64,000 bases of DNA from Mycosarcoma maydis (Eukaryota; Basidiomycota; Ustilaginomycetes; Ustilaginales), in assembly GCF_000328475.2 (NCBI RefSeq), contig NC_026478.1, positions 620,001 through 684,000 of the forward strand. Reading direction: 5' to 3'. The notes under the pieces are model-generated. The model was given only the letters and a program-made list of their open reading frames with translations, had not been told where the DNA came from and did not search any database. The translations under genes were made by a program, and so were the position numbers. Of the stretch, positions 1 through 64,000 are shown piece by piece (positions within the stretch are counted from its first letter, which is position 1; each line of letters begins with the position of its first letter).

Positions 1-1
1 C

Positions 2-2908
2 CCCGAACATGCTTGCGCATACTGTGGTATCTTCAACCCGGCATGCGTAGTCAAGTGTCTCACCTGCAACAAGTGGTTCTGCAACTCGCGCGGCTCCACT
101 TCAGGCTCCCACATTGTCAATCACCTTGTACGCGCAAAGCACAAGGAGGTATGCCTCCACGCCGAATCGCCGCTCGGTGAGACCACCCCGGAATGCTACA
201 ACTGCGGCGCCAAGAACGTCTTTCTTCTCGGCTTTATCCCGGCCAAAAGCGAGACCGTTGTGGTGCTCCTCTGTCGTCAGCCTTGTGCTGCCATGTCGAA
301 TTCCAAAGACATTATCTGGGACACCACCCAATGGTCGCCGCTCATCGAGGACCGTTGCTTCCTCACCTGGCTCGTCAAGGTGCCCTCCGAACATGAGCAG
401 CTGCGTGCACGCCCCGTCACCTTGCAACAGATCAACCGTCTCGAAGAGCTCTGGAAGGACAATGCCAGCGCTAGCCTTGACGATCTCGACAAGCCGGGCG
501 TCGAGGAGGAACCTGACAGCGTCCTCCTCCGCTACGAGGATGCGTATCAGTACCAGAACATCTTTGGACCCTTGGTCAAGATGGAGGCCGATTACGACCG
601 CAAGCTTAAAGAGTCGCAGACGCAGCAAGATCTCGTCATCCGTTGGGATCAGGGCCTCAACCAGAAAAAGATTGCTTGGATGATGCTTCCCAAGCTCGAG
701 AGCGGCGAAGTGCGTCTCGCCGTCGGTGACGAACTCAAGCTCCGCTACCGAGGCGAGATGGCACCTCCTTGGGAAGGTGTCGGTCACGTCATCAAGATCC
801 CTAACCACGTCTCGGACGAGGTGGCGCTCGAGCTCAACAGAGCCGATGGCGTCCCCGACCACTGCACCCACAATTTTTTCGCCGACTTTGTATGGAAAGC
901 TACGTCGTTTGACCGCATGCAGAACGCCATGAAAACGTTTGCCGTTGACGAGCAGAGCCTCAGTGCCTACATCTACCACAAGCTGCTCGGACACGAGATC
1001 GACAATGCTACGCTGCGAACCACCATGCCGAAACGCTTCAGTGCGCCTGGCCTGCCCGAACTCAACCACAGCCAAGTTAACGCCGTCAAGAGCGTCCTCC
1101 AGAAACCGCTCAGTCTGATCCAAGGTCCCCCCGGTACCGGAAAGACTGTCACCTCTGCTACGATCGTCTACCAACTAAGCAAGATGAATCCCGGTCCCGT
1201 TCTGGTCTGTGCACCCTCCAACGTTGCCGTCGATCAGCTCACCGAAAAAATTCATCTGACCGGTCTCAAGGTGGTGCGTCTCACCGCCAAGAGTCGAGAG
1301 GCGCTCGACGGCCCCATCAGCTTCCTCACACTTCATGAGCAGGTAGCCAACAACGACACCAACATCGAGCTGCAGAAGCTTATTCAGCTCAAGAACGAGC
1401 AGGGCGAACTTAGCAGCAGTGACGAGCGCAAATACAAGGCGCTCACGCGTGCCTGCGAAAAAGAGATCCTCAGCACTGCCGACGTCATCTGTTGCACCTG
1501 CGTCGGATGCGGCGACCCTCGTCTGTCCAAAATCAAATTTCGCACCGTGCTGGTCGACGAGGCTACGCAGGCAGCTGAACCAGAGTGCATGATTCCACTG
1601 GTGATGGGTTGCAAGCAGGTCGTGTTTGTCGGAGACCATCTTCAGCTTGGCCCCGTCATCATGAACAAGAAGGTGGCTCGCGCTGGCGCCAGCCAGAGTC
1701 TGTTTGAGCGTCTCATCATGCTCGGTAACCGACCGATTCGACTGCAGGTGCAGTATCGCATGCATCCTTGTCTATCCGAATTCCCTTCCAACATGTTCTA
1801 CGAAGGCACGCTGCAGAACGGTGTCACGGCGCCCGAACGTCTGCGCAAGGACGTTGACTTTCCCTGGCCCGTGCCTTCGCTTCCCATGCTCTTCTTCCAA
1901 AACCTAGGTCAAGAGGAGATCTCGAGCAGCGGTACCTCGTTCTTGAATCGCACCGAGGCAGCCAACGTGGAAAAGATCGTTACGCGCTTCTTCAAGGCTG
2001 GTGTCAAGCCGTCGCAGATCGGCATCGTGACGCCGTACGAGGGCCAGCGAAGCTACATTGTGAATCACATGCAGCTGCACGGCTCGCTCAAAAAGGAGCT
2101 CTACAAGGATGTCGAAGTGGCCAGCGTGGATGCGTTCCAAGGCCGAGAAAAGGATTACATTATCCTGAGCTGCGTGCGTAGCAACGAGCACCAAGGCATC
2201 GGATTCTTGAGCGATCCACGACGACTCAATGTGGCGCTTACGCGTGCTCGATTCGGTCTCGTGATCTTGGGTAATCCCAAGGTGCTCAACAAGCATCCTC
2301 TGTGGCACTATCTGCTGGTGCATTACAAGGAAAAGGGATGTCTGGTCGAGGGAGTGCTCTCGAACCTGCAGCCGAGTATGATGCAATTCCCCAAACCACG
2401 ACGACCTCTGCAAAAGCCAGGCGATCTTATGGCACGGCATCGCCACGATATGGTCGGAGTCGATGGCTATGGTGCGTCGCGCGGCGGCCGCTTCGCCGAT
2501 GCAGGTGGTAAGGGAGGGGCGAATCAGCCGGGCTTCTTCCGCACGCACGATGCCATGTCGTACATCCCGAGTGACGCGCAGAGTGTAACGAGTCTGGGCA
2601 CGCAAGCGACGTATCCGTCGGCGCACCTGTCGGTGAGCGGCTTGCATGGCGCATATGCTAGCAGCATCGTGAGCCAAGACGTGGATACCGAGAGCTTGGC
2701 GGGCAGCACCGCACCACCGGTCAGTATCACGTACAGCCAGAGCGACCGTCTGCACCGTCGGCTGAGCCTGAGCAGCATGAGCGGCGCTTCGGACGCGACG
2801 AGCATCGACAACTACAAGGGCGACGGCAGCTACGTGGGAGCGCATGACGATGATGCAGGCTCGACGTTCTCGGCTGCCATCTCTCAGTCTTCATTTACGA
2901 CGTTTTGA
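2..2908 (+). CDS. UPF1: ATP-dependent RNA helicase UPF1 (NAM7), 5'-truncated by window edge
   Basis: Core factor of nonsense-mediated mRNA decay: a cytoplasmic superfamily 1 RNA helicase acting with UPF2 and UPF3. The reading frame is open from base 2, and the first residues (PEHACAYCG..., then CNKWFCN) are the Cys/His-rich CH domain that binds UPF2, so only a short N-terminal piece is missing. Helicase motifs occur in order: GPPGTGKT (bases about 1124-1147), DEATQ (about 1555), QYRMHP (about 1750), [10 protein letters not shown] (about 2132) and NVALTRAR (about 2230). The tail after about base 2340 is low-complexity and Ser-rich, with several SQ dipeptides. SQ sites in UPF1 tails are phosphorylated by SMG1-type kinases in animals; whether that applies here is inference. 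No intron is needed. Identification is very secure from the near-colinear match of the CH domain and helicase core to known UPF1. Confidence 0.97.
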
Positions 2909-3520
2909 AGTACATTCACCCTGCTAATGCAGCAGATCAAGCTATTCGCTTGGACAAACCGACTCTTGCATGCCCGAGCTGTGGTTCCCGCTTGTCTTTC
3001 AAGGTGGTCAGAGCGTAGAAGCAGCCGAACAATTCGCATGTTGCAGACAATGGAAAGCGTCACTTGACCGAGCCAAGCCGGTTGACAAGTTCATTACTAC
3101 CTTGGCATCCTCTCTGGCTAAATATCCGCATCTTCTGTACATCGTCGTCTCCTCATCAGTCGGGCACATCTCTGCTCGCTCATTTCGGAGTCCAGGCTTG
3201 CTGTGCTTTGACACACGATTGTGGTCCATTCTTGCACCTTTCTTTTGTTGTTGTACGATGGGTAGTCAGTGACCCCATCGACATTGCCCGTGTTTGGTGT
3301 CTCGACATGCGTGCATGGCATTTGGATCTTGGTGGTTCCGCGCTGCAATTCGATCTGGACATTGCAAAAGCACGGCTTGGCTGCCTTTAGATTCCCTCCC
3401 ACTTTTGTGATTCAAACATAATGGTGGCATCTGCTACGCCTGCAATACCAATGCGATTCGTGATTCGTGATCCGTGGTTCACGTTTGTTGTGTTTTTTTT
3501 CGCTTGGATGAGCATTTACG

Positions 3521-3559
3521 GATCGTGAATCGTGGATCGTGGATCGTAGATCGTAGATC
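3521..3559. repeat. Heptamer array (GATCGTG)n, degenerate
   Basis: Five to six head-to-tail 7-base units of the form GAT-CGTG, the later ones GAT-CGTA and one AAT-CGTG. The array belongs to the same family as the dispersed A-x-T-CACG words, with G replacing the first A. Confidence 0.8.
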
Positions 3560-4160
3560 TCAACCAAAAATGTGGGACTCAAGTGAAACTAGCCGTCTGA
3601 AACCACAAATCACAAATCGAGCTAAAACCAAAGCCATAGAGCCAGAGCCAGAGCCAGAGCCAGAGGCACACTGAGATAGCGCGGGCGTTTGACAGGTGCT
3701 GCAGAGGTAAAAATTGGAATCCCGTCGGCGCACCGTCCAAACATCCGGACACCCATCCACATCTGCACTCACGATTCACGCCTGAGTCCCTGAACTGTGA
3801 CTGATATTTTACGCAGCTGTGAATCTGTGTAGAAAACCAAACAGCAGACAAGCAGACGGCAAGTCACCGCTTCGTACGTACTTATTTTTTTTATTTTTTT
3901 TGATGGTCCAGACCTCTGGTGCAGTGGCTTGGGCTTCGCGCTCACCGCTGGTTATAAGCAAAACGTGAGACTCATGACTCGTGACTGTGACTTTCGGAAT
4001 TGGTCCAAGCCAGGAAGCCAGGGGCTACCTGCCATGTCTCACTTTGGGTCCGTGTTGCGTGTCGCCGCCTCCCTTTCCCCATCAAGCGAGCCATTCTCGC
4101 TTTGACAACGTAGGGAGCATTCGGTACAGAACAAGCGCAAAGGTCGGCAACCCGTTGACG

Positions 4161-4205
4161 ATTCACGATTCACGATTCACTATTCACTATTTACGATTCA
4201 CAATT
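4161..4205. repeat. Heptamer array (ATTCACG)n, degenerate
   Basis: About six 7-base units: ATTCACG, ATTCACG, ATTCACT, ATTCACT, ATTTACG, ATTCACA, then ATT. The 7-base phase is kept while the fourth to seventh bases drift, as expected of an ageing tandem array. Confidence 0.85.
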
Positions 4206-5523
4206 GTGAATATGGTTGCCATAGAGTCTACAACCTAGCTTCGTCAGCTTTGCACGCCCGCGTTTGTGCGTCTTGACTCGAGTGTACTGCCCTTGGCATA
4301 GTGTGGGTATTGGTGCAAGCAAGCAAGTTAAAGGGCCGACCTGAGCTCTGTCAACAGCGGCTGATAATGCCATCCCACACTACTGAATGCCTAACAACCG
4401 TGCGCTTGCTTATGGTAAGTTATATACGATGTGTAAGGTGCGTGCAGCAAGCGCGCGTTTTTGGGAGCGTGTATTGGACTACACGCTGTACAATCACGAA
4501 TGCAGTGACGCTTCGCTTAAAAGCGATGTGCAGTTTAGACTTGTTTCTGTGAGAAAGATGGGCGTGACGGCCCTGTTTGCCATCTTTCTGTATCTCAGCC
4601 TCGCTTGTCCGACTCTTTCCGCTACGCCAGCGCTGCGCTGCTTCTTGATCTGCGACAGGCCTGGCTGGCGTCTTGCGCTCGACAATCACGAATCATGAAT
4701 AGTATCTTGTGATCCGCAACTTGGACTCGCTTAGTAGAAACAGGGTTTTCTCTGCTTTCGTGTTTAGTGTGCAATCACGAATCATGCTAGGTCAATTGCC
4801 TTGTGAACTCACCCAACTGTGGTCACACGGGCGACTAGCAGCCACGAGCGCTTACCTGGTCTGAGCTGCCGCGTTCCCGCTGAGCAAGCTCTGACGGTCC
4901 AGTCCGCTCCTCGCTCGCCGAAACGCTTGTGTAATTTTGGCGTCAGTCACGAGTGCTGGCTCCTTCCATCACGTTCATCAACGGTTGTTCTTCATTCATC
5001 ATCACCTTCGCCCCCACGCCATCATATCCACGAGCCCACACTCATTTGGCTCTGTTCAGCAACACCAACCAAGTCTACACTCACGCTTTCGCATCCCGCC
5101 TGTTGTCTTTGCCCTATACCCTACCGCTAGATCTCTTGTCGGTTGTCAAGCCGAATCGGTTCTTTTCGCCTCTCGTAGCGCCACCGCTCTCGTTCAAGTC
5201 CTCGGCGCAGACGAAACGAAAATAAAAACATGACATCCGGATTGCTAGCTACATACCATCAACAGTGACGACACTTCTTTACACGCCTTGTCAGCCATCC
5301 TTGCCTTGTCAGCCATCCTTGCCTGTTTGTGGTTCCACCACTTCGGCTTGCTTTGTTTCGCATCCAGGAACGATTCCCACCAACACTCTCTGTGCGCTTC
5401 CCCTGACCCCTACAACGTCATATTGCCTGCATCATCTTACTCTATCGGAACTTAGCCGTCTTGCAAAATTTGACTTCATTTGCGCCTCTGCAGGCGTGGG
5501 AATAATCAGAGTCAGATTCAACA

Positions 5524-8500
5524 ATGGCCATGTTCTCGCAGTGGAAACGCAAACGCCACTATCCTATGGATGCTGGCCCCTCGGTGATTCCGATGAGCTC
5601 TTCTCAACCCGCCTCGCCCGTTTCGACGTTGTTTCCTCGCACCGACACGCCTCGATCCATACCACCCCAGTCCTTTCAAGGTCGCCCTACCGGCGTCAAG
5701 ACGTTCGGCAAGGTTGTCATCGGCAAAGGCACGCGACGAAGACCAGCGACTCGTGAAGGCTCGCATGGCACCCCATCGCCCATGAGCTTTGCTGCTGGTC
5801 CTCGCAATTCGAGCAGAGGCACCAACGATCTTGAGTTTGGTGGAGGTGTCGTGCCAGACGATTCGCAATCGGATGCGGATCTATCCGATTCGTCCATGTC
5901 TCCCATCACGCCTCAAAACATAGCCAGTACCATCGGCAAGCAAAGCAGGCATAGCATCTCTTCAGTCATAAGTAGCGACCGTGCCACACCATTCTCACCC
6001 TCCAAAGTCACCCATCCTTCGTCTGACGATCTAAGTGCTCGTGTCCGCACCAATTCCATCGACTCGGATTCGGTCGGCAGCCTCAACGACTTTCGCACCT
6101 TGATCTCCTTCTCCTCGCCTCCTGACCTCCTCGATCGAGAAAGTCCTGCCTTGACCCCTTCCACCACCTTGTCCACCCCCGACGTTACCTCTACCGTGGC
6201 CGCTACCATCAACAAGTCTGCCCGTGTTCCGATCGCAGATCAACCTCAGCCGCTCCTTCCTGCATCCTCATTGGCAGCAGCCGAGCCAAATCTGCTCATA
6301 TCTTCCTTCAAGATCAGCGCTACAGACAGCCTCGAAGCAGGAAGGAAACCGTACAAAAGGGTGCCACCCAACGTTGCCTCAATCGGTACGGACGAATCTC
6401 CGAACAACGGCGCCCGCCGTGGATCCACTCCCACTAGTGTTCCCGAATCTGTCTCCCAATGTGGCTCGTCCCAACTTCCGTGCGAAGAGTTCCAATCGCC
6501 AGGTCAGGCAAGATTTGCCCTGGACACGATGCGTGGTCACGAAGAAAGCACACAACGAGGCTCGCAAGTCGCAGCCACCTTTGGCCTTGGTATCAGCAGC
6601 GCTTCGGAGCAGACTCAGGCCGCCTCTTCATGTAGCAGCCGTGCCAATCACCCCTTTCCCTGTCGCAGCATCAGCACGCACCGCCACACCAAAACCACCA
6701 GCGACCTGTCTGCCAACAGCTCTGTGGACAGCTGGGGCCCTGCCTCGTTCGGTCACGACAGTCTTCGCATGTCGCTCGAGACAGATCGGCTCAACGAGCC
6801 AACAAAGACTGCCTCATCATCCTCGATCAAGACGCACAGGACCTACGTCAGCGACAGCGACCACAGCGCGACCACAGTAGAGACGAGCACTGACGTTCCC
6901 GACATCGACCCCTTGTCACCCATCAAGGAGCACACCGAGTCGCCAGATCCCACGCTTCATCAGCACACGTCACCTGTCATTGGTCTCAGCCGGTCGCCAA
7001 CGGCGGCATTTTCCGAAGCTTGCGGATTCACCTCTTCGGTAGTGTCCGCTAGGTCTGACGAGATTCGTTCTGCATCGCACTCACAGCAATTTGCTCGCTC
7101 GCCGGACCATTTGGTCGGCCTAAATGAAATTCGGGAGGGTCAATGGGACAACCAACAGACTGCTTCCAACTCTTTCTTGCCAACTTCAGCCGATAGTATG
7201 AGTTCACCGAGTTGTGACGCTTCCACAAAAAGCGTGTCGCAATTGTCTGCCACAGGTGGACTGCTGCCCCCTCTGGAACTTGAAGACTCCGTTCAGAGGA
7301 CGCATGCACGCAGTGCATCTAACGCTTCCTGGACCTATTCACGCAAATTCTCGTCCGAGCAGTACAGCACAACCGGCCCTCGCCGTGGCTCCGCTGATAC
7401 AGCCTTTCAGGTCACCAACCATCGCTTGCTCCCAGAGACTTACACTGCTCCCCTGCCATCGCAGCCGTTTCCTCTGTCGACGTCCATCTCGGTACCGATG
7501 CTTCCAGCCGATTTTGCACGATCGAAACCTCAAGCATCAGAGCCAAACACTCCCAATCTAGCCTACGAAGCAGCGCTAGCCAAAGCGGTGGGCATGCAGA
7601 GGAAGCATCGACCCGCAGCATTGGCACTCAACCATGCAGCATTATCCGCGTTTGCCCCTAGCGGGTCCATAGAATACTCCTTCACGCTCGATAAGAACGG
7701 ATGCTCCTTCGCATCACCCAGCAGTTTCGCCTTCAAAGGAATGGTCAGTCCTGGCAGAACGCGTGCTCCACCCCCCTCGGCTCCACCAGCCGAACCGCTG
7801 CCACCCATTCCCATCACCCCCTCACTCACGCCAAAGAGCCCAAGTGTTCGACAACGTACCGAATCGTGTGCCACTTCTGTCAGCAGCACGAAAACGTTTG
7901 GAGCCGACGCCAAGGATCCGCTCGCAACACCAACGCAAGTACATTCTTCGTCTTTCAGTGCAAAAGAGCAATCTCAGGATCATTCGCCACGTCTGGACCC
8001 GGCTTCAGCTGCTACTTTGGCGAACGCGATTTCTGGCGTACAGCCCCTGACCGCTTCTGAGAGCGCGAATCAGATTAGGGCTGCAACGCAGATCGAGACG
8101 GAATACCAAGGCCCTATCCAAAGCAGTTCGTCTGTTTTGCCACCAGCAGAGGAAGGCCCGTCCCGCCCGTCAACCGCCGTGTCGGCAGAGGAAAGCTCGG
8201 ACAGCACAGCAACCTTGGAAGTGGCTCAAATAGTCACTCGAACTCCCATTCGGCCTGCGCGACTGTCAATGAGCAACAAGGGCAACGATCTGCAGGAGAC
8301 AAGCAAGACGGCCGCACCTGCCGTTGTTGCCGCTGAGCATGCTGATGGACAGATTGCCTCGCCCATTATAAAATCGCGCCTTCTCAAAGGTACAGCGCTT
8401 GTCACTACAGCTAACGTCGACGCGGAAAAGTCTAGCTCGACTGAGGCATCGAGTCGAAAGGTCTCTGACAACACGCCACAGAAGCAGACTACTCAGTTCT

Positions 8501-10008
8501 TGCCGTCTTCGACGCAACGCACATCGTCTGTAGACAAGCCATCCCGCCCACCTCCGAGCGCATGGACTAGGCGCGGCGTTGGCCCGATTGCGCATACAGA
8601 CACCTCGACTCGGAACGCCTCTGATGCGGGTCACGGCGGCGACGAGGAGCCTCGCGGCGGCGCAAGCAGCGTCGCCAGCTGTCACTCTACCATTTCGAAC
8701 ATTAGCGATCGTCGTATGGAAGTGCTGCAAGATAAGGAAGCGCTGCTTTCAGCGCTGAGCGAGTCTTCGCGCAAAGAATTCATGAAGCGCGCTCAGGGAC
8801 GTTTCGCCGGAGCGTTCAGCGAAGTGTCGGCAGCATTCCGACAGCTGCAAGCAGACAAGTTGCTGTTGGAGCAGATTGTGCGCGAAAAGACACCGCTGGT
8901 GGGCGTTGGGACCAACCACGAAATGCTCAGCAGCTACCTTTCGGCGATGAATGCCAAAGTGGAGCAGAGCAACGCCGAGATTCGCAAGCTGCTGGATCTG
9001 CTCGAACAGCAACGAGAGGTTATGGATCAGATGATGGCCACGCACCAGTTGCAGAGGGACACGTACGAGGAAGATCTGAATCATATGCACACGGCGATGC
9101 AACAGGCACAGGTGGAAGCGGAAAATGGTCGAGCGGAGGTGGTCAAGCTGAACGAGGAGCTGACGAAAGCGCATGCGCAGCTGGTGCAGGCGAGCGCCGA
9201 GGCGATGCGTGCCAGGACGACGCTGGCGGAAGAGGGCAGGAAGAGGGAGAAAGTGGTAGTGCTGTTGAGGCAGGCGAAAGAGCGGTTGAGGGAGGTCGAG
9301 GCGGAGCAGCAGCAGCAGCAGCAGCAGCAACAGCAATGTGAGCGCGGACTCGGCCATGACGAGTTGGAGCACGTCGAACGACTCTCGGAAGATGACATGG
9401 GGCTGTCACGGCATTCAGCGTGCGCAGAAAGCGAGGCGGAACAACTACGACGGATGCTCGCCGAGCGTGATGCCGAGATCTCGGCCCTGCGCCTCTCGCA
9501 CGCTGACTCGCTGATCAACTCGCCGCCTCTGCCACCGGCGTCGGGGTCGACTTCGGCGTCAGCGGAGCTTGATGCTTGCTATTCAGGCACGAGCCCAAGC
9601 CCGAGCCCGAGCTCAGAGCTCGAGCAGCTGCGTGAGCAGCTATGCTCGCAGCGCGAGCGCGAACGGCACATCCGGAGCGCGTACCTGTACGTGCGCGAAG
9701 AACTGCGCAAGGTGAATCTCGAGCGACGCCGCTCGTCGATGCACGGTTTAGTGTCACCCGCGAGCGCAGCTGCAGCTGGAGCTGCAGCCCGAGTGGATGG
9801 CTCGCCTTCGCCGCGCACGAGGGACGATACGGCGGTCAAGTTGAAGCGTCTGAGCTTGCCGATCGTCGCACGTGCGTCAGCCATCGCGCTGGCGAGTGCA
9901 GGTTACGCCGAGTCTGCATTTGCAGACCAGCAGGACGCAAGGAGCTCCAAACCAAGTTCGCCACCAAGCGCCTTTCGGCCACCGTCTAGTCAGTGGCCAC
10001 AAGCCTGA
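5524..10008 (+). CDS. Large Ser/Thr/Pro-rich protein with C-terminal coiled coil, function unknown
   Basis: A 1494-residue intronless ORF. The first about 1050 residues are low-complexity Ser/Thr/Pro-rich sequence with many SP/TP sites, as in cytoskeletal or polarity scaffolds under kinase control. From roughly residue 1060 to 1280 (bases about 8700-9360) there is a long heptad-rich coiled coil (DKEALLSALSES, then EQSNAEIRKLLDLLEQQ and so on) ending in a polyglutamine run near base 9307. A second short helical stretch (ELEQLREQLCSQRERE) lies near base 9620, followed by a Ser/Ala-rich tail. No catalytic domain or membrane segment is visible and the family is not recognised. A septation or polarity scaffold role is only a guess from architecture. 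The first ATG (context acaATGGCC) was taken as start. It converges on SSK1. Confidence 0.85.
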   Translation: MAMFSQWKRKRHYPMDAGPSVIPMSSSQPASPVSTLFPRTDTPRSIPPQSFQGRPTGVKTFGKVVIGKGTRRRPATREGSHGTPSPMSFAAGPRNSSRGTNDLEFGGGVVPDDSQSDADLSDSSMSPITPQNIASTIGKQSRHSISSVISSDRATPFSPSKVTHPSSDDLSARVRTNSIDSDSVGSLNDFRTLISFSSPPDLLDRESPALTPSTTLSTPDVTSTVAATINKSARVPIADQPQPLLPASSLAAAEPNLLISSFKISATDSLEAGRKPYKRVPPNVASIGTDESPNNGARRGSTPTSVPESVSQCGSSQLPCEEFQSPGQARFALDTMRGHEESTQRGSQVAATFGLGISSASEQTQAASSCSSRANHPFPCRSISTHRHTKTTSDLSANSSVDSWGPASFGHDSLRMSLETDRLNEPTKTASSSSIKTHRTYVSDSDHSATTVETSTDVPDIDPLSPIKEHTESPDPTLHQHTSPVIGLSRSPTAAFSEACGFTSSVVSARSDEIRSASHSQQFARSPDHLVGLNEIREGQWDNQQTASNSFLPTSADSMSSPSCDASTKSVSQLSATGGLLPPLELEDSVQRTHARSASNASWTYSRKFSSEQYSTTGPRRGSADTAFQVTNHRLLPETYTAPLPSQPFPLSTSISVPMLPADFARSKPQASEPNTPNLAYEAALAKAVGMQRKHRPAALALNHAALSAFAPSGSIEYSFTLDKNGCSFASPSSFAFKGMVSPGRTRAPPPSAPPAEPLPPIPITPSLTPKSPSVRQRTESCATSVSSTKTFGADAKDPLATPTQVHSSSFSAKEQSQDHSPRLDPASAATLANAISGVQPLTASESANQIRAATQIETEYQGPIQSSSSVLPPAEEGPSRPSTAVSAEESSDSTATLEVAQIVTRTPIRPARLSMSNKGNDLQETSKTAAPAVVAAEHADGQIASPIIKSRLLKGTALVTTANVDAEKSSSTEASSRKVSDNTPQKQTTQFLPSSTQRTSSVDKPSRPPPSAWTRRGVGPIAHTDTSTRNASDAGHGGDEEPRGGASSVASCHSTISNISDRRMEVLQDKEALLSALSESSRKEFMKRAQGRFAGAFSEVSAAFRQLQADKLLLEQIVREKTPLVGVGTNHEMLSSYLSAMNAKVEQSNAEIRKLLDLLEQQREVMDQMMATHQLQRDTYEEDLNHMHTAMQQAQVEAENGRAEVVKLNEELTKAHAQLVQASAEAMRARTTLAEEGRKREKVVVLLRQAKERLREVEAEQQQQQQQQQQCERGLGHDELEHVERLSEDDMGLSRHSACAESEAEQLRRMLAERDAEISALRLSHADSLINSPPLPPASGSTSASAELDACYSGTSPSPSPSSELEQLREQLCSQRERERHIRSAYLYVREELRKVNLERRRSSMHGLVSPASAAAAGAAARVDGSPSPRTRDDTAVKLKRLSLPIVARASAIALASAGYAESAFADQQDARSSKPSSPPSAFRPPSSQWPQA
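9307..9335 (+). repeat. CAG/CAA repeat encoding polyglutamine
   Basis: A run of about ten CAG/CAA codons inside the coiled-coil gene gives a Gln tract directly after a charged helix (REVEAEQ). Such tracts vary in length between strains. Confidence 0.85.
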
Positions 10009-10708
10009 GTCGGCGGCGGCGCTTGCGTTGGTTCCACCAGCGCTGTGTGCGCCGATCGCCTCTCTCTGACCTTACACGTGTACGGTGTGCTGTCATACAG
10101 TGCTGTCATACAGTGTGCTGTCATACAGTGTGCTGTCATACAGTGTCATACAGTGTGTTTCCGTGTACAGCCAAGAGTGTTGTCGTGTACAGTGTGCTGC
10201 CATGTACAGTGTGCCGTTTACAGTGTCATGTCGTGTGCGGTGTGTTGTCATACAGTGTGCTGCCGTGTACAGTCAGAGTGTTGTCATAAGTGTGCTGCCG
10301 TGTACAGTGTGTTGTCGTGTACAGTCTGTGAGTGTGCTGTCATAGAGTGTGGTGCCGTGTACAGTCACGAGTGTTGTCGTGCACAGTGTGCTGCCGTGTG
10401 TTGGCGAACGACGTACGTGCCCTGCACATTGATGCCTCTCTCTACACACTACACTCTACACTCTACACACTGCACACTGCACACTGCGTGTTGCACTAGC
10501 TTGCACGCGACGGGCGAGACTCTGTGCAGGTGGGTTGTGCGCGTGGCTCGGCATCAGGGAGCGAGACAGGCGAGCATGGCGACGAGAGGTGTGAGCAGGC
10601 GCGCCATGTCTGGTCGTGCGCGTCACACTCACGACTGCATACTCTGCGCACGTGCGCGTGCCAGCATTCGTGATTCATTCACGATTGCATGACGGTGCCG
10701 CCCACACA
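10009..10708. other. Convergent intergenic region with minisatellite
   Basis: Lies between the stop codons of two convergent genes. The first 400 bases are mostly the minisatellite annotated separately. The remainder is purine/pyrimidine-skewed DNA with CACT/TACACT repeats near 10440-10490 and three A-x-T-CACG words near 10627, 10666 and 10677. No gene is supported. Confidence 0.6.
10081..10400. repeat. Minisatellite of TGTGCTGTCATACAG / TGCCGTGTACAG units
   Basis: About 15-18 imperfect units of 12-17 bases. The early units read TGTGCTGTCATACAG almost exactly; later units shift to TGTGCTGCCGTGTACAG. All share a CAG-TGTG junction. It sits just after the stop codon of the coiled-coil gene and probably overlaps its 3' UTR. 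Confidence 0.9.
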
Positions 10709-13700
10709 TCAGATGCGCGCGTCCAGCTTACCAGTGCTCTCGACTCGCCGCGCAGCATCGTCCGCCAATGCCGACCCCTTCTGTTGTGCGCTCTTGGCCA
10801 CCACATGCTCGCGCTTCTCCCGACTCGCCTCGATGCGCTCCCTCTGCTCACTCCTCTTCTTTTTCTTGGCAGCCAGCGTATCGCCAAGATGCAAATTATT
10901 CGCCAGCGCTTTCGCCTTTTCCGCAGGTCCATATCCAAACCCAAGATGCAGCTGCGCTCGATCCGTCTTGCTTGCTCCTCCTACACCACCCCCGCTCTGT
11001 TTATCCAAATGAATGTCGTCCGACGACAATCCACTATACATGAGGTACATCATCGATCCCCACTCCAGAATCTTCTGATTGAGCCAAGGCAGTGAAACCG
11101 GCTTATTGAGAAAGTCGTTGCATCCTGCCGCCAAAGCTTCCACTCGGTCCGAAGACAAGACCGAAGCCGTCAGCGCGACAATGATCACCGACGCGCGGAA
11201 CGCGTTGATGCTGCCACTTGCACCGCGAATGTTGGTCGACACGCGGTCGGCAATGCCTAAACCACTCACCAACTCCGAACAAGATGCGTTAGACCCGCCG
11301 ATCGTACTGCTCACTTTCGGTCCCGGCTGCTTTGACGGCAGCCGCTTGTCCCCTTCTGGCGCGCCCACATTGCCACATCCTGCAACAGCATGCTTCATCA
11401 ACCCTTTGGCAGTCAACGTCCTCGAACCTCCGCTCAACGACGACGACGGCACTTCCATCCTCGACTCCGCTCCTGCAGGAGGCGTGTTTGGCAAAATTCC
11501 AATGTTGGCACTTCGCTCCAGCTTGCGAATCTCCTTGGTCGCTTCGATACCATCCATAACGGGAAGCTGGATGTCCATCAGAATCAGATGATAACCTCCG
11601 GTCTTCCATTTTTCCACCGCTTCGCGACCATTGTTGGCCACATCGTACTTGATCTTCTTCTTGCCCATAAACATGGACAGAATCCTTTGGTTGATTGGGT
11701 TGTCTTCCACGATGAGCACTTTGATGGGTGGCAACACAGCTTCACGCACAGGTGCCTTCTTGGGCCCGCGCCCGCGTCGCGCCGATGCAGTGAATCCCAT
11801 ACCCATCATGAAGCCCGACTGTGGCACGGCTGAAGGCTTGTTCTTCGAGTCCGATGGCGATGCCGTGACAGAAGCGTTGAGTGACTGGCGAGCTGCAACG
11901 CGGCTCGCACCAATTGCTGAGGTGCGTGCATTGGGCGACGCTATTGCCGAGTTTTTCGCCGATGCGACAGGCTGTCTTGGTCTTGCGCCAGACGATCGCG
12001 CGGCTTCGTCCACTTTGGCCGAATCAGAATCGACACCGCTGTTCGCCTTCTCAAGTCGTTCGCCTGTGGAACTTACTGCAACGTTTGCGTCGGTATGGCT
12101 GTCGGCTTGCTTGCCGCCATCACCTCTCTGCGATGATTCATGCGCCGCACTGACTTGGCCTTCCGCTCCGCCCTCACTGGAATCCTGGATCGGCGACGAC
12201 AGGCTCGGAGCCAGCGGCGTCGTCATTGGTGGTCGAGAAGAATTGAGCACAGAGTGAATGCCTACCTGAGGTGCAAAGATGCTTCCAGTCGGATACTTGT
12301 TCGCGCCCGGGAGTGGCAGCTGCGTTACGCGCAAATCGCCATGCTCTGCAGCGATTCCTGACGCTGCCTGTTCCGTTAGGGTATGCAGATTGCTGGCACG
12401 TGATTGTTGCCCATCCGCGCCGCTGCCACGAATTGAGCCGCCAGTGGAATCGGTACTGCGATTCGACATGCGCCTATCTCGATGAGCGGACTCGGAGCGG
12501 TCGCTATGCTCCGACGAGACCTGATGGCTGCGTCGCAAAGAAGAGGCAGACACGCCTCGCGAAAGCGCTGGTTTCGAACCAGAGAGTGACGGCGTAGAAA
12601 GAGAGGCTTTGGGCTGAAAGAAAATTCCCGCAGGGCGGCCATCGGGACTCTGGATAACCATACCACTGGCAGCGCTTCCACCCATCTTTGCCGCTGTCTC
12701 GCTAAAGTATTCGAGCGCTTCGGCAGGCATTGGGCTAACGACGGGCTGAGACCGAGCTTGGTGAACGGATGCGGAGAGAGATGCTGTGCTAGCCGGCGCT
12801 GGGCCAGCGTGACTGCCTCTGTGTGTCAGAACAGCATCGGCAGGATTTGCGTTTGGCTTGCTGCCATTCTGGTGACGGGAAGCGGTCGATCTGCTGGTAG
12901 ACTTGGTGGTGGATGCAGCGGTGGACGGCGCAGCTCCGGGCCCGGTTTCTTTGGTAATTGTCCTCACGCTGGTGCCTTTGAGCGCAGGCTCGCCGGTTGA
13001 GGGCATATTCTCATCGGCCAGGGGAATATCGGGCGTGGCGATCTGTTCAGCAGCTTTGAATGCATCCACGGGGCTCCAAGGTGTGGGTGGAGTGGTGTCA
13101 AAGTCAGCATCCGTAGACGCAGTCTCTCGTCGCGTCAGCGTCATGAATCCGTGATCATCCTGCTGTTGTGACGAGTCCGAGGTCCACCAAGACTTGGAGT
13201 GACTGACAAGAGGCGACAGAGGTGATGTTGCGATCGGAAGAAAAGGCAGCCGCACAACAGGTTTGTGCTGAGCGACATATAGCGCGGTCAAGATCCTTTT
13301 GGCTCCAGCGGGCTTCGGCAAGACCATGATCTCGGGTGGCGATGAGACACCACGGAAGCTGGCTGAGTCAATGATGGGCTGTACCGTATCTCTGACGAGG
13401 CGATACGACTTCATTGAGGTGAAGAAGATGATGGTTTGCGACACAGCTTCATCCATCGAGTCGAGCGATTCGGTGCCACTTTCAGAGTGCATGAGCGCCG
13501 AACCGAGTGAACCAAAGGAGCGCGGAGAGACAAGGTCGGGTTGCGAAGCCATGAGGCGATTGACTTGGGGACTCGACTTGGTTCTGTGGTCGAGTGTCGG
13601 CCGGGGCATCTTTTGATGGGTCGCTGCTGGGTTGTTCGGCGAGGACTTGGATCCCAAGGCGGATTTTAGCAGCGGTACAGCGGATCGGATGCGTAAGAGC

Positions 13701-15685
13701 TCCTTCTGCAAAGTGGCAATGTCATCGTCGATGATGACGAAATTGAACGGCACAACGCGTCTTCCGACTTGGTCGACCTGGGTTTGCGGGGTCAATTGGG
13801 CTTGGTCAGACACCTGGTGCGATGAGCCAGGTGTCTGGTCGGCGATGGGAGACTGATACGACGAATTGTCAAAAGTGACTGGAACGCCAATGACAGGATC
13901 CAGGACCGCCGTGTCGGCGGTGGATGCTGGCAGGCCATCTTGTCTGATCTGTGTGGCCGAGGTGGTTTTGTCAGAGGTAGAAGTCGAAACGGGATGGGCG
14001 CGCTGGTCTATATCGCTGGTGTAGCTGACCAGGGCAGGACGACCCGCGGTGAGGGCGACGGCGGTATGCGTCGACTTGCCAAAGATGTGGTCACTGCCTT
14101 CGAAGGAGGACTCGTCGACGCTGTCGGTGAGGACGGGCGCAACATCGCAGCCGAGACCGGACAAAAAGGTGAAGAGCTGGCGAGCAAAGACGCTTTGGGA
14201 TGTAGAATAGAGAGCCACCTTGTTGCTTTGCAAGGTGGAAGCGAAATGGACGAGTTCGTCTTGATCGGGACCAGCAATGTGCTTCGAGGCCTTGTTGAGT
14301 GATGACTCAAATTCCGGCTCCTGAGACGCGGGCTGTTGAGCCTCGGCAAGTTGGCCAACTGGGACGCTGATGGAATGATCAATGACGGCGCGGTCAGGGA
14401 TGCCGGGAAGAGGATTACCAGAGAGGAGAGTGGTGGACTGCTCTGTTGTGAGTCGAGCGCCGAATGCGTCGAGGAGTAGCGAAGCAGGGGTGCCTGAAAT
14501 GGACGACATGAGGTCCTGAGTGGCGGCGCGAGTGCGTGGCAGGACAAGGCGGAGGCCGAGAGAGAGAATCATGAGCTTCATCTGGGGATCGAGGTCGATG
14601 GGTAGAACGCTGTCATCCTTGGGAGTCAAAGTGGAGGTGATGATGACGATGGACTGAACAGGAGCGTTGTGAAGCAAGCGAGAGATGCAGCTCATGAAGA
14701 GAAACGTCAAGGCAAGCCGATCGGCCCAGACGGTGCAGGAACCGAGCTTGTAGTGACGCTGATTGTTGGCTGGCGGCCCTTGAAGCTGCGGGTCAAGATC
14801 AAGAACAAGGTCGATGCCCTTTGCAGCAGCAAGACCGCTGACGACGTCGGCGACCTTTTGGAGCAACTGGAGGTAGTCAAACTGGGAAAAATCGACATTG
14901 TCTTCGGACTGGTTTGGAGCGGTCGACGAGTTGCGACGGGTTGTGGTGGCCTTGTCTGGCAAATCAAGCTGAGAAGCCTGAGTAGCGAGCCATTCGAGCG
15001 CCTTGCAAGCTTCGAAGAGAGCATTAAAGCTGGTGACAGGAACTTGGAGGGTGCTAGCACTGAGGCTTTCATCTGTGGATGCTGGGAAGGCATTGTCAGG
15101 AATCAAGGAGCGCAAGAGGTTGAGGGGCATCGAGGCGGCATTGCGAAACATGTCGGGTAGAAAGCCGGGGTACTGAGAGGTGGGAGGAGGTGCATCAGGC
15201 CTGTCGGAGGTGGTCGACTTGTTGGTGCCGTTGGAGGAGGAGCGATTCATGTTTTGAGGTTGAGGACTGAGTATGGGTAGCGAGGTGTTGGTAGGAGAGA
15301 GCTGCTCTTTGCGTTCATCTTCGAGAATGTTGAGAGTAGCGCTAAGCTGCACAGACAGTCTAGGCTGATCGAGACGTGGAATAGGGGAGGACTGAGGGTG
15401 CGTGGTTGCGTCGTGATTGGCTTGAGTGATGCGCTGCAAAATGTCGCGGTTGGCATCTTCTATGCTCTGCTGCGAGTGCTGGGGTAGCGATCGACGACCG
15501 TCGTTGAGTGGTTCTGACGGCCATTGGAAGGAGCTCTTTGAAGGTGAGCCTGTGCGTTGAAATGGCAAGGAGGAGGGATTGTTGGAATCGGATGAGGTAA
15601 AGGCGAGGTCCGACGATCCATTGGGAGTGCAAGTGGATGTGGTGGTCTGGTCAACAGGATGGCCATCGGTTCCATCGAACGGCAT
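10709..15685 (-). CDS. SSK1: Response regulator SSK1 (HOG-pathway phosphorelay)
   Basis: A 1658-residue protein, final receiver of the Sln1-Ypd1-Ssk1 type phosphorelay, which controls the MAPKKK of the osmostress HOG pathway. The N-terminal about 1300 residues are long, Ser-rich and mostly disordered, with some more ordered blocks (for example around FNALFEACKALEWLA near residue 220). The receiver begins near residue 1318 (KVLIVEDNPINQRI). The phospho-acceptor Asp is in LILMDIQLPVMDG, the conserved Thr in VALTAS and the conserved Lys in FLNKPVS. About 100 low-complexity residues are inserted between the fourth helix region (EIRKLER) and VIIVALTAS, as SSK1 homologues often show. The tail ends in a Lys/Arg-rich helix. 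No intron is needed. Identification as SSK1 is based on the receiver sequence and the tail; confidence is high. Confidence 0.94.
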   Translation of the reverse strand: MPFDGTDGHPVDQTTTSTCTPNGSSDLAFTSSDSNNPSSLPFQRTGSPSKSSFQWPSEPLNDGRRSLPQHSQQSIEDANRDILQRITQANHDATTHPQSSPIPRLDQPRLSVQLSATLNILEDERKEQLSPTNTSLPILSPQPQNMNRSSSNGTNKSTTSDRPDAPPPTSQYPGFLPDMFRNAASMPLNLLRSLIPDNAFPASTDESLSASTLQVPVTSFNALFEACKALEWLATQASQLDLPDKATTTRRNSSTAPNQSEDNVDFSQFDYLQLLQKVADVVSGLAAAKGIDLVLDLDPQLQGPPANNQRHYKLGSCTVWADRLALTFLFMSCISRLLHNAPVQSIVIITSTLTPKDDSVLPIDLDPQMKLMILSLGLRLVLPRTRAATQDLMSSISGTPASLLLDAFGARLTTEQSTTLLSGNPLPGIPDRAVIDHSISVPVGQLAEAQQPASQEPEFESSLNKASKHIAGPDQDELVHFASTLQSNKVALYSTSQSVFARQLFTFLSGLGCDVAPVLTDSVDESSFEGSDHIFGKSTHTAVALTAGRPALVSYTSDIDQRAHPVSTSTSDKTTSATQIRQDGLPASTADTAVLDPVIGVPVTFDNSSYQSPIADQTPGSSHQVSDQAQLTPQTQVDQVGRRVVPFNFVIIDDDIATLQKELLRIRSAVPLLKSALGSKSSPNNPAATHQKMPRPTLDHRTKSSPQVNRLMASQPDLVSPRSFGSLGSALMHSESGTESLDSMDEAVSQTIIFFTSMKSYRLVRDTVQPIIDSASFRGVSSPPEIMVLPKPAGAKRILTALYVAQHKPVVRLPFLPIATSPLSPLVSHSKSWWTSDSSQQQDDHGFMTLTRRETASTDADFDTTPPTPWSPVDAFKAAEQIATPDIPLADENMPSTGEPALKGTSVRTITKETGPGAAPSTAASTTKSTSRSTASRHQNGSKPNANPADAVLTHRGSHAGPAPASTASLSASVHQARSQPVVSPMPAEALEYFSETAAKMGGSAASGMVIQSPDGRPAGIFFQPKASLSTPSLSGSKPALSRGVSASSLRRSHQVSSEHSDRSESAHRDRRMSNRSTDSTGGSIRGSGADGQQSRASNLHTLTEQAASGIAAEHGDLRVTQLPLPGANKYPTGSIFAPQVGIHSVLNSSRPPMTTPLAPSLSSPIQDSSEGGAEGQVSAAHESSQRGDGGKQADSHTDANVAVSSTGERLEKANSGVDSDSAKVDEAARSSGARPRQPVASAKNSAIASPNARTSAIGASRVAARQSLNASVTASPSDSKNKPSAVPQSGFMMGMGFTASARRGRGPKKAPVREAVLPPIKVLIVEDNPINQRILSMFMGKKKIKYDVANNGREAVEKWKTGGYHLILMDIQLPVMDGIEATKEIRKLERSANIGILPNTPPAGAESRMEVPSSSLSGGSRTLTAKGLMKHAVAGCGNVGAPEGDKRLPSKQPGPKVSSTIGGSNASCSELVSGLGIADRVSTNIRGASGSINAFRASVIIVALTASVLSSDRVEALAAGCNDFLNKPVSLPWLNQKILEWGSMMYLMYSGLSSDDIHLDKQSGGGVGGASKTDRAQLHLGFGYGPAEKAKALANNLHLGDTLAAKKKKRSEQRERIEASREKREHVVAKSAQQKGSALADDAARRVESTGKLDARI

Positions 15686-16643
15686 GTTGGCGTAGCGTGC
15701 GTTTGGTGTGAGCTAAAGGGAAGAGATGAGCCAGACGAAAGCTTCGTGTGCGAGGTTGAAGAGTGGCTTGATCAAAGTGAATCAAGAATGGTCAGACGGC
15801 GTGAGAGTCTGACTCATCTTTGTGTTGAGTGGGATGTATTCGAAGGAAGAAGCCGGAGCGCGTGGTGATGATGCAAGTGAATGTGGTGCGACGAGAACGG
15901 CTAGCTGGACATTGTCAGCATTTTCGTCCGTAGAGAGGATGATGGACAGAGGCACGAGGAGATCAGGTGTTGGTGATTGGACGTTGAGTGTGAGTCGTGA
16001 GTGTCAACTGACTGTACTGAGCCGTGTGGAGCGTTTTGTGAGTGGCGAAATGCAGTTACACCAACAGTCACGAGTCACCAGTCACGAGTCAGCCGTCATG
16101 AGTCTCGGCTTGGATGGGACTGCGCGTCGGTGAAATCATAACCTAAGTTGACTTATTCAAGATTTCACATGGCTGACTGATAATTGCCGCCGATCTACGA
16201 TTGCATTCGTGTTTGCATTTGGTGATTTCGCGATATTCGAGATTCACGATTTGCGTTTCAGACTGGATGGCTTTGGTAGCGCGTGTGTTGGTATGTTGGA
16301 TCGGGACGCCATCGCCCCGATTGATACATTCCGCGCCAACGATTCGACGATACGATTCGACGATGGGCACACGTTGGTAGTTGATCTCGTGTCTGGCTTG
16401 ATGCTTTTACGTCGCGAATCGAGGCAAGCTCATGTTGGGCGGATGAGGTGACACGCCTAGGCGCACACAGAGAGAGCGTCCTCGGCCGGTGGGTCAAGGT
16501 GTTTAAAATTGAAAGGAGGAATGCTGTACAAATACACGACCAGATTCGAGAGGAAAAAATCAGGTTGGTCGGAAGCGTCGTCGTCAACCAGGCCACCAGA
16601 GATGCTGGTGAGTGGGCCAAACAGAGACATGGCAGGGCGAGAT
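15686..16643. other. Intergenic region upstream of SSK1
   Basis: Contains the likely SSK1 promoter and 5' UTR (minus strand). It carries A-x-T words near 15993, a small AGTCACG/AGTCACC array at 16066-16089 and another word near 16242. No gene is supported. Confidence 0.6.
16066..16089. repeat. Heptamer array (AGTCACS)n
   Basis: AGT-CACG-AGT-CACC-AGT-CACG-AGT: three and a half 7-base units with x = G, the same construction as the AAT, ATT and ACT versions elsewhere. Confidence 0.85.
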
Positions 16644-16952
16644 CTACTGCCAGCCGTAGCGGATGGTCTTGCCGCCAAACAGCGCTCTTGCTTGAGGAGC
16701 GTCCGAGTGCGAGTCGAGACCTCCCGAGGTGGCTTTGGGTGTGATCTGGTCAAGCTTGTCTCCGAGCTTGAGTGCAGTCCACTTGATCACCCTTGGATCG
16801 GCTCGTAGTCGGTCGTTGAGAAACTTTAGGACGGGTGCGTTGGTGTCAAAGTGCATCATCCAGTAGTCTCCTGTGCTGTGATACTGCTGATGTCGACGTG
16901 CTCGCTGTGGAAGTCGTCGTGACCCCCAGTATGAACTCCTCGTACTGCACCT
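16644..16952 (-). CDS. MRP17: Mitochondrial small-subunit ribosomal protein bS6m (Mrp17), C-terminal part, cut by gap
   Basis: Structural protein of the mitochondrial 37S ribosomal subunit. The minus-strand frame from the gap edge (16952) to the stop at 16644 reads WGSRRLPQRARRHQQYH, then GDYWMMHFDTNAP and DPRVIKWTALKLGDKL. These are the usual bS6m features: WG-R-LP, the RxHQ-YH-TGDYW segment, the beta-strand FD, and DPRVIKWT. The C-terminus ends KTIRYGWQ. The N-terminus (normally beginning with a short YELL-type strand) lies in or beyond the N run. The minus-strand frame continued past the gap (ELICSSSFTLEL...) does not resemble bS6 and may be 5' leader. Exon boundaries inside the gap cannot be judged. 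Confidence 0.85.
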   Translation of the reverse strand, partial: RCSTRSSYWGSRRLPQRARRHQQYHSTGDYWMMHFDTNAPVLKFLNDRLRADPRVIKWTALKLGDKLDQITPKATSGGLDSHSDAPQARALFGGKTIRYGWQ

Positions 16953-16953
16953 C

Positions 16954-17053
16954 NNNNNNNNNNNNNNNNNNNNNNNNNNNNNNNNNNNNNNNNNNNNNNN
17001 NNNNNNNNNNNNNNNNNNNNNNNNNNNNNNNNNNNNNNNNNNNNNNNNNNNNN
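16954..17053. other. Assembly gap (100 N)
   Basis: Exactly 100 consecutive N, a conventional placeholder, so the true length is unknown. It removes the 5' half of the mitochondrial bS6 gene. Confidence 0.99.
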
Positions 17054-17565
17054 GATTCTAGCGGTTGCGCTTCTGCCAAGTGTGGGTCGATGACGAGAGT
17101 CTTGAGTGTAAGTTCAAGTGTGAAGGACGAGCTGCAAATCAATTCACCATTCACCATTCACCATTCACCATTCGTGATTCTTCCCAAAGTACCGTTCTGC
17201 CGTCACGTGCGAGTAAAGCTTGCGCGGCATTCGTGATTTTCGTGAGTTATTGCTCGTAATAATAATATCAATCATCCTCTGTATAAAAATTCCAAGATTA
17301 TTTGCAAAATCAATCGTAGATGAATCGGGAAACCACAACTACATCGGGAGTATGATTTTGTGATTTTTTAACTTTGATTTATTTTTAAAATGATAAAATT
17401 TGGAAGTTTGACAGCCAAGAAAACGCTCCAAGAAAAAAAAAAGTGGTTTGGAGTTTTGCTTCCTTGAAAGCCACCATACTATCAGTCGATCAACCGATCA
17501 ACCATAGCAAGAGAGTCTTTCCAAGGGCCTTGCTTGATCTTGCTTGATCTCGTCTGCTTCACACC
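17054..17565. other. Intergenic region upstream of UTP4, partly AT-rich
   Basis: Begins at the gap edge and contains an (ATTCACC)n heptamer array at 17142-17179, two A-x-T words (17170, 17229), and an AT-rich stretch 17255-17450 unlike the GC-richer surroundings. The UTP4 promoter should lie here. No gene is seen. Confidence 0.6.
17142..17179. repeat. Heptamer array (ATTCACC)4-ATTCGTG-ATT
   Basis: Four exact 7-base units ATTCACC followed by one ATTCGTG and a final ATT, all in one 7-base phase. The last unit has the CGTG core, so opposite-orientation cores occur in a single array. Confidence 0.9.
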
Positions 17566-20500
17566 ATGGCAACATCGCCCAATCTTCAAACGGTTGCGAC
17601 TGGCGCCGATGCAGCGTCTCTGGCGATCCATCGGGTTCGCTTTGTTAATTGGTCGCCTTCCACGGTAACAGCCATCGCCGTATCCCCCACTTTTTCAGGT
17701 AGCGCAAGAGGGCTTCTCGCCATCGGTCGGCAGAATGGCAACATTGAACTTTGCACCTGGATCGGTTCTCGTGCAGCGCAAAAGTCCGACTTGGACGACA
17801 GATGCTTCCAGTCGGATGCTGCCGGTTGGGCTGTCCACACCGTCCTGCCCGGTCAGACCAACTCCAAGATCGAGCAGCTCTGCTTCGTCAACCCTCCTCA
17901 TCAAGACCCGACTGAGCCACGCAAGCTGCGTCTGTTTAGCATCTCTGGCGGCTCAATTGTCACCGAGCACTACATCCCGCTTCAGCTTGCTAAGCTCGGT
18001 GCGCGAAGAGACGCCGATGTTGACCAACACGCTCAGTCCACCAAATCGAGGCCAGGCAACGTCTCTCAGCTCTTTGGATCCAAGTCTGCTTCGAACCTCG
18101 ACCCGCACTACCCGGGTGAGACTAGGTGCTTGCCTTCGCTTGCTGGCGCTGTATGGAGCATGGCGCCCAGCGCTACGGGCAGATACCTTGCTCTTGGCTG
18201 TGAGGACGGTTCGGTGCGGATCATCGACCTCGAGAATGACCGCTTCGAGCACCTCGCCAGCACATCCGCTCAAGACCGCAAGATCGTACCTCGATTCGGC
18301 AAGGCAAAGGGCAAAGTCATCAGCCTTTGTTGGGGTCCTCCTGTTCGCTCCCGCCAGCCATCCTCGCAACGCACGTCATCGTCCAGCAGTGACGACAGCG
18401 ACAACAGCGACAACAGCGACGACGAAGACCATGACGATTCCAAGAATTGGCACGAGTCGTTCCTTGTTGGTGGACTGGCTCTGTCCACCGCCGTGGTTTG
18501 GCACGCTTCCACAGGCAACATTGTCACCAAACTTGCACTCCAAAAGAACCGCACCGAGTCGACCATCGTTTGGAGCGTTGCTACTCTTCCCGATGGCACC
18601 ATTGTCACGGGCGATTCCACGGGGCGCGTCACATTTTTCGACGCGCAAACTCGCACCCCGATTCCTGAAGCAAGTTTCCGCGCGCACGCTGCGTCTTCGG
18701 ACGTGCTTGCGCTGTGTATCGGACCGGATGGTAGGACGGTGTACAGTGCTGGTGTCGACCAAAAGGTGGCGGAATATACCAAGATCGACGCGGCCAACGG
18801 TGGTGCGCGCTGGATTCACATGGCATCCAGACGATTGCACGCACACGACATTCGAGCTCTGGCGCTCGACCCGGCGTACTCTGCCTTGGACGCGGCGCAA
18901 GCCATCGGCGAGGGGCGCCGGCTAGTACCGAGCCGTCTGCCTGTGCTGCTCAGCGGTGGTGTTGATTTCAACCTGGTGCTCACCCCCGCAGCACCACCGT
19001 CGGCGATCGTCAAGGCGCAAAAGTCGTCCACGATCGCTTCGATCCCTTCAGCACGCGCCAAGGCGGAAAGAGCAACGCTCAACAAGGTCGAGCAGCAACA
19101 CGCGTCGATCAATCCGATCTCATCGAACCCGCTCACCACGTTTGCCGATACGACGCAACGACGTGTGCCGTTTGTACCCACGACCTCACGCAGCGGTTTG
19201 CTCGGTGGCGGATCGGTGGCGGCTCTCTGCGCTGGCAAAGGCTGGATTGTGCTTCGGCGCGAACAGTCGGTCGGCATCTGGGACCTCGGGAGCGCTTCGG
19301 AACTGGTTTCGCTCGCACACGCGTCTCAGGCGGGTGAGTCGCTGGAGCAGCGCTCGCCAAGCTGGGCAAAGCTGCTCGAAATCGAGGTCAAGGTGGATTC
19401 GAACCTGGTTTGCGTCGCGATCAGTGGCGACGGCCGATACCTGGCGCTCTCGGATCTGTACGAGACCAAACTGTTTCAGCTGAAACTGCGTCGTCGAGCC
19501 GACTCGGAAGCGGTCGAGCTGGAGCCCAAGAAGATCAAGAGTTTCAGCCGTGTTTTGGGGGGACACGAGAACGTGGCGCCGGCAGCAAGCGCGTTGAGGT
19601 TTTCGCCCGATTCAACGAGGTTGGTGGTGTGTTCGTTGAGCGGGGCGTATGTGCATGTGCTCGAGTTGGCGTCGGATGCCAATGCGCACACGTGCAAGCT
19701 TCTGCGTAGTTTCGGTCACCATCGTAGAGCTGCAGCGACAGTCGAGGATCAAAGAACGATCGCTGGTCGCAGACTCAACGGCGACAAGGCCGAGCGGGAT
19801 CGTGTCGATTCACATTCTCAGACGCAACGCGTGGAAAGAACGACATCCACCATCATCCAGCATGCCGAGATCTCGCATGACGGTGCGTGGCTCTGCACGA
19901 TCTCGTCGGATCTGCAGCACCACATCTTCTCACTCGACTCGCTCAGCTATGCAAGGACGCTGCCGTCGGCGTCGAGCTTGCCGTCTGGCGTGGTGTTCCA
20001 CCCTTCCAGCTCGGCGCAGTTCAGCAGCATGTTGACGCTCGTGTTTTCGGACAACAAGCTGGAATTCTGGGATGTGGAGAGCGGAAAAGAGCTTACCAGA
20101 GACCCGGTGCCGACGAATGCAGCAGCTAAGCATGTCGGCGAAAACGCAAGCAGCCGCAGTCAACGCAAGCGAGCCAGCCAGCAATCCCGCTCCACACCCA
20201 GCGCTGGTCTTGCTGATGCCATGGCAGCTACCGACTCGCGCACCGCACTCGTCGACAACCTCAGCTCGCTCAAGCACATGCTACAGCTCCGCCTCTCGAG
20301 TGTGCGCGACTTTGCCATTTCCGCCGTATGGTGCGGCGACGCAAGTGCCAACTTGGCCAATTACACGCTCGTCGTCTACGGTGCTACATGGATCTGTACC
20401 GCGCGTCCGCTTTCAGCCGCGCCAGACATCCAAACTGACATGGACATGTCTGACCATCCCACCTCGATCGCCTCTGACGCTTCGTCTACTACGTTCAAAT

Positions 20501-20664
20501 GGACCGTAAAAACCACGGCCAAGTACCAACCGCTCCTACTCGTCGCTCAGTTACCGCTCCAACCCGCCGACGCTGCGCACCTCGTGGTCGTCGAAAGACC
20601 TTACTTCGAGCTCGCCAAGAAGTTGCCCGCCGCCTTCCACCGCGGTGCTCGCTACGGCGCCTAA
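17566..20664 (+). CDS. UTP4: U3 snoRNP-associated WD40 protein UTP4 (cirhin)
   Basis: Component of the t-UTP/UtpA subcomplex of the small-subunit processome, acting in nucleolar transcription and early processing of pre-18S rRNA. A 1032-residue intronless protein. The N-terminus IHRVRFVNWSPSTVTAIAV followed by LLAIGRQNGNIELCTW is the typical start of UTP4/cirhin. WD-repeat blocks follow: WSMAPSATGRYLALGCEDGSVRIID (first), VWSVATLPDGTIVTGDSTGRVTFFD, and later GKGWIVLRREQSVGIWDLGS and LTLVFSDNKLEFWDVESG. An acidic Ser/Asp run (SSSSDDSDNSDNSDDEDHDD, near bases 18380-18435) is inserted in a loop. The C-terminus has the conserved PYFELAKKLPAAFHR. The ATG is in a good context (caccATGG). It is longer than the yeast protein because of low-complexity insertions. 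Confidence 0.94.
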   Translation: MATSPNLQTVATGADAASLAIHRVRFVNWSPSTVTAIAVSPTFSGSARGLLAIGRQNGNIELCTWIGSRAAQKSDLDDRCFQSDAAGWAVHTVLPGQTNSKIEQLCFVNPPHQDPTEPRKLRLFSISGGSIVTEHYIPLQLAKLGARRDADVDQHAQSTKSRPGNVSQLFGSKSASNLDPHYPGETRCLPSLAGAVWSMAPSATGRYLALGCEDGSVRIIDLENDRFEHLASTSAQDRKIVPRFGKAKGKVISLCWGPPVRSRQPSSQRTSSSSSDDSDNSDNSDDEDHDDSKNWHESFLVGGLALSTAVVWHASTGNIVTKLALQKNRTESTIVWSVATLPDGTIVTGDSTGRVTFFDAQTRTPIPEASFRAHAASSDVLALCIGPDGRTVYSAGVDQKVAEYTKIDAANGGARWIHMASRRLHAHDIRALALDPAYSALDAAQAIGEGRRLVPSRLPVLLSGGVDFNLVLTPAAPPSAIVKAQKSSTIASIPSARAKAERATLNKVEQQHASINPISSNPLTTFADTTQRRVPFVPTTSRSGLLGGGSVAALCAGKGWIVLRREQSVGIWDLGSASELVSLAHASQAGESLEQRSPSWAKLLEIEVKVDSNLVCVAISGDGRYLALSDLYETKLFQLKLRRRADSEAVELEPKKIKSFSRVLGGHENVAPAASALRFSPDSTRLVVCSLSGAYVHVLELASDANAHTCKLLRSFGHHRRAAATVEDQRTIAGRRLNGDKAERDRVDSHSQTQRVERTTSTIIQHAEISHDGAWLCTISSDLQHHIFSLDSLSYARTLPSASSLPSGVVFHPSSSAQFSSMLTLVFSDNKLEFWDVESGKELTRDPVPTNAAAKHVGENASSRSQRKRASQQSRSTPSAGLADAMAATDSRTALVDNLSSLKHMLQLRLSSVRDFAISAVWCGDASANLANYTLVVYGATWICTARPLSAAPDIQTDMDMSDHPTSIASDASSTTFKWTVKTTAKYQPLLLVAQLPLQPADAAHLVVVERPYFELAKKLPAAFHRGARYGA

Positions 20665-21003
20665 CACACTCCACCTTCCATCTCACTTGACACCTCACAC
20701 GCACCGCACACATCCACGTTCCATGTACACCCATAATCGCCATCATTCTCCGTGCCTTGCTTCGTACAACCACCGTCTGCAACACCGTTTGAAAATGTAT
20801 ACTACATCAATGCTACTCGTACGAATACTTGAAGAAACTTACCTACTCAACGCGGCTCGTCGGCCAAGCATGCAACATCTGTAATCGTCAACCAACAGCA
20901 GAGGGGGGGTGAGAGAAAGATTTTGTTAAACTAGGATTGCCGGTTCCAAAACGCGAACTCGTATCACGCTCAGCCTTGCTCTTGTCGCCCGATCGCCATC
21001 GTT
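20665..21003. other. Convergent intergenic region
   Basis: Short region between the stops of UTP4 and the bZIP gene. It presumably holds both 3' UTRs. A G-run occurs near 20903. Nothing else is recognised. Confidence 0.5.
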
Positions 21004-22101
21004 TCACGCTGTCCGTCTAAACAACAGTCTTGGTGGTGAATGGCGTGAACAACGAGCAAGGCGAACAAACATGGTGGATCTATGGAAATCACGGATACTC
21101 GCCGAGGAGGTTGTAGGGTGTTGATGCCAGAGCGAGCAGTTGTTAGATTCCACGTGGTGTTCGACGAGCCAAGAGATCAGATCGGGTTGTTGCAACGATT
21201 GAGCTACAAGTGGGGTTGGTGTATTCTCGGCAAACACCGTTGGCGTCGGCATGGCATTTGATACGGGCGCGAGGACGATCGGGCCTGCGTAGCTTGGCCA
21301 ATTCGACGCTGCTACTGCTGCTGTGGTCGTCGAACAGGTTTCGACAGGCATGGCGTCGATGACGTCCATCTTCAAGTCACACTCAAAGGAGCTCAATGGA
21401 CGATTGGACCTCGGCGTTTGGGGCGAATGTTGCTCCACCACCGAACTGCGCGACGAAGACAAAGGCGTTGTACTGCTAGATGATGTCACGCGTTGATCGA
21501 TGGCATAGTCGTGCAGACTCGAGACGTTATCCATGAACACAGCAGGATTTGTGCGCTCAGAAGGTGGGTGTTGCAGCTGCTGTTGACTGCACTCTTGCCA
21601 GGCATGCGTGCGCTGGTTGACGTCGCCGAGCTGTGAATCCACGTGCAAGGCAAATGCGTGCATCTCTGACAGCGTGCGCTTCTTGGTCGTAATGGACGAA
21701 GTGGTACTCCAATTCTTTTCCTGTTGCATCTGGCCGTTCTTTGCTTTCGGTCGTTTCTTTGTCGACTTGGACGCGCCACGGGGAGGCTGTGCACCTTGGA
21801 CGCTCGCTACCGCTGTCAAATTCGCAGCGTCTATCACGGCGCGCAATCTGGCATTCTCTTTTCGCAGCTCTTCGCACCGAGAACAAGACGCCTCTGAGAG
21901 AGTAGGAGCAGAGACCGAGGCATTGGCGTAGACGTTGGAGTTGCTCGCACGCAGCTGTCGTACACAAGCCTCAAGCGAAGAGACGGTCTCCTCCAAGGTC
22001 TTGATGTAAGCTTTTCTGCGAACGCGCAGATCGGCTTGTGCTTGTGCATTGCGTGTACGCTGACGGTACGTCGAAGATGGTGATGCTGACGTTGTTGACA
22101 T
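21004..22101 (-). CDS. bZIP transcription factor
   Basis: A 365-residue protein with an N-terminal basic-leucine zipper. The basic region has the fungal Yap/AP-1-like signature RNAQAQADLRVRRKAYIKTLE (N-x2-AQ-x3-R-x-RK-x2-Y-I), running into a zipper ETVSSLEACVRQLR and a second heptad stretch CEELRKENARLRAVI (residues about 15-100). The remainder is Ser/Thr/Gln-rich and probably contains activation segments. The C-terminal Cys-rich domain of oxidative-stress Yap1 proteins is not obvious, so equating it with Yap1 is not justified. The extreme C-terminus (after about residue 320) looks unlike conserved sequence, and an unannotated intron there is possible. A DNA-binding regulator is certain from the motif; its regulon is unknown. 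Confidence 0.85.
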   Translation of the reverse strand: MSTTSASPSSTYRQRTRNAQAQADLRVRRKAYIKTLEETVSSLEACVRQLRASNSNVYANASVSAPTLSEASCSRCEELRKENARLRAVIDAANLTAVASVQGAQPPRGASKSTKKRPKAKNGQMQQEKNWSTTSSITTKKRTLSEMHAFALHVDSQLGDVNQRTHAWQECSQQQLQHPPSERTNPAVFMDNVSSLHDYAIDQRVTSSSSTTPLSSSRSSVVEQHSPQTPRSNRPLSSFECDLKMDVIDAMPVETCSTTTAAVAASNWPSYAGPIVLAPVSNAMPTPTVFAENTPTPLVAQSLQQPDLISWLVEHHVESNNCSLWHQHPTTSSASIRDFHRSTMFVRLARCSRHSPPRLLFRRTA

Positions 22102-22919
22102 GTTTGTACGTAGTTGAAGTCTGCGAAGGTACTGGTGGTGGTGAGGAGGAGCAAAAGCTTCACTCGAGAGCGAAGGGATTTGGTATTTGTGAGGCGTGGC
22201 TTATCAGTCATGAAAGAGAGAGAAAGGCTTGGCACAGCCAAAGCACACAGCCAGAGACACAGCCAGAACGAGGCTCACGGATGTGAGCGCACGAATCGCA
22301 AATCCACGCTAACTTAAAGTAAATGTTAATCCTGAATTCTTTCAATTCACAATTCACATTCGTTATCCGCCATTCACAAGTCACAATTCACAATTCACAA
22401 TTCAAAATCACGGTTTTAGCGCGCTTTTCTTGCGTCAGATGCAAGCGAGCAAGTTTAAGCGCGGCCGACGCCTTTTCACGCTTGCCGACCGACACCCCGA
22501 CTCGCGGCCATACCTTTGAACCTTTGATCCACTTGGTGTCGCTAGGAATCACATACAGGCTTGGTCGTTGATCTAAGCAGCCGACACCCATCCCATGATT
22601 GCCATCTTTTTTTTCTGTTGAGCGATCCGCACCACAGGGCAGTAGCGCAACAGTGGGCCATTCAACTGCGCAGATCAGACGGGATGTGGTTCTTTCCACT
22701 CTCTATGGCCGAAGATATGCACAAGCGGGCTGAAAGAGGCTCTTGTGTAGTTTAGCAGTGCATGGGCTAGCTTTCGTGATTTGATCTTGAGCGAGAAAGG
22801 AACTCAACGTCGCATTGTCGAGGGAATGCAAGGGAAAGACGATCAGGGGGGGCCAAGTATTGGCGTGTAAAGCGAATCGAGCGATGGCATTGAGTCATGG
22901 TGCACGAAAGTCGACACAG
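22102..22919. other. Intergenic region with CACAATT heptamer array
   Basis: Separates the divergent-side promoter of the bZIP gene from the 3' end of MAK5. Contains the array at 22345-22405 and pyrimidine/purine-rich patches. No gene is supported. Confidence 0.55.
22345..22405. repeat. Heptamer array (ATTCACA)n, degenerate
   Basis: Two clusters of ATT-CACA units (22345-22360 and 22371-22405), the second with one AGT-CACA unit. The core CACG has become CACA throughout. Confidence 0.8.
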
Positions 22920-25793
22920 CTACAATTGATAGGGCTTGCGTTTTAGCTGTGACCGAGGCTTCTTCTTGCGCTTGCGCTTCTCCGTTGATGCTGACACTGC
23001 TGACGCTGGCTTTGGTGGCTTTGCTGGCGCACCGGCGGTAGCAGCGGCACTAGCTTTGCCAGCATTGTCGCTCTTGATCTTCTTCTTGACCGGCTGACTT
23101 GTTTGGCTTGACTTCAAATCGGTTTCTGCATCAGTATTCTGCACGCCCAAAATCTGTCGGTGATTCTGCTGTCTGACCATATCATCCACCCAAGCGCTCC
23201 CTTGCAAACCTCCTGCAGTCAGATATCTATGCGATAGACCCTTCATTGTAATCGGCCTGCTCAACAGCGCCGAGAGCTTGTTCTTCATTTCGTTCAATTT
23301 GGCCTCGGCTGCTTTGCTTGCACTCGACCCGCCACGTTTGCTCGTTGGAGCATCCGGATCAACATTGTCATCGTCCGACATGACGAGGTCCGCGTCTTCT
23401 GCCAACTTTGCTAACCAGTTGTCGTCGTGTTGCTGTTTGTTGGCTTCGTGGGTTTGCTTGTCGATGGCAAGTGCGAGCTCAACTCGCTCTCGTAAGAGCG
23501 AGAGCGTGGAAAACGTGATGGGCAAACTCGAGATGTCGGATTGACGTGACATGGCTCGACAAAGTTGGGTCCACAATTGTTTCTCCTTGGCTTCGATCAA
23601 GGCAAGAGAGACTCCAGAACTTCCGGCTCGAGCAGTACGACCACTTCGGTGAACGTAGGTGTCAGCGGATCGAGGCAGTTGATAGTGAACGACGTGCTCG
23701 ACGCTCGGAATATCGAGTCCACGTGCTGCAACGTCCGTTGCGAGCAAAACGCAGTTGGACGCTTGGCCGCAACGCTCAAAGGCGCGAAATCGATCCAAGT
23801 TTTTGAGACGCTGTTTCTGCTGGAGCTGGCTGTGAATCGGGTAGCACATCACGTTGAGCTGCGTCAACAACGGTGTCAGCCGACGAATGCCGTCGATCGA
23901 GTTGACAAACACAAGCGTTCGCCCCGGGTATCGCAGCAAGAAATAGTAGAGGTACAGATCCTTGTCCTTGCCCACACACTCGATTTTGGTCTCCATCAAC
24001 CCCTGCGGCAATCCTTGTGCCGGTGTCAAGTCGATCACCGCAGGAGCTTGATCTCGAAAATCGATGCGGTCCATCAACTCGTCCAGCGTGGTAGCGTTTT
24101 CCTTGCGCTTCGAATGACGTTTCTTGGCAAACTGTTTCAGCTTGCGACGCCTCTTGAGGTTGACCTGCAACGCTTTGCTGAGCGTTGCCGAAAAGATGAA
24201 CGTCTGCATACTCGAACTCGGCTTCACACCATGCGTTGGAATTTCAACCTCAGATTCGTCCTCTTTGTCCGATCCACTGACATGCTGTTGTCCATCTTGA
24301 CCTTCTGAAGGGCGCTTGGCTTCGGAACGATTGACCAGGTTGAGAATGTGCTCCATCTCGGCAAAGTGACCCACTTCGACCATCCTATCAGCTTCGTCGA
24401 GAACCAGAAAGCGTGTCTGTTTGATTCTTGCCGCTAGATGGTCGTCCAGGCGTGTCATTTCCCAAAGCCGACCGGGCGTAGCGACAATGATGTCCACTCC
24501 GGCTTTACGATCGCCTTGCCTTGAACGGCCTTCGAGTAACCGACGTTGCTTTTGCTCCGACATTCCGCCGCAGACTACGGCGATCTGAGGACGTCGTAGC
24601 AGCTTCCTGTGGGAGATCTCGGGCTGATCGACGTCGATATCCGAAACAATGCAGCTGGCTCGGACAAGATCGATGAGATGCGAGGAGACTTGCAGTGCCA
24701 ACTCGCGAGTGGGGCACAGAATGAGTGCGCCCAGAGGTGGCGGTAGGTCATCAACAGCATTTCGACGACAAGACGATGCGATAGCATTCTCGGCGTTCTC
24801 GAAGAGGTAATTCAGGATGGGTAGGCCATAGGCAAGCGTCTTACCACTTCCAGTTTGAGAGACACCTACCACGTCACGCTTTCTGCGAGTGCTCGGTGCA
24901 CCAATCGCGGCGGAATCAGCGGTGTCCTCCGAGTCATCTGAAGAGGTTGCTTCCTGCTGCAGTCCGAGAGCAAAAGGGATTGCTTTTCTCTGAATCTCGG
25001 TCGGTTGCTTGAAGCCTTTGTGCAGCAGTGCACGTTTCAGATCTGAGTGCAGTGCAAGATGCGACCATGCAGGAAGAAGCTTGTCGTCGAATTCAGCCTC
25101 GTCGGCCTCATCATCTTGCAGATCGAGCTGGTGTGCATTGCGGAAAGCTTCGGCGAGATCGTTGTCGTCCAGGTCGAGGTCAGAATCCGCGGTATCTTCT
25201 TGAGGTAGCAAGGTGACATCGGCTGCTGTCTCGTATCCATCTGAATCCGGCTCGTCTGAGTCTTTCGTGACGGCCGTCAGCTCTTGACTCTCCATCGGTG
25301 CTGGTGCTGCGTCGATTTCAACATTGGGGGCAACCTCGTCAATGGTCCTCTTCTTGGGCCGTTTCTTGTTTGCTTTCAATTTCGCTTCCGCAGTTTTGAC
25401 AGGTGCTTTTTGCGCAGACGATGCGATAGCGGCGTTGTCTTGCTTGTTTTTGAGCTTGGTCTCGGAAGCGAGGAAAGTGATGGTACGCGACCCATCACCT
25501 CGAGACTCTTGCAGCACTTCTACATCGTCAATCTCTTGCAAGCCCATAAAGTCGTCATCATTCCAATCGAGCGAGTTGAAAAAGTCGGATTCAGTGACAC
25601 CAGCACCCCCTGACTGCGCTTCAGAGGGCAAGTGAACCGTCGACCATGCTAGCTTTGTAGGGTCGACGGTCTTGCGTTCCGTTTTCTGCAAAGAAGCGTG
25701 GGATAAAGAGCTAGGTCTGCTGTTATCGCTCTTCTTTGCACGCTTCGCCTGCGCTTCCTTCTGCGCCTTGGACATCGCAACACGCTTGGCCAT
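22920..25793 (-). CDS. MAK5: DEAD-box RNA helicase MAK5 (DDX24 type)
   Basis: Nucleolar ATP-dependent RNA helicase for 60S ribosomal subunit assembly. The protein has 957 residues from the ATG at 25793 (MAKRVAMSKAQKEAQAKRAKK). An upstream in-frame start at 25928 would add 45 residues of (Leu-Thr)n-rich sequence encoded by a simple repeat and is judged 5' UTR. Early conserved block: LAWSTVHLPSE, then FFNSLDWNDDDFMGLQEID, typical of MAK5. Helicase motifs: W-x-H-L before LLHKGFKQPTEIQRKAIP (Q motif), SQTGSGKT (I), CPTRELA (Ia), ATPGRLWEM (Ib), LDEADRM (II), FSATLS (III), LVFVNSIDGIRRL, ATDVAARGLDIP, and HRSGRTARAG (VI). Acidic insertions and a Lys-rich C-terminal tail follow the family pattern. 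Confidence 0.95.
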   Translation of the reverse strand: MAKRVAMSKAQKEAQAKRAKKSDNSRPSSLSHASLQKTERKTVDPTKLAWSTVHLPSEAQSGGAGVTESDFFNSLDWNDDDFMGLQEIDDVEVLQESRGDGSRTITFLASETKLKNKQDNAAIASSAQKAPVKTAEAKLKANKKRPKKRTIDEVAPNVEIDAAPAPMESQELTAVTKDSDEPDSDGYETAADVTLLPQEDTADSDLDLDDNDLAEAFRNAHQLDLQDDEADEAEFDDKLLPAWSHLALHSDLKRALLHKGFKQPTEIQRKAIPFALGLQQEATSSDDSEDTADSAAIGAPSTRRKRDVVGVSQTGSGKTLAYGLPILNYLFENAENAIASSCRRNAVDDLPPPLGALILCPTRELALQVSSHLIDLVRASCIVSDIDVDQPEISHRKLLRRPQIAVVCGGMSEQKQRRLLEGRSRQGDRKAGVDIIVATPGRLWEMTRLDDHLAARIKQTRFLVLDEADRMVEVGHFAEMEHILNLVNRSEAKRPSEGQDGQQHVSGSDKEDESEVEIPTHGVKPSSSMQTFIFSATLSKALQVNLKRRRKLKQFAKKRHSKRKENATTLDELMDRIDFRDQAPAVIDLTPAQGLPQGLMETKIECVGKDKDLYLYYFLLRYPGRTLVFVNSIDGIRRLTPLLTQLNVMCYPIHSQLQQKQRLKNLDRFRAFERCGQASNCVLLATDVAARGLDIPSVEHVVHYQLPRSADTYVHRSGRTARAGSSGVSLALIEAKEKQLWTQLCRAMSRQSDISSLPITFSTLSLLRERVELALAIDKQTHEANKQQHDDNWLAKLAEDADLVMSDDDNVDPDAPTSKRGGSSASKAAEAKLNEMKNKLSALLSRPITMKGLSHRYLTAGGLQGSAWVDDMVRQQNHRQILGVQNTDAETDLKSSQTSQPVKKKIKSDNAGKASAAATAGAPAKPPKPASAVSASTEKRKRKKKPRSQLKRKPYQL

Positions 25794-26168
25794 GTTGCGT
25801 GAGACTTGCCGTAAGAGTATGAGAGATAGAAAGAGAGATATAAAGAGAAGAAGATGCACAGAAAGCGCGAGTGTGAGAGTGAGAGTCAGTGTCAGTGTGA
25901 GTTGCACAAGCTGGGAATTTTCGGCCACAATTCCTGGTTCCAGAAAGGAAGGATTCGCAATTCGTGATTTTGGAGCCGCAAAAGTTTTTTTTAAAGTTTC
26001 GGGAGTCGGAAAGGTGGAGAAAGATGGGTGAATGTGGACAGGCTGTCAAACAACACGAAACAGTCATGAGTAGGGTCATTCGACCTGTGAGCATTCCACT
26101 GGATCACGTCCTATCGTGTATCGCTCTGGATTCACGCAGCTACATTGGGCAAAACGTAGTTCTACCTG
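25794..26168. other. Divergent promoter region, MAK5 / EF-hand-like gene
   Basis: About 375 bases between two divergent start codons. It contains a purine-rich repeat of GTGAGA/GTCAGT type (about 25862-25905) and one ATTCGTGATT word near 25960. Confidence 0.6.
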
Positions 26169-26797
26169 ATGAGCTCGACCACGAAAGAAAAAGAGGCGTC
26201 ACCTTCGCCTGCGGCTGACAAGGCACCATTGCTGGACGAAGAAGGCGACCTTACACCAAAGGTGAGTGAACAGGAGAGCGTCTTCGCAAGGAGTGTCTTT
26301 GCAAGACATGTGTGAGTCAGACACTGACGAGACGTGCTTGCTCTTCCGCTCTGCATGGTTGACAGTTCGAAGCGGCTCTCATCCGCGTGTTTGCGCGCTT
26401 TTCCACATCGTACAAGAAACGGCATGCAGAAGTACGAGCATCCGGCAGCGAGCCCAGCGCGTCAATACCTCGCCCGGACGGGTCTGATGTCTTGACGGAA
26501 GCAGACTTGGATGCCTTCTCAACAGTGACTAACGGTGCAGCACTGCCGCAGGAATCCAAGAACGAAATCCGCGAGTTTCTGGACACCGACAAGGAAGGCA
26601 ATCTGACCTTGCGTGGATTCATCGAGATGTACCATCTGCAAAGCGATAACGAGCCAGAAGAGACGTGGAAAGATCTGGACAAGCTTGGGTTTGGTGACAA
26701 TCTCGAGTATGCAGGTGGACGGTCGGAGACGTGCGCGAGAAAGGATGGCAAAGATCTGGCAACAAGGGACAGAACAGGCAAAGAAGTATGTGAATGA
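26169..26797 (+). CDS. EF-hand-like small protein, two exons
   Basis: Exons 26169-26261 and 26366-26797; the 104-base intron has GTGAGT donor and CAG acceptor and joins in phase 0, giving a protein of 174 residues. Exon 1 reads MSSTTKEKEASPS... ending LLDEEGDLTPK, joined to FEAALIRVFARFSTSYKKRH. The C-terminal half carries an EF-hand-like helix-loop-helix (EIREFLDTDKEGNLTLRGFIEMY), whose loop begins D-x-D-x-x-G but has Gly where the final acidic ligand is expected, followed by the conserved fungal-looking ETWKDLDKLGF. The first helix-loop segment is also degenerate, so calcium binding is doubtful. I recognise the fold pattern, not a named gene. The last about 30 residues look non-conserved, and a further intron near the end is possible. 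Confidence 0.8.
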
Positions 26798-28641
26798 AAG
26801 GCGATCAGCTGCTGAACATGCTGTCGACATTCGGTGTCGCCCTAGAGGTTGCGTAATGGCGTGTGCGTTTTCTGCTTGTGCACGATGAGTTGCGATTCAG
26901 GATGAACATCTGTGCTGGTGGCCTCAGCGCAAGTAGCGGAAAAGAGGAAGGGCTGAGCATTGAAGTGCCTTTGTTCGTGTATTGTGCCCAAAAAGGAGGT
27001 TACAAAATTGTGTCAAATGTCGTCGTCCTGAGAACAGCTTCCGACTCGCTTGGTCGAAATGCGTATGCTACGATACAAAAAAGGAAAAAAAAGGAATGAA
27101 AGCAGTCAGCACCTCGTTGATAGTGAGGCGTTGAGCTTTGTCTTGTCTGCCCTGCTCTCAAGCCATTGCTAGGATGCGTAACCAAGGACTGCCAGGGCGG
27201 AACTCGGTGTTACTCCAGAGATACGTGATGTAACTAATACAGATCGACAAAATCACGAATCGTGAATGGACACCACAGACGATGGAGAATGGGGAGTACA
27301 CGCGGCTCGTTGCCAGCGAATCGGAGACTGAAAAAGGTCCAAGGGGATTAGGACCGCACAGCTGATGAGCCACGGCAAGGCGAGAAAAAGGCTTGGCGAG
27401 GAGGAAACAAAGCACGTCGCAGATCCTCAACCCCGCTTTCAGGCCACACAGCACAGCACAGCACAGCACAGCACAGCACAGCACAGAGAAAACGAGATCA
27501 AGATTGGATGTCAGCATCCACGAATTCCTTTTTGCTTGGCTGGCTGTTTCTTTGTGAGGCTCTGCGCTGCTCTGCCATAAGCGATGCACGCTTCTTTATG
27601 AGTTATTTCTGGTTTCGATTCTGATTCACCTGCATCAGACCCCGTACAGGAACTCACGACTCACAATCGTGACGACTGCCAACTCAATTTCCAAAAACAT
27701 CCACGGTATGCGTAGAGAATCTAAATTGCGCTTTTCTGTATTGACATTCACGATTCTTGAATGTACTGTACTTGAGAGCACAGTCACGAGTGCGGCCGCT
27801 CTTGGCTGCACATGGTGAATGGATTTTTGTTTACAATGCAACGACTGGCTTGAGGCACTTGGTGATTCACGATTCAGATTTGGGAAGCGAACCAACCCTA
27901 TCCGCATCAAGCAGGCCAAACTCGATTTTTCGGCAGTCATCGTCCAGAGCTCTCTCACAGACTGGACTCTTGACTGCCGTTCGTGATTCGTGATTTTCAG
28001 CCTAGGTGGACGAAAAAGGGGCCCACAGGCGACTCAACTCAGAGACTGCGCGCGCGCTTTGTTGTTGCGTCACGATTCACGATTGCTGCTGTTGTATTTA
28101 CTGCTGCTGCTGCTTGTTCATCCAACACAAGTCAGAATCTGCCGGCTTGTCTGTCCGCAACAGCATCATCATCACCCAACCCGGTTCCTTTCACCATCAC
28201 CTCACCGTAACCATCACCGCATCCCTTCTGCAACATCACCCTACTTTTCTCAACGGTGTACCTTTACGCCAGCTTCAGCATCCGATTCACCACCACCAAA
28301 TCGAATCGATTTTCGGCATTTCCAGCTTTGGTCGAACCCCCGAATCGCATCCACCATCGCGTGCAGCCTGTCAGCTCGCAAAGTCGAGACTCTTTGGCGT
28401 ACCTCTCTCCTTTTTCAGTCTCGGCTCGTATCGAAAAGGTAACGGCTACCTCGAGTGTCACCTTTGATTAATCTAGTTGCGTCAACATTACTTCACCTTT
28501 GCGTCGATCACTCTGGTCGCGGCGCTCCTATCTTACATCGCATCATCCGAACAAGCTCAGCCATCCTCTGAAGACATAAATAAGCTCACACAGTTGTTTT
28601 TCACCACAGCCCCAAACGCTGCCGACACGCCTTTGCCCACC
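26798..28641. other. Intergenic region with CACAG microsatellite and A-x-T words
   Basis: 1.8 kb with no convincing gene. Contains a (CACAG)n run at about 27451-27485 and A-x-T-CACG words near 27252, 27259, 27652, 27746, 27782, 27865, 27986 and 28075. The 28080-28640 part is rich in CAC/CTG and pyrimidines and is probably the 5' leader of the next gene. Confidence 0.6.
27451..27485. repeat. (CACAG)n microsatellite
   Basis: Seven exact 5-base units CACAG in tandem. Confidence 0.95.
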
Positions 28642-29691
28642 ATGTCGGCAGTCTACTCCATCTACACATCGCCAAACCATGCGCCCATTCCTAACCATCT
28701 CCCCACCCTCATCGTAACTCCGTATGGCCAGCCACACCACACCCTCTACTCGTACATCCACACCAACTTTAACAAGGAGACCTACCTTCTCACTCCTTCC
28801 CCACAGGGCGACCTCTGTGTCGCAAAGATGGTACCTCCCCCCGGTACTCGAGGTGGCCCTGCTTCCTCTGATGGTGGTCACTCGAGCGGGCATGGCGACA
28901 AGACGGTGCGTTGCGAAGCCTCTCGCAATCTCAAATGGTCCATCACCAATACAGGCATTCACGCTCCCGTCTACAAACTCACTCTGCCAAATCCCGACTC
29001 TCCTGGTCACGAGCAGCCGCTCTTCCAAATTTCCAAACCCAATCCCAACGCAACATGGTGGACCATGTTCTACTTCACCTACGCCGGTCACCTCATTCCA
29101 CCAAAGCGAATCGAGTTTGGCAAGATTCAGAAAAATGCCGCAGCTGGTAGCGGAGGTGGAGGCGGCACGCGTGTCACCATTGCCGGAAAGACGCCTGAAG
29201 AGAAAGCAGTATGGCAGACGCTTGGCGAGGGCAACGAGGACATGGTCGAGTGGATCGTCCTCTGCGCTGCTCTCAACGTACTCGATGACGAGATTATCAA
29301 GGCGGCGCAAGGCAGCGAGCCAAAACTCAACGCAGCCGCACCCAAGGCAGTTCCTTCCAGCCGTCCCACAGTAGGTGCCGTTCGCGCTCCCAACGGTGCT
29401 CCTTCCAACAAAGTTGGGCTTCCACAGCCCCAAGGTGGCGTCAACGCTGGCTACAGAGGTCCCAACCAGGCCACAGGCCCTCCCATGCGAGCACCTCCTG
29501 GTGGCCCCAATCCTCAAATGTATCAGCATCAGCCACCGCCCCAACAGCGTGGCCCGCCTCCGCCTCAGGGTTACAGAGGTCCTCCTCCAGCAGGCCACCC
29601 CATGCCCATGCCACAACAGGGGTATGCACCACCGCCTCAGCAAGCGCGCGGCCCTGGCCCCGTGCAAGCGAGCAACGGTCGCCGTTTCTGA
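28642..29691 (+). CDS. Conserved-looking fungal protein with Pro/Gly/Gln-rich tail, function unknown
   Basis: 349 residues from the ATG at 28642 (caccATGTCGG); the frame is open upstream but without an earlier ATG. The N-terminal about 230 residues look globular: SAVYSIYTSPNHAPIPNHLPT, then TLYSYIHTNF, LKWSITNTGIHAPVYKL, WTMFYFTYAGHLIPPKRIEFGK and VWQTLGEGNEDMVEWIVLCAALNVLDDEI. The C-terminal about 115 residues are Pro/Gly/Gln-rich (PPGGPNPQM, PPPQQRGPPPP), a type often seen in RNA-binding or condensate-forming proteins. No signal peptide or membrane helix is visible. I believe this is a family conserved in basidiomycetes but do not recognise a function. Confidence 0.85.
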   Translation: MSAVYSIYTSPNHAPIPNHLPTLIVTPYGQPHHTLYSYIHTNFNKETYLLTPSPQGDLCVAKMVPPPGTRGGPASSDGGHSSGHGDKTVRCEASRNLKWSITNTGIHAPVYKLTLPNPDSPGHEQPLFQISKPNPNATWWTMFYFTYAGHLIPPKRIEFGKIQKNAAAGSGGGGGTRVTIAGKTPEEKAVWQTLGEGNEDMVEWIVLCAALNVLDDEIIKAAQGSEPKLNAAAPKAVPSSRPTVGAVRAPNGAPSNKVGLPQPQGGVNAGYRGPNQATGPPMRAPPGGPNPQMYQHQPPPQQRGPPPPQGYRGPPPAGHPMPMPQQGYAPPPQQARGPGPVQASNGRRF

Positions 29692-30037
29692 ACGGTTGAC
29701 AAGAGCAGCCTTTACTCACTCGTGTACTTTTCCTCACCTTGGCCCTTGCTTGCCCGTTTCTATCTGTCTTGCTTTCTCGCCTGCATTGCTTCGATTCCCT
29801 GCCCTCACCCTCTGTGCTTGTACTCAGAATTCATCCCCCGTTGACACTTGTTTTGGACGCACTGTCCTCTTTTCGTCATCCTGTTCGGCTAGCCCCCTTT
29901 CTGCATTCTCTCCCACGTCCCGTATTGGCGCGCCTTGTCAGACTATGAACAATCTCTATGCACCTCATCAGAACGACAGTGTATGCAAATCTGTAGGCAC
30001 GATGAACGGAGCACGACTAGTCTTGCAGTGAGACAGT
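29692..30037. other. Convergent intergenic region
   Basis: Pyrimidine-rich sequence between two convergent stop codons, presumably 3' UTRs. Nothing else is recognised. Confidence 0.5.
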
Positions 30038-31330
30038 CTAGAGCGGTTTCACACCGAAGAGGGTGCGGAAGCGTTCGAAGAGCTGTGTTTGGTGCGAGCG
30101 GGATAGAGTGGAGCTTGGTGTGAGAATCGGATGGTACGAGGCGGCAGAAAGATGCGAGAGGGTGAGTGGCACTTACTATCAACGAGATGACGGTGTGAGA
30201 GCCTAGACGTGCCCAGCACATTCCGAAGCTGTGAACGAGGAGAGCGGTCAGAGTGGAGAGGATGTCAGAAGACCCAAGCGGGCGGTATGTAGCTTTGGAG
30301 CGTGACTGTTACTGACCCTTTATACAGCGCTAGTGGACCTTCGTTGGCCACCAGCTTGCCAAGGCAATCCAACGCATTCTTAAACTGTCGCGACTTGTCC
30401 TGCATCAGTCGTACCTTGACCGTGTCGAATGGAGCGCTGGTGACCGAGCATACGAATCCAGCGACCATGGAAGCGGAAAAGTGAAGTGCGAAGCCTTCGT
30501 GCATGACGTTGTTATGCTTGAGAACCATTTTGACTTGGTCGTACGAGGCGATTTGCGAGCTGGTCAGGACGGCGGCTCGAATGATTGTCGGCCCTACACC
30601 ACGGTACAGGCTGCGTATGCCGCCAACGATACCTGGCTTGCCTTCGCGATAGACATGAGCAAAGCCGACAAACGTGTTGCGATACGGCGGTTGGCCTGTA
30701 GGCCGTACCGCTTGCATTCGAACTGCACACACAAGACGCGAAAGCGCAAACAGTCTGAATCAGCATCATTGTCGCGCATCGTTCGATTGACTACACTGCA
30801 AAGGGTGAGCGCTCACCTTTGACCAAATCCGTCGGACAAGCAAAAGCGCTTCCGATCGCGCCGCTCGAAATGCCGCTCAGCGCCTTCAACGTGAAACTGC
30901 TGTCGGCTACCCCCAACGCTTTCGCATAAGCATCCTTGAACGACTCGTACAGTCCGAACCTCACCGTGCTGTACGTCAGCTCGCGCAAACACGATGCAGT
31001 CACGCCATTCCAAAGCGATCGCAAGCCTTCTTTGCGGATCATATCGGACGTGATGCCTACAAAGTTGGCACGCGTCTTGTCGACAAGCAGCTGTTGCCGA
31101 ACTTTGATGATGTCCGCCGGGTTCGTACATGCTGCCGAGATGGCGTTGCCGAGACCTGCCGAGGCGAACGTGGCGCCGAGGATGTAAGATGTCGAATGCA
31201 CCGGTGGCGGAGTGCGAACGCATGGGTTGTGTTGCGGATGCTCGGCTGCAGCAATCGCTTGATCGCGTGACAGCAACGTAGCCGGAACCAGCGACGTCGA
31301 CAATGACGACGACGACAACGACGACGACAT
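30038..31330 (-). CDS. Mitochondrial carrier family (SLC25) protein, UCP/dicarboxylate-carrier type, four exons
   Basis: Solute transporter of the inner mitochondrial membrane, 338 residues. Exons, in coding order: 30817-31330, 30317-30722, 30177-30228, 30082-30038; all introns have GT-AG ends and the phases join exactly. The three signature repeats are present: NPADIIKVR, CPTDLVKVRMQA (formed across the first splice) and APFDTVKVR. After the third repeat, spliced exons 2-4 give LYKGFGMCWARLGSHTVISLI and LFERFRTLFGVKPL, the normal ending of the family. Without the two short last exons (52 and 45 bases) the protein would stop prematurely in a non-homologous tail. PTDLVKVRMQA and APFDTVKVR resemble the UCP/oxoglutarate/dicarboxylate group; the exact substrate cannot be assigned. 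The Ser-rich N-terminus (MSSSLSSSS) precedes the first helix. Confidence 0.92.
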
Positions 31331-32153
31331 CTTGGTGTGAAAACGAAGCAGGAATAGGATGCCGCCGAAGTCAAATCCACGAAAGAATGTGCGCTGGAAT
31401 GGTGCGTCGATGAGCGCGACAAGCACAGCCGTCGTCACAACAGGTCTCTTATTCGTGTATACCGTCGCAATCATGAATGTTCTCGTTCGTGTTCCCATCA
31501 GTCTTCTGTTTCGGCTTCTTAACCGGCTAAACCTCTTACTCGTGACTGTGACTTTCCCGTTCAATCGTGAATCGTGCATCGTGCATGGTCACGGGTGAAT
31601 CACAATCACGAATAATCGCTTGTACGTTATCGGTCGACGGCGATCTTACATATACAGGGAGCATAACGCGTGACTGGATCATGTTCAAGCGAGTCCTCTA
31701 ACATTATACACAATTTTAACTAGAAAGCTATTATATCACGAATCACAAATAAATCGGTGATTCGCGCACATTGCACCAAATCTCTGCAGGCTCGGCCGTG
31801 CCAAATATTGATCACGTGAGCTCTGATGCAAAACTACGTCGGTAAATTCAGCACAGCAATTAGTGTGGCCAAGGAGCCATGTTGGATCAACGGGCAGTGT
31901 GTTGAGCATGTTGTGAGCTGCAGCTAGAAGGCATTTGGGAATTTCGATTTCCATTTCGATTTAGCTCCAGCCAAGTCAGACAGCCAAGCAAGGCAACTGA
32001 GTTGCAGGCCATACGCACGCCGCAGGTGATTGACTGAGAGGCCCGTGAGTGTGCGTACCAAAGTCAATCGTGCTCACGATCGGCAAACCACCTTCCTCTC
32101 CTCTCCACCTATCAAGACATCTCTCGATATCTCAATCACACATCATAGTCAAA
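31331..32153. other. Divergent promoter region, mitochondrial carrier / ribosomal P1
   Basis: Between two divergent starts. Contains A-x-T words near 31538, 31563 and 31604 and an AT-richer patch near 31690-31760. No gene is supported. Confidence 0.6.
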
Positions 32154-33509
32154 ATGGCTTCCTCGTAAGTCTCTTGTCAACACAATCAACATCCGACCAG
32201 GAAGAATCTGCAGGTTGAACTGACGTTTTAAACTCTCATCTCTACATCAAAACCATCGACGATGAATAGTGATCTTGCCGCCACTTACGCTTCGCTCATC
32301 CTCGCTGACGAGGGTCTCGAGATCACCGTACGTATCTACCACAATTGCAGTTCGAGACGAAGCCAGAGATTGGGTTGCAAGTAAGAACAGTATTTTGGCA
32401 GGAAATTGGCGTTCGCAGCACATCAGCGTATATCAACAGCACCAGTCACAATCACCAGCAGCAGTAGCAGTAGCAGTCAACGACCAAGCCTTTTTGCTGG
32501 CTGCTCATAAACTTGTCCATAACCAGCACACGCATGCGCATGGTCTACACACTACATGGTAGCAGATGCTGGATTTGCAAACAGCAGACGTTCGCATCAT
32601 TTTGCATGGACATGACACCGAGCATCGATGCGAATCAGACACAGACCTTGCAGGTGACTTTCGAGATCCCAGCCAATTTCTCGACGTCGACATGTCCGGC
32701 GGTGAATCACACAAATCCTGGCCGACTCAGACCGGATAGGGATCATCATTTTTGTTATCAAGCTGGTGCGCTTGCGTTGATGGCCAACATCCGTTCGCCC
32801 ATTGTCATGCGAGCTTGTTGCAAGCCATCGATCGCTACTTTTCCCTCTGCGGTCAACAGCCGTGACTCGCGCACCTGTCGAGACCAAAATTCACACGGAC
32901 CGAGGCATTGATGCGTTTGGAACTCGCACCGTTTCGAGCTATGATCAGTACTTGCTTGACGTGGCAAGATGACGACAAGGGATGGTACGACATTCGGCAA
33001 GTCATGGACCTCTTTCTACGCCAACCGCTGTGGACCTCACCATGGTATGCTCGATCGCCTTTCTCACATTGCTGCTGCCACTGCTGCTATTTGGTTGCGT
33101 ATACCTGCTGCGAACCGCAACGACTGCTTTTCTATCGGCCAATACTGTTCACTTAAACTCCTGATCTCCGACACTCGGCGTCTTAGCTTCTAAAGAAAAC
33201 GCGTGGTACTAACCGCTTCTCACTACACTTGATTGCGCGCGAAAACAGTCGGAGAAGATCGTCCAGCTTACCACCGCTGCCGGTGCGCCTGTCGAGCCCA
33301 TCTGGGCCACCCTGTTGGCCAAGGCGCTGGAGGGTAAGGATGTCAAGGAGCTGCTGACCAACGTTGGTGGTGGAGGAGCTGCTATCGCCGTGGCTGCCCC
33401 TGCTGCCGGTGCCGCTGCCGGTGGTGCTGCTGAGGAGACCAAGGAGGAGAAGAAGGAGGAGGAGAAGGAGGAGTCGGATGACGACATGGGCTTCGGTCTG
33501 TTCGACTAA
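32154..33509 (+). CDS. RPP1: 60S acidic ribosomal protein P1, three exons
   Basis: Stalk protein of the large ribosomal subunit, which recruits translation GTPases; 109 residues. Exons 32154-32164, 32270-32327 and 33249-33509 splice to [23 protein letters not shown], then [29 protein letters not shown]. An Ala/Gly hinge, an acidic run and the invariant stalk tail [12 protein letters not shown] follow. Introns have donors GTAAGT and GTACGT and AG acceptors. Exon 1 codes only 3.7 residues, common in ribosomal protein genes. The second intron is 921 bases, about ten times the other introns in this window (see findings). Length and motifs fit P1, not P2: the P1 helix [11 protein letters not shown] and the start pattern ATYASLIL are diagnostic. 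Confidence 0.95.
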
Positions 33510-34125
33510 ACCTCTTCGTCTCTCGCCTCTTAGCTAGGATCTCTTCTCTCATTCGTAGTCTCCTTTCTTCGCAAAACCAAACCATATGTATCATCAGATC
33601 ACATTTCCATTGATTCGACGCTGTTGTCGCACACCGCTCTTCGAGCGTGAAGGCGTAGTGTCGCGGATCTCAACAACGGCGGCATTTGAATCGCCCTCTA
33701 CTTTTTACACACCAAAAATTTCACTCGAGGCTCTTGCTAGCTTTTCCCAAGCACCGCCATCACGATTGTGCACACTCGGTCTGTGGGATCGCGGTTAAAG
33801 GGCCTGGACGAGAGAGTGCGAGTCTGAGTTGGACCAACGAGCACGGGTTTTCAGGTTGGCAAGCTAGTCGTCATCGTGCGCGTGTGCGCGTGTGCGCGGC
33901 GTCGAGTCGTGGCTCATGCGACGAGGTGTATGACATGGTGCGACACTACAGACGTGTGCCAGTACTTGCTCTCAGACAGCAAGTTCGGTGGTGACGACAA
34001 CAAACTGGTCTCGTCAGTCGAGATTACAATCACGAATAGTGCACATGGCTTGTTCCTGCGTGACCAGACCAACGTCTTGAAAGCTTGAGCGAGCTGCCGA
34101 AGCGCTCTACGGCAGGCTGTCGCAC
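33510..34125. other. Convergent intergenic region
   Basis: 3' UTRs of the P1 gene and of the F-box gene. It includes a GCGCGTGTGCGC stretch near 33880 and one AATCACGAAT word near 34028. No gene is seen. Confidence 0.5.
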
Positions 34126-35934
34126 TTAGACGCCTCCGCGTCGTTGGAAGAGAAAACATCCTTCGTAACCATACATGTCATCCGGGGTAAAGGTGTCTCT
34201 CCATCTACCGACGAGTTTGCCACCAGCGACGCTGTAGCCTCTGTAGAGCCACTTGCCCCTGCCGTCAGGACGATACTCCTTGGTCATGATCAGCATTCCA
34301 TCCCAACTGCGCACCCTGCCACGAACCACAAATCTGCCCCATGCAGAATGACCGGTTCCGGAGAGCAAGATCTCGTACCTCTCGCTACCATCTTCGTCTG
34401 GAAAACAGGGATATCGGTCCCAATCTTGCGGCAACGCCTTGGATTTGCCCTTTGCATCCAGCGCAGATGACGCTGCAGTGGCAGCGGCGGCGGAAGCATC
34501 CGTGTGCGACTCGGTCGACGCATATCCGGCTGCCAAAATACTGCCTGTGCCACCTTCCACTTGGCCAGCACCGAGTCGAACAATCTTCTCCTTGATCTTC
34601 CAGATCTGAGGTTGTTCCCCGAACGGCCCTTCGTACAGACTTCGCATTCGTCCCGCCAGCATCTCGCGGTACGAATCGAAATCGAAGAAGCTGAACCTTC
34701 CTTCCCAGATGCCTTCGAACATGCCCTTGAAAAATAGCGGCGGCAGACCGGGCGAGCTGCGTGGGTCGAGGCACGACAGCAGACGCGCCACGTCCTTGTC
34801 ATGGTCCGTGGAAGCAAGTGAGAGTGGTGGGCGCGTTGCAGCCGGTTGATGCATCGTGGTGACCGAACTGGGATCGTCGGGATCCGAAAGCGCAGCCATG
34901 CCCAACACAGCCGGGTCCTTTTCGACCTTCATGAAAAACGAAAAGCATGCGCCTTGCGCCAGAATAGGCGCTGCAATGCGTAGCTGCCCCCCAACATGAT
35001 CCACCACGCACGTCCGATCGCGAGGCGCAAGATCGGCTAGGAATGGATTCGTCGCCACCGTTGGCGCGCTATTCGGCGTCGCCTCGTGCGCCGTGCCATA
35101 AGACCGTGCACGATCGTCGTTGGTATCGCTAGCTTTGCCACGGCTTGCATGCGTCGTGATGGGCAGCTTGCGAAGCGTCCACGGTGCCATAAATGCGTCA
35201 AACTTGTGAGCTGCAAACACGAACGGACGCAACACAAACAGCCTCTCGACTGCTTCTCCTTTCGGCTCAAACGCCAACTGCTCCGGATCGGTCAACAAGT
35301 AGACTAGATGCAATGCCAACGCCTTGTGAACCGCATCGGACGGATAGCCAGATGAAACTGCACTGTCCAACATCACAGTAGCATGGTGAAGCGCCAAAAA
35401 GCTATGCAGTTGTGCCCAGCAAAGCTGTTCGTAGTTGAGACCATCGTTCTCCAACATCATGAGATAGGCAAGCCAGAGCATCTCGGTAATCGAGCTCTCG
35501 TCCTCGCTGAGTGAAGCACCCGTATCGAGAAGCTGTACAGCTGTAATGACGCAGCGTCGGATGCGTTTGAGCAAGATGCAGCGTCGACGAAGCTCGTTGG
35601 CGAGGTTGTGCGATGTGAGTGCGGATTTGCCAAAGCGACGACCGATGGCGGCGGTATCGAACTTGCTGCGAAACACCCTTGCGTACAGACGCGGATTCGA
35701 CTCGAGGCTGAGGAGCGAATGGAGACGTCTGCATACCAGTTGAAGTGCGTGCAGATCTGTAGGCGGGGTCACCACTTTGGACTGCCGAAGCGACGGATCG
35801 TAGAGGAAACTGCACGGCGCAGACGTGGACGAAGAGGCAAACGATGTATCAGACATGGCCGCGTAGCTCGCGATGCTGTCGATGATCTCTGGAGGTAGCG
35901 ATAGCAGCCCCGCGCTGGACGCGTGCGCCTCCAT
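34126..35934 (-). CDS. F-box protein
   Basis: 602 residues. The N-terminus LLSLPPEIIDSIASYAAM followed by LHALQLVCRRLHSLLSLESNP has the F-box pattern (LP-E-I-x2-I-x-Y, then L-x-C-R-x-L), so the protein is probably a substrate adaptor of an SCF (Skp1-cullin-F-box) ubiquitin ligase. The middle contains GQLRIAAPILAQGACFSFFMK. The C-terminal half has aromatic-rich segments WEGRFSFFDFDSYREMLAG, then WGRFVVRGRVRSWDGMLIM and WLYRGYSVAGGKLVGRWRDTFT, which look like a conserved beta-rich substrate domain. An Ala/Ser-rich linker (about residue 475-490) separates parts. The substrate is unknown. The ATG at 35934 lies just before the F-box and is the only reasonable start. Confidence 0.85.
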   Translation of the reverse strand: MEAHASSAGLLSLPPEIIDSIASYAAMSDTSFASSSTSAPCSFLYDPSLRQSKVVTPPTDLHALQLVCRRLHSLLSLESNPRLYARVFRSKFDTAAIGRRFGKSALTSHNLANELRRRCILLKRIRRCVITAVQLLDTGASLSEDESSITEMLWLAYLMMLENDGLNYEQLCWAQLHSFLALHHATVMLDSAVSSGYPSDAVHKALALHLVYLLTDPEQLAFEPKGEAVERLFVLRPFVFAAHKFDAFMAPWTLRKLPITTHASRGKASDTNDDRARSYGTAHEATPNSAPTVATNPFLADLAPRDRTCVVDHVGGQLRIAAPILAQGACFSFFMKVEKDPAVLGMAALSDPDDPSSVTTMHQPAATRPPLSLASTDHDKDVARLLSCLDPRSSPGLPPLFFKGMFEGIWEGRFSFFDFDSYREMLAGRMRSLYEGPFGEQPQIWKIKEKIVRLGAGQVEGGTGSILAAGYASTESHTDASAAAATAASSALDAKGKSKALPQDWDRYPCFPDEDGSERYEILLSGTGHSAWGRFVVRGRVRSWDGMLIMTKEYRPDGRGKWLYRGYSVAGGKLVGRWRDTFTPDDMYGYEGCFLFQRRGGV

Positions 35935-36503
35935 GGTGGCGCTGATTTGACCACCTGGCGTGCTCTACCGAGCTTGTTCGGGCCGATGATACAAAGCGCT
36001 GAGAGGGCAGATTCGAGGCTCGCAGCCCCACTTGGATTCACAGCCAGTGCTGCTTGCGAGGTAATGTAATCGGCAGTATAGTCGCAGTCTCAGTCGCACT
36101 CGACTCTGCTATCGATAATACGTCTGTCCGTGTTCGAGGTGAAAGCGTGGGATTGCGGAAAGGGATCGAGGAGTGAAGACAAGTGTGGCGTTTGGATGCG
36201 GTGGGGTTCAAACCACAATCAAGAATCCTGAATCCGGCTGAGTAGCTCAATTTGAATAACCGAGCCAACAAACTCGCACAAGGATTTGGTCAGCGCGCCT
36301 AAACTTACTCGCTCTGCCCTCACCCTGCATGGAAGCTCGATACACATTTCGAGGCGAGGCGAGCGAACACGGCACAGGCACAAGCAACCTCGTGGCTCAC
36401 GCAACAGCCACTTTTCAAACGATTGGTAACTCAATCATCCTATGAAGACTTGATCCGTACTAGCGCTGAAGTCAGAAGGATCGCCTGCCCCGGCAGTCCA
36501 AGC
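35935..36503. other. Intergenic region between F-box gene and CAP
   Basis: Upstream region of the F-box gene and 3' region of the CAP gene (both minus). No repeats of note and no gene recognised. Confidence 0.5.
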
Positions 36504-38122
36504 TCAAGCAGTGTGAGCAACAACTTCGGTCTTGATGCGACTCTTACCCTTCTGGCCGAGACTGTCGACCGTGTGCTTGAGCTGCTCCGGCAGCGCATAT
36601 TCTTCAAACTCACCCTCCTCACCACCTTGCACTGGCAAGTTGATGTTGATCGCACTGCACTTGGCGGCAATGATCTCCGAGTCCAACGACTTATCCGAAA
36701 GGTAGATCTGCCCGCTATCGCACGAATCCAACAAAATGGTGGGAGCACGTCCCGTGATCTGCACCGCAAACGACGGCGATCCCGTCACCTCTAGCGAAGA
36801 GACGAGCGTATCGACGAGGATCGATGTCTTGGTGCAGTTGGTCATCTGCACAGCGTTGATCTTGCCCTTGATCTGAATGATGCTGTTCTTGCAGTTGAAA
36901 ATGTTGACTGTCTGGTTGAGCTCGGTCTGGTCGATCACGATCGAGCGATTGTCCTCGTGGTACTCGACCGCCCACTTGTTGCCATCCAGCTGCGTCTTGG
37001 GTGGCTTCTTGGCTTTCAACTGCGCCGGCTTGGCTGCGAGCTTGGGTGGAGCAGCCTTGGTCGGTGGAGGCGCCGCTGTGCCTCGCAGCTCGGGATTCTT
37101 GTGCGTCATCTGACTGGCATCAACCTTTTTAAGTCCCTTCGTAATGTTTTCACCCTGGTTGAGCTGTCCAAACACGGCATCCATACCGCCTGCGCCTGCA
37201 CCGCCAGCGGCTCCGGCAGACAGGTCAACGGCAGGAGGCGGAGGTGGAGGCGGCGGAGGCGCACCTGCAGATGGAGCTGCGCTCGAAGTTGCCTTGAAAG
37301 AGGCAGCATCGCCTCCCTTGGGGTTCCAAGCCAGACCGGTAGTATGAGTTTTGAGCACGTACGTTTTCAGAGTTTCGAGAAGCTTGATAAAGGCGCGAGT
37401 CCATTCCACGTGCGTCTTATCCGTATCCTTAAAGTCCTTGATGACACGATTGGCGTAGAACTGGGCGCTATCCTTCATTTCGCCGACGTACGGACCTGGC
37501 TTTGGTTCGACTGCAACCCATCCCACAGCCGGGATACCTTCACTGACGGTGCTGAGATGATTAAAGTGATGCTTGTCTCCACGATTCTTGTCGCGCATCT
37601 CGATGACCTGTGTGAGTGCAGCTTGGAGCGGCTTGAGCAGCTCGGCGAATGCGGGCGAGCCAGCACCTCCGGCCGGCTTTTGACTGGATGCAGCAAGCAA
37701 GATGAGGTCACGCTGTGCCTGAAAGGTCTTGAACACGCTTGCAGCCTGCTCGTTCACTACGCCACCGATCTTGGCGCTGAGCTGCTTAAACTCGTCGAGA
37801 GCTTGTCCTACCTCTTCATCGTATGCTTTGACCGCTGCCGGAACATCTCTGGCTGGCTCGACAGCAGCAGCCGGGGGAGGCGGCACAGAGGCGGCAGCCA
37901 AAGCTGGTGCAGCAGCTGGGAACTCCCTTTGCGTCGAGGTGCCTGAAGACTGATGGAGGGCAATGTCTTCGAGGCGGGAAGTTGCTGCTTCCAGTCTTTG
38001 TAACAGCATGACGGAGAGAGTCAGCGGGCCAGAATGCGTCAATCGTGCAGAGCGCTTGGGACGGACGTTGCAACATACCTCTTGATGAGTGTGCTCAAGT
38101 TTCCGATGCCTGGAGCCGACAT
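36504..38122 (-). CDS. SRV2: Adenylyl cyclase-associated protein CAP/Srv2, two exons
   Basis: Actin-monomer recycling protein that also binds adenylyl cyclase in fungi; 511 residues. Exon 1 38122-38079 codes MSAPGIGNLSTLIK and two bases of Arg; exon 2 runs 37995-36504. The 83-base intron (donor GTATGT, acceptor AAG) joins them to LIKRLEAATSRLEDIA, the typical CAP N-terminal cyclase-binding helix. Next comes the helical folded domain (VGQALDEFKQLSAKIGG, then VGWVAVEPKPGPYVGEMKDSAQFYANRV), a Pro-rich linker (PPPPPPPPPAVDLSAG), a WH2-like segment ending in LKKVDASQMTHKNPELR, and a C-terminal beta-helix CARP domain (KWAVEYHEDNRSIVI, NIFNCKNSIIQIKGKINAV). All expected modules are present. Confidence 0.96.
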
Positions 38123-38595
38123 TGTTGCTGATAAACGGGGGATGAGGCAAGGCGAATGGAAGTAGGACGTTAGCCTGTCGTGTGTTTTCCGCAAAGATGT
38201 GAATGGGCAGTGCGAGTTGAGAGTCGCTGAGCACAGGCCATGTTGCTGTGTGGGGGACTTAAAGATGAAATTCGTGAATCCGAATTGTGAAGCTCACTCC
38301 ACTCACGACTCTCACAGATCCTCGTCTTAGCCCGTGGCCGGTGGCCGAAAATGAATCACGAATCGTGAATGTTCATCGTCGAGTCTCCGCTAGGCTTCTA
38401 CACAAGACCCGCCTTGAACCACGGCTCGCAAAGACAAAATGCATTCACGATCAAGAGTTGGTATATGATTTCAAGCAGGGCATGTCAATGAGACAGAATA
38501 CTAAAACAACAGCGACAAAACGAGGGGGCACAAGTACAGTGATGGAAGACACAGGTTCTAGATGGGGCTCGATGGGGCTCTGAGTGTGAGCGAGA
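38123..38595. other. Intergenic region between CAP and NDC80
   Basis: CAP promoter and NDC80 3' UTR. A-x-T words lie near 38301, 38354 and 38361, plus one mismatched form (ATT-CGTG-AAT) near 38272. Confidence 0.6.
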
Positions 38596-40788
38596 TCAAT
38601 CGTCACGGCTCTTAAGAGCGACGGCAGCTTGAATTTCGCGCAGTTGACCAGTCACATCGCCCTTCATCTTGCTAAGAAGCACGACAAAGTTGAGCATGTC
38701 CTCGTCCATTCGCGATCGTTGCTGATTCCACTCGTCTTCTTTGTGTTCGGCGCTGTGTGGTAACAAACAGCAAGCGAGGGCGTTTGGTCAGTGCTGGTGT
38801 CGAGTGGTATTGGTACCAGGGAAGAACTGATGCACTTACGTGAGTTGAAGACTGGTCAGTCTTGATTCGGCTTGCTGCAGATGCACGCTGCCGGAGGCTT
38901 CGGTCTCGTAGGTCGACTTTTCCAGCTTGCCCTCGTCGGCCTTGTATCGCTCTTGCACCGTCTTGCAGCTCTATAGTGGGGAACGCGAGGAACAGTTGAA
39001 AGTCAGTATCAATGCTATCTGTGCATATCGTCTTAATTGCGCCGAATGACCTACCTTTTCGTATTCGGCTGCTTGTCTGGACAACGCTTCGCAACGCTCG
39101 CGATCAGAGGCAAGCTGTGTTTCTTGTTCGGAAAGCGTCTCCTGCAGCTTTTCATACTCTTCCTGCATCGCGAGTCGCTTCTTAGATGCATGGCGGTACT
39201 TGTCGGCCTCCTGGGACCGCAACGTTTCAATTTGGCGACGGAAGGAGCCCTTGATATCGACACCGGCTTGCAACATGGTGGACGGATTGGAAGGAGTCAG
39301 TTCGAGCTCCTCGATCACGCTTCCAGATGCCAGCCTGTAAGGTAGCAGCGATATGGAGCGCGCCAGGGGGTTGAACTTGGAGATTCGGTCTTCGGTATCG
39401 GCTTGCTTCTTTGCGATGGCAATCTCGAGGGACCATCCATCGCCGGCGGCCTTCTTGTTCTGCTCGCCGAGCACTTCGAGACGCTTGGTCAGACGGTTTC
39501 TCTCGGCCAGCATCCTTTCGTACTCTTCTGCAGACATTTCCTGCGCATTGACCTGTTCTTGCAAGTCGACTCTGCGTTTGGTTTTGTCGTCAATCTCCTT
39601 TTCAGCAAGAGCGATTTCCTTGATGAGCCTCTCGATGGCCTTCTTGGTCTTGTCGAGCTTGGGAACGAGAACATCGTCGTAGTACTTGTGGAACTTGGAA
39701 ATGTCCTTGGTGAGCATGTCATTTTCGCTGCGTTCAATCTTGAGCGGCGAATCGTTGTTGAGATAGTCGGCCAGCTCGGATTCGAGCTTGCGATGCTCTT
39801 GTTGGAGTTCTTTGAGTTCGAGCTCTATCGCAGCATTCTTGTCCTCGAAGCGAACTCCGAGTTTGGCATGTTCTTCGGGGTAAGTGTCTTCGTTCTGCCA
39901 AAAGCGGTCGTAGCAGTCCCAGAGGTAAGGGAAGAAGAGAGACTGAAGGTCCTCGATCTCATCAGGACGTGATCTGGGCCCAGTGCCGATGGTCTCTGCC
40001 TGGTTGCCCAAGTTGACCATCCATTCGAGCATTGCTAGGCAGTACGGCCAGTGGCTCTGACTTCCGGCAGCTGTGAGCTTGGTCTTGCTGAGCTCATCGG
40101 CGGCGGGATACTTGATCTCCTTCATCAAGGTGAGCACCTCGTCTTCAAATTTCTTACCATCAACGCCCATGACAAAGTTGGTGTCGATGCAGGTGGCATA
40201 GATGTGTTTGAACATGCCGACAAAGGCAGATTGGGTAGGCTCATGAACGCCCTTGTTGGCGTCCCATCCAGCCATTGTGAAGCCGGTGCGTTCGAGATGC
40301 TCTTTGACGGTAAGACCCATGCGCGTCTTGTAATGCTTGTCCTTGATGGGCCTTGTCTCCCTCACTCCCGATCCACCTGTGTTACCAATGTTACCAGGAG
40401 CGATAGATAGTCTTCCGACCATGGACCTCCTCGAATTTGGTGTTGCAGCTACTGCAACACTCTGGCGACCGGCAGAAGCGACGCTCTGCCTGCCTGCGTA
40501 CATTCCCGAATCACCTCGACGGCCGCTCTGAGATGCCGGATGGACAGGACCGGAATGCTGCGAGCTGTGCTGAGCATCTCTAATGTTTGCGTTTGTGGCA
40601 CTGACTTGACGAACCGGGTTGGATTGCTGCGGGATCATAGAAGCGCGGGGTTGAAAGGAGCCGCTGGAGAGCGTCTTTGCAGACTTGACTGCAGAGGAAG
40701 GTACAGGAAGCGCAGATGCGATTTGGCCATTGTTCTGGTTTGCATCTATAGCCGCGAGCGTCGAACGCCGTGCGCTGGCACTAGCCAT
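38596..40788 (-). CDS. NDC80: Kinetochore protein NDC80 (HEC1), three exons
   Basis: Microtubule-binding subunit of the Ndc80 complex at the outer kinetochore; 673 residues. Exons in coding order: 40788-39055, 38970-38840, 38752-38596; donors GTAGGT and GTAAGT, AG acceptors, phases join. The basic N-terminal tail is Ser-rich. The calponin-homology domain is recognised by DKHYKTRMGLTVKEHLERTGF, IYATCIDTNFVMGVDGKKFEDEV and WPYCLAMLEWMVNLGNQAE. A long coiled coil follows (ELKELQQEHRKLESELADYL and onward). The short last two exons add the expected coiled-coil end (SCKTVQERYKADEGKLEK, then AEHKEDEWNQQRSRMDEDML and LSKMKGDVTGQLREIQA). The ATG at 40788 (MASASARRS) was chosen; the open frame extends four codons further but without an ATG. 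Confidence 0.96.
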
Positions 40789-42218
40789 GATGGCGATCAA
40801 CTGAGAGATTGTTGGTAAGAGTTGGGGTTAGAAATGGAGATGGAGGATAGGGTAGACGGCGCCGTGGCTAGAGAGCCTCGTCCCGGTCAGATAGAAGCGG
40901 AATAGTCTTGGATTGGATGCAGCGCTATGGCAATATGCAAGAAGAGATGATGGTGGTTGTGAAACAACGTGGATGGATGGCGAGCAAGAGCGGAAGCGGA
41001 AGCCTGAGCCTAAGCCAGAGCCTGCAGAGCCGAGCCACAGGAGCCACAGGAGCCTCGTTGAATCACGAGTCTATCTCAAATTCCAGCTTTTCCCTCTCCT
41101 CACAAATCCAACACCTTTCGGCTCCCAACCAACCAAAACACGCGTCGCGAACGATTCTTTTCGACCTAACATGATCACGTGACAATCCACGAGCCAGTGA
41201 AGTATGAAATCGTGAATCACGAATCGAGCCAGACAACCCAACACGAAATCACTTGACGGACAGCTGTCGAGGCTTGAATTTGAACTTGAAAACGTTCGCT
41301 GTGAGCAGCCAGCCGCCACTCACGACTGTATAGAGCAGCAAGGTTGTAAGGGTCCGCTGCAAGCCTGCTGCAGATGACGAGGTGGCTTTGTACCGTTTGT
41401 CGTTGCCCACGTACAGGCGACCAACGTCGCAACATGGTCTGCGTTCGACCTGTTAGCTGTGTGCACGCCAACCTCTCAAGACCCTATGCAATTGTGAATT
41501 GCCAAGCAAACGGCCATGAAGGATGAGCAGAGTTATCGTCCTGTTGGCTGACTTTGGTCTGTAACGTGGTTGGAAGCACCTCAGCCCCGCAAAAAGTGCG
41601 AATCGTGAATCTCATCTGTGTCACAGCGCACTTTGTGGAACAACGAACCGAGCCACTCACGACTTGCCGGCAGGACGTGTGCCTAAAGCACATTAATTTG
41701 TTGATTCACGATTCACGATTTCACGATTGTGGCTCACTTTACTCGAATCACACTCACGACGTTGTGACCGTTGTACTATTAATACTATATCTCATGAATC
41801 GCGTGATTTCATGTGATTCACGATTACAATTTGTGAGTTGTCACGAGTCGTGAGTCGTGAGTGTTCAGTCCCACGCACACATTCGTCCGTGATCATTCAC
41901 GATTGTTTTAGTGCACTGGCCACACTCACAGACTCGCGAATCACATCGTCCATCTCAATAAGTGGCCTTCTCTTAAACTCTGTGACTTCTCGCCTTGCAC
42001 CCCAACCATTGCTTCGTCACCCGACATCATTCACGATTCCTGTCGAGCTGATCAACAACCCAGGCATGGCCTCTTAGTGCGCACACTGCTACGCCACGGC
42101 GCAGCCTCAGTCGCCTCTCTCTTCTCTCTCTCTCTCCCTCTCTCCCTCTCTCGCTCTCTTTTCTCTTGTTCTCTTAACCCACCTTCGGCCTGCCACTGCT
42201 AGCGTGCTTGTCGTCGAC
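40789..42218. other. Intergenic region dense in A-x-T words and pyrimidine tract
   Basis: 1.4 kb with one of the highest densities of A-x-T-CACG words: near 41208, 41215, 41318, 41601, 41655, 41704, 41711, 41816, 41846, 41853, 41895 and 42029. It also has a degenerate (GAGCC) run near 41000-41055 and a CT-rich tract just upstream of the next gene. No gene is supported. Confidence 0.65.
42113..42172 (+). repeat. Polypyrimidine (CTCT) tract in 5' leader
   Basis: About 55-60 nearly pure C/T bases ending some 45 bases before the start codon at 42219. CT-rich tracts near transcription starts are common in fungal genes; a promoter role is inference. Confidence 0.7.
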
Positions 42219-44882
42219 ATGTCCAACCCACCAAGCTGTTCTCCCATCACGGGTGAGCCGGTCCCTGACTACTACATCCATGCTTCCGACGCCTTCTTCC
42301 GCGACACACAAGGTCGCGCTCTTCTCCTCCGCGGCGTCAACCTCTCTGGTCAGAACAAATCTCCCATCGGTCAACCCTCGCACAAGCTCGACGGCTTCTG
42401 GCAATCGGCCGAATCTGGCGGAGAAAGTTTCGTTGGCCAGCCTCTTAATCTTCAAGATGGCTCCGCAGATGTCCATCTGGCTCGTCTCCGCTCTTGGGGC
42501 TTCAACTGCTTGCGATACGTCTTCACTTGGGAAGCCATTGAGCACAAAGGCCCACGCCAATACGACACTGAATTCCTCGACTACACCGTGCAGGTGCTTC
42601 GCAAGGTCAAGCAGTATGGCTTCCGAGTCTTTATGGATCCGCACCAGGATCTCTTCTCCCGTTTCACTGGTGGCTCTGGCGCACCCTACTGGTCCCTCAT
42701 CGCCTGCGGTATGAATCCTCGTAATTTCTCTACAACACAGGCCGCTTTCATTCAAGCAGAATGGCCCAATGCCGACAATCCAGATCCTGCCGACTTTCCC
42801 GATATGCTCTGGGCAACAAATTACACTCGTTTGGCTGCTGCTACCCTCTCCGTTCTGTTCTTTGCAGGCAAACACTTTGCTCCACGATGCATCATCGATG
42901 GTCGCAATATCCAAGATTGGCTTCAGTCTCACTTCCTCGACGCCTGCCAACAGCTTCTTCAAAAAGTTGTAGATGCAGGAGATCTCGTCGAAGAATGTGT
43001 CATTGGCTGGGACAGCATCAATGAGCCCAATCAGACCTACATCAGCCTCGAAAGCATCTCCACCATTCCCGAATCATGGCGACTCAAAAAGGGCCCCGTC
43101 CCCACTCCCATACAGAGCTTTCGTCTAGGAGCTGGTCAAGCTCAGACGCTCGAAAATTGGGTCTTTGGTGCTATCGGTCCCAAAAGAAGTGGCTCGGTCC
43201 AAGTCGATCCCAAGGGCACACTTGCCTGGCTTACAGAAGACGAAGATCATCTCCATGGTGGTTCCAAATGGGGTTGGAAACGTGACGATGCCTGGCCCCT
43301 TGGTCAATGTCTCTGGGCCGCTCACGGCGTCTGGGATGAATCCACGGGTGAGGTTCTCAACGATGCCTACTTCCGCCTTTTCGAGGGTCCTGCCGGAAAG
43401 AGACCTGCCGAATTCGCCGAGGACTATTGGCTTCCACATTACCGCAAATATGCAGATCTCATACGATCACTCCATAAAGAAGCCATCATGTTTATCCAGC
43501 CACCCGTCTTTGAGCCGCCGCCCAAGTCTCTGTCCCAGGATGACCTCAAACAGCGCGCATGTCTCTCGGGTCACTTTTACGACGGTCTCACCCTCATCAC
43601 AAAGCACTGGAATTGGTTCAACGCAGATGCTGTAGGCCTGCTACGCGGCAAATACCCTGGCGTCCTCTTCGCCATCCGTATGGGTAACAAGGCGATTCGT
43701 CAATGCATTCGAGACCAGCTCGGCTATCTTCGCCAGGATTGCCTTGACGGCCTTGGTCAGTATCCAACTTTGATCGGTGAGCTCGGTATCCCCTATGATC
43801 TCGACAAGAAAAAGTCTTATTACGGCGACGGCAAGGGACGAGGGATAGGAGACTACACCGCACAAACCTTGGCCCTCGATGCCTCGCTCAACGGTTGCGA
43901 CGGCAACAACCTCCTCAGCTACACCATTTGGACCTATTGTCCCGACAACTCGCATCAGTGGGGTGACGACTGGAATGGCGAGGATCTTAGCATTTGGAGC
44001 CAAGACGATGTCAAAGGCGCCGAAGCTCAAGACGTATCCGATCTTGCTTCACGTAGCCCACGGAGCATCTCGTCTTCATCCAGTGCGCGCTTGAAATCTC
44101 TTAGCAGTCTTGCCCCTCCCTCCTCTGGCTTGAATTCTCGGTCTAGCATCAACCTGCCGGAGCTCGTTCCAGGCGACGGTAACTATAACGCACCTAATCT
44201 GCTCAATGGCTCACGTGCTGCTGCTGCTTTTTGCAGGCCCTTCCCTGTTGCCACAGTCGGTACTCCCGCCAACATCGACTTTGACATCAAGTCGTCCGAG
44301 TTCAAATATTCGGTGGACATTACCAGTGCTGAATTGGACAAAGCCGGTTTGGCGACCGAGATCTTCCTGCCTTTCCTACACTATGGCGCTGACGATGTTG
44401 CTGCAGCGGCCAGTGGCGATCTAGGAAACAGACGCGACAAGAATGGCAATGCTTCACAGAAGTGGGCCCGCAAGCAGGAGAGAAAACTTCGCTTGGCCGA
44501 CTCGCTCGCATCTTCAAGTTCAAGCCTTAAGACCGTCGAAGCATCGAGCACCGATGACGTCTCGTCCGTATCGACATCGACAGTGCTGGCTGATTCCACA
44601 GATCTTTCCAGATCGACCTCCTCCGGGGATTCAGCTGTCCAGTGCGCGGCGCTGCAGCAGCTTCTGTCCATCGACGTCGAAGTATCAGCCGGTCGATGGG
44701 AGGTGGAAGGCCAGTATTTGAAGTGGTATATGGACAAGGCGGAGGCCATCGCCGAAGATGCCGATAACCCTGTCGATGGCGTTTTCCGACACTCTATCAA
44801 GATCAAAAGGAACGGCGGTCCCGTCAAACTGGAAATGTCGGGCAGCGCATGGGACATTCTGACTTCTTGTGGGCTTCTTTGA
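42219..44882 (+). CDS. SGL1: GH5-family steryl-beta-glucosidase / glucocerebrosidase (EGCrP2/Sgl1/Egh1 type)
   Basis: Intracellular glycoside hydrolase related to fungal EGCrP enzymes, which cleave ergosteryl-beta-glucoside and glucosylceramide; 887 residues from the ATG at 42219. The N-terminal barrel begins DAFFRDTQGRALLLRGVNLSG and continues LRSWGFNCLRYVFTWEAIEH and FRVFMDPHQDLFSRFTGGSGAPYW. The putative acid/base is Glu269 in GWDSINEPN and the nucleophile Glu521 in LIGELGIPYD; both are intact. LLSYTIWTYCPDNSHQWGDDWNGEDLSIWS closes the barrel. A C-terminal beta-rich region (VEVSAGRWEVEGQYLKWYMD) is interrupted by Ser-rich linkers. No signal peptide is seen, consistent with a cytosolic or vacuolar-delivered enzyme. 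The preference between sterol-glucoside and glucosylceramide cannot be read from sequence. Confidence 0.92.
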   Translation: MSNPPSCSPITGEPVPDYYIHASDAFFRDTQGRALLLRGVNLSGQNKSPIGQPSHKLDGFWQSAESGGESFVGQPLNLQDGSADVHLARLRSWGFNCLRYVFTWEAIEHKGPRQYDTEFLDYTVQVLRKVKQYGFRVFMDPHQDLFSRFTGGSGAPYWSLIACGMNPRNFSTTQAAFIQAEWPNADNPDPADFPDMLWATNYTRLAAATLSVLFFAGKHFAPRCIIDGRNIQDWLQSHFLDACQQLLQKVVDAGDLVEECVIGWDSINEPNQTYISLESISTIPESWRLKKGPVPTPIQSFRLGAGQAQTLENWVFGAIGPKRSGSVQVDPKGTLAWLTEDEDHLHGGSKWGWKRDDAWPLGQCLWAAHGVWDESTGEVLNDAYFRLFEGPAGKRPAEFAEDYWLPHYRKYADLIRSLHKEAIMFIQPPVFEPPPKSLSQDDLKQRACLSGHFYDGLTLITKHWNWFNADAVGLLRGKYPGVLFAIRMGNKAIRQCIRDQLGYLRQDCLDGLGQYPTLIGELGIPYDLDKKKSYYGDGKGRGIGDYTAQTLALDASLNGCDGNNLLSYTIWTYCPDNSHQWGDDWNGEDLSIWSQDDVKGAEAQDVSDLASRSPRSISSSSSARLKSLSSLAPPSSGLNSRSSINLPELVPGDGNYNAPNLLNGSRAAAAFCRPFPVATVGTPANIDFDIKSSEFKYSVDITSAELDKAGLATEIFLPFLHYGADDVAAAASGDLGNRRDKNGNASQKWARKQERKLRLADSLASSSSSLKTVEASSTDDVSSVSTSTVLADSTDLSRSTSSGDSAVQCAALQQLLSIDVEVSAGRWEVEGQYLKWYMDKAEAIAEDADNPVDGVFRHSIKIKRNGGPVKLEMSGSAWDILTSCGLL

Positions 44883-45459
44883 TTCGATCTGCGTCGTGAC
44901 GCACCACACACTCTGAAGTCTCGAGAGCATCTTGGCATCTATCCGCATGTACTATGTTGCATACTCACTTTTCGCAAACAGACAGTCACGAGTTCACCTT
45001 CATGTTTGCATAGCATAGCATGAAACGGTGGAAGAGGGCCGTGCACATCCCGAACACGAGTGACCAGCAACACCAAGTGTATGAAGTGAAAAAGAAACCA
45101 CGATTGAAGAAGAAGAAACACATTGAAGCAAAGCAAGAGGTGAATCGCACAAAGAGACAGTCCAGCAAACGACGAAAACCAGTTGTCGTGGGGACAATGA
45201 GAAAAAAAAACTATAACAAAAAAAGCAAGTTGACAAGCAAGTCTACGGGAGGTGATCGAGACAGACATCAAGCCGTCTTGACGCATTGCTTGGTCCGTAG
45301 TCTTGGTAGGACAAGTAACCTTTTGAACCCTTCCTTCCAAAGCACACAAAGAACAACAACAAACAACAAAACAAGTGGATGAGGCTGGCCAGCAGAAGGG
45401 AAAGTCCATGAGCATCCAGATCGGGCTGGAATCGGAAGCGGAAGGGGTGGACAGGCCTC
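44883..45459. other. Convergent intergenic region
   Basis: Presumed 3' UTRs of the GH5 gene and of the secreted protein gene, with A-rich patches near 45080-45230 and one AGTCACGAGT word near 44984. No gene is seen. Confidence 0.5.
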
Positions 45460-46486
45460 TTAGGAGTCAGCCTGCTGCTGAATGATCTTGGAGAGACCAT
45501 CGTACAAGTTAGCAAATTTGTTGAGGTTGCCCGTGGGTGTAGCGGCAGCAGCAGAGGCGGAAGCAACGGAAGCAGCGGAAGCAGAAGCAGCCGCCCTGGA
45601 TTTGCTAGCACGGACGCTGGCGCGAGATTTGGCAGCGGCCCTAGAAGCCGAGGCGCTAGCACGGGCCGCCGCCTTGGTGACGGAGTAGACAGAAGCGCGA
45701 GAAGCGGCGGCGGAGCGAGAAGCAGCAGCAGACGAGCTGGCAGCAGCAGCCGATGACGACGAGGCAGCGGCGGCGGCGGCAGAGGAAGATGCTTCAGCAG
45801 CAGCAGCTTGTTGAGCTTGCTGCTTGGCCTTTTTCCTAGCAGCAGCAGCGGCGGCAGCAGCAGCACCGTTGTCGTCATTATCATTGTTGCCGCTGTCGTC
45901 GTTTCCTCCACCATTGCCGTTGTTGTTTCCGCCTGAATCTCCATTTTCGCCTGCGGGCCACCATGTGATGGGGAAGACACCAGTACCGAGGCCTGTGAAC
46001 TCGGTGAAGAGACCGACACTCATGTCGAGCGAGCCGTAGAAGCAGTTTCCTCCACCCGTGGGGCAAGCGTCTTCGACGCGCGCGGTTGCAGTCTTGACAC
46101 CGTTGGAAATGACGATGGTCTTTCCGCACCACGAAGACCGCTGACCCAGGTCGCCGTACATAGGCTGGTTCAAAGCGACCACATGATCGTTGGGGTTGAG
46201 GAACTGACCGCAAGCACTGTTGGAGAAGAACGAAGGAGACAGATCAGTAAAGCGCGATAACGTGCAAATGAGATGGGCAAAAGCAGTAATACACCTACCC
46301 AGCGTTACCAGTGCCGACGTCGTACCAGGTGGCCATGCCAGAGTAGGTAGCACGCTTGGCGAGGGCCTGCTCGTGGGTGACAGGACCCTGTTTGTGGTGT
46401 CGTCGAAGGGCAGAGTTCGAGGCGTGGGACGAGGCCAGCGTGGTCGACACCAGGGTGGTAAGAACAAGTGCTGCGACAGACTTCAT
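45460..46486 (-). CDS. Secreted double-psi beta-barrel (RlpA/expansin-like) protein with Ala/Ser-rich tail, two exons
   Basis: Exons 46486-46299 and 46216-45460; the 82-base intron (GTAGGT...CAG) joins in frame to give 314 residues. A signal peptide is clear (MKSVAALVLTTLVSTTLASS), followed by a short propeptide ending LAKR, a probable Kex2 site directly before ATYSG. The mature domain is a barwin/RlpA-like barrel: GMATWYDVGTGNAG joined to ACGQFLNPNDHVVALNQPMYGD, SSWCGKTIVISNG, ARVEDACPTGGGNCFYGSLDMS and WWPAGENGDSGG. After an Asn/Gly/Asp linker comes an Ala/Ser/Arg/Lys-rich tail of about 120 residues and a conserved-looking last helix (LNKFANLYDGLSKIIQQQ). Related fungal proteins act at the cell wall or plant surface. 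A role in plant interaction is possible but not shown. No Trp-rich expansin binding domain is present. Confidence 0.9.
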
Positions 46487-48422
46487 GCCGACAATGTCAA
46501 TGGCGAATCTAAGTCGACAATGGAGATGAGAGAGGAGCAGAGCAGGAAGGATGCGTGATGAGCCTGTATGCTCTAATCACTATAAGTCGAAGCAAAAACG
46601 AATGTATGTGATGTCCAAGATGGATGAAGCGCGCGCGTTGCCGAACGTAATCCTGAAGGGAAAGGGGAAGGACTTGGGAAGAGGAGGGGAGCAGAGTGGG
46701 ATGGAGTGGAGAGCAAGAGGATTGTCGTGAGGGTGATGGTGATGGAGGACAAGGAGGTGCGTGACGACGGCGAGCAACAAAGTAACGGGTGCGACATGCC
46801 ACAAAGGGCAATCAATATGGTAAAGGAACACGAAACGAGGCTGGCGAGGCTACCTAGGACGTAAAGGAGCCAGACGGCGTGTGGCTGGCAGCTCGACGTC
46901 GGCAGTAGGAGAGAGTGAACCTCGGCCAATGTAGCACAAGTGCAGTATCGCAGCTTCTGTAAGTTATTCACGATTGCAGCCTTCTGCGGGTGCAGTCGCC
47001 ATGGCGACGAAGGGGTTGGCATTTGAGCACCTCGTCAGTCAGGCGAGTCTCGGCGTTGCAATCACGAATTGTGAATCACGAATGTTGGACTTGGCAAGGC
47101 GACACAGGCGACACAGGCGACTTACCCCGACTTTTAGTCTACGTTATGTCGATCCGCTTGTGTCCATGCTGACGCCGAACAGCGGTACAGAGCGTGCGCT
47201 AATGTTGTTGATCTTTTCTCGTTTTCTTTTTCTATTCAAAAAATTCATTTTATAATATCAATAACGTACTGTATTAGGAACGCGTCAGCTTAACGTTAGT
47301 TAGACCTTCAAGCGCGAAGAGGCTTTGGCTAAAGTTACATTAATTATGTGAGATGCAGCGTAGAAGCGCTGCTCAACCACACCAAGAATCCACCAAATTT
47401 CCATATCCAATAACTTACCTGGCTGTGAGGCGTTGTAGTGCTGCAAATTCCCAGTCCAGTCCCACTTCATTTTGATAATTGGCACCTCCGAAACTCACGA
47501 CTCGTCAGAATTCCAAAATCCACATCCTGATTTCGTTGTTTGAAATCAAAATGCAAAGTGGCCAGAAAGGATCGACATCTCACTTTAAGACTGCCGATGC
47601 ATCTTTCGTTCGGCTGCAGGTCGGCTGCTGAGCGCGTTGCTGCACCAGCAATGCGCGCGCTCCTGAAGCTTGGCTTTTACCTTAGCCTGCAACTGACTCA
47701 CGACTGCAATTCACTCTTGTCACTCGTGACTGGTGCCTCGTCCTGTTCACCTTCTCAGACGACATGTTCTGATAGCGCAGAGCACATCAACAACATTCCG
47801 TCAGCACGGTACAGAGAAAGGAGGTCAATCGCTCGCCTTCTTTCATGACTGCTATACAGAGTTGTTCCTCCAAGCGCATGGGTTTCTCCTTCTGTCGGCA
47901 GAGGTCAAGTGCTTGTGCTTCGACTGACTTGTGCCTTCCAGTGGTCTGCTGCAACTTACCGCTTATCGCATACATAGCTGCATCGGTTGCCGTAGTGCCA
48001 AGCCTCGATCTGAAAGGGAAGCATCTTTTCAAGATGTCCTGCAGGCACAAAACCTTGGCTGCCTTGCGCCCCGCCTACTTGCTGATGTTCCCTTGGTTTA
48101 CCTCGAAACTCTGTGAACCTTCGCCTTGACCAGGTCCGTCCAAGACTGGATGCGCTTGCGTCTGCGGTATGCCTGTGCAACAATCACAGAATGTCCAAAC
48201 TTATCCATCTTCTTCTGACAAGACTGGTGTGTCAGCCCAACACACAATCAACGCATTCGTGTCTCATTCGGGTGAGTTGATGCGCAATAGAAGTGTCAAG
48301 CGGAAAAGTCGACTATCCTTTTTTCAGAGGAAAACCTAGAGAGATGTGCAACAGCAAATATCAGACACAGAAATAAATCAAAGAAATGGAACGAACGAAA
48401 AAGAGACAAAAAAAACGAATGG
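46487..48422. other. Intergenic region
   Basis: 1.9 kb. Holds the promoter of the secreted-protein gene (purine-rich on the plus strand), A-x-T words near 46966, 47060, 47074, 47493, 47696 and 47722, a GCGACACAG triplicate near 47098-47122 and an AT-rich patch 47215-47275. A minus-strand coding-like fragment at 48107-48213 is discussed in the findings. No complete gene is supported. Confidence 0.5.
48408..48415 (-). terminator. Pol III oligo-T terminator of tRNA-Leu
   Basis: Eight A on the plus strand, i.e. eight T in the tRNA sense, starting about eight bases after the discriminator base. This is the normal RNA polymerase III stop. Confidence 0.85.
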
Positions 48423-48526
48423 TGACAAGAGTGGGATTCGAACCCACGCCCGAAGATAGCAGGTTTCTCTGATTAATCAGAATATCTTCCTTAATGCTAC
48501 GCCTTAGACCACTCGGCCATCTTGCC
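48423..48526 (-). tRNA. tRNA-Leu (anticodon AAG) with 26-base intron
   Basis: 104 bases including intron; the mature length is 78 without CCA. The acceptor GGCAAGA pairs with TCTTGTC (one G-U), the D arm is GCC/GGC, the anticodon stem TAGCA/TGCTA encloses loop TTAAGG...C with anticodon AAG, the variable arm is nine bases (TCTTCGGGC), and the T arm GTGGG/CCCAC has the loop TTCGAAT. The intron lies after position 37 as usual and contains the self-complementary GATTAATC. The discriminator is A, as expected for Leu. The internal A and B boxes are the D and T arms. Confidence 0.95.
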
Positions 48527-48739
48527 AGCATGACCAAACGCTGCTACTTTGCATACATATTCTATACTGTCAACGCCCTTCTTTCCTCGTCCTAATCACG
48601 GGTACAGTTAGAGAATGTACTCACGACTGTCAAACGGCTTCTTGCCTTTGTTGCAATCACGAGTCAGAGTGAGATTTCGTGATCGGATATATCATACAGC
48701 GAGAAGGTCCCAATTATGGTCAGAAGTGCGCTCGTGAAG
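48527..48739. other. Short region between tRNA-Leu and hydrolase gene
   Basis: Carries one ACTCACGACT word near 48619 and a mismatched AAT-CACG-AGT near 48656. No gene. Confidence 0.5.
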
Positions 48740-50653
48740 CTACAAGCGATCTAGCTTGCGTATACTCTCAAATACCTCGACTACTACCTTCGTGTTGGTC
48801 ATTAAGCTGTGACCTGCTCCATCAACTATATGCAGGGTGCAGTTTGGCATTTCCTTGGACAGATTGATCGAGCTTGAGAGAGGTATCCGCTCATCCTTGC
48901 TTCCGTGCCACACTTCGCAATCCACGTGGACATCTGCGTAGCCAAATCCCCACGGCCGCTTCCCGAGAATCAGATTCAGATCGTCCACCCGCCCGCGTGC
49001 GCTCTCGGCGTGCGATGCCTTGAGTAGTCCCAATGCAGTTTCGCGTTCCACGTTGGTCGATGTCGACTCATCTTCCGCATTCGACATATCAGGACGTCCC
49101 ATATCCACAGCGTTCCGTGCCGTCCAGCCTGGTTCCTCGCCTCTGGCGCGGCTCGAGCGGCTTGTTCCGCTCTCGAACGCGTCAGATCTGATCTCTAATG
49201 CAGACCTGGACGTCGGCAACTGCCGATCCTTGGGTGGTGGTATCGGTCCACGGTCAGAACCGCGTGGCTCGTCTCGACGCCCGGCCGTAGATGCTTCATC
49301 TTCCACCGCGATCGGCGGTGTCTTGCTTGCCGCTCTAGGCCCTTCCTTATTCAGCTTCCAGCCTTGGATAATCCACTCTGCCACCTGTGCCGTTTTGATG
49401 ACACTGTCCGGTACGTACCGCAGCCATCGATAAGCACTATCCTGCTGTACTCCTGTCCATGGCGCGAGAAGATGCAGAGGCCCCAGGATGCGGTGGGGCA
49501 GGAGCAGTGCTACAGCAGCAGCAAATGGCGCACCAGCGCTGTGCGCAAGCACTGAAAATCGGTCAATACCGAGCAGATCCGCCACCTGCTCTACGATGAG
49601 ACTCCATCCCAGGATCGTGCGTGCGTCTGATGTGAGGCCTTCAGTTCGTCCTATGCCCCATCGATCAATGCAGACCAGACGCAGATTCAGGGTTGAGGCC
49701 AATTCGTCGTACAGGCCGACCAGGTGTCTCGAGGCCCCTAGGCCAAGGAACACCATGACCGGTTGCCCGCCTTTCGCCCCGACATCGGCAAACGATACCT
49801 GCACACCAGCCGCACCGGGAACCGTGATTCGGACGCAACGTGTCAAACCCCTCTGATCAGATGGCATGCTTATGGTTTGCGACTTGCTCGGTGGTGAGCG
49901 TACCGGAGAGGCGTGTTTCCTTCGAGATTGACGTTGCACGTGGACAGGTTCCGGATCAGCGTGCCAAATCGAGAGCCGAGACATTGCCCATTCGAGACGT
50001 TCATCTTGCATGTTCTGCAGCAATGTACGTGTTTCACGCTCCACAGAGCTTTCAGAGGCGACTGACTCAGAATCAGATATCTCACCAGTGGTTAATATGT
50101 CATCAAGACCGGCTCGGTACGGTTCAGAGGGGTGCCGCTCGAATGCAGACCAAGAGACCGAGCGTTGCGGGCCACGCTCTGAAGTTGGAACGGTCAGCAG
50201 TTTGGTGGAGTGGGTCCGAACGATTTCTTCGATCGACTTGATGGGCTCGTGCGGAACCTCTTGCGACTGAAGCCGTCGCAGTGCCGCCGAAGAAGTGGCC
50301 GACAGGCTCGGCCCGGCGCGCTGCGTGGGTCCAGATCGATCGTTGTCTTGACTCGGAGTCTTGTGAGGCCGCGACGATGCGCTTACAGTCGACTGGTTCA
50401 ATTTACCCTGGTCAGAATGGTAAGAGCCAAGCTGACTGCCGGAGCGAGATCGACGGATGCTGCTATCGCTGGAACAGGCCTGTCTGTTCTCATTGAGCTG
50501 GTTGCCGTCGTGCGCTACCAGGGCGTGCTTGGGTACATACGGCCCCGTTCTTTTGCGTTCTGGATAGAGGTCGTAGTAGCTCTTTGCGGGTCGGCTGTGA
50601 CTGACAGGGTCATCCGCCCCTTTCGAAGCTCCAGCTCGGTCTGCTCCCACCAT
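48740..50653 (-). CDS. Alpha/beta-hydrolase fold protein with long disordered N-terminus
   Basis: 637 residues, intronless. The first about 260 residues are Ser/Arg-rich and disordered. The hydrolase fold starts at VRITVPGAAGVQVSFADVG, followed by the oxyanion strand VMVFLGLGASRHL and LRLVCIDRWGIGRTEG. The nucleophile elbow is LAHSAGAP (Ala-x-Ser-x-Gly, Ser near residue 370). The likely acid is Asp in HGSKDERIP and the catalytic His is in DGAGHSLM near the C-terminus, so the triad is complete. A Ser/Glu-rich insertion of about 130 residues occupies the cap position (after AEWIIQGWKLNKEG). No signal peptide or transmembrane segment. The substrate is unknown; esterase, lipase or epoxide-hydrolase activity cannot be told apart. 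It lies next to the repeat-rich block. Confidence 0.88.
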   Translation of the reverse strand: MVGADRAGASKGADDPVSHSRPAKSYYDLYPERKRTGPYVPKHALVAHDGNQLNENRQACSSDSSIRRSRSGSQLGSYHSDQGKLNQSTVSASSRPHKTPSQDNDRSGPTQRAGPSLSATSSAALRRLQSQEVPHEPIKSIEEIVRTHSTKLLTVPTSERGPQRSVSWSAFERHPSEPYRAGLDDILTTGEISDSESVASESSVERETRTLLQNMQDERLEWAMSRLSIWHADPEPVHVQRQSRRKHASPVRSPPSKSQTISMPSDQRGLTRCVRITVPGAAGVQVSFADVGAKGGQPVMVFLGLGASRHLVGLYDELASTLNLRLVCIDRWGIGRTEGLTSDARTILGWSLIVEQVADLLGIDRFSVLAHSAGAPFAAAVALLLPHRILGPLHLLAPWTGVQQDSAYRWLRYVPDSVIKTAQVAEWIIQGWKLNKEGPRAASKTPPIAVEDEASTAGRRDEPRGSDRGPIPPPKDRQLPTSRSALEIRSDAFESGTSRSSRARGEEPGWTARNAVDMGRPDMSNAEDESTSTNVERETALGLLKASHAESARGRVDDLNLILGKRPWGFGYADVHVDCEVWHGSKDERIPLSSSINLSKEMPNCTLHIVDGAGHSLMTNTKVVVEVFESIRKLDRL

Positions 50654-51643
50654 TTCCTTGCTTGCTTCTGTGATGTAGACCCTCTCTTCGCCGCGGTTTG
50701 CTGGTGCTGTGCGACCAGACCAGGAACATTATAGGTTCTTGGATTGTCCTACGCTCTGTTGTGAGACTATGCTAAGCTCGTCGAACCCTTCAAGGAGGAT
50801 GTACGGGAGGCATGTTGTCCTGCAAGCTGTACGAGCCTATTGCTGCGGCGAAGATGCTTATCGGGAAAGTGGAAATGATACAAGGCAGTTGTCACTTTGA
50901 GAAGGTAAATACAGGATAACCAACCGTGTTTTCTCTTTGTGATCTCCACGTCCGCGGTCACGCCGAAGAGGGTTGCAGTTATGTGGAGGGCCCTAACAAA
51001 CAAAGTACTGTATTTGAAAGACCGTGGACGCTCCACCGTTCAGAACGCTAGGAAAGAGGAACAACGTGTTCTCTAAGCCTGCCAAGAGCTTCACGCTTCG
51101 ATCAGCAAGCCTTCTGCAAACCTAGTCTACCTCGTCCCGACGAGATCTCCTTAGGAAGATCAGTCTGCCTGCTTCAAGTAAAGGAAATGTTTTCATTCCA
51201 CATGCCATCTTCCTTTAGTCCAATAATCGTGAATGTCCTCGTGACTCGTGACTTGCTCATATCCTGCTGAAGAATACGCTTCGGCAAGCTTCGAACGCAT
51301 GGGTTTCAACAAACAGATGTTGGAAGAGTAGAATTAAACAAAAGTAAAATCTAGATCTGAGGATGAGGCGGGAGGTCACGGGTTTAAAACGGACATGATG
51401 TGTCCTTCCTGTGTCCTCAACTTGGACTCGTGATTTTGCGACTGACAAGTGGGCAGATTCTTAGGCTTCTTCACCCCATTTAGAGTACAGTATAGTCACG
51501 TTAGTAGACATACTGTATCTTGCTTTATTTCCATATGTTGTCAAGATGGAGTATATTCATGTTTGTTTAGAATGGCAGACCGACTCTCGACAACGCCCCT
51601 ACGCCTGCTCTTCTCTGTTTTTCTGAGCTTATGAGCCCAAGCT
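50654..51643. other. Intergenic region at the edge of the repeat block
   Basis: Probable promoter of the hydrolase gene, then about 800 bases without recognised features apart from A-x-T words near 51225 and 51244. No gene. Confidence 0.5.
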
Positions 51644-53300
51644 GTGCTCCCACTCTCAACAACAACAAAGGTACCAATGCAGACCGATCACTTGGTGTAT
51701 GGGAACATCGTCGAGACAGCGACAGTCTCATTCCTCGACTTCCGACCATGGTCCAAACACCAACCGGAGGGCAATGCGATAGCAGGTGTACCTCTTTCCC
51801 GACACGCAGATGCAGACACTACTCGAATACACCCTTAGCTATGAGGGTCAGCATGTCATCACGCCCCTTGCTATTCTGGTCGAATGCGTCTCAACCCTGT
51901 GTTGCGTCACCCATCACCTGGACCCTTCTGCTAACAAGATGAAATTGGGACAGCAGATGCGCATACGCATCAACATTCTCATTGCGAATCAGGACTGGGA
52001 TGCACTCTACATCTTTGCTAAAATGATCGATGGCCAGACGAGCGTTCGCCGAGGTGCCCATGGCCTCGGCGCTGCCCACCTCGAGACCGACGAGGCAACT
52101 AATAAGATGTGCACACACTCTCCCGCATTCATCCCGCCTAGACTCACACATTGTCCTGTCCATTGCGAGGAGACACCTACGGCGACCCTTCGTCCCACCA
52201 CCCTTGTTGAGATCACTCGCCCCCTTGTTGGTCGAGAGGCCAAGTCATGGAGCCTTTCGCCCTCAACCGTCACCTGCTCAATACTCTGCCAATCCTGTAC
52301 GATCACTTAAGGTGGAATGCCGATCATGTCCTTGATCCCAGCTCAGGCTCTGTGCACTTCTGGCGTCGTCGCTTGCAGAACACGCTAATCTGTTGTTCCC
52401 TTCGCCCAAGACGTCCTGGACCGCAAACACACCACTTACAGCACGCGGACACACTACTGCGCTCCATCGTCATGCAGAGTATCTCACCCCAGCTGCATAT
52501 CGAATACTTCTCTGAGCACGACGATCAGCTTTCGGTGACTGTATCAGATCTCTTCGTCCAGGGTGTCAACAAGTGCACCATGCACTCCGACGTGAAACAG
52601 TACAAAGTGCTGATAGCCACGCTGGCGTCGATGGGCTGGGGTCAGTGCTAAAGCCCATAGTTTCTTTTCAATTGGGAAGCCCACCTTCCTGAGCTCCACA
52701 CATACCTAGAGGGGCCCCGATATCCTGCTTTCCGCTACACAAATATGAAGCGTCCACTTCCCGGCGTTCAAAATGCTCTCGTTGACATGTATCTTTGATA
52801 TCCACGGGGAAGTTCATGGCGGCATTCATGATTCGGACCAAAGCGAACGCCAACGACGTGTCGCGTAGGTTCTATGTAAAGGGTGAGCGAACACTCCCGC
52901 GGACCTCCACAGCAGCACAGAGGACCTGCAGCTCATCGCCCTGCGTGCCGCAACACTCGTCAATTACTGGACCTGTGGCGAGCTCAAGCACGCCGCCAAC
53001 CGCTGTCCCGATTGTGATGCTCACGCACAATGGCTGAAGGACAACGTTAAGGTGTTGCACATGTATCGTGCCACCGCGTTAAACGGTTCGCAGCGACTAA
53101 GGGTGAAGCGCCGACATTTGCTTTCGTCACCGAACTTAACCGGCAGCCACCGACAAGCCACCTCGTCTGGTTCGTTTTCGATTTAGGTGCATCGTGCGTC
53201 ATAGTTTATCAAGTGCACCACCGAAATGGATGACAAAATGTCGACTCTTCGTCAGCATCACTACAACAGGTGGCGGCAAATTCCCTGTGTCCGAATTCAC
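51644..53300 (+). mobile_element. Decayed Ty1/copia-type retrotransposon: gag, zinc knuckle and protease remnants
   Basis: A series of plus-strand frames broken by stops and frameshifts. The gag-like part runs about 51644-52651 in three frames (LVYGNIVETATVSFLDF; then MKLGQQMRIRINILIANQDWDALYIF; then MQSISPQLHIEYFSEHDDQL). At 52965-53006 the frame reads YWTCGELKHAANRC, the CCHC zinc knuckle spacing with the first Cys replaced by Tyr. At about 53168-53205 FVFDLGASCVI matches the pepsin-like protease start (usually D-S/T-G-A) with Leu in place of Ser/Thr. The order gag-knuckle-protease, with the later RT fragment, fits a copia element. It is clearly inactive. The exact family is not assigned. 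Confidence 0.75.
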
Positions 53301-53593
53301 GTCGTAAGAAAAGGAAAGAGTCGTCCTCGGAACCACCCCGACAACCACCCCGGGTGGCTCCTAGGTGACTTCTTGCAGGAACCACCCCTCGCAGATGGCT
53401 CCTAGGGTGGTTCCGAGGACGACCATCCTCTTAATAGCTTGTCGGCCAGGTGAGTTGCATAGGAGATCACACACAAGACGCAAGACCTGGTATTGGAGCA
53501 AAACAATGTATGTATTCGTAGCCCAGCAATTCGAGAAGGTACTGTTGCAAGAGAGTTATTGGCAAAGTCAGCAGCTTGCTGGAGCATCGATCG
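53293..53593 (+). repeat. About 300-bp inverted repeat, left copy
   Basis: Matches, in opposite orientation, 56562-56868. Shared segments include ATTCACGT(C/T)GTAA, the 105-bp MITE-like unit, a central block starting CATCCTCT, GGAGATCACACACAAGAC, GGAGCAAAACAATG and GAGCATCGATCG at the inner end. The copies differ by several small indels and substitutions. Confidence 0.85.
53320..53424. mobile_element. MITE-like 105-bp element with 19-bp perfect terminal inverted repeats
   Basis: Starts GTCGTCCTCGGAACCACCC and ends with its exact reverse complement. The interior is rich in CCACCC and GGTGGC and can fold further. A second 105-bp copy lies at 56737-56841 and a third, partial one starts at 55649. 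No flanking target duplication is obvious because the copies share their flanks. Confidence 0.75.
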
Positions 53594-53664
53594 CGGCTAC
53601 AAAGCTCGCGAATGATCGACTCGACCAGCTTTGTATAGGCGTCTGGCCTCTGCGGCCAGTCGAA

Positions 53665-55001
53665 TCATGAATCGCAGGACGGGCACGCCGTGCAAGGATG
53701 TCGGTTATTCCTCAAAGGGCGGGAGAGGGTCACGGGTCCCGGGGCTGCAAGCCCATTCGTGATTCGATGATGAAGCTCGCTTCGGAACGGCTTTTGCAGT
53801 GCCCTGTCTCGTTTGGGACCACCTTCGCCTCTGTGAGAGGTGTCGAGCGGTACCAGAGGGGGTTTTGAGGCGGATGCAGCACGAGCGGCTGCAGGGTCGA
53901 TGCGGTGGATCACATCGTCAAGCCAGTGCAGCGACTGGGCAATGCTTTGGTGGTAGGAGCGCATCTCATCGCTGAGATTGCATATGGTTGATTCGAGCGC
54001 TTGGCGTCGTTCCAGCACAGTGCTTCACTCGTCTTGGTGATTCACGATTTGATTCGTCTTGTCTGTTTGGCTCGTTTTGATGGTTGCGGGTAGACGGCAA
54101 AGGCGTGTTGGCGAATTCACGATTGAGGAGGATGGTGTCCATCGCCCGAGAATTCTCGCATGCTTGCCGGCTGTATGTGGACGATAGTGTCAATCAGATC
54201 TTGTATGCTAGACTGTGACTCGGGCTGACTCGACTGCCAGCTGCCACGGGTAGCTTTGCTGGACTCGGCCCGGCTGATGGAGTCGGATACGGCATACTCT
54301 CCAATAGAGCTCAAAGACGAGTCGCTCATGAGGCTAATCGGATCGCGTCTTTCTCTCTCCTCTTCCGACTCGGTGCTGTTTCTTCGGCGTGTCCTGACCT
54401 GTCGAGTCTGCCTACTGATACCATCTTGCTTTGTTGTTGTTTTTTTGGGTTTCCACGGTGTGTCATCTTCCTCCACGCAGAAGCGAATACGATCTTATTG
54501 ACGGTGGACGGTGGCAAGAAGGAGGAAAGTACAGCGAATCATGAATCTTGGCACCACAGACCAAGGGAAGCGCAGACAAAGGACAAGGCTTCTCACGGAA
54601 ACGACTCAGTCATCAACGGCATGGTCGGAATCGACTTGCTGAAAGTCCTTCTCAATTGCTTTGAAAGGCAGACGATGCAGCAGTAAAGGTGAGCCAGACG
54701 GTGAGTCAGACATTTGGGCACTACGAGACTGCCTAGGCGGGGTTGCTGAATCATCGCAACTGTGGAGGAGGAGGAGGATGCCTGAGCGCTCCAGGTGATC
54801 GAAAGTTTTAAAGAGATCCGCTCGCCATCCATCCGCTTTCCCAGCATGTCTTTCTGACTCGTCAGTATCATCTCGTTGCCGCCAACGCCTCATGCAGCAG
54901 TCCATCGTCAGCTTCATCGCCAGTCTCGTAGCATCATACGGAATCGTAAATCGCCAACAAACCTCGTCGTGCCCGGCGTAGTTATCAATCATGAATCTCA
55001 T
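53665..55001 (-). CDS. Possible multi-exon gene inside the broken retroelement, unrecognised
   Basis: Three minus-strand open blocks look coding. Block A (55001-54606) starts MRFMIDNYAGHDEVCWRF and continues AMKLTMDCCMRRWRQRD and PFKAIEKDFQQVDSD. Block B (about 54490-54117) reads RIRFCVEEDDTPWKPKK followed by a Ser/Glu/Arg-rich stretch and LIDTIVHIQPASMREFS. Block C (about 54012-53665) reads VLERRQALESTICNLSDEM and SIAQSLHWLDDVIHRIDP. They would be exons of one gene of roughly 350 residues, but I could not fix the splice sites. Between B and C are two A-x-T words, as expected if that part is intronic. No family is recognised; it could also be a set of unrelated chance frames. Confidence 0.35.
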
Positions 55002-55069
55002 AGGACCGCCATGGCTGTGTGATCCGTGTGCCCATGGTTGACGACGTGTACCCGCACAGCTACCACTGC

Positions 55070-55610
55070 TCAGCGCCGTGCTACCCAGTACAAAGCAAGA
55101 CTGGTTGCTCAGACTCATGCACACAGACTTGGCCTGAGCTATGATCAAACGTTCAACCTTGTCATCGGCCTTTAGACTGTACGCATGCTTCTCGCTCTTG
55201 CGCGTCGCTACGGACTCCACACCGCTCAGCTTGACGTGGGCACCACGATCTTGAATGGAAAAACAGACAAGCATGTCTATGTCCGTATCTCTCCAACATT
55301 CGAGTCGCCTGGGAACGACGGTAAGCGCTATCATGTATGCCCTCAGGAAAACACTCTACAGGCTCAAGCAAGCTGGTCGTTCATGGCACGCTGCCCTTGC
55401 CAAACGACTACAGGCGTTTTTATTCAAGCGCTGCCATACTAAACCCTGCATTTACGTACATGGCAGCAAGGACGCTATAGTGATACCTACCGTCTATGTC
55501 AACGACTCGTGTGGTGATGCTGAAGAAGCTGGAGAGCTACTTTCTGGCGGATACAATGGAACATGCCGCACCTCACGACTGGCATGAACGTCAATTACGA
55601 TAGTGAGGCG
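55070..55610 (+). mobile_element. Ty1/copia reverse transcriptase fragment, frameshifted
   Basis: From about 55089 the frame reads YKARLVAQ and LSYDQTFNLVIG, then an in-frame TAG (near 55172), then LLALARRYGLHTAQLDVGTTILNG and KHVYVRIS. Around 55325 the frame shifts and continues ALRKTLYRLKQAGRSWHAALA, KPCIYVHG and IPTVYVNDS. These are the ordered copia RT blocks (YKARLVA, YDxTF, AQLDVxxAFLNG, LxKxLYxLKQxxRxW, catalytic YVDD). The catalytic motif is YVND here, and the stop and frameshift show decay. It is probably part of the same element as 51644-53300, with the integrase region lost or replaced. Confidence 0.85.
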
Positions 55611-56561
55611 CGCACCCTTTCGATTCACGTCGTGAAAAAAGGGTAAAAGTCGTCCTCGGAGCCACCACGGCAAGCACCCAGGGTGGCTCCCCCTGAAGAG
55701 CCACCCGAGCAAGGACCCCCGATCTAGGCTCCTCCTCAAGTGGCTTCCAAGGAGCAGCCACCCTGGGTGGTTGCTTGTTTGGCTTCCGATGAGCAACCAG
55801 CCACCCCCCATCAACCAACCGGTCCCAGCATACAGCTCAATACGCCACAGTTGTTGTCAATCACGAATGCAATCATGAAAATAATAAATTAATCTAAGCC
55901 AACGAGCGAGCGAGCAAGTGAGATGGACGAGTGAGCAAACACCAGAGATTGAAGAGTGAAAGAGACCAATGAGTGAGCGAGACCAACGGGCGATACCAGC
56001 AAGTGAGAGGCAAGACCTTCACTTACGAGCAGTGGAGATGGCACGGGACAATGAGAGAGCATCGACGCTTAGCAGAAGAGGCGAGGACAAGATCTGATGG
56101 TGTGGTTTCAGCAGCGTCAGCACCAGCGCCGACCACAGCATCGGCAGTATCAACAGCGTCGGCAGTATTCGCAGCACCACGCCCACAGCACCACACCCGC
56201 AGCGGCAGCAGCAATAGCAGCAGAATGCCGATCCTCCCTCTCCACACGCCGCAGTAGCCTCGCGCTGAGCCAGTCTGCGCACGCCGCGGTCTTTTGATCA
56301 GCAAGGTCTCGGTCAAAGTCGAGTTTCATGCGGACATCTACCCGCTGGCGATTCGTGATTCATGATTGGCTTCGTCTATAAGCCTGCTCGTCTTGGTCTA
56401 GCCCTGATGCTGCATCCGGTAGAAGTTGGCCTGCTCACTGTTGGGCTCGGTGGCATTTTTCGGTCCCGGTATGGAAGGACCACAACATCCTCCACTATCG
56501 ACCTCCTTCAGATGCTTGAGATCCGCTGCGCTTTCAGTCATGAGTACGTACTTCTCCTCTC
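55611..56561. other. Repeat-derived DNA between RT fragment and right inverted repeat
   Basis: Begins with a third, partial copy of the CCACC-rich repeat (flank ATTCACGTCGT at 55623, GTCGTCC from 55649). Then come GAGCGAGCGAGC-type low complexity (55890-55990) and a CAG/CAC-rich stretch (56105-56215). A-x-T words near 55859 and 56351. No gene is supported. Confidence 0.6.
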
Positions 56562-56868
56562 CGATCGATGCTCCCGCAAGCTGCTGGCTTTGCCATTTTT
56601 TAACTCTCTTGCAACAGTCTTGAGCACCTTCTCGAATTGCTAGGCTACGAATACATGCATTGTTTTGCTCCATACCAGGTCTTAAGTCTTGTGTGTGATC
56701 TCCTATGCGACTGGCTGACAAGCTAATGAGAGGATGGTCGTCCTCGGAACCACCCTAGGAGCCACCTGCGAGGGGTGGTTGCTGCGAGAAGCCATCTAGG
56801 AGCCACGCAGGGGTGGTTCCCGGGGTGGTTCCTGGGTCGACTTTTTGCTTTTTTTACAACGTGAATTT
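56562..56868 (-). repeat. About 300-bp inverted repeat, right copy
   Basis: Reverse-orientation partner of 53293-53593; see that entry. It contains the second 105-bp MITE-like unit at 56737-56841. Confidence 0.85.
56737..56841. mobile_element. MITE-like 105-bp element, second copy
   Basis: The left end GTCGTCCTCGGAACCACC is identical to the first copy. The right end GGTGGTTCCTGGGTCGAC has three differences from a perfect inverted repeat. The length is the same, 105 bases. Confidence 0.75.
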
Positions 56869-57091
56869 AATCACGAATCATGAATCCGACAGCTTTTGCA
56901 AATTCCCATGTCTAAGTGCCTCACTCACGACTCCATGTTCAAGTTCTTATATACGCGTGACCCGTTGGCGTTTCGGCGTATCGAAGTGCCTTGTAAATAG
57001 GAACTTGCATCTCGAGATTCACTCTTGCCCTGCGACTCATGTCTGCATTGAGCTTGAAGCATTTACTGATCCGGATAGCAATCCATGTTAG

Positions 57092-57347
57092 AATATCTAC
57101 GATTGGCGTTTAGTCTGATCGCCCACAATCATGCAACCCTTGCAGTAACCTAACCGGTATACACGAGTGACCGGACGGGAACGAGTAGGTGTCTCAGTAC
57201 GCGCGCTATACGCGCGCGACACGCACTCAATACACCAGCGGTACGACCGCGGTACGCGTGCGATACACTCGCAGTACGACCGCGGTACGCCCGCAAGTAT
57301 AGTAACTCGCCAGAGTTTTCCCAGTTCACAACATAGCGCTGGTAGCG
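57092..57347 (+). repeat. Inverted duplication, copy A, with extra CG-rich insert
   Basis: Matches the reverse complement of 57818-57970 (shared ATTGGCGTTTAGTCTGATCG, ACAATCATGCAACCCTTGCA, GAGTAGGTGTCTCAG and CATAGCGCTGGTAGC). Copy A has about 107 extra bases (about 57198-57306) after GTCTCAG, made of TACGCGCG and GTACGACCGCGGTACGC units. Confidence 0.9.
57198..57306. repeat. CG-rich insert with repeated GTACGACCGCGGTACGC
   Basis: Two exact copies of the partly palindromic GTACGACCGCGGTACGC plus TACGCGCG units. Present in copy A and absent from copy B of the inverted duplication, hence an insertion or a deletion. Confidence 0.8.
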
Positions 57348-57623
57348 AGAAGCCCAGAGTAGATTCACACAAGTCACGAGTCGCTGGACGACTCACGACT
57401 GTGGGAATATGCCGTTGGTTACAGACTCGCACCAAATGGAAGAACCTGAGGGAGAACAGACTCATGCATCTGGCCAGTGGCCACGGCTAGTCAGCTGTAT
57501 GAGGAGGCGACGTATAGGGAGAAGCTCATGTAGGATACTCGTGACTCCAGTCAACTCATGTACATGAATACAGAGGGAACGCTCACACTTTGTAGTTAGT
57601 CCCTTGTCCAATACACACTATCC

Positions 57624-57815
57624 AAATACATTCCAAACCATTCTCGACCACTACTCAGCCCCAACTCGCCTCTTTAAGGAAAGGGAGACTTCGATATTCA
57701 ATATTTGCGGTGAATCCTTAGCGGGCGCTGGATGATCGAAGTCTCCCTTTCCTTAGAGAGGCGAGTTGGGACTCGTGACTGAGTGGTCAAGAATGGTTTG
57801 GAATCGTGAATGTAT
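57624..57815. repeat. Large hairpin: about 70-base arms around a 39-base loop
   Basis: Left arm 57624-57695, right arm 57735-57815. The inner 36 bases (CCCAACTCGCC... to ...GACTTCGAT) pair with a single mismatch. The right arm has two extra short segments, each an A-x-T-CGTG-A-x-T word (57771 and 57802), that the left arm lacks. Confidence 0.92.
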
Positions 57816-57817
57816 TG

Positions 57818-57970
57818 CTACCAGCGCTATGTTGTGAACCGGGGAAACTCTGGCGTTCTGAGACACCTACTCGTACCCGTTCGGTCACTCTGACTCGTGT
57901 GCACCATTCGGGTAACTGCAAGGGTTGCATGATTGTGGACGATCAGACTAAACGCCAATCGCAGATATTT
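57818..57970 (-). repeat. Inverted duplication, copy B
   Basis: Reverse-orientation partner of 57092-57347 without the CG-rich insert. It abuts the right arm of the hairpin. Confidence 0.9.
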
Positions 57971-58572
57971 TAACACGAGCGAGCGCTGTGTGTGTTACGC
58001 TGACGGAGCGCGTTCACCAGCAGCTTGGCCCCAGCTCTGGATAGGGTGGCTTGTTGCAAAGTCCGTGTTAGAAAATCACGAATCGTGAATAGTGGAACTC
58101 GTGACTGACTGGTTAACTTACAAAAAGATAATGAAAAACAATCACGAATCACGAATCACAGAATCACGAATGATTAAGTTCCAAAATCATGCTTTTTGAC
58201 AGGTGACAGTTAGATATCAGGTCAAATTCATGATTCGTGATTGTCGAGTTAAACCAAACTCGTGACTCATGACTTTTTGAAAACTGCCAAAGCTTTAGGC
58301 GTCGTGTGATGAAACCCAAGTCATGAGTCAGTTGCCTGGCCAGAAAGTCGTGTGAGTCTTGAGTACTATGTGATTATTCACTCGAATCACACGTGACTCG
58401 TGACTGTCAAAAATGTCTTGAATAGAATCATGAATGACATGAATCTTGGTCCTAAACGGCAGAAATCATGACTAGAAAAAATCATGAATCATATGTGATT
58501 CATAATTTGAAAATACGTAAGGTGAGTCAATCACGAATCACGAATGAACAAAACGCGCCCAGCTCAAGCAGG
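57971..58572. other. Region extremely dense in A-x-T words
   Basis: 600 bases with at least eleven exact words (58074, 58081, 58098, 58140, 58147, 58162, 58233, 58258, 58396, 58529, 58536), several CATG variants, and tandem forms such as AATCACGAATCACGAAT. No gene. Confidence 0.75.
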
Positions 58573-59894
58573 TTAGCGCGCTTTGCTCTGATCATCATCT
58601 CCTGGCCTACCTATTTGTGCCAGTATATCGTTGCCGTTCATCACCGATGGGTCGGAGAGTATGGCGCTGCTGTTGGCTAGGCTGGTTCCATACGATCGGC
58701 GTTCAGATCTACTGCAACAATCACGAAATCGCGTGTCTCGATGGGGGGCGGAGTCGACGTTGCACGTCTGGAAGTAGGCGGCCAAACTTACCTTCTCAAC
58801 GAAAACGGGATCCTTGCAGTCGTTGCTACTTGGAGTATCGAGCGAGTAACTGCTTTGCCAGGACTCGAAGTAAGGGCCCCAGCCATGTGCATCTGACTGT
58901 TGATCAACGTGCACCAGGTTCCTGGTGCTAGTCGTCACTTCATCTGGGCTTGGAGTCATGCGAAGTGATAACTGCGGTTGCGATACGGAGGTCCATTGGT
59001 CGCGAATGTTTGACACCACCCCGTACCCGTACCCAGGCTCGATCGGGCCCGAGCCAGTACCAGCCGCACCTCTGCTCGCCCTGTCGTAAGGTGCGCAGGC
59101 GACAGATGACCAAGGTGGAGCATCTGTTGCTAGTATTCGATTCGCGCCAACAATCAGACCGTGTAGGGAGAGGCGGGCCAGAGCGGCACTCGAGGAGCAG
59201 CAGTATTGGACCAGAACACTCAATCTGCGCGTAGTATTATCTCCCGTTTCGGTGTGACGAAGGTCAACAACATCTCCAAAGGGCTCAGTCAAGGCTCTAA
59301 CCATGCTAGGCGACGCAACGACATCGGTATCGAGGCCATCGAGCAAGAGTATGGAGTCATCCCTTCCCTGATACGCTTGGTGAATCTCGGAGACATTGTG
59401 GCCGCGTTGGGTCAGTTGCCGGTGTTCGAGAGGCTGGAGATTCATCTGAAAGTGTGTCGTCAGCTTGCTACGGTCATTTTGTGGAAGAGAAGCGTGACTC
59501 GAACAGTGTTTGCTCTGCAGGTGGTCAGAGCGGAGCTTACCTGGTGGCCTGCGCTGATCGTGTCTGGTTGCAACGGCCTCTCCTCGATGTTGGTATCTGA
59601 AGTTTCGTAAGAGAAGGGCGTACCGCTTCTCTGGACAATGGCGAAAGAGACTTCGATACGATAATTGTGCCATTGGAGCCCGTTGAGGTGTTCGATGGCA
59701 GCTCTAGCTTGAGAAGGATCCGACATGAGGATGAAGCCGCGTCGGCGAGCCGCATGGTCGAGGGTAGCCAGAATTACGGCATGTTCTACCGAGCCAAGCT
59801 GGGCAAAGAGCTCTTGGAATTGCTCGGTCGTAGCATCCAGAGGAAGATTAAGGACGTACAGGTTGCGCTGAGCACGCTCGCGATTAGCTCCCAT
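58573..59894 (-). CDS. RNA-binding protein with two RRM-like domains, two exons
   Basis: Exon 1 59894-59541, exon 2 59445-58573; the 95-base intron has donor GTAAGC, branch-like CTGAC and acceptor TTTCAG, giving 408 residues. RRM1: NLYVLNLPLDATTEQFQELF (RNP2), then RRGFILMSDPSQARAAIEHLNG (RNP1 RGFILM), WHNYRIEVSFA. A second RRM-like unit in exon 2: SILLLDGLDTDVVASPSMVRAL, FGDVVDLRHT and LVQYCCSSSAALARLSLHGL. The rest is Ser/Gly/Asp-rich. A good donor (GTAAGT) at 58791 near FVEK suggests an alternative or missed last intron, so the final about 70 residues are uncertain. The ATG at 59894 was chosen; the frame extends upstream but with non-domain sequence. The RNA target is unknown. Confidence 0.85.
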
Positions 59895-61079
59895 TTTTGT
59901 CTGATATATTTGCAACGGAGCGAGGGAAAAGATAGTGGAACCAGCGACGATGTTGTTGAGATCAGCTCTGAGCTTGGACACTAGTGCAAGGTCGAACCTC
60001 GAAGTGGGTGGTAGCAATAAGCAATGGAGTTGCCATCTGGGATTTCGAAATCTAAGAGGCGAGCGTTCAGGGTACGCAACAACAGGGAGTATGTCGTCAT
60101 GCATACACTCAGCCTGAACAAAAAAGGAAAGAAAAGACACACTGCGCGTGGGGCTCAGGCTGACAGGTCGCCTAGAATGACTCAGCTTGATTGCATAGCG
60201 GAAGCGCACGAAGCTGCGACTCTGGAACCGGGTCAGCGCCTTCCCGTGTGTTTGCCTCTGCTGATTCTCGTCGAAAGTGCTCTGCTAGACTCTCGCATAG
60301 CAGTTGACAGGTGACGGTGTACTGCAACAACTGGATGCTATGTCATCAACCTTTTATCATGCTTTGCTTCATTCGCAGCATGGAGTTTAAGAGCAGCATC
60401 AGAGTTGCTCAGTAGCTCGGAAGCAAGACGCCCTAAAGTGTCCATCCAACAGACAAAACACAGCAGGTCAGATAGCGTGAGTGCCATATTTGAGAAGCCC
60501 ACGAGAGACGACGACCACAGGGCACAGTAAATCTCGCAAGACTTAAACAACGACTCACAGACTGACATGAGACAACCAAATATAAAATGAAAGAACAAGC
60601 GTGACAGAGGGAAATCCCAAGACACGGGCGGGCCTGTGCGAGAGCAAACTTGCTTGCTGTGCTCCGGGACCTGCATGTGTTGGAATTACAATTTCCGTCG
60701 CGTGAACAAGACAAACATTCACGATTTTTGGCGCGCTCGACAAACCTGATCTTTGCTGACCCACGCTTAGTAAAATCACAAATAAGCGCCACGAGTTGAG
60801 ATTCAAAAGGAGTCGGTGTCTCATGCTGAACTGTCTAACACATTCTATCATCATCGCTTTTGCCTACGACGAGCTCTTGAGGCTAGGCATGGCGCCGTAA
60901 AACGATACCTCTTTCCGCCACAATCAGATCTCAGTCGAACAGGCTACCCACCAGTCAAATGGTGGGCGGACTTCATACAATTTGAAACGTTCTCGGTCAA
61001 CCAGAATGTGGGTTGCTGTGTGCAGATAGATCGCGTCCATACGAGCGTCGATGGTGGCAAATCGCACACATCTTCGACC
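59895..61079. other. Divergent intergenic region, RRM gene / GAS2-domain gene
   Basis: 1.2 kb between two divergent starts, with one ATTCACGATT word near 60717. The frame of the downstream gene is open back to 60816 but lacks conserved features there. No gene is supported. Confidence 0.5.
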
Positions 61080-62996
61080 ATGTCGACAAGTCGAGGCAGC
61101 ATCGTCACACTAGCATCAGCATCCATTGGCACAGACAAACAGACTGTCCATGTGGGACAGTCTGACTCGTTAGACCGGTCCTCTCACCAGATGCCCGGTC
61201 GAAACCAACTGTCCTCGCAAGACTACGTCGAGCTGACTCGCATTTCCCGCAAGAAGGACGACATCGAACAACACATTGATGGCCTGCAGAGATGGCCAGC
61301 ATGGGATCCTTTCCAAAATGTTTCTACCTACTCGGCTGACCTCGACTGCCTCGAGCACAGCAAAACGACCCTTGATGCTATCACGAGCAATCTACAGAGT
61401 CGCAGAAAGGAGTGCAGCCGTCTGGAGCGCGACGTGGACCAATTCAATCTGGAAGACATGAAGCGACTGCGTACCGTGGCAAAAGCCGTTTCGAAGCGTC
61501 ACCTGTCTGGTCCAGACACTGACCTCTTGGAGCTCGCACTCGAGACCGTGTTTGCGCTCGACAGGCTTCTTCGTCTATTGCGCGAGCGGCAGCAAGAGCA
61601 CGAAGTGACGGAGCTGCGGCTGCAATGGGAGAGAATGGTTTGCTCGAGCTGGGCAGATGTCGGAGACCTGCGTCGTGACATCAAGGCTTTCGAACATAAA
61701 TGCAAAGCATTGGCGTGTTCCAAGCCAAACTCGCACTCCTTATCATCCTCCCAAGGAACTCAGCGCCAGCACGAGGATGTAAGGACCGCAGTAATTGATG
61801 CACAACATGACTCGACCGAACAGCGCATGCCAAAATCGACCAGCGCCTCGTCAAGTCTGGCCATGGAGTCGCTCAAGCTCGAGTCTTCTCGCTTGGTTCT
61901 CCGTATCCGTAGTTTCGAAACCGAGAAGGCTCGTCCCGCTGGCAAGCTTTTGGACCTTCTTATTGACCAAAGACAAGTTCCTGAAAAACTGATCGACGAG
62001 CAGGAAAAGCTCGAAGATGCCCTTCCTCACCCCTCTTCCGTCGAGGCCAACTCTTTGCATACCTTGTCACTGCTGGGGCAATCCTCTGTTTCGCTTTCTA
62101 GTGACCACGACCCAGGAAAGTCATTGGCCGCAGAGCTCGAAAGCAAGAACCTAGTCCGCGCCGACGAATCTAAGCTTATCAATCCGTCCACTTCTGGAAG
62201 CCTTTCCGTGCAAACCCTTGCCACCCCTCAGGATCGGCTTCGTAACGTTGGGTCAGCAACCCCTCCCCGCAAGGGTTCTGCTTCAAGCTTGCTTGCGACG
62301 CCTGTACGACACGCTTCAAATCGGTATCGCTCAAATCCTCGTGATGCCCTCGACGTGGCGATTGGTGACATTGTCAATCGCTTGTCCATCTCTGTCTCGA
62401 TCACAAATGCCTCTCTGACGGGAGGTGTGACGTCTGCTCGACCGCCTGGGCTCCAAGATCTGAGCGGTCAGTACTGGATTGGCGATCCTGACCCTCGTCT
62501 TTGCTTCTGCCGGTTTCTGCCGTCCAACTTGGTCATGGTTCGCGTCGGAGGCGGCTGGCAGGAACTCTCGGAATTTCTGATGCAGCACTATGCCCATCTG
62601 AGCCCGCGAGGCGCCCATAGTGATGGAGGCGAATCAAGTGGAAGACAGACATCCAACCTGGCTTGGATGCGGTCTGCCTCTGGCCCGGTAGGTTCGCCAC
62701 GTCTCCGGACCCGTTCGTCCGTAAGATCACTACGATCGCACGAAGCGATGCACACAGGCACTCCTCGGTCATCGTCGCGGATTGTTACAATGCCATGCAT
62801 GAGGAAGGCATCCATTATGACGCCGGTGAACGAGGGCAGCGCACAACCCAATTCTATCACCGAGCTGCACCAAGTGCCCTTCGAGTGTCGAGACCGCGGC
62901 TTTTCCCCATCCTGCACATCTTCTGACGTGCCTTCTAGCAATTCTTCTTCGTCCATTGTGATCCATCCTTCATCTCCGTCTTCGTCCGCTTCATGA
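61080..62996 (+). CDS. Coiled-coil protein with C-terminal GAS2-type (GAR) microtubule-binding domain
   Basis: 638 residues from the ATG at 61080 (accATGTCGACAAG). The N-terminal third holds spectrin-like or coiled-coil helices (YVELTRISRKKDDIEQHIDGL, DLDCLEHSKTTLDAITSNLQ, LLELALETVFALDRLLRLL, then VTELRLQWERMVCSSWADVGDLRRD and GKLLDLLIDQRQVPEKLI). Near residue 475-525 a GAS2/GAR-like module occurs: DIVNRLSISVSI, SGQYWIGDPDPRLCFCRFL, and VMVRVGGGWQELSEFLMQHY. The VRVGGGW-x2-L-x2-FL core is characteristic. The tail is Ser-rich with basic patches (RLRTRSSVRSLRS). Spectraplakin and GAS2 proteins use this domain to bind microtubules; a cytoskeletal linker role is inferred. Confidence 0.85.
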   Translation: MSTSRGSIVTLASASIGTDKQTVHVGQSDSLDRSSHQMPGRNQLSSQDYVELTRISRKKDDIEQHIDGLQRWPAWDPFQNVSTYSADLDCLEHSKTTLDAITSNLQSRRKECSRLERDVDQFNLEDMKRLRTVAKAVSKRHLSGPDTDLLELALETVFALDRLLRLLRERQQEHEVTELRLQWERMVCSSWADVGDLRRDIKAFEHKCKALACSKPNSHSLSSSQGTQRQHEDVRTAVIDAQHDSTEQRMPKSTSASSSLAMESLKLESSRLVLRIRSFETEKARPAGKLLDLLIDQRQVPEKLIDEQEKLEDALPHPSSVEANSLHTLSLLGQSSVSLSSDHDPGKSLAAELESKNLVRADESKLINPSTSGSLSVQTLATPQDRLRNVGSATPPRKGSASSLLATPVRHASNRYRSNPRDALDVAIGDIVNRLSISVSITNASLTGGVTSARPPGLQDLSGQYWIGDPDPRLCFCRFLPSNLVMVRVGGGWQELSEFLMQHYAHLSPRGAHSDGGESSGRQTSNLAWMRSASGPVGSPRLRTRSSVRSLRSHEAMHTGTPRSSSRIVTMPCMRKASIMTPVNEGSAQPNSITELHQVPFECRDRGFSPSCTSSDVPSSNSSSSIVIHPSSPSSSAS

Positions 62997-63838
62997 CATA
63001 GCACGCAAGGACGCTTTTTAGCTATTGACCAAATCTCAATCAATAAGCGTCTGCTCAGGGACGATCTCCTAGTTTCCCGCACAGTCCATGCAAAGCATTC
63101 TGCTCGTCACCTTCTTGTATTGTAATCTTGTCAAGTTATGTGTACTTCTCCGCATCAATATGTAAAGCAGTGTGCTCGTACGACTGTGACGAGTCTGTTG
63201 AATCTGCAGTGTCCGGCTTCCACAATTTGCGTCTGTCGAAGCATGCCCCGATCGACTCAGGCCGATATGATGAGACTGATTCCAACCTGCCAAGGAGATG
63301 CATCCTGCCGGAGCTGCTGGTTCGCTTGCAGTCAGTTTGCTGCTCGCCGGAAAGGGACACTTGCCAACAGTAGCCTGTTGCAGAACACACGTGTCTGTCA
63401 ATTACGAATTGCAAACAGGTGGGATTCAGACACTTGAATCATGAGTTTGGTGCGTTATGAACGAAGCACGAATATGGATCGGAGACCGGTCCGGGCCGCA
63501 TTATGTTTTTTTTTGGATTAACAGTTACACCTCGAGACACGAACACTGAGATTTCGTTGAATTCACGAAAATCTCAGAAATGCGGTGGACCCCGCGGGGG
63601 CTGGTGTTGCAAAGAAATCCTAAGCGACCAGACAGCTTCGCACCGACCATGCATACTGTAACTGTACATTCGATACTTTGGTGTGGGCTCAAGCTAAGGA
63701 ACAAGTCACGAGTGTCGGAATCAACATATCTGTTTCTATTTAACGTACAGACTTTGATGGATCCTGAAGCCGGACGCTTTGACCTTCCAACCAATTCCTC
63801 TGTCCACTCACACCGACACCAACGACCAAATCCGTGCA
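62997..63838. other. Intergenic region upstream of the dehydrogenase gene
   Basis: Contains one AGTCACGAGT word near 63704 and an oligo-T run near 63507. No gene is supported. The last about 150 bases are likely promoter and leader of the next gene. Confidence 0.5.
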
Positions 63839-64000
63839 ATGTCTACGTCTCCTGATCAAGTCGAAAGCTATCCTCGCCCAGGAAAGACTGCCATCGTGTG
63901 AGTCTCCGCAACACGCTCTTTGCAGTTATTCGCCCGCACGTTAACGTGACTGACTCTGTACTGTTGTTCTTCCGCATTGTGGCTTTCCCAACAGCACCGG
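63839..64000 (+). CDS. Short-chain dehydrogenase/reductase, N-terminal exon, truncated by window end
   Basis: Exon 1 63839-63897 codes MSTSPDQVESYPRPGKTAI plus two bases of Val. The intron 63898-63994 (GTGAGT...CAG, 97 bases) is followed by CACCGG, so the protein continues ...KTAIVTG. K-x-AIVTG is the first beta strand and start of the Rossmann nucleotide-binding motif (TGxxxGxG) of classical SDR enzymes. Only about 22 residues are visible, so substrate and subfamily cannot be given. Confidence 0.7.

Follow-up and report, generated by a model that had tools for sequence, protein, structure and literature searches.

Short insertion scars, a duplicated three-base target around CACG, in the non-coding DNA of Mycosarcoma maydis

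A repeated word with matching flanks

The window, by which we mean the whole stretch of 64,000 nucleotides analysed here, holds 16 picked long open reading frames (ORFs), a gene-dense stretch of 10.8 kb and part of a retrotransposon-rich repeat block (53300..56500). Scattered over it is a word of ten bases, AxT-CACG-AyT or AxT-CGTG-AyT, for which an exact count in both orientations gave 86 occurrences, with x equal to y in 81. These 81 sites span 3456..63713, 52 of them reading CACG and 29 CGTG on the plus strand, and along CACG they fall into all four classes of x (AA 27, TT 24, GG 17 and CC 13). When the right-hand x was permuted 10,000 times across these words, matches averaged 23.2 and never exceeded 41. 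The words with different x lie at 3767, 38270, 41061, 48655 and 51426. The preliminary description of this DNA had spoken of about 85 copies, of all four values of x, of an x that is the same on both sides in nearly all of them and of about five mismatched forms; the exact count bears out each of these statements, the mismatched forms being exactly five and each at most 5 bases from the position given for it. Nine of its ten example coordinates were exact and the tenth, 27252, was one base off, while its claim that no copy lies in a confidently assigned coding exon holds for 79 of the 81 sites with respect to the 16 ORFs, the other two (31538 and 31563) lying in the 5' part of one of them.

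A sample of 255,393 bases in 21 sequences (the window and L009-L028) contains 290 same-x and 28 different-x words. The three-base flanks of CACG are identical there in 396 of 2,704 cases (14.6%), as against 2.5% over all tetramers, and CACG ranks first among tetramer cores, followed by ACGA and GTGA, which are frame shifts of it. When cores of 1-7 bases with flanks of 2, 3 or 4 bases were scanned over the same 255 kb, the clear cases among the top-ranked of each (up to five) were all either simple repeats or CACG, its frame shifts and its neighbouring cores. Across the genome of 19.66 Mb the pattern ANTCACGANT, which does not enforce x = y, has 27,565 matches, split nearly evenly between the orientations (13,811 forward and 13,754 reverse), and the same pattern read backwards as a control has 262 (127 and 135 on the two strands).

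Target preference and placement

Beyond the ANT triplet itself, the base preceding it is C in 54% of 149 isolated sites against a background of 28%, and the base following it is G in 43% against 27%. The target c-ANT-g is symmetric, as for a dimeric recombinase. Within the 255 kb, ORFs of at least 450 bases hold 10 of the 290 sites, which is 10 per 5,401 AxT as opposed to 280 per 5,885 AxT elsewhere; this roughly 26-fold scarcity per AxT is as expected of frameshifts. The region 200-600 bp upstream of ORFs has 46 sites per 559 and 43 per 438 AxT, and the first 200 bp have 13 per 444.

Arrays and orientation

Single units make up 238 of the 270 arrays in the sample, and 25 arrays have two units. 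The cores of two-unit arrays in the window may point the same way, as at 4161..4177 and 41704..41720 (both on the plus strand, x = T throughout), 58140..58156 and 58529..58545 (plus strand, x = A throughout) and 41846..41862 (minus strand, x = G throughout), or they may be opposed, plus before minus at 27251..27267, 38354..38370 and 58074..58090 and minus before plus at 41208..41224, all four with x = A throughout. Opposite cores occur in 12 of the 25 two-unit arrays of the sample, 11 of these 12 having a single x, and a hand count among the matches listed, all on contig C1, found one x in 82 of 92 neighbours of opposite orientation. Genome-wide, with x not enforced, neighbouring cores are opposed in 1,787 pairs, against 0 in controls, and point the same way in 4,617, with as many as ten units in a run; heptamer arrays are also detected by TRF.

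Filled and empty sites among repeat copies

The evidence for filled and empty sites comes from the retrotransposon-rich repeat only, and uses its paralogous copies in place of other strains or species; the part of the block at 53300..56500, with 91 scored genome matches including the block itself, is the source of these comparisons. In a multiple alignment of repeat copies, 9 of 11 sites are filled in some diverged copies and are a clean single target in others, the two that are not clean being window position 54040 and column 503 of block B. The 21 pairwise comparisons comprise 8 clean filled/empty pairs, 2 with opposite cores, 9 that are not clean and 2 of array against array.

The target at 53755..53764 (ATT-CGTG-ATT, minus strand) was followed in both kinds of alignment: L036, L038 and L041 have a single ATT, L037 and L043 have ATT-CACG-ATT with the opposite core, L039 has ATT-CACGCG-ATT and L042 has AGC-CGTG-AGC adjoining. 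At this one target the copies show CGTG once, CACG twice, CACGCG once and an unfilled site three times. At 54115..54124 (ATT-CACG-ATT, plus strand) seven bases are absent from the other five aligned copies; the base preceding this target is A in the window and G in the five copies that do not have the seven bases. The site at 56351..56360 (ATT-CGTG-ATT, minus strand) is filled also in L044 and is a single target in L045, L046 and L047, and pairwise alignment with L036 gives a single AGT for AGT-CACG-AGT at 57372..57381 (plus strand) and a single ACT both for ACT-CACG-ACT at 57391..57400 (plus strand) and for ACT-CGTG-ACT at 57537..57546 (minus strand). A target other than ANT, GGT-CACG-GGT at 53728..53737 (plus strand), is filled in the window and empty in L038, L039, L041 and L042. 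The ATT-CACG-ATT at 54040..54049 (plus strand) falls within a stretch of about 25 bases missing from other copies and gives no clean seven-base difference. The earlier reading of a four-base core between the halves of a three-base duplication is supported directly by the nine sites at which one repeat copy has the scar and another the single target; the existence of related copies free of the scar identifies such scars as genuine insertions with target duplication.

Elsewhere, the duplication shared by C24 and C18 (95% identity, 2.5 kb) has no scar site within the shared stretch, no long paralogue of C25 was found, and the gene-dense 10.8 kb of the window match other parts of the genome only in a tRNA gene (five places) and, at two places, in a single segment of about 50 bases.

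Indel lengths and variant inserts

Among 80 clustered indel loci in the repeat copies the commonest length is 7 bp (27 loci, a few counted twice), and 12 loci are of 1 bp. Fourteen of the 27 seven-base inserts have the exact form N3-CACG-N3 and nine are one base off, compared with 1.8% and 3.1% in random windows; two are two changes away, AAT-CGCG-ATT and TGT-CCTG-TCT, the latter perhaps unrelated to the CACG scars. All three 6-bp insert loci are of the form AxT-N3-AxT, and AxT-CACAG-AxT occurs 15 times with the same x and once with different x. Same-x words with the commonest one-base core variants number 35, 27, 20 and 20 (CACA 35, CATG 27; CGCG has 8), and single-substitution relatives of the exact same-x sites number 258.

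Discussion

The non-coding DNA of this genome contains tens of thousands of scars in which a three-base target is duplicated around four added bases, in either orientation. The words lie mostly outside ORFs and are somewhat denser 200-600 bp upstream of them than within 200 bp, as a protein-binding site kept by selection might be, but such a site would not call for all four values of x together with identity of the two (81 of 86 against 23 by shuffling), nor for a presence that varies among copies of one repeat, and these two observations rule it out; the 258 single-substitution relatives beside 290 exact sites are, moreover, as in neutral decay, and a binding site is hardly conceivable as the explanation. 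Replication slippage of a heptamer NTCACGA into 1.4-copy repeats, which had been a candidate of the preliminary description, draws on the excess of same-orientation over opposite pairs, the runs to ten units and the arrays found by TRF. Slippage cannot, however, make the opposite cores of 12 of the 25 two-unit arrays, 11 of them with one x, tandem duplication of a 7-mer accounts for 0 of the 27 seven-base insert loci, and single units dominate the arrays; as the origin of the scars it is very improbable, the opposite cores and the want of tandem 7-mers having eliminated it. Because same-orientation pairs outnumber opposite ones (4,617 to 1,787), slippage probably enlarges same-orientation arrays as a secondary amplifier.

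The other candidates of the preliminary description were footprints of a mobile element and a templated end-joining product. On a slight balance of probability, we read the scars as excision footprints of a long-active cut-and-paste transposon that duplicated its target c-ANT-g and left behind four terminal bases. The structure of a footprint, that is insertion, target duplication, free orientation and target preference, is demonstrated: the insert lies within a duplicated target (290 same-x words against 28; 14 of 27 loci exact and 9 with one change), the empty site is clean at 9 of 11 sites, either orientation occurs as if at random (12 of 25), and there are minor variants (all three 6-bp loci). 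The transposon itself is what we infer from this structure. The element would insert with a three-base stagger, duplicating its target. On excision the four outermost bases of its ends (5'-CACG...CGTG-3') would stay behind on either flank as overhangs, which could pair at C and G, mismatch centrally and be resolved to CACG or CGTG; we liken this resolution to either strand to the Sleeping Beauty excision footprint TAG(T/A)CTA, as given in PMC2874221. A scar would sometimes be hit again in either orientation, as the arrays suggest, and same-orientation units would multiply, presumably by slippage. With so long a time for the process to run, a small number of active copies would suffice, and none of them would have to be common today. 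The 6-bp inserts, CACGCG and CACAG fit end-joined footprints. Against the transposon stand the absence of a full element from what was searched, the lack of excess of CATG and CGCG (27 and 8, CACA having 35), which ought to arise as well when a central mismatch is resolved, a scar more uniform than many described footprints, the 9 of 21 pairwise comparisons and 2 of 11 sites that are not clean, and the two of 27 insert loci that differ from the scar by two changes.

The search for a source element gave no convincing candidate. Of 153 half-site pairs AxTCACG..CGTGAxT, 33 (22%) have the same x on both sides, which is no excess, and a terminal-repeat search of 307 kb, or some 1.6% of the genome (with L001-L008 and L035 left out), returned 122 pairs, 8 of equal x, and no convincing element with CACG ends. 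The DDE_Tnp_4 domain has three matches in the genome (best E 5.6e-25) and was confirmed on two ORFs; the element, which we take to be Harbinger-like, lies with an adjoining second ORF on C2 and partly on C7. This element has AGAGGTTTTGGTC at its ends and TTA/CTA in its flanks, in place of CACG and ANT, and was rejected as the source. The CACTA domain PF02992 (Transposase_21) and the Plavaka domain PF18759 had no match in the genome, and the control genomes also gave none.

These results bear on two further accounts of how the scar is made. A nuclease or recombinase may open ANT with a three-base stagger and repair may add CACG from a fixed template, with no resident transposon ever involved, a possibility to be taken seriously although we would not expect it to be the answer; the template might be RNA, an enzyme-bound end or another template in trans. 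It would suit the 307 kb that yielded no resident element, the very constant core (290 same-x CACG against 35, 27, 20 and 20 for the commonest one-base variants) and the prevalence of 7 bp among indel lengths, whereas the minor cores GTG, GCG, GTT, CACGCG and CACAG resemble end-joining variants more than the product of one fixed template, and we know of no enzyme or template that adds a fixed CACG at ANT. That a cellular process adds the four bases at ANT in a single event, duplicating the 3-bp target and passing through no transposon intermediate, seems to us unlikely; if true, it would be an ultra-short templated insertion forming the commonest small-insertion class in the repeat DNA measured. 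It is improbable, on the other side, that the scars stem from a known superfamily that has died out or become rare here (PIF/Harbinger, CACTA/CMC or a relative) and not from a new type of element. These superfamilies make duplications of 3 bp or nearly so, CACTA ends start with CAC, and a DDE_Tnp_4 element with its second ORF is present on C2 and partly on C7, but that resident differs in ends and flanks and PF02992 has no match, the control being likewise silent.

Relation to known systems

PIF/Harbinger elements share the 3-bp target duplication of the scars, and their relative in this genome differs from the scars in ends and flanks as described above. Many CACTA/CMC elements make duplications of 2-4 bp and have CAC-starting ends like the core, but there is no PF02992 match here, with a silent control, and no element with such ends was seen in the 307 kb. 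Very short repeats that duplicate a short target as they spread in non-coding DNA are also known from yeast mitochondria, the mobile GC clusters; these measure tens of bases, whereas the scars have four bases and lie on chromosome-sized contigs. Heptanucleotide satellites and microsatellites share the period of seven, and longer arrays do exist here, but core orientation is free within the arrays and single scars dominate. Footprints of the Tc1/mariner type (Tc1, Mos1, Sleeping Beauty and the fungal impala and Fot1), which measure 2-4 bp in PMC7913693, likewise consist of a few terminal bases enclosed by a duplicated target; Tc1/mariner duplicates TA, in contrast to the 3 bp, mostly ANT, and the core CACG found here, where scars number in the tens of thousands and the part searched gave no element. 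Titles and abstract openings among the matches listed, with most subscription journals outside the scope, contain no description of the CACG word or of 7-bp insertions in Ustilago, and the main text of PMC7025860 makes no mention of U. maydis.

Implications

If our reading is right, about 1% of the genome consists of scars of one insertion process (27,565 words of 10 bases, of which some share three bases, in a genome of 19.66 Mb). With insertion followed by loss and with residents rare, a genome may look poor in DNA transposons and yet have been heavily written on by one. At about 100 times the frequency of its reversed control, the word will probably be picked up by motif finders, which is a warning for studies of regulation. 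The scars could serve as datable, polymorphic markers; they also record the target preference c-ANT-g and make the search for the enzyme concrete.

Flank identity and abundance of the word

The 10-base word A-x-T-CACG-A-y-T, or its CGTG form, had been described from the window as carrying the same base at x and y in nearly all copies, and the counts bear this out: x = y in 81 of the 86 words on both strands, against a mean of 23.2 matches and a maximum of 41 when y was shuffled 10,000 times among the same words. Words with x = y and the CACG core on the + strand lie at 4161, 4168, 4492, 4684, 4773, 4945, 10363, 10627, 10677, 16066, 16080, 16242, 27251, 27652, 27746, 27782, 27865, 28075, 31604, 34028, 38301, 38354, 41215, 41318, 41655, 41704, 41711, 41816, 41895, 42029, 44984, 46966, 47060, 47074, 47493, 47696, 48619, 54040, 54115, 55859, 56869, 56923, 57372, 57391, 58074, 58140, 58147, 58162, 58529, 58536, 60717 and 63704, and those with CGTG at 3456, 3977, 10666, 15993, 17170, 17229, 25960, 27258, 27986, 31538, 31563, 38361, 41208, 41601, 41846, 41853, 47722, 51225, 51244, 53755, 56351, 57537, 57771, 57802, 58081, 58097, 58233, 58258 and 58396. 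Across a sample of 255,393 bases (the window and 20 stretches from 18 contigs), 290 words are matched versus 28 mismatched, and the comparison with other tetramer cores proposed in the preliminary description places CACG first, followed by its own frame shifts. In the genome searched (19,664,356 bases in 27 contigs, of which C1, with the window at 620001-684000, has 2,476,501), the pattern ANTCACGANT occurs 27,565 times, the two strands summed and mismatches included because it leaves x = y unenforced, versus 262 times for the pattern read backwards.

Filled and empty sites

Taken together, the data show an insertion of 7 bases with a 3-bp duplication, a constant core in either orientation and a symmetric target. 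Window 53300-56500, within a retrotransposon-rich block that shows RVT_2 matches at 55071-55506, has 91 scored genome matches, itself included, on 21 contigs with one cluster per contig. Pairwise comparison with the first copies found the 7 bases cleanly absent from the other copy, which had the target once, in 8 of 21 site comparisons; the remainder were 2 with the opposite core, 9 that were not clean and 2 of array versus array. Multiple alignments with more copies confirmed the suspected target duplication among copies of this one repeat, 9 of 11 sites being cleanly empty in one copy or more; the other two are window 54040 and column 503 of alignment block B. Empty copies form the majority at 7 of these 9 sites, so the simplest reading takes the insert as derived. 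The remaining two are column 266, where three copies are empty and three are filled (ACT-CGTG-ACT, ACT-CAAG-ACT and ACT-CATA-ACT), and 53755, with CGTG in the window, CACG in stretches L037 and L043, CACGCG in L039 and a bare ATT in L036, L038 and L041, while AGC-CGTG-AGC adjoins the site in L042. Repeated hits on one target would explain these differing filled copies. The filled/empty evidence is confined to retrotransposon-rich repeats; at ordinary intergenic sites the case for insertion is built on identical flanks, the arrays and the form of the target.

Indels were scored in pairwise alignments with identity of 75% or more, counting gaps whose flanks were clean; of the 111 events that bear an insert, 37 are exactly 7 bases long and 20 a single base. 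Clustered by empty site, these fall into 80 loci in which 7 bp is the commonest length (27), ahead of 1 bp (12), 12 bp (8) and 3 bp (7), with fewer at every other length; this clustering is rough, as AGA-CATG-AGA and ATT-TGTA-AAT are each entered twice and the window's ATT-CACG-ATT probably twice, which leaves about 24 distinct loci out of 27, and neighbouring places have been merged in one cluster or more. Scored by the best allele per cluster, which biases slightly toward the observed side, 14 of the 27 match N3-CACG-N3 exactly, 9 with one change, 2 with two and 2 with three (the duplicated ATT-TGTA-AAT entry), compared with 1.8% exact and 3.1% with one change in random windows. A full 7-mer duplication was found at none of the 27 loci. 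Targets other than ANT also occur among the inserts (GGT, AGC, AAC, GCT and AGG), and three 6-bp loci (ACT-GTG-ACT, ATT-GCG-ATT and AAT-GTT-AAT) all have AxT duplications, which suggests that they are minor products of the same process.

Target preference, arrays and age

When 149 isolated sites were each collapsed to one target copy, C preceded ANT in 54% (background 28%) and G followed in 43% (background 27%), and no other flanking position departed by more than 0.08 bits. With ORFs called mechanically and introns ignored, there are 280 sites per 5,885 AxT outside long ORFs versus 10 per 5,401 inside, a 26-fold difference; convergent intergenic stretches are sparser (20/649 AxT) than divergent ones (76/1,203 AxT), and in tandem stretches core strand shows little preference relative to genes (61 vs 50).

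The sample contains 270 arrays: 238 of one unit, 25 of two and 7 longer. The doubles divide into 13 of same and 12 of opposite orientation, as expected for independent random insertion. One x runs throughout 29 of the 32 multi-unit arrays (exceptions CCG, CTT and AAGAAA), including 11 of the 12 opposite-orientation doubles, and a hand count gave the same at 82 of 92 listed opposite-orientation places, all on C1. Genome-wide, neighbour pairs number 4,617 in the same orientation, each overlapping window of a long run being counted, versus 971 + 816 in opposite orientation (controls 7 and 0); runs reach ten units, and slippage after insertion is the best reading of this same-orientation excess.

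Besides the 290 exact sites, the sample has 258 one-substitution relatives (palindromic and mirrored patterns counted once), where chance at even composition would give about 50. Such numbers agree with long-term accumulation; taken alone, the count could also come from an old burst. AxT-CAAG-AxT and AxT-TACG-AxT, with 20 each in the window and stretches L009-L028, stand above most changes other than CpG transitions and may be alternative products. Among 5-base cores, CACAG alone has strongly matching AxT flanks (15 vs 1); the same letters make up a (CACAG)8 array at window 27447-27486.

Other features of the window and genome

The retrotransposon-rich block at window 53300-58600 looks like the centromere region of its chromosome, its relatives being gathered at a single place per contig on 21 contigs; none of the literature matches listed confirms this reading. 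A tRNA gene match at 48423-48526 (-) spans 104 bases against a 71-position model and is probably intron-bearing, being longer than the model; C2 has two copies and C14 one at 93-94% identity, and two more match at 74-75%. Nested tandem repeats occupy 10081-10399; they are 15-92 bases long and contain much TACAGTGTGCTG. The 100 N in a row at 16954-17053 mark either an assembly gap or a withheld stretch. The small contig C24 shares sequence with other contigs at both ends: L027:1-2560 matches L031:4026-1501, close to the end of C18, at 95% identity across 2.5 kb, and the opposite end (8516-9182) repeats the first 667 bases of C1 without a difference.

Proposed mechanism and search for a source element

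The insertions were most likely left by cut-and-paste transposition followed by excision, with four terminal bases staying behind. After loss of an element with ends CACG...CGTG and 4-base overhangs, the site would be rejoined through pairing at C and G around a mismatched middle, whose resolution would give CACG or CGTG. The hybrid cores CATG (27) and CGCG (8) show no excess over the decay level (CACA 35), which weakens this last detail.

A profile search of the genome gave DDE_Tnp_4 transposase matches on C2, C7 and C20. The first two belong to copies of one element with a second ORF, for which no Pfam match exceeded the cut-off. Read by eye, the C2 copy (L048:2108-3825) has 13-base inverted ends AGAGGTTTTGGTC with TTA/CTA flanks; the C7 copy (L049, about 1754-3748) sits some 3 kb from the end of its contig, with one of its own ends missing. 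This element, which we take to be Harbinger-like, was rejected as the source on the basis of the C2 ends and flanks. The Transposase_21 (CACTA/CMC) and Plavaka profiles had no match in the genome, and were silent in control genomes as well.

No source element was found in the 307 kb searched, or 1.6% of the genome, which counts for little because few resident copies would be needed. By a rough estimate, if several percent divergence per base corresponds to about 10^8 generations, tens of thousands of scars could have built up at under one jump in a thousand generations for each genome, a rate so low that few resident copies would be required.
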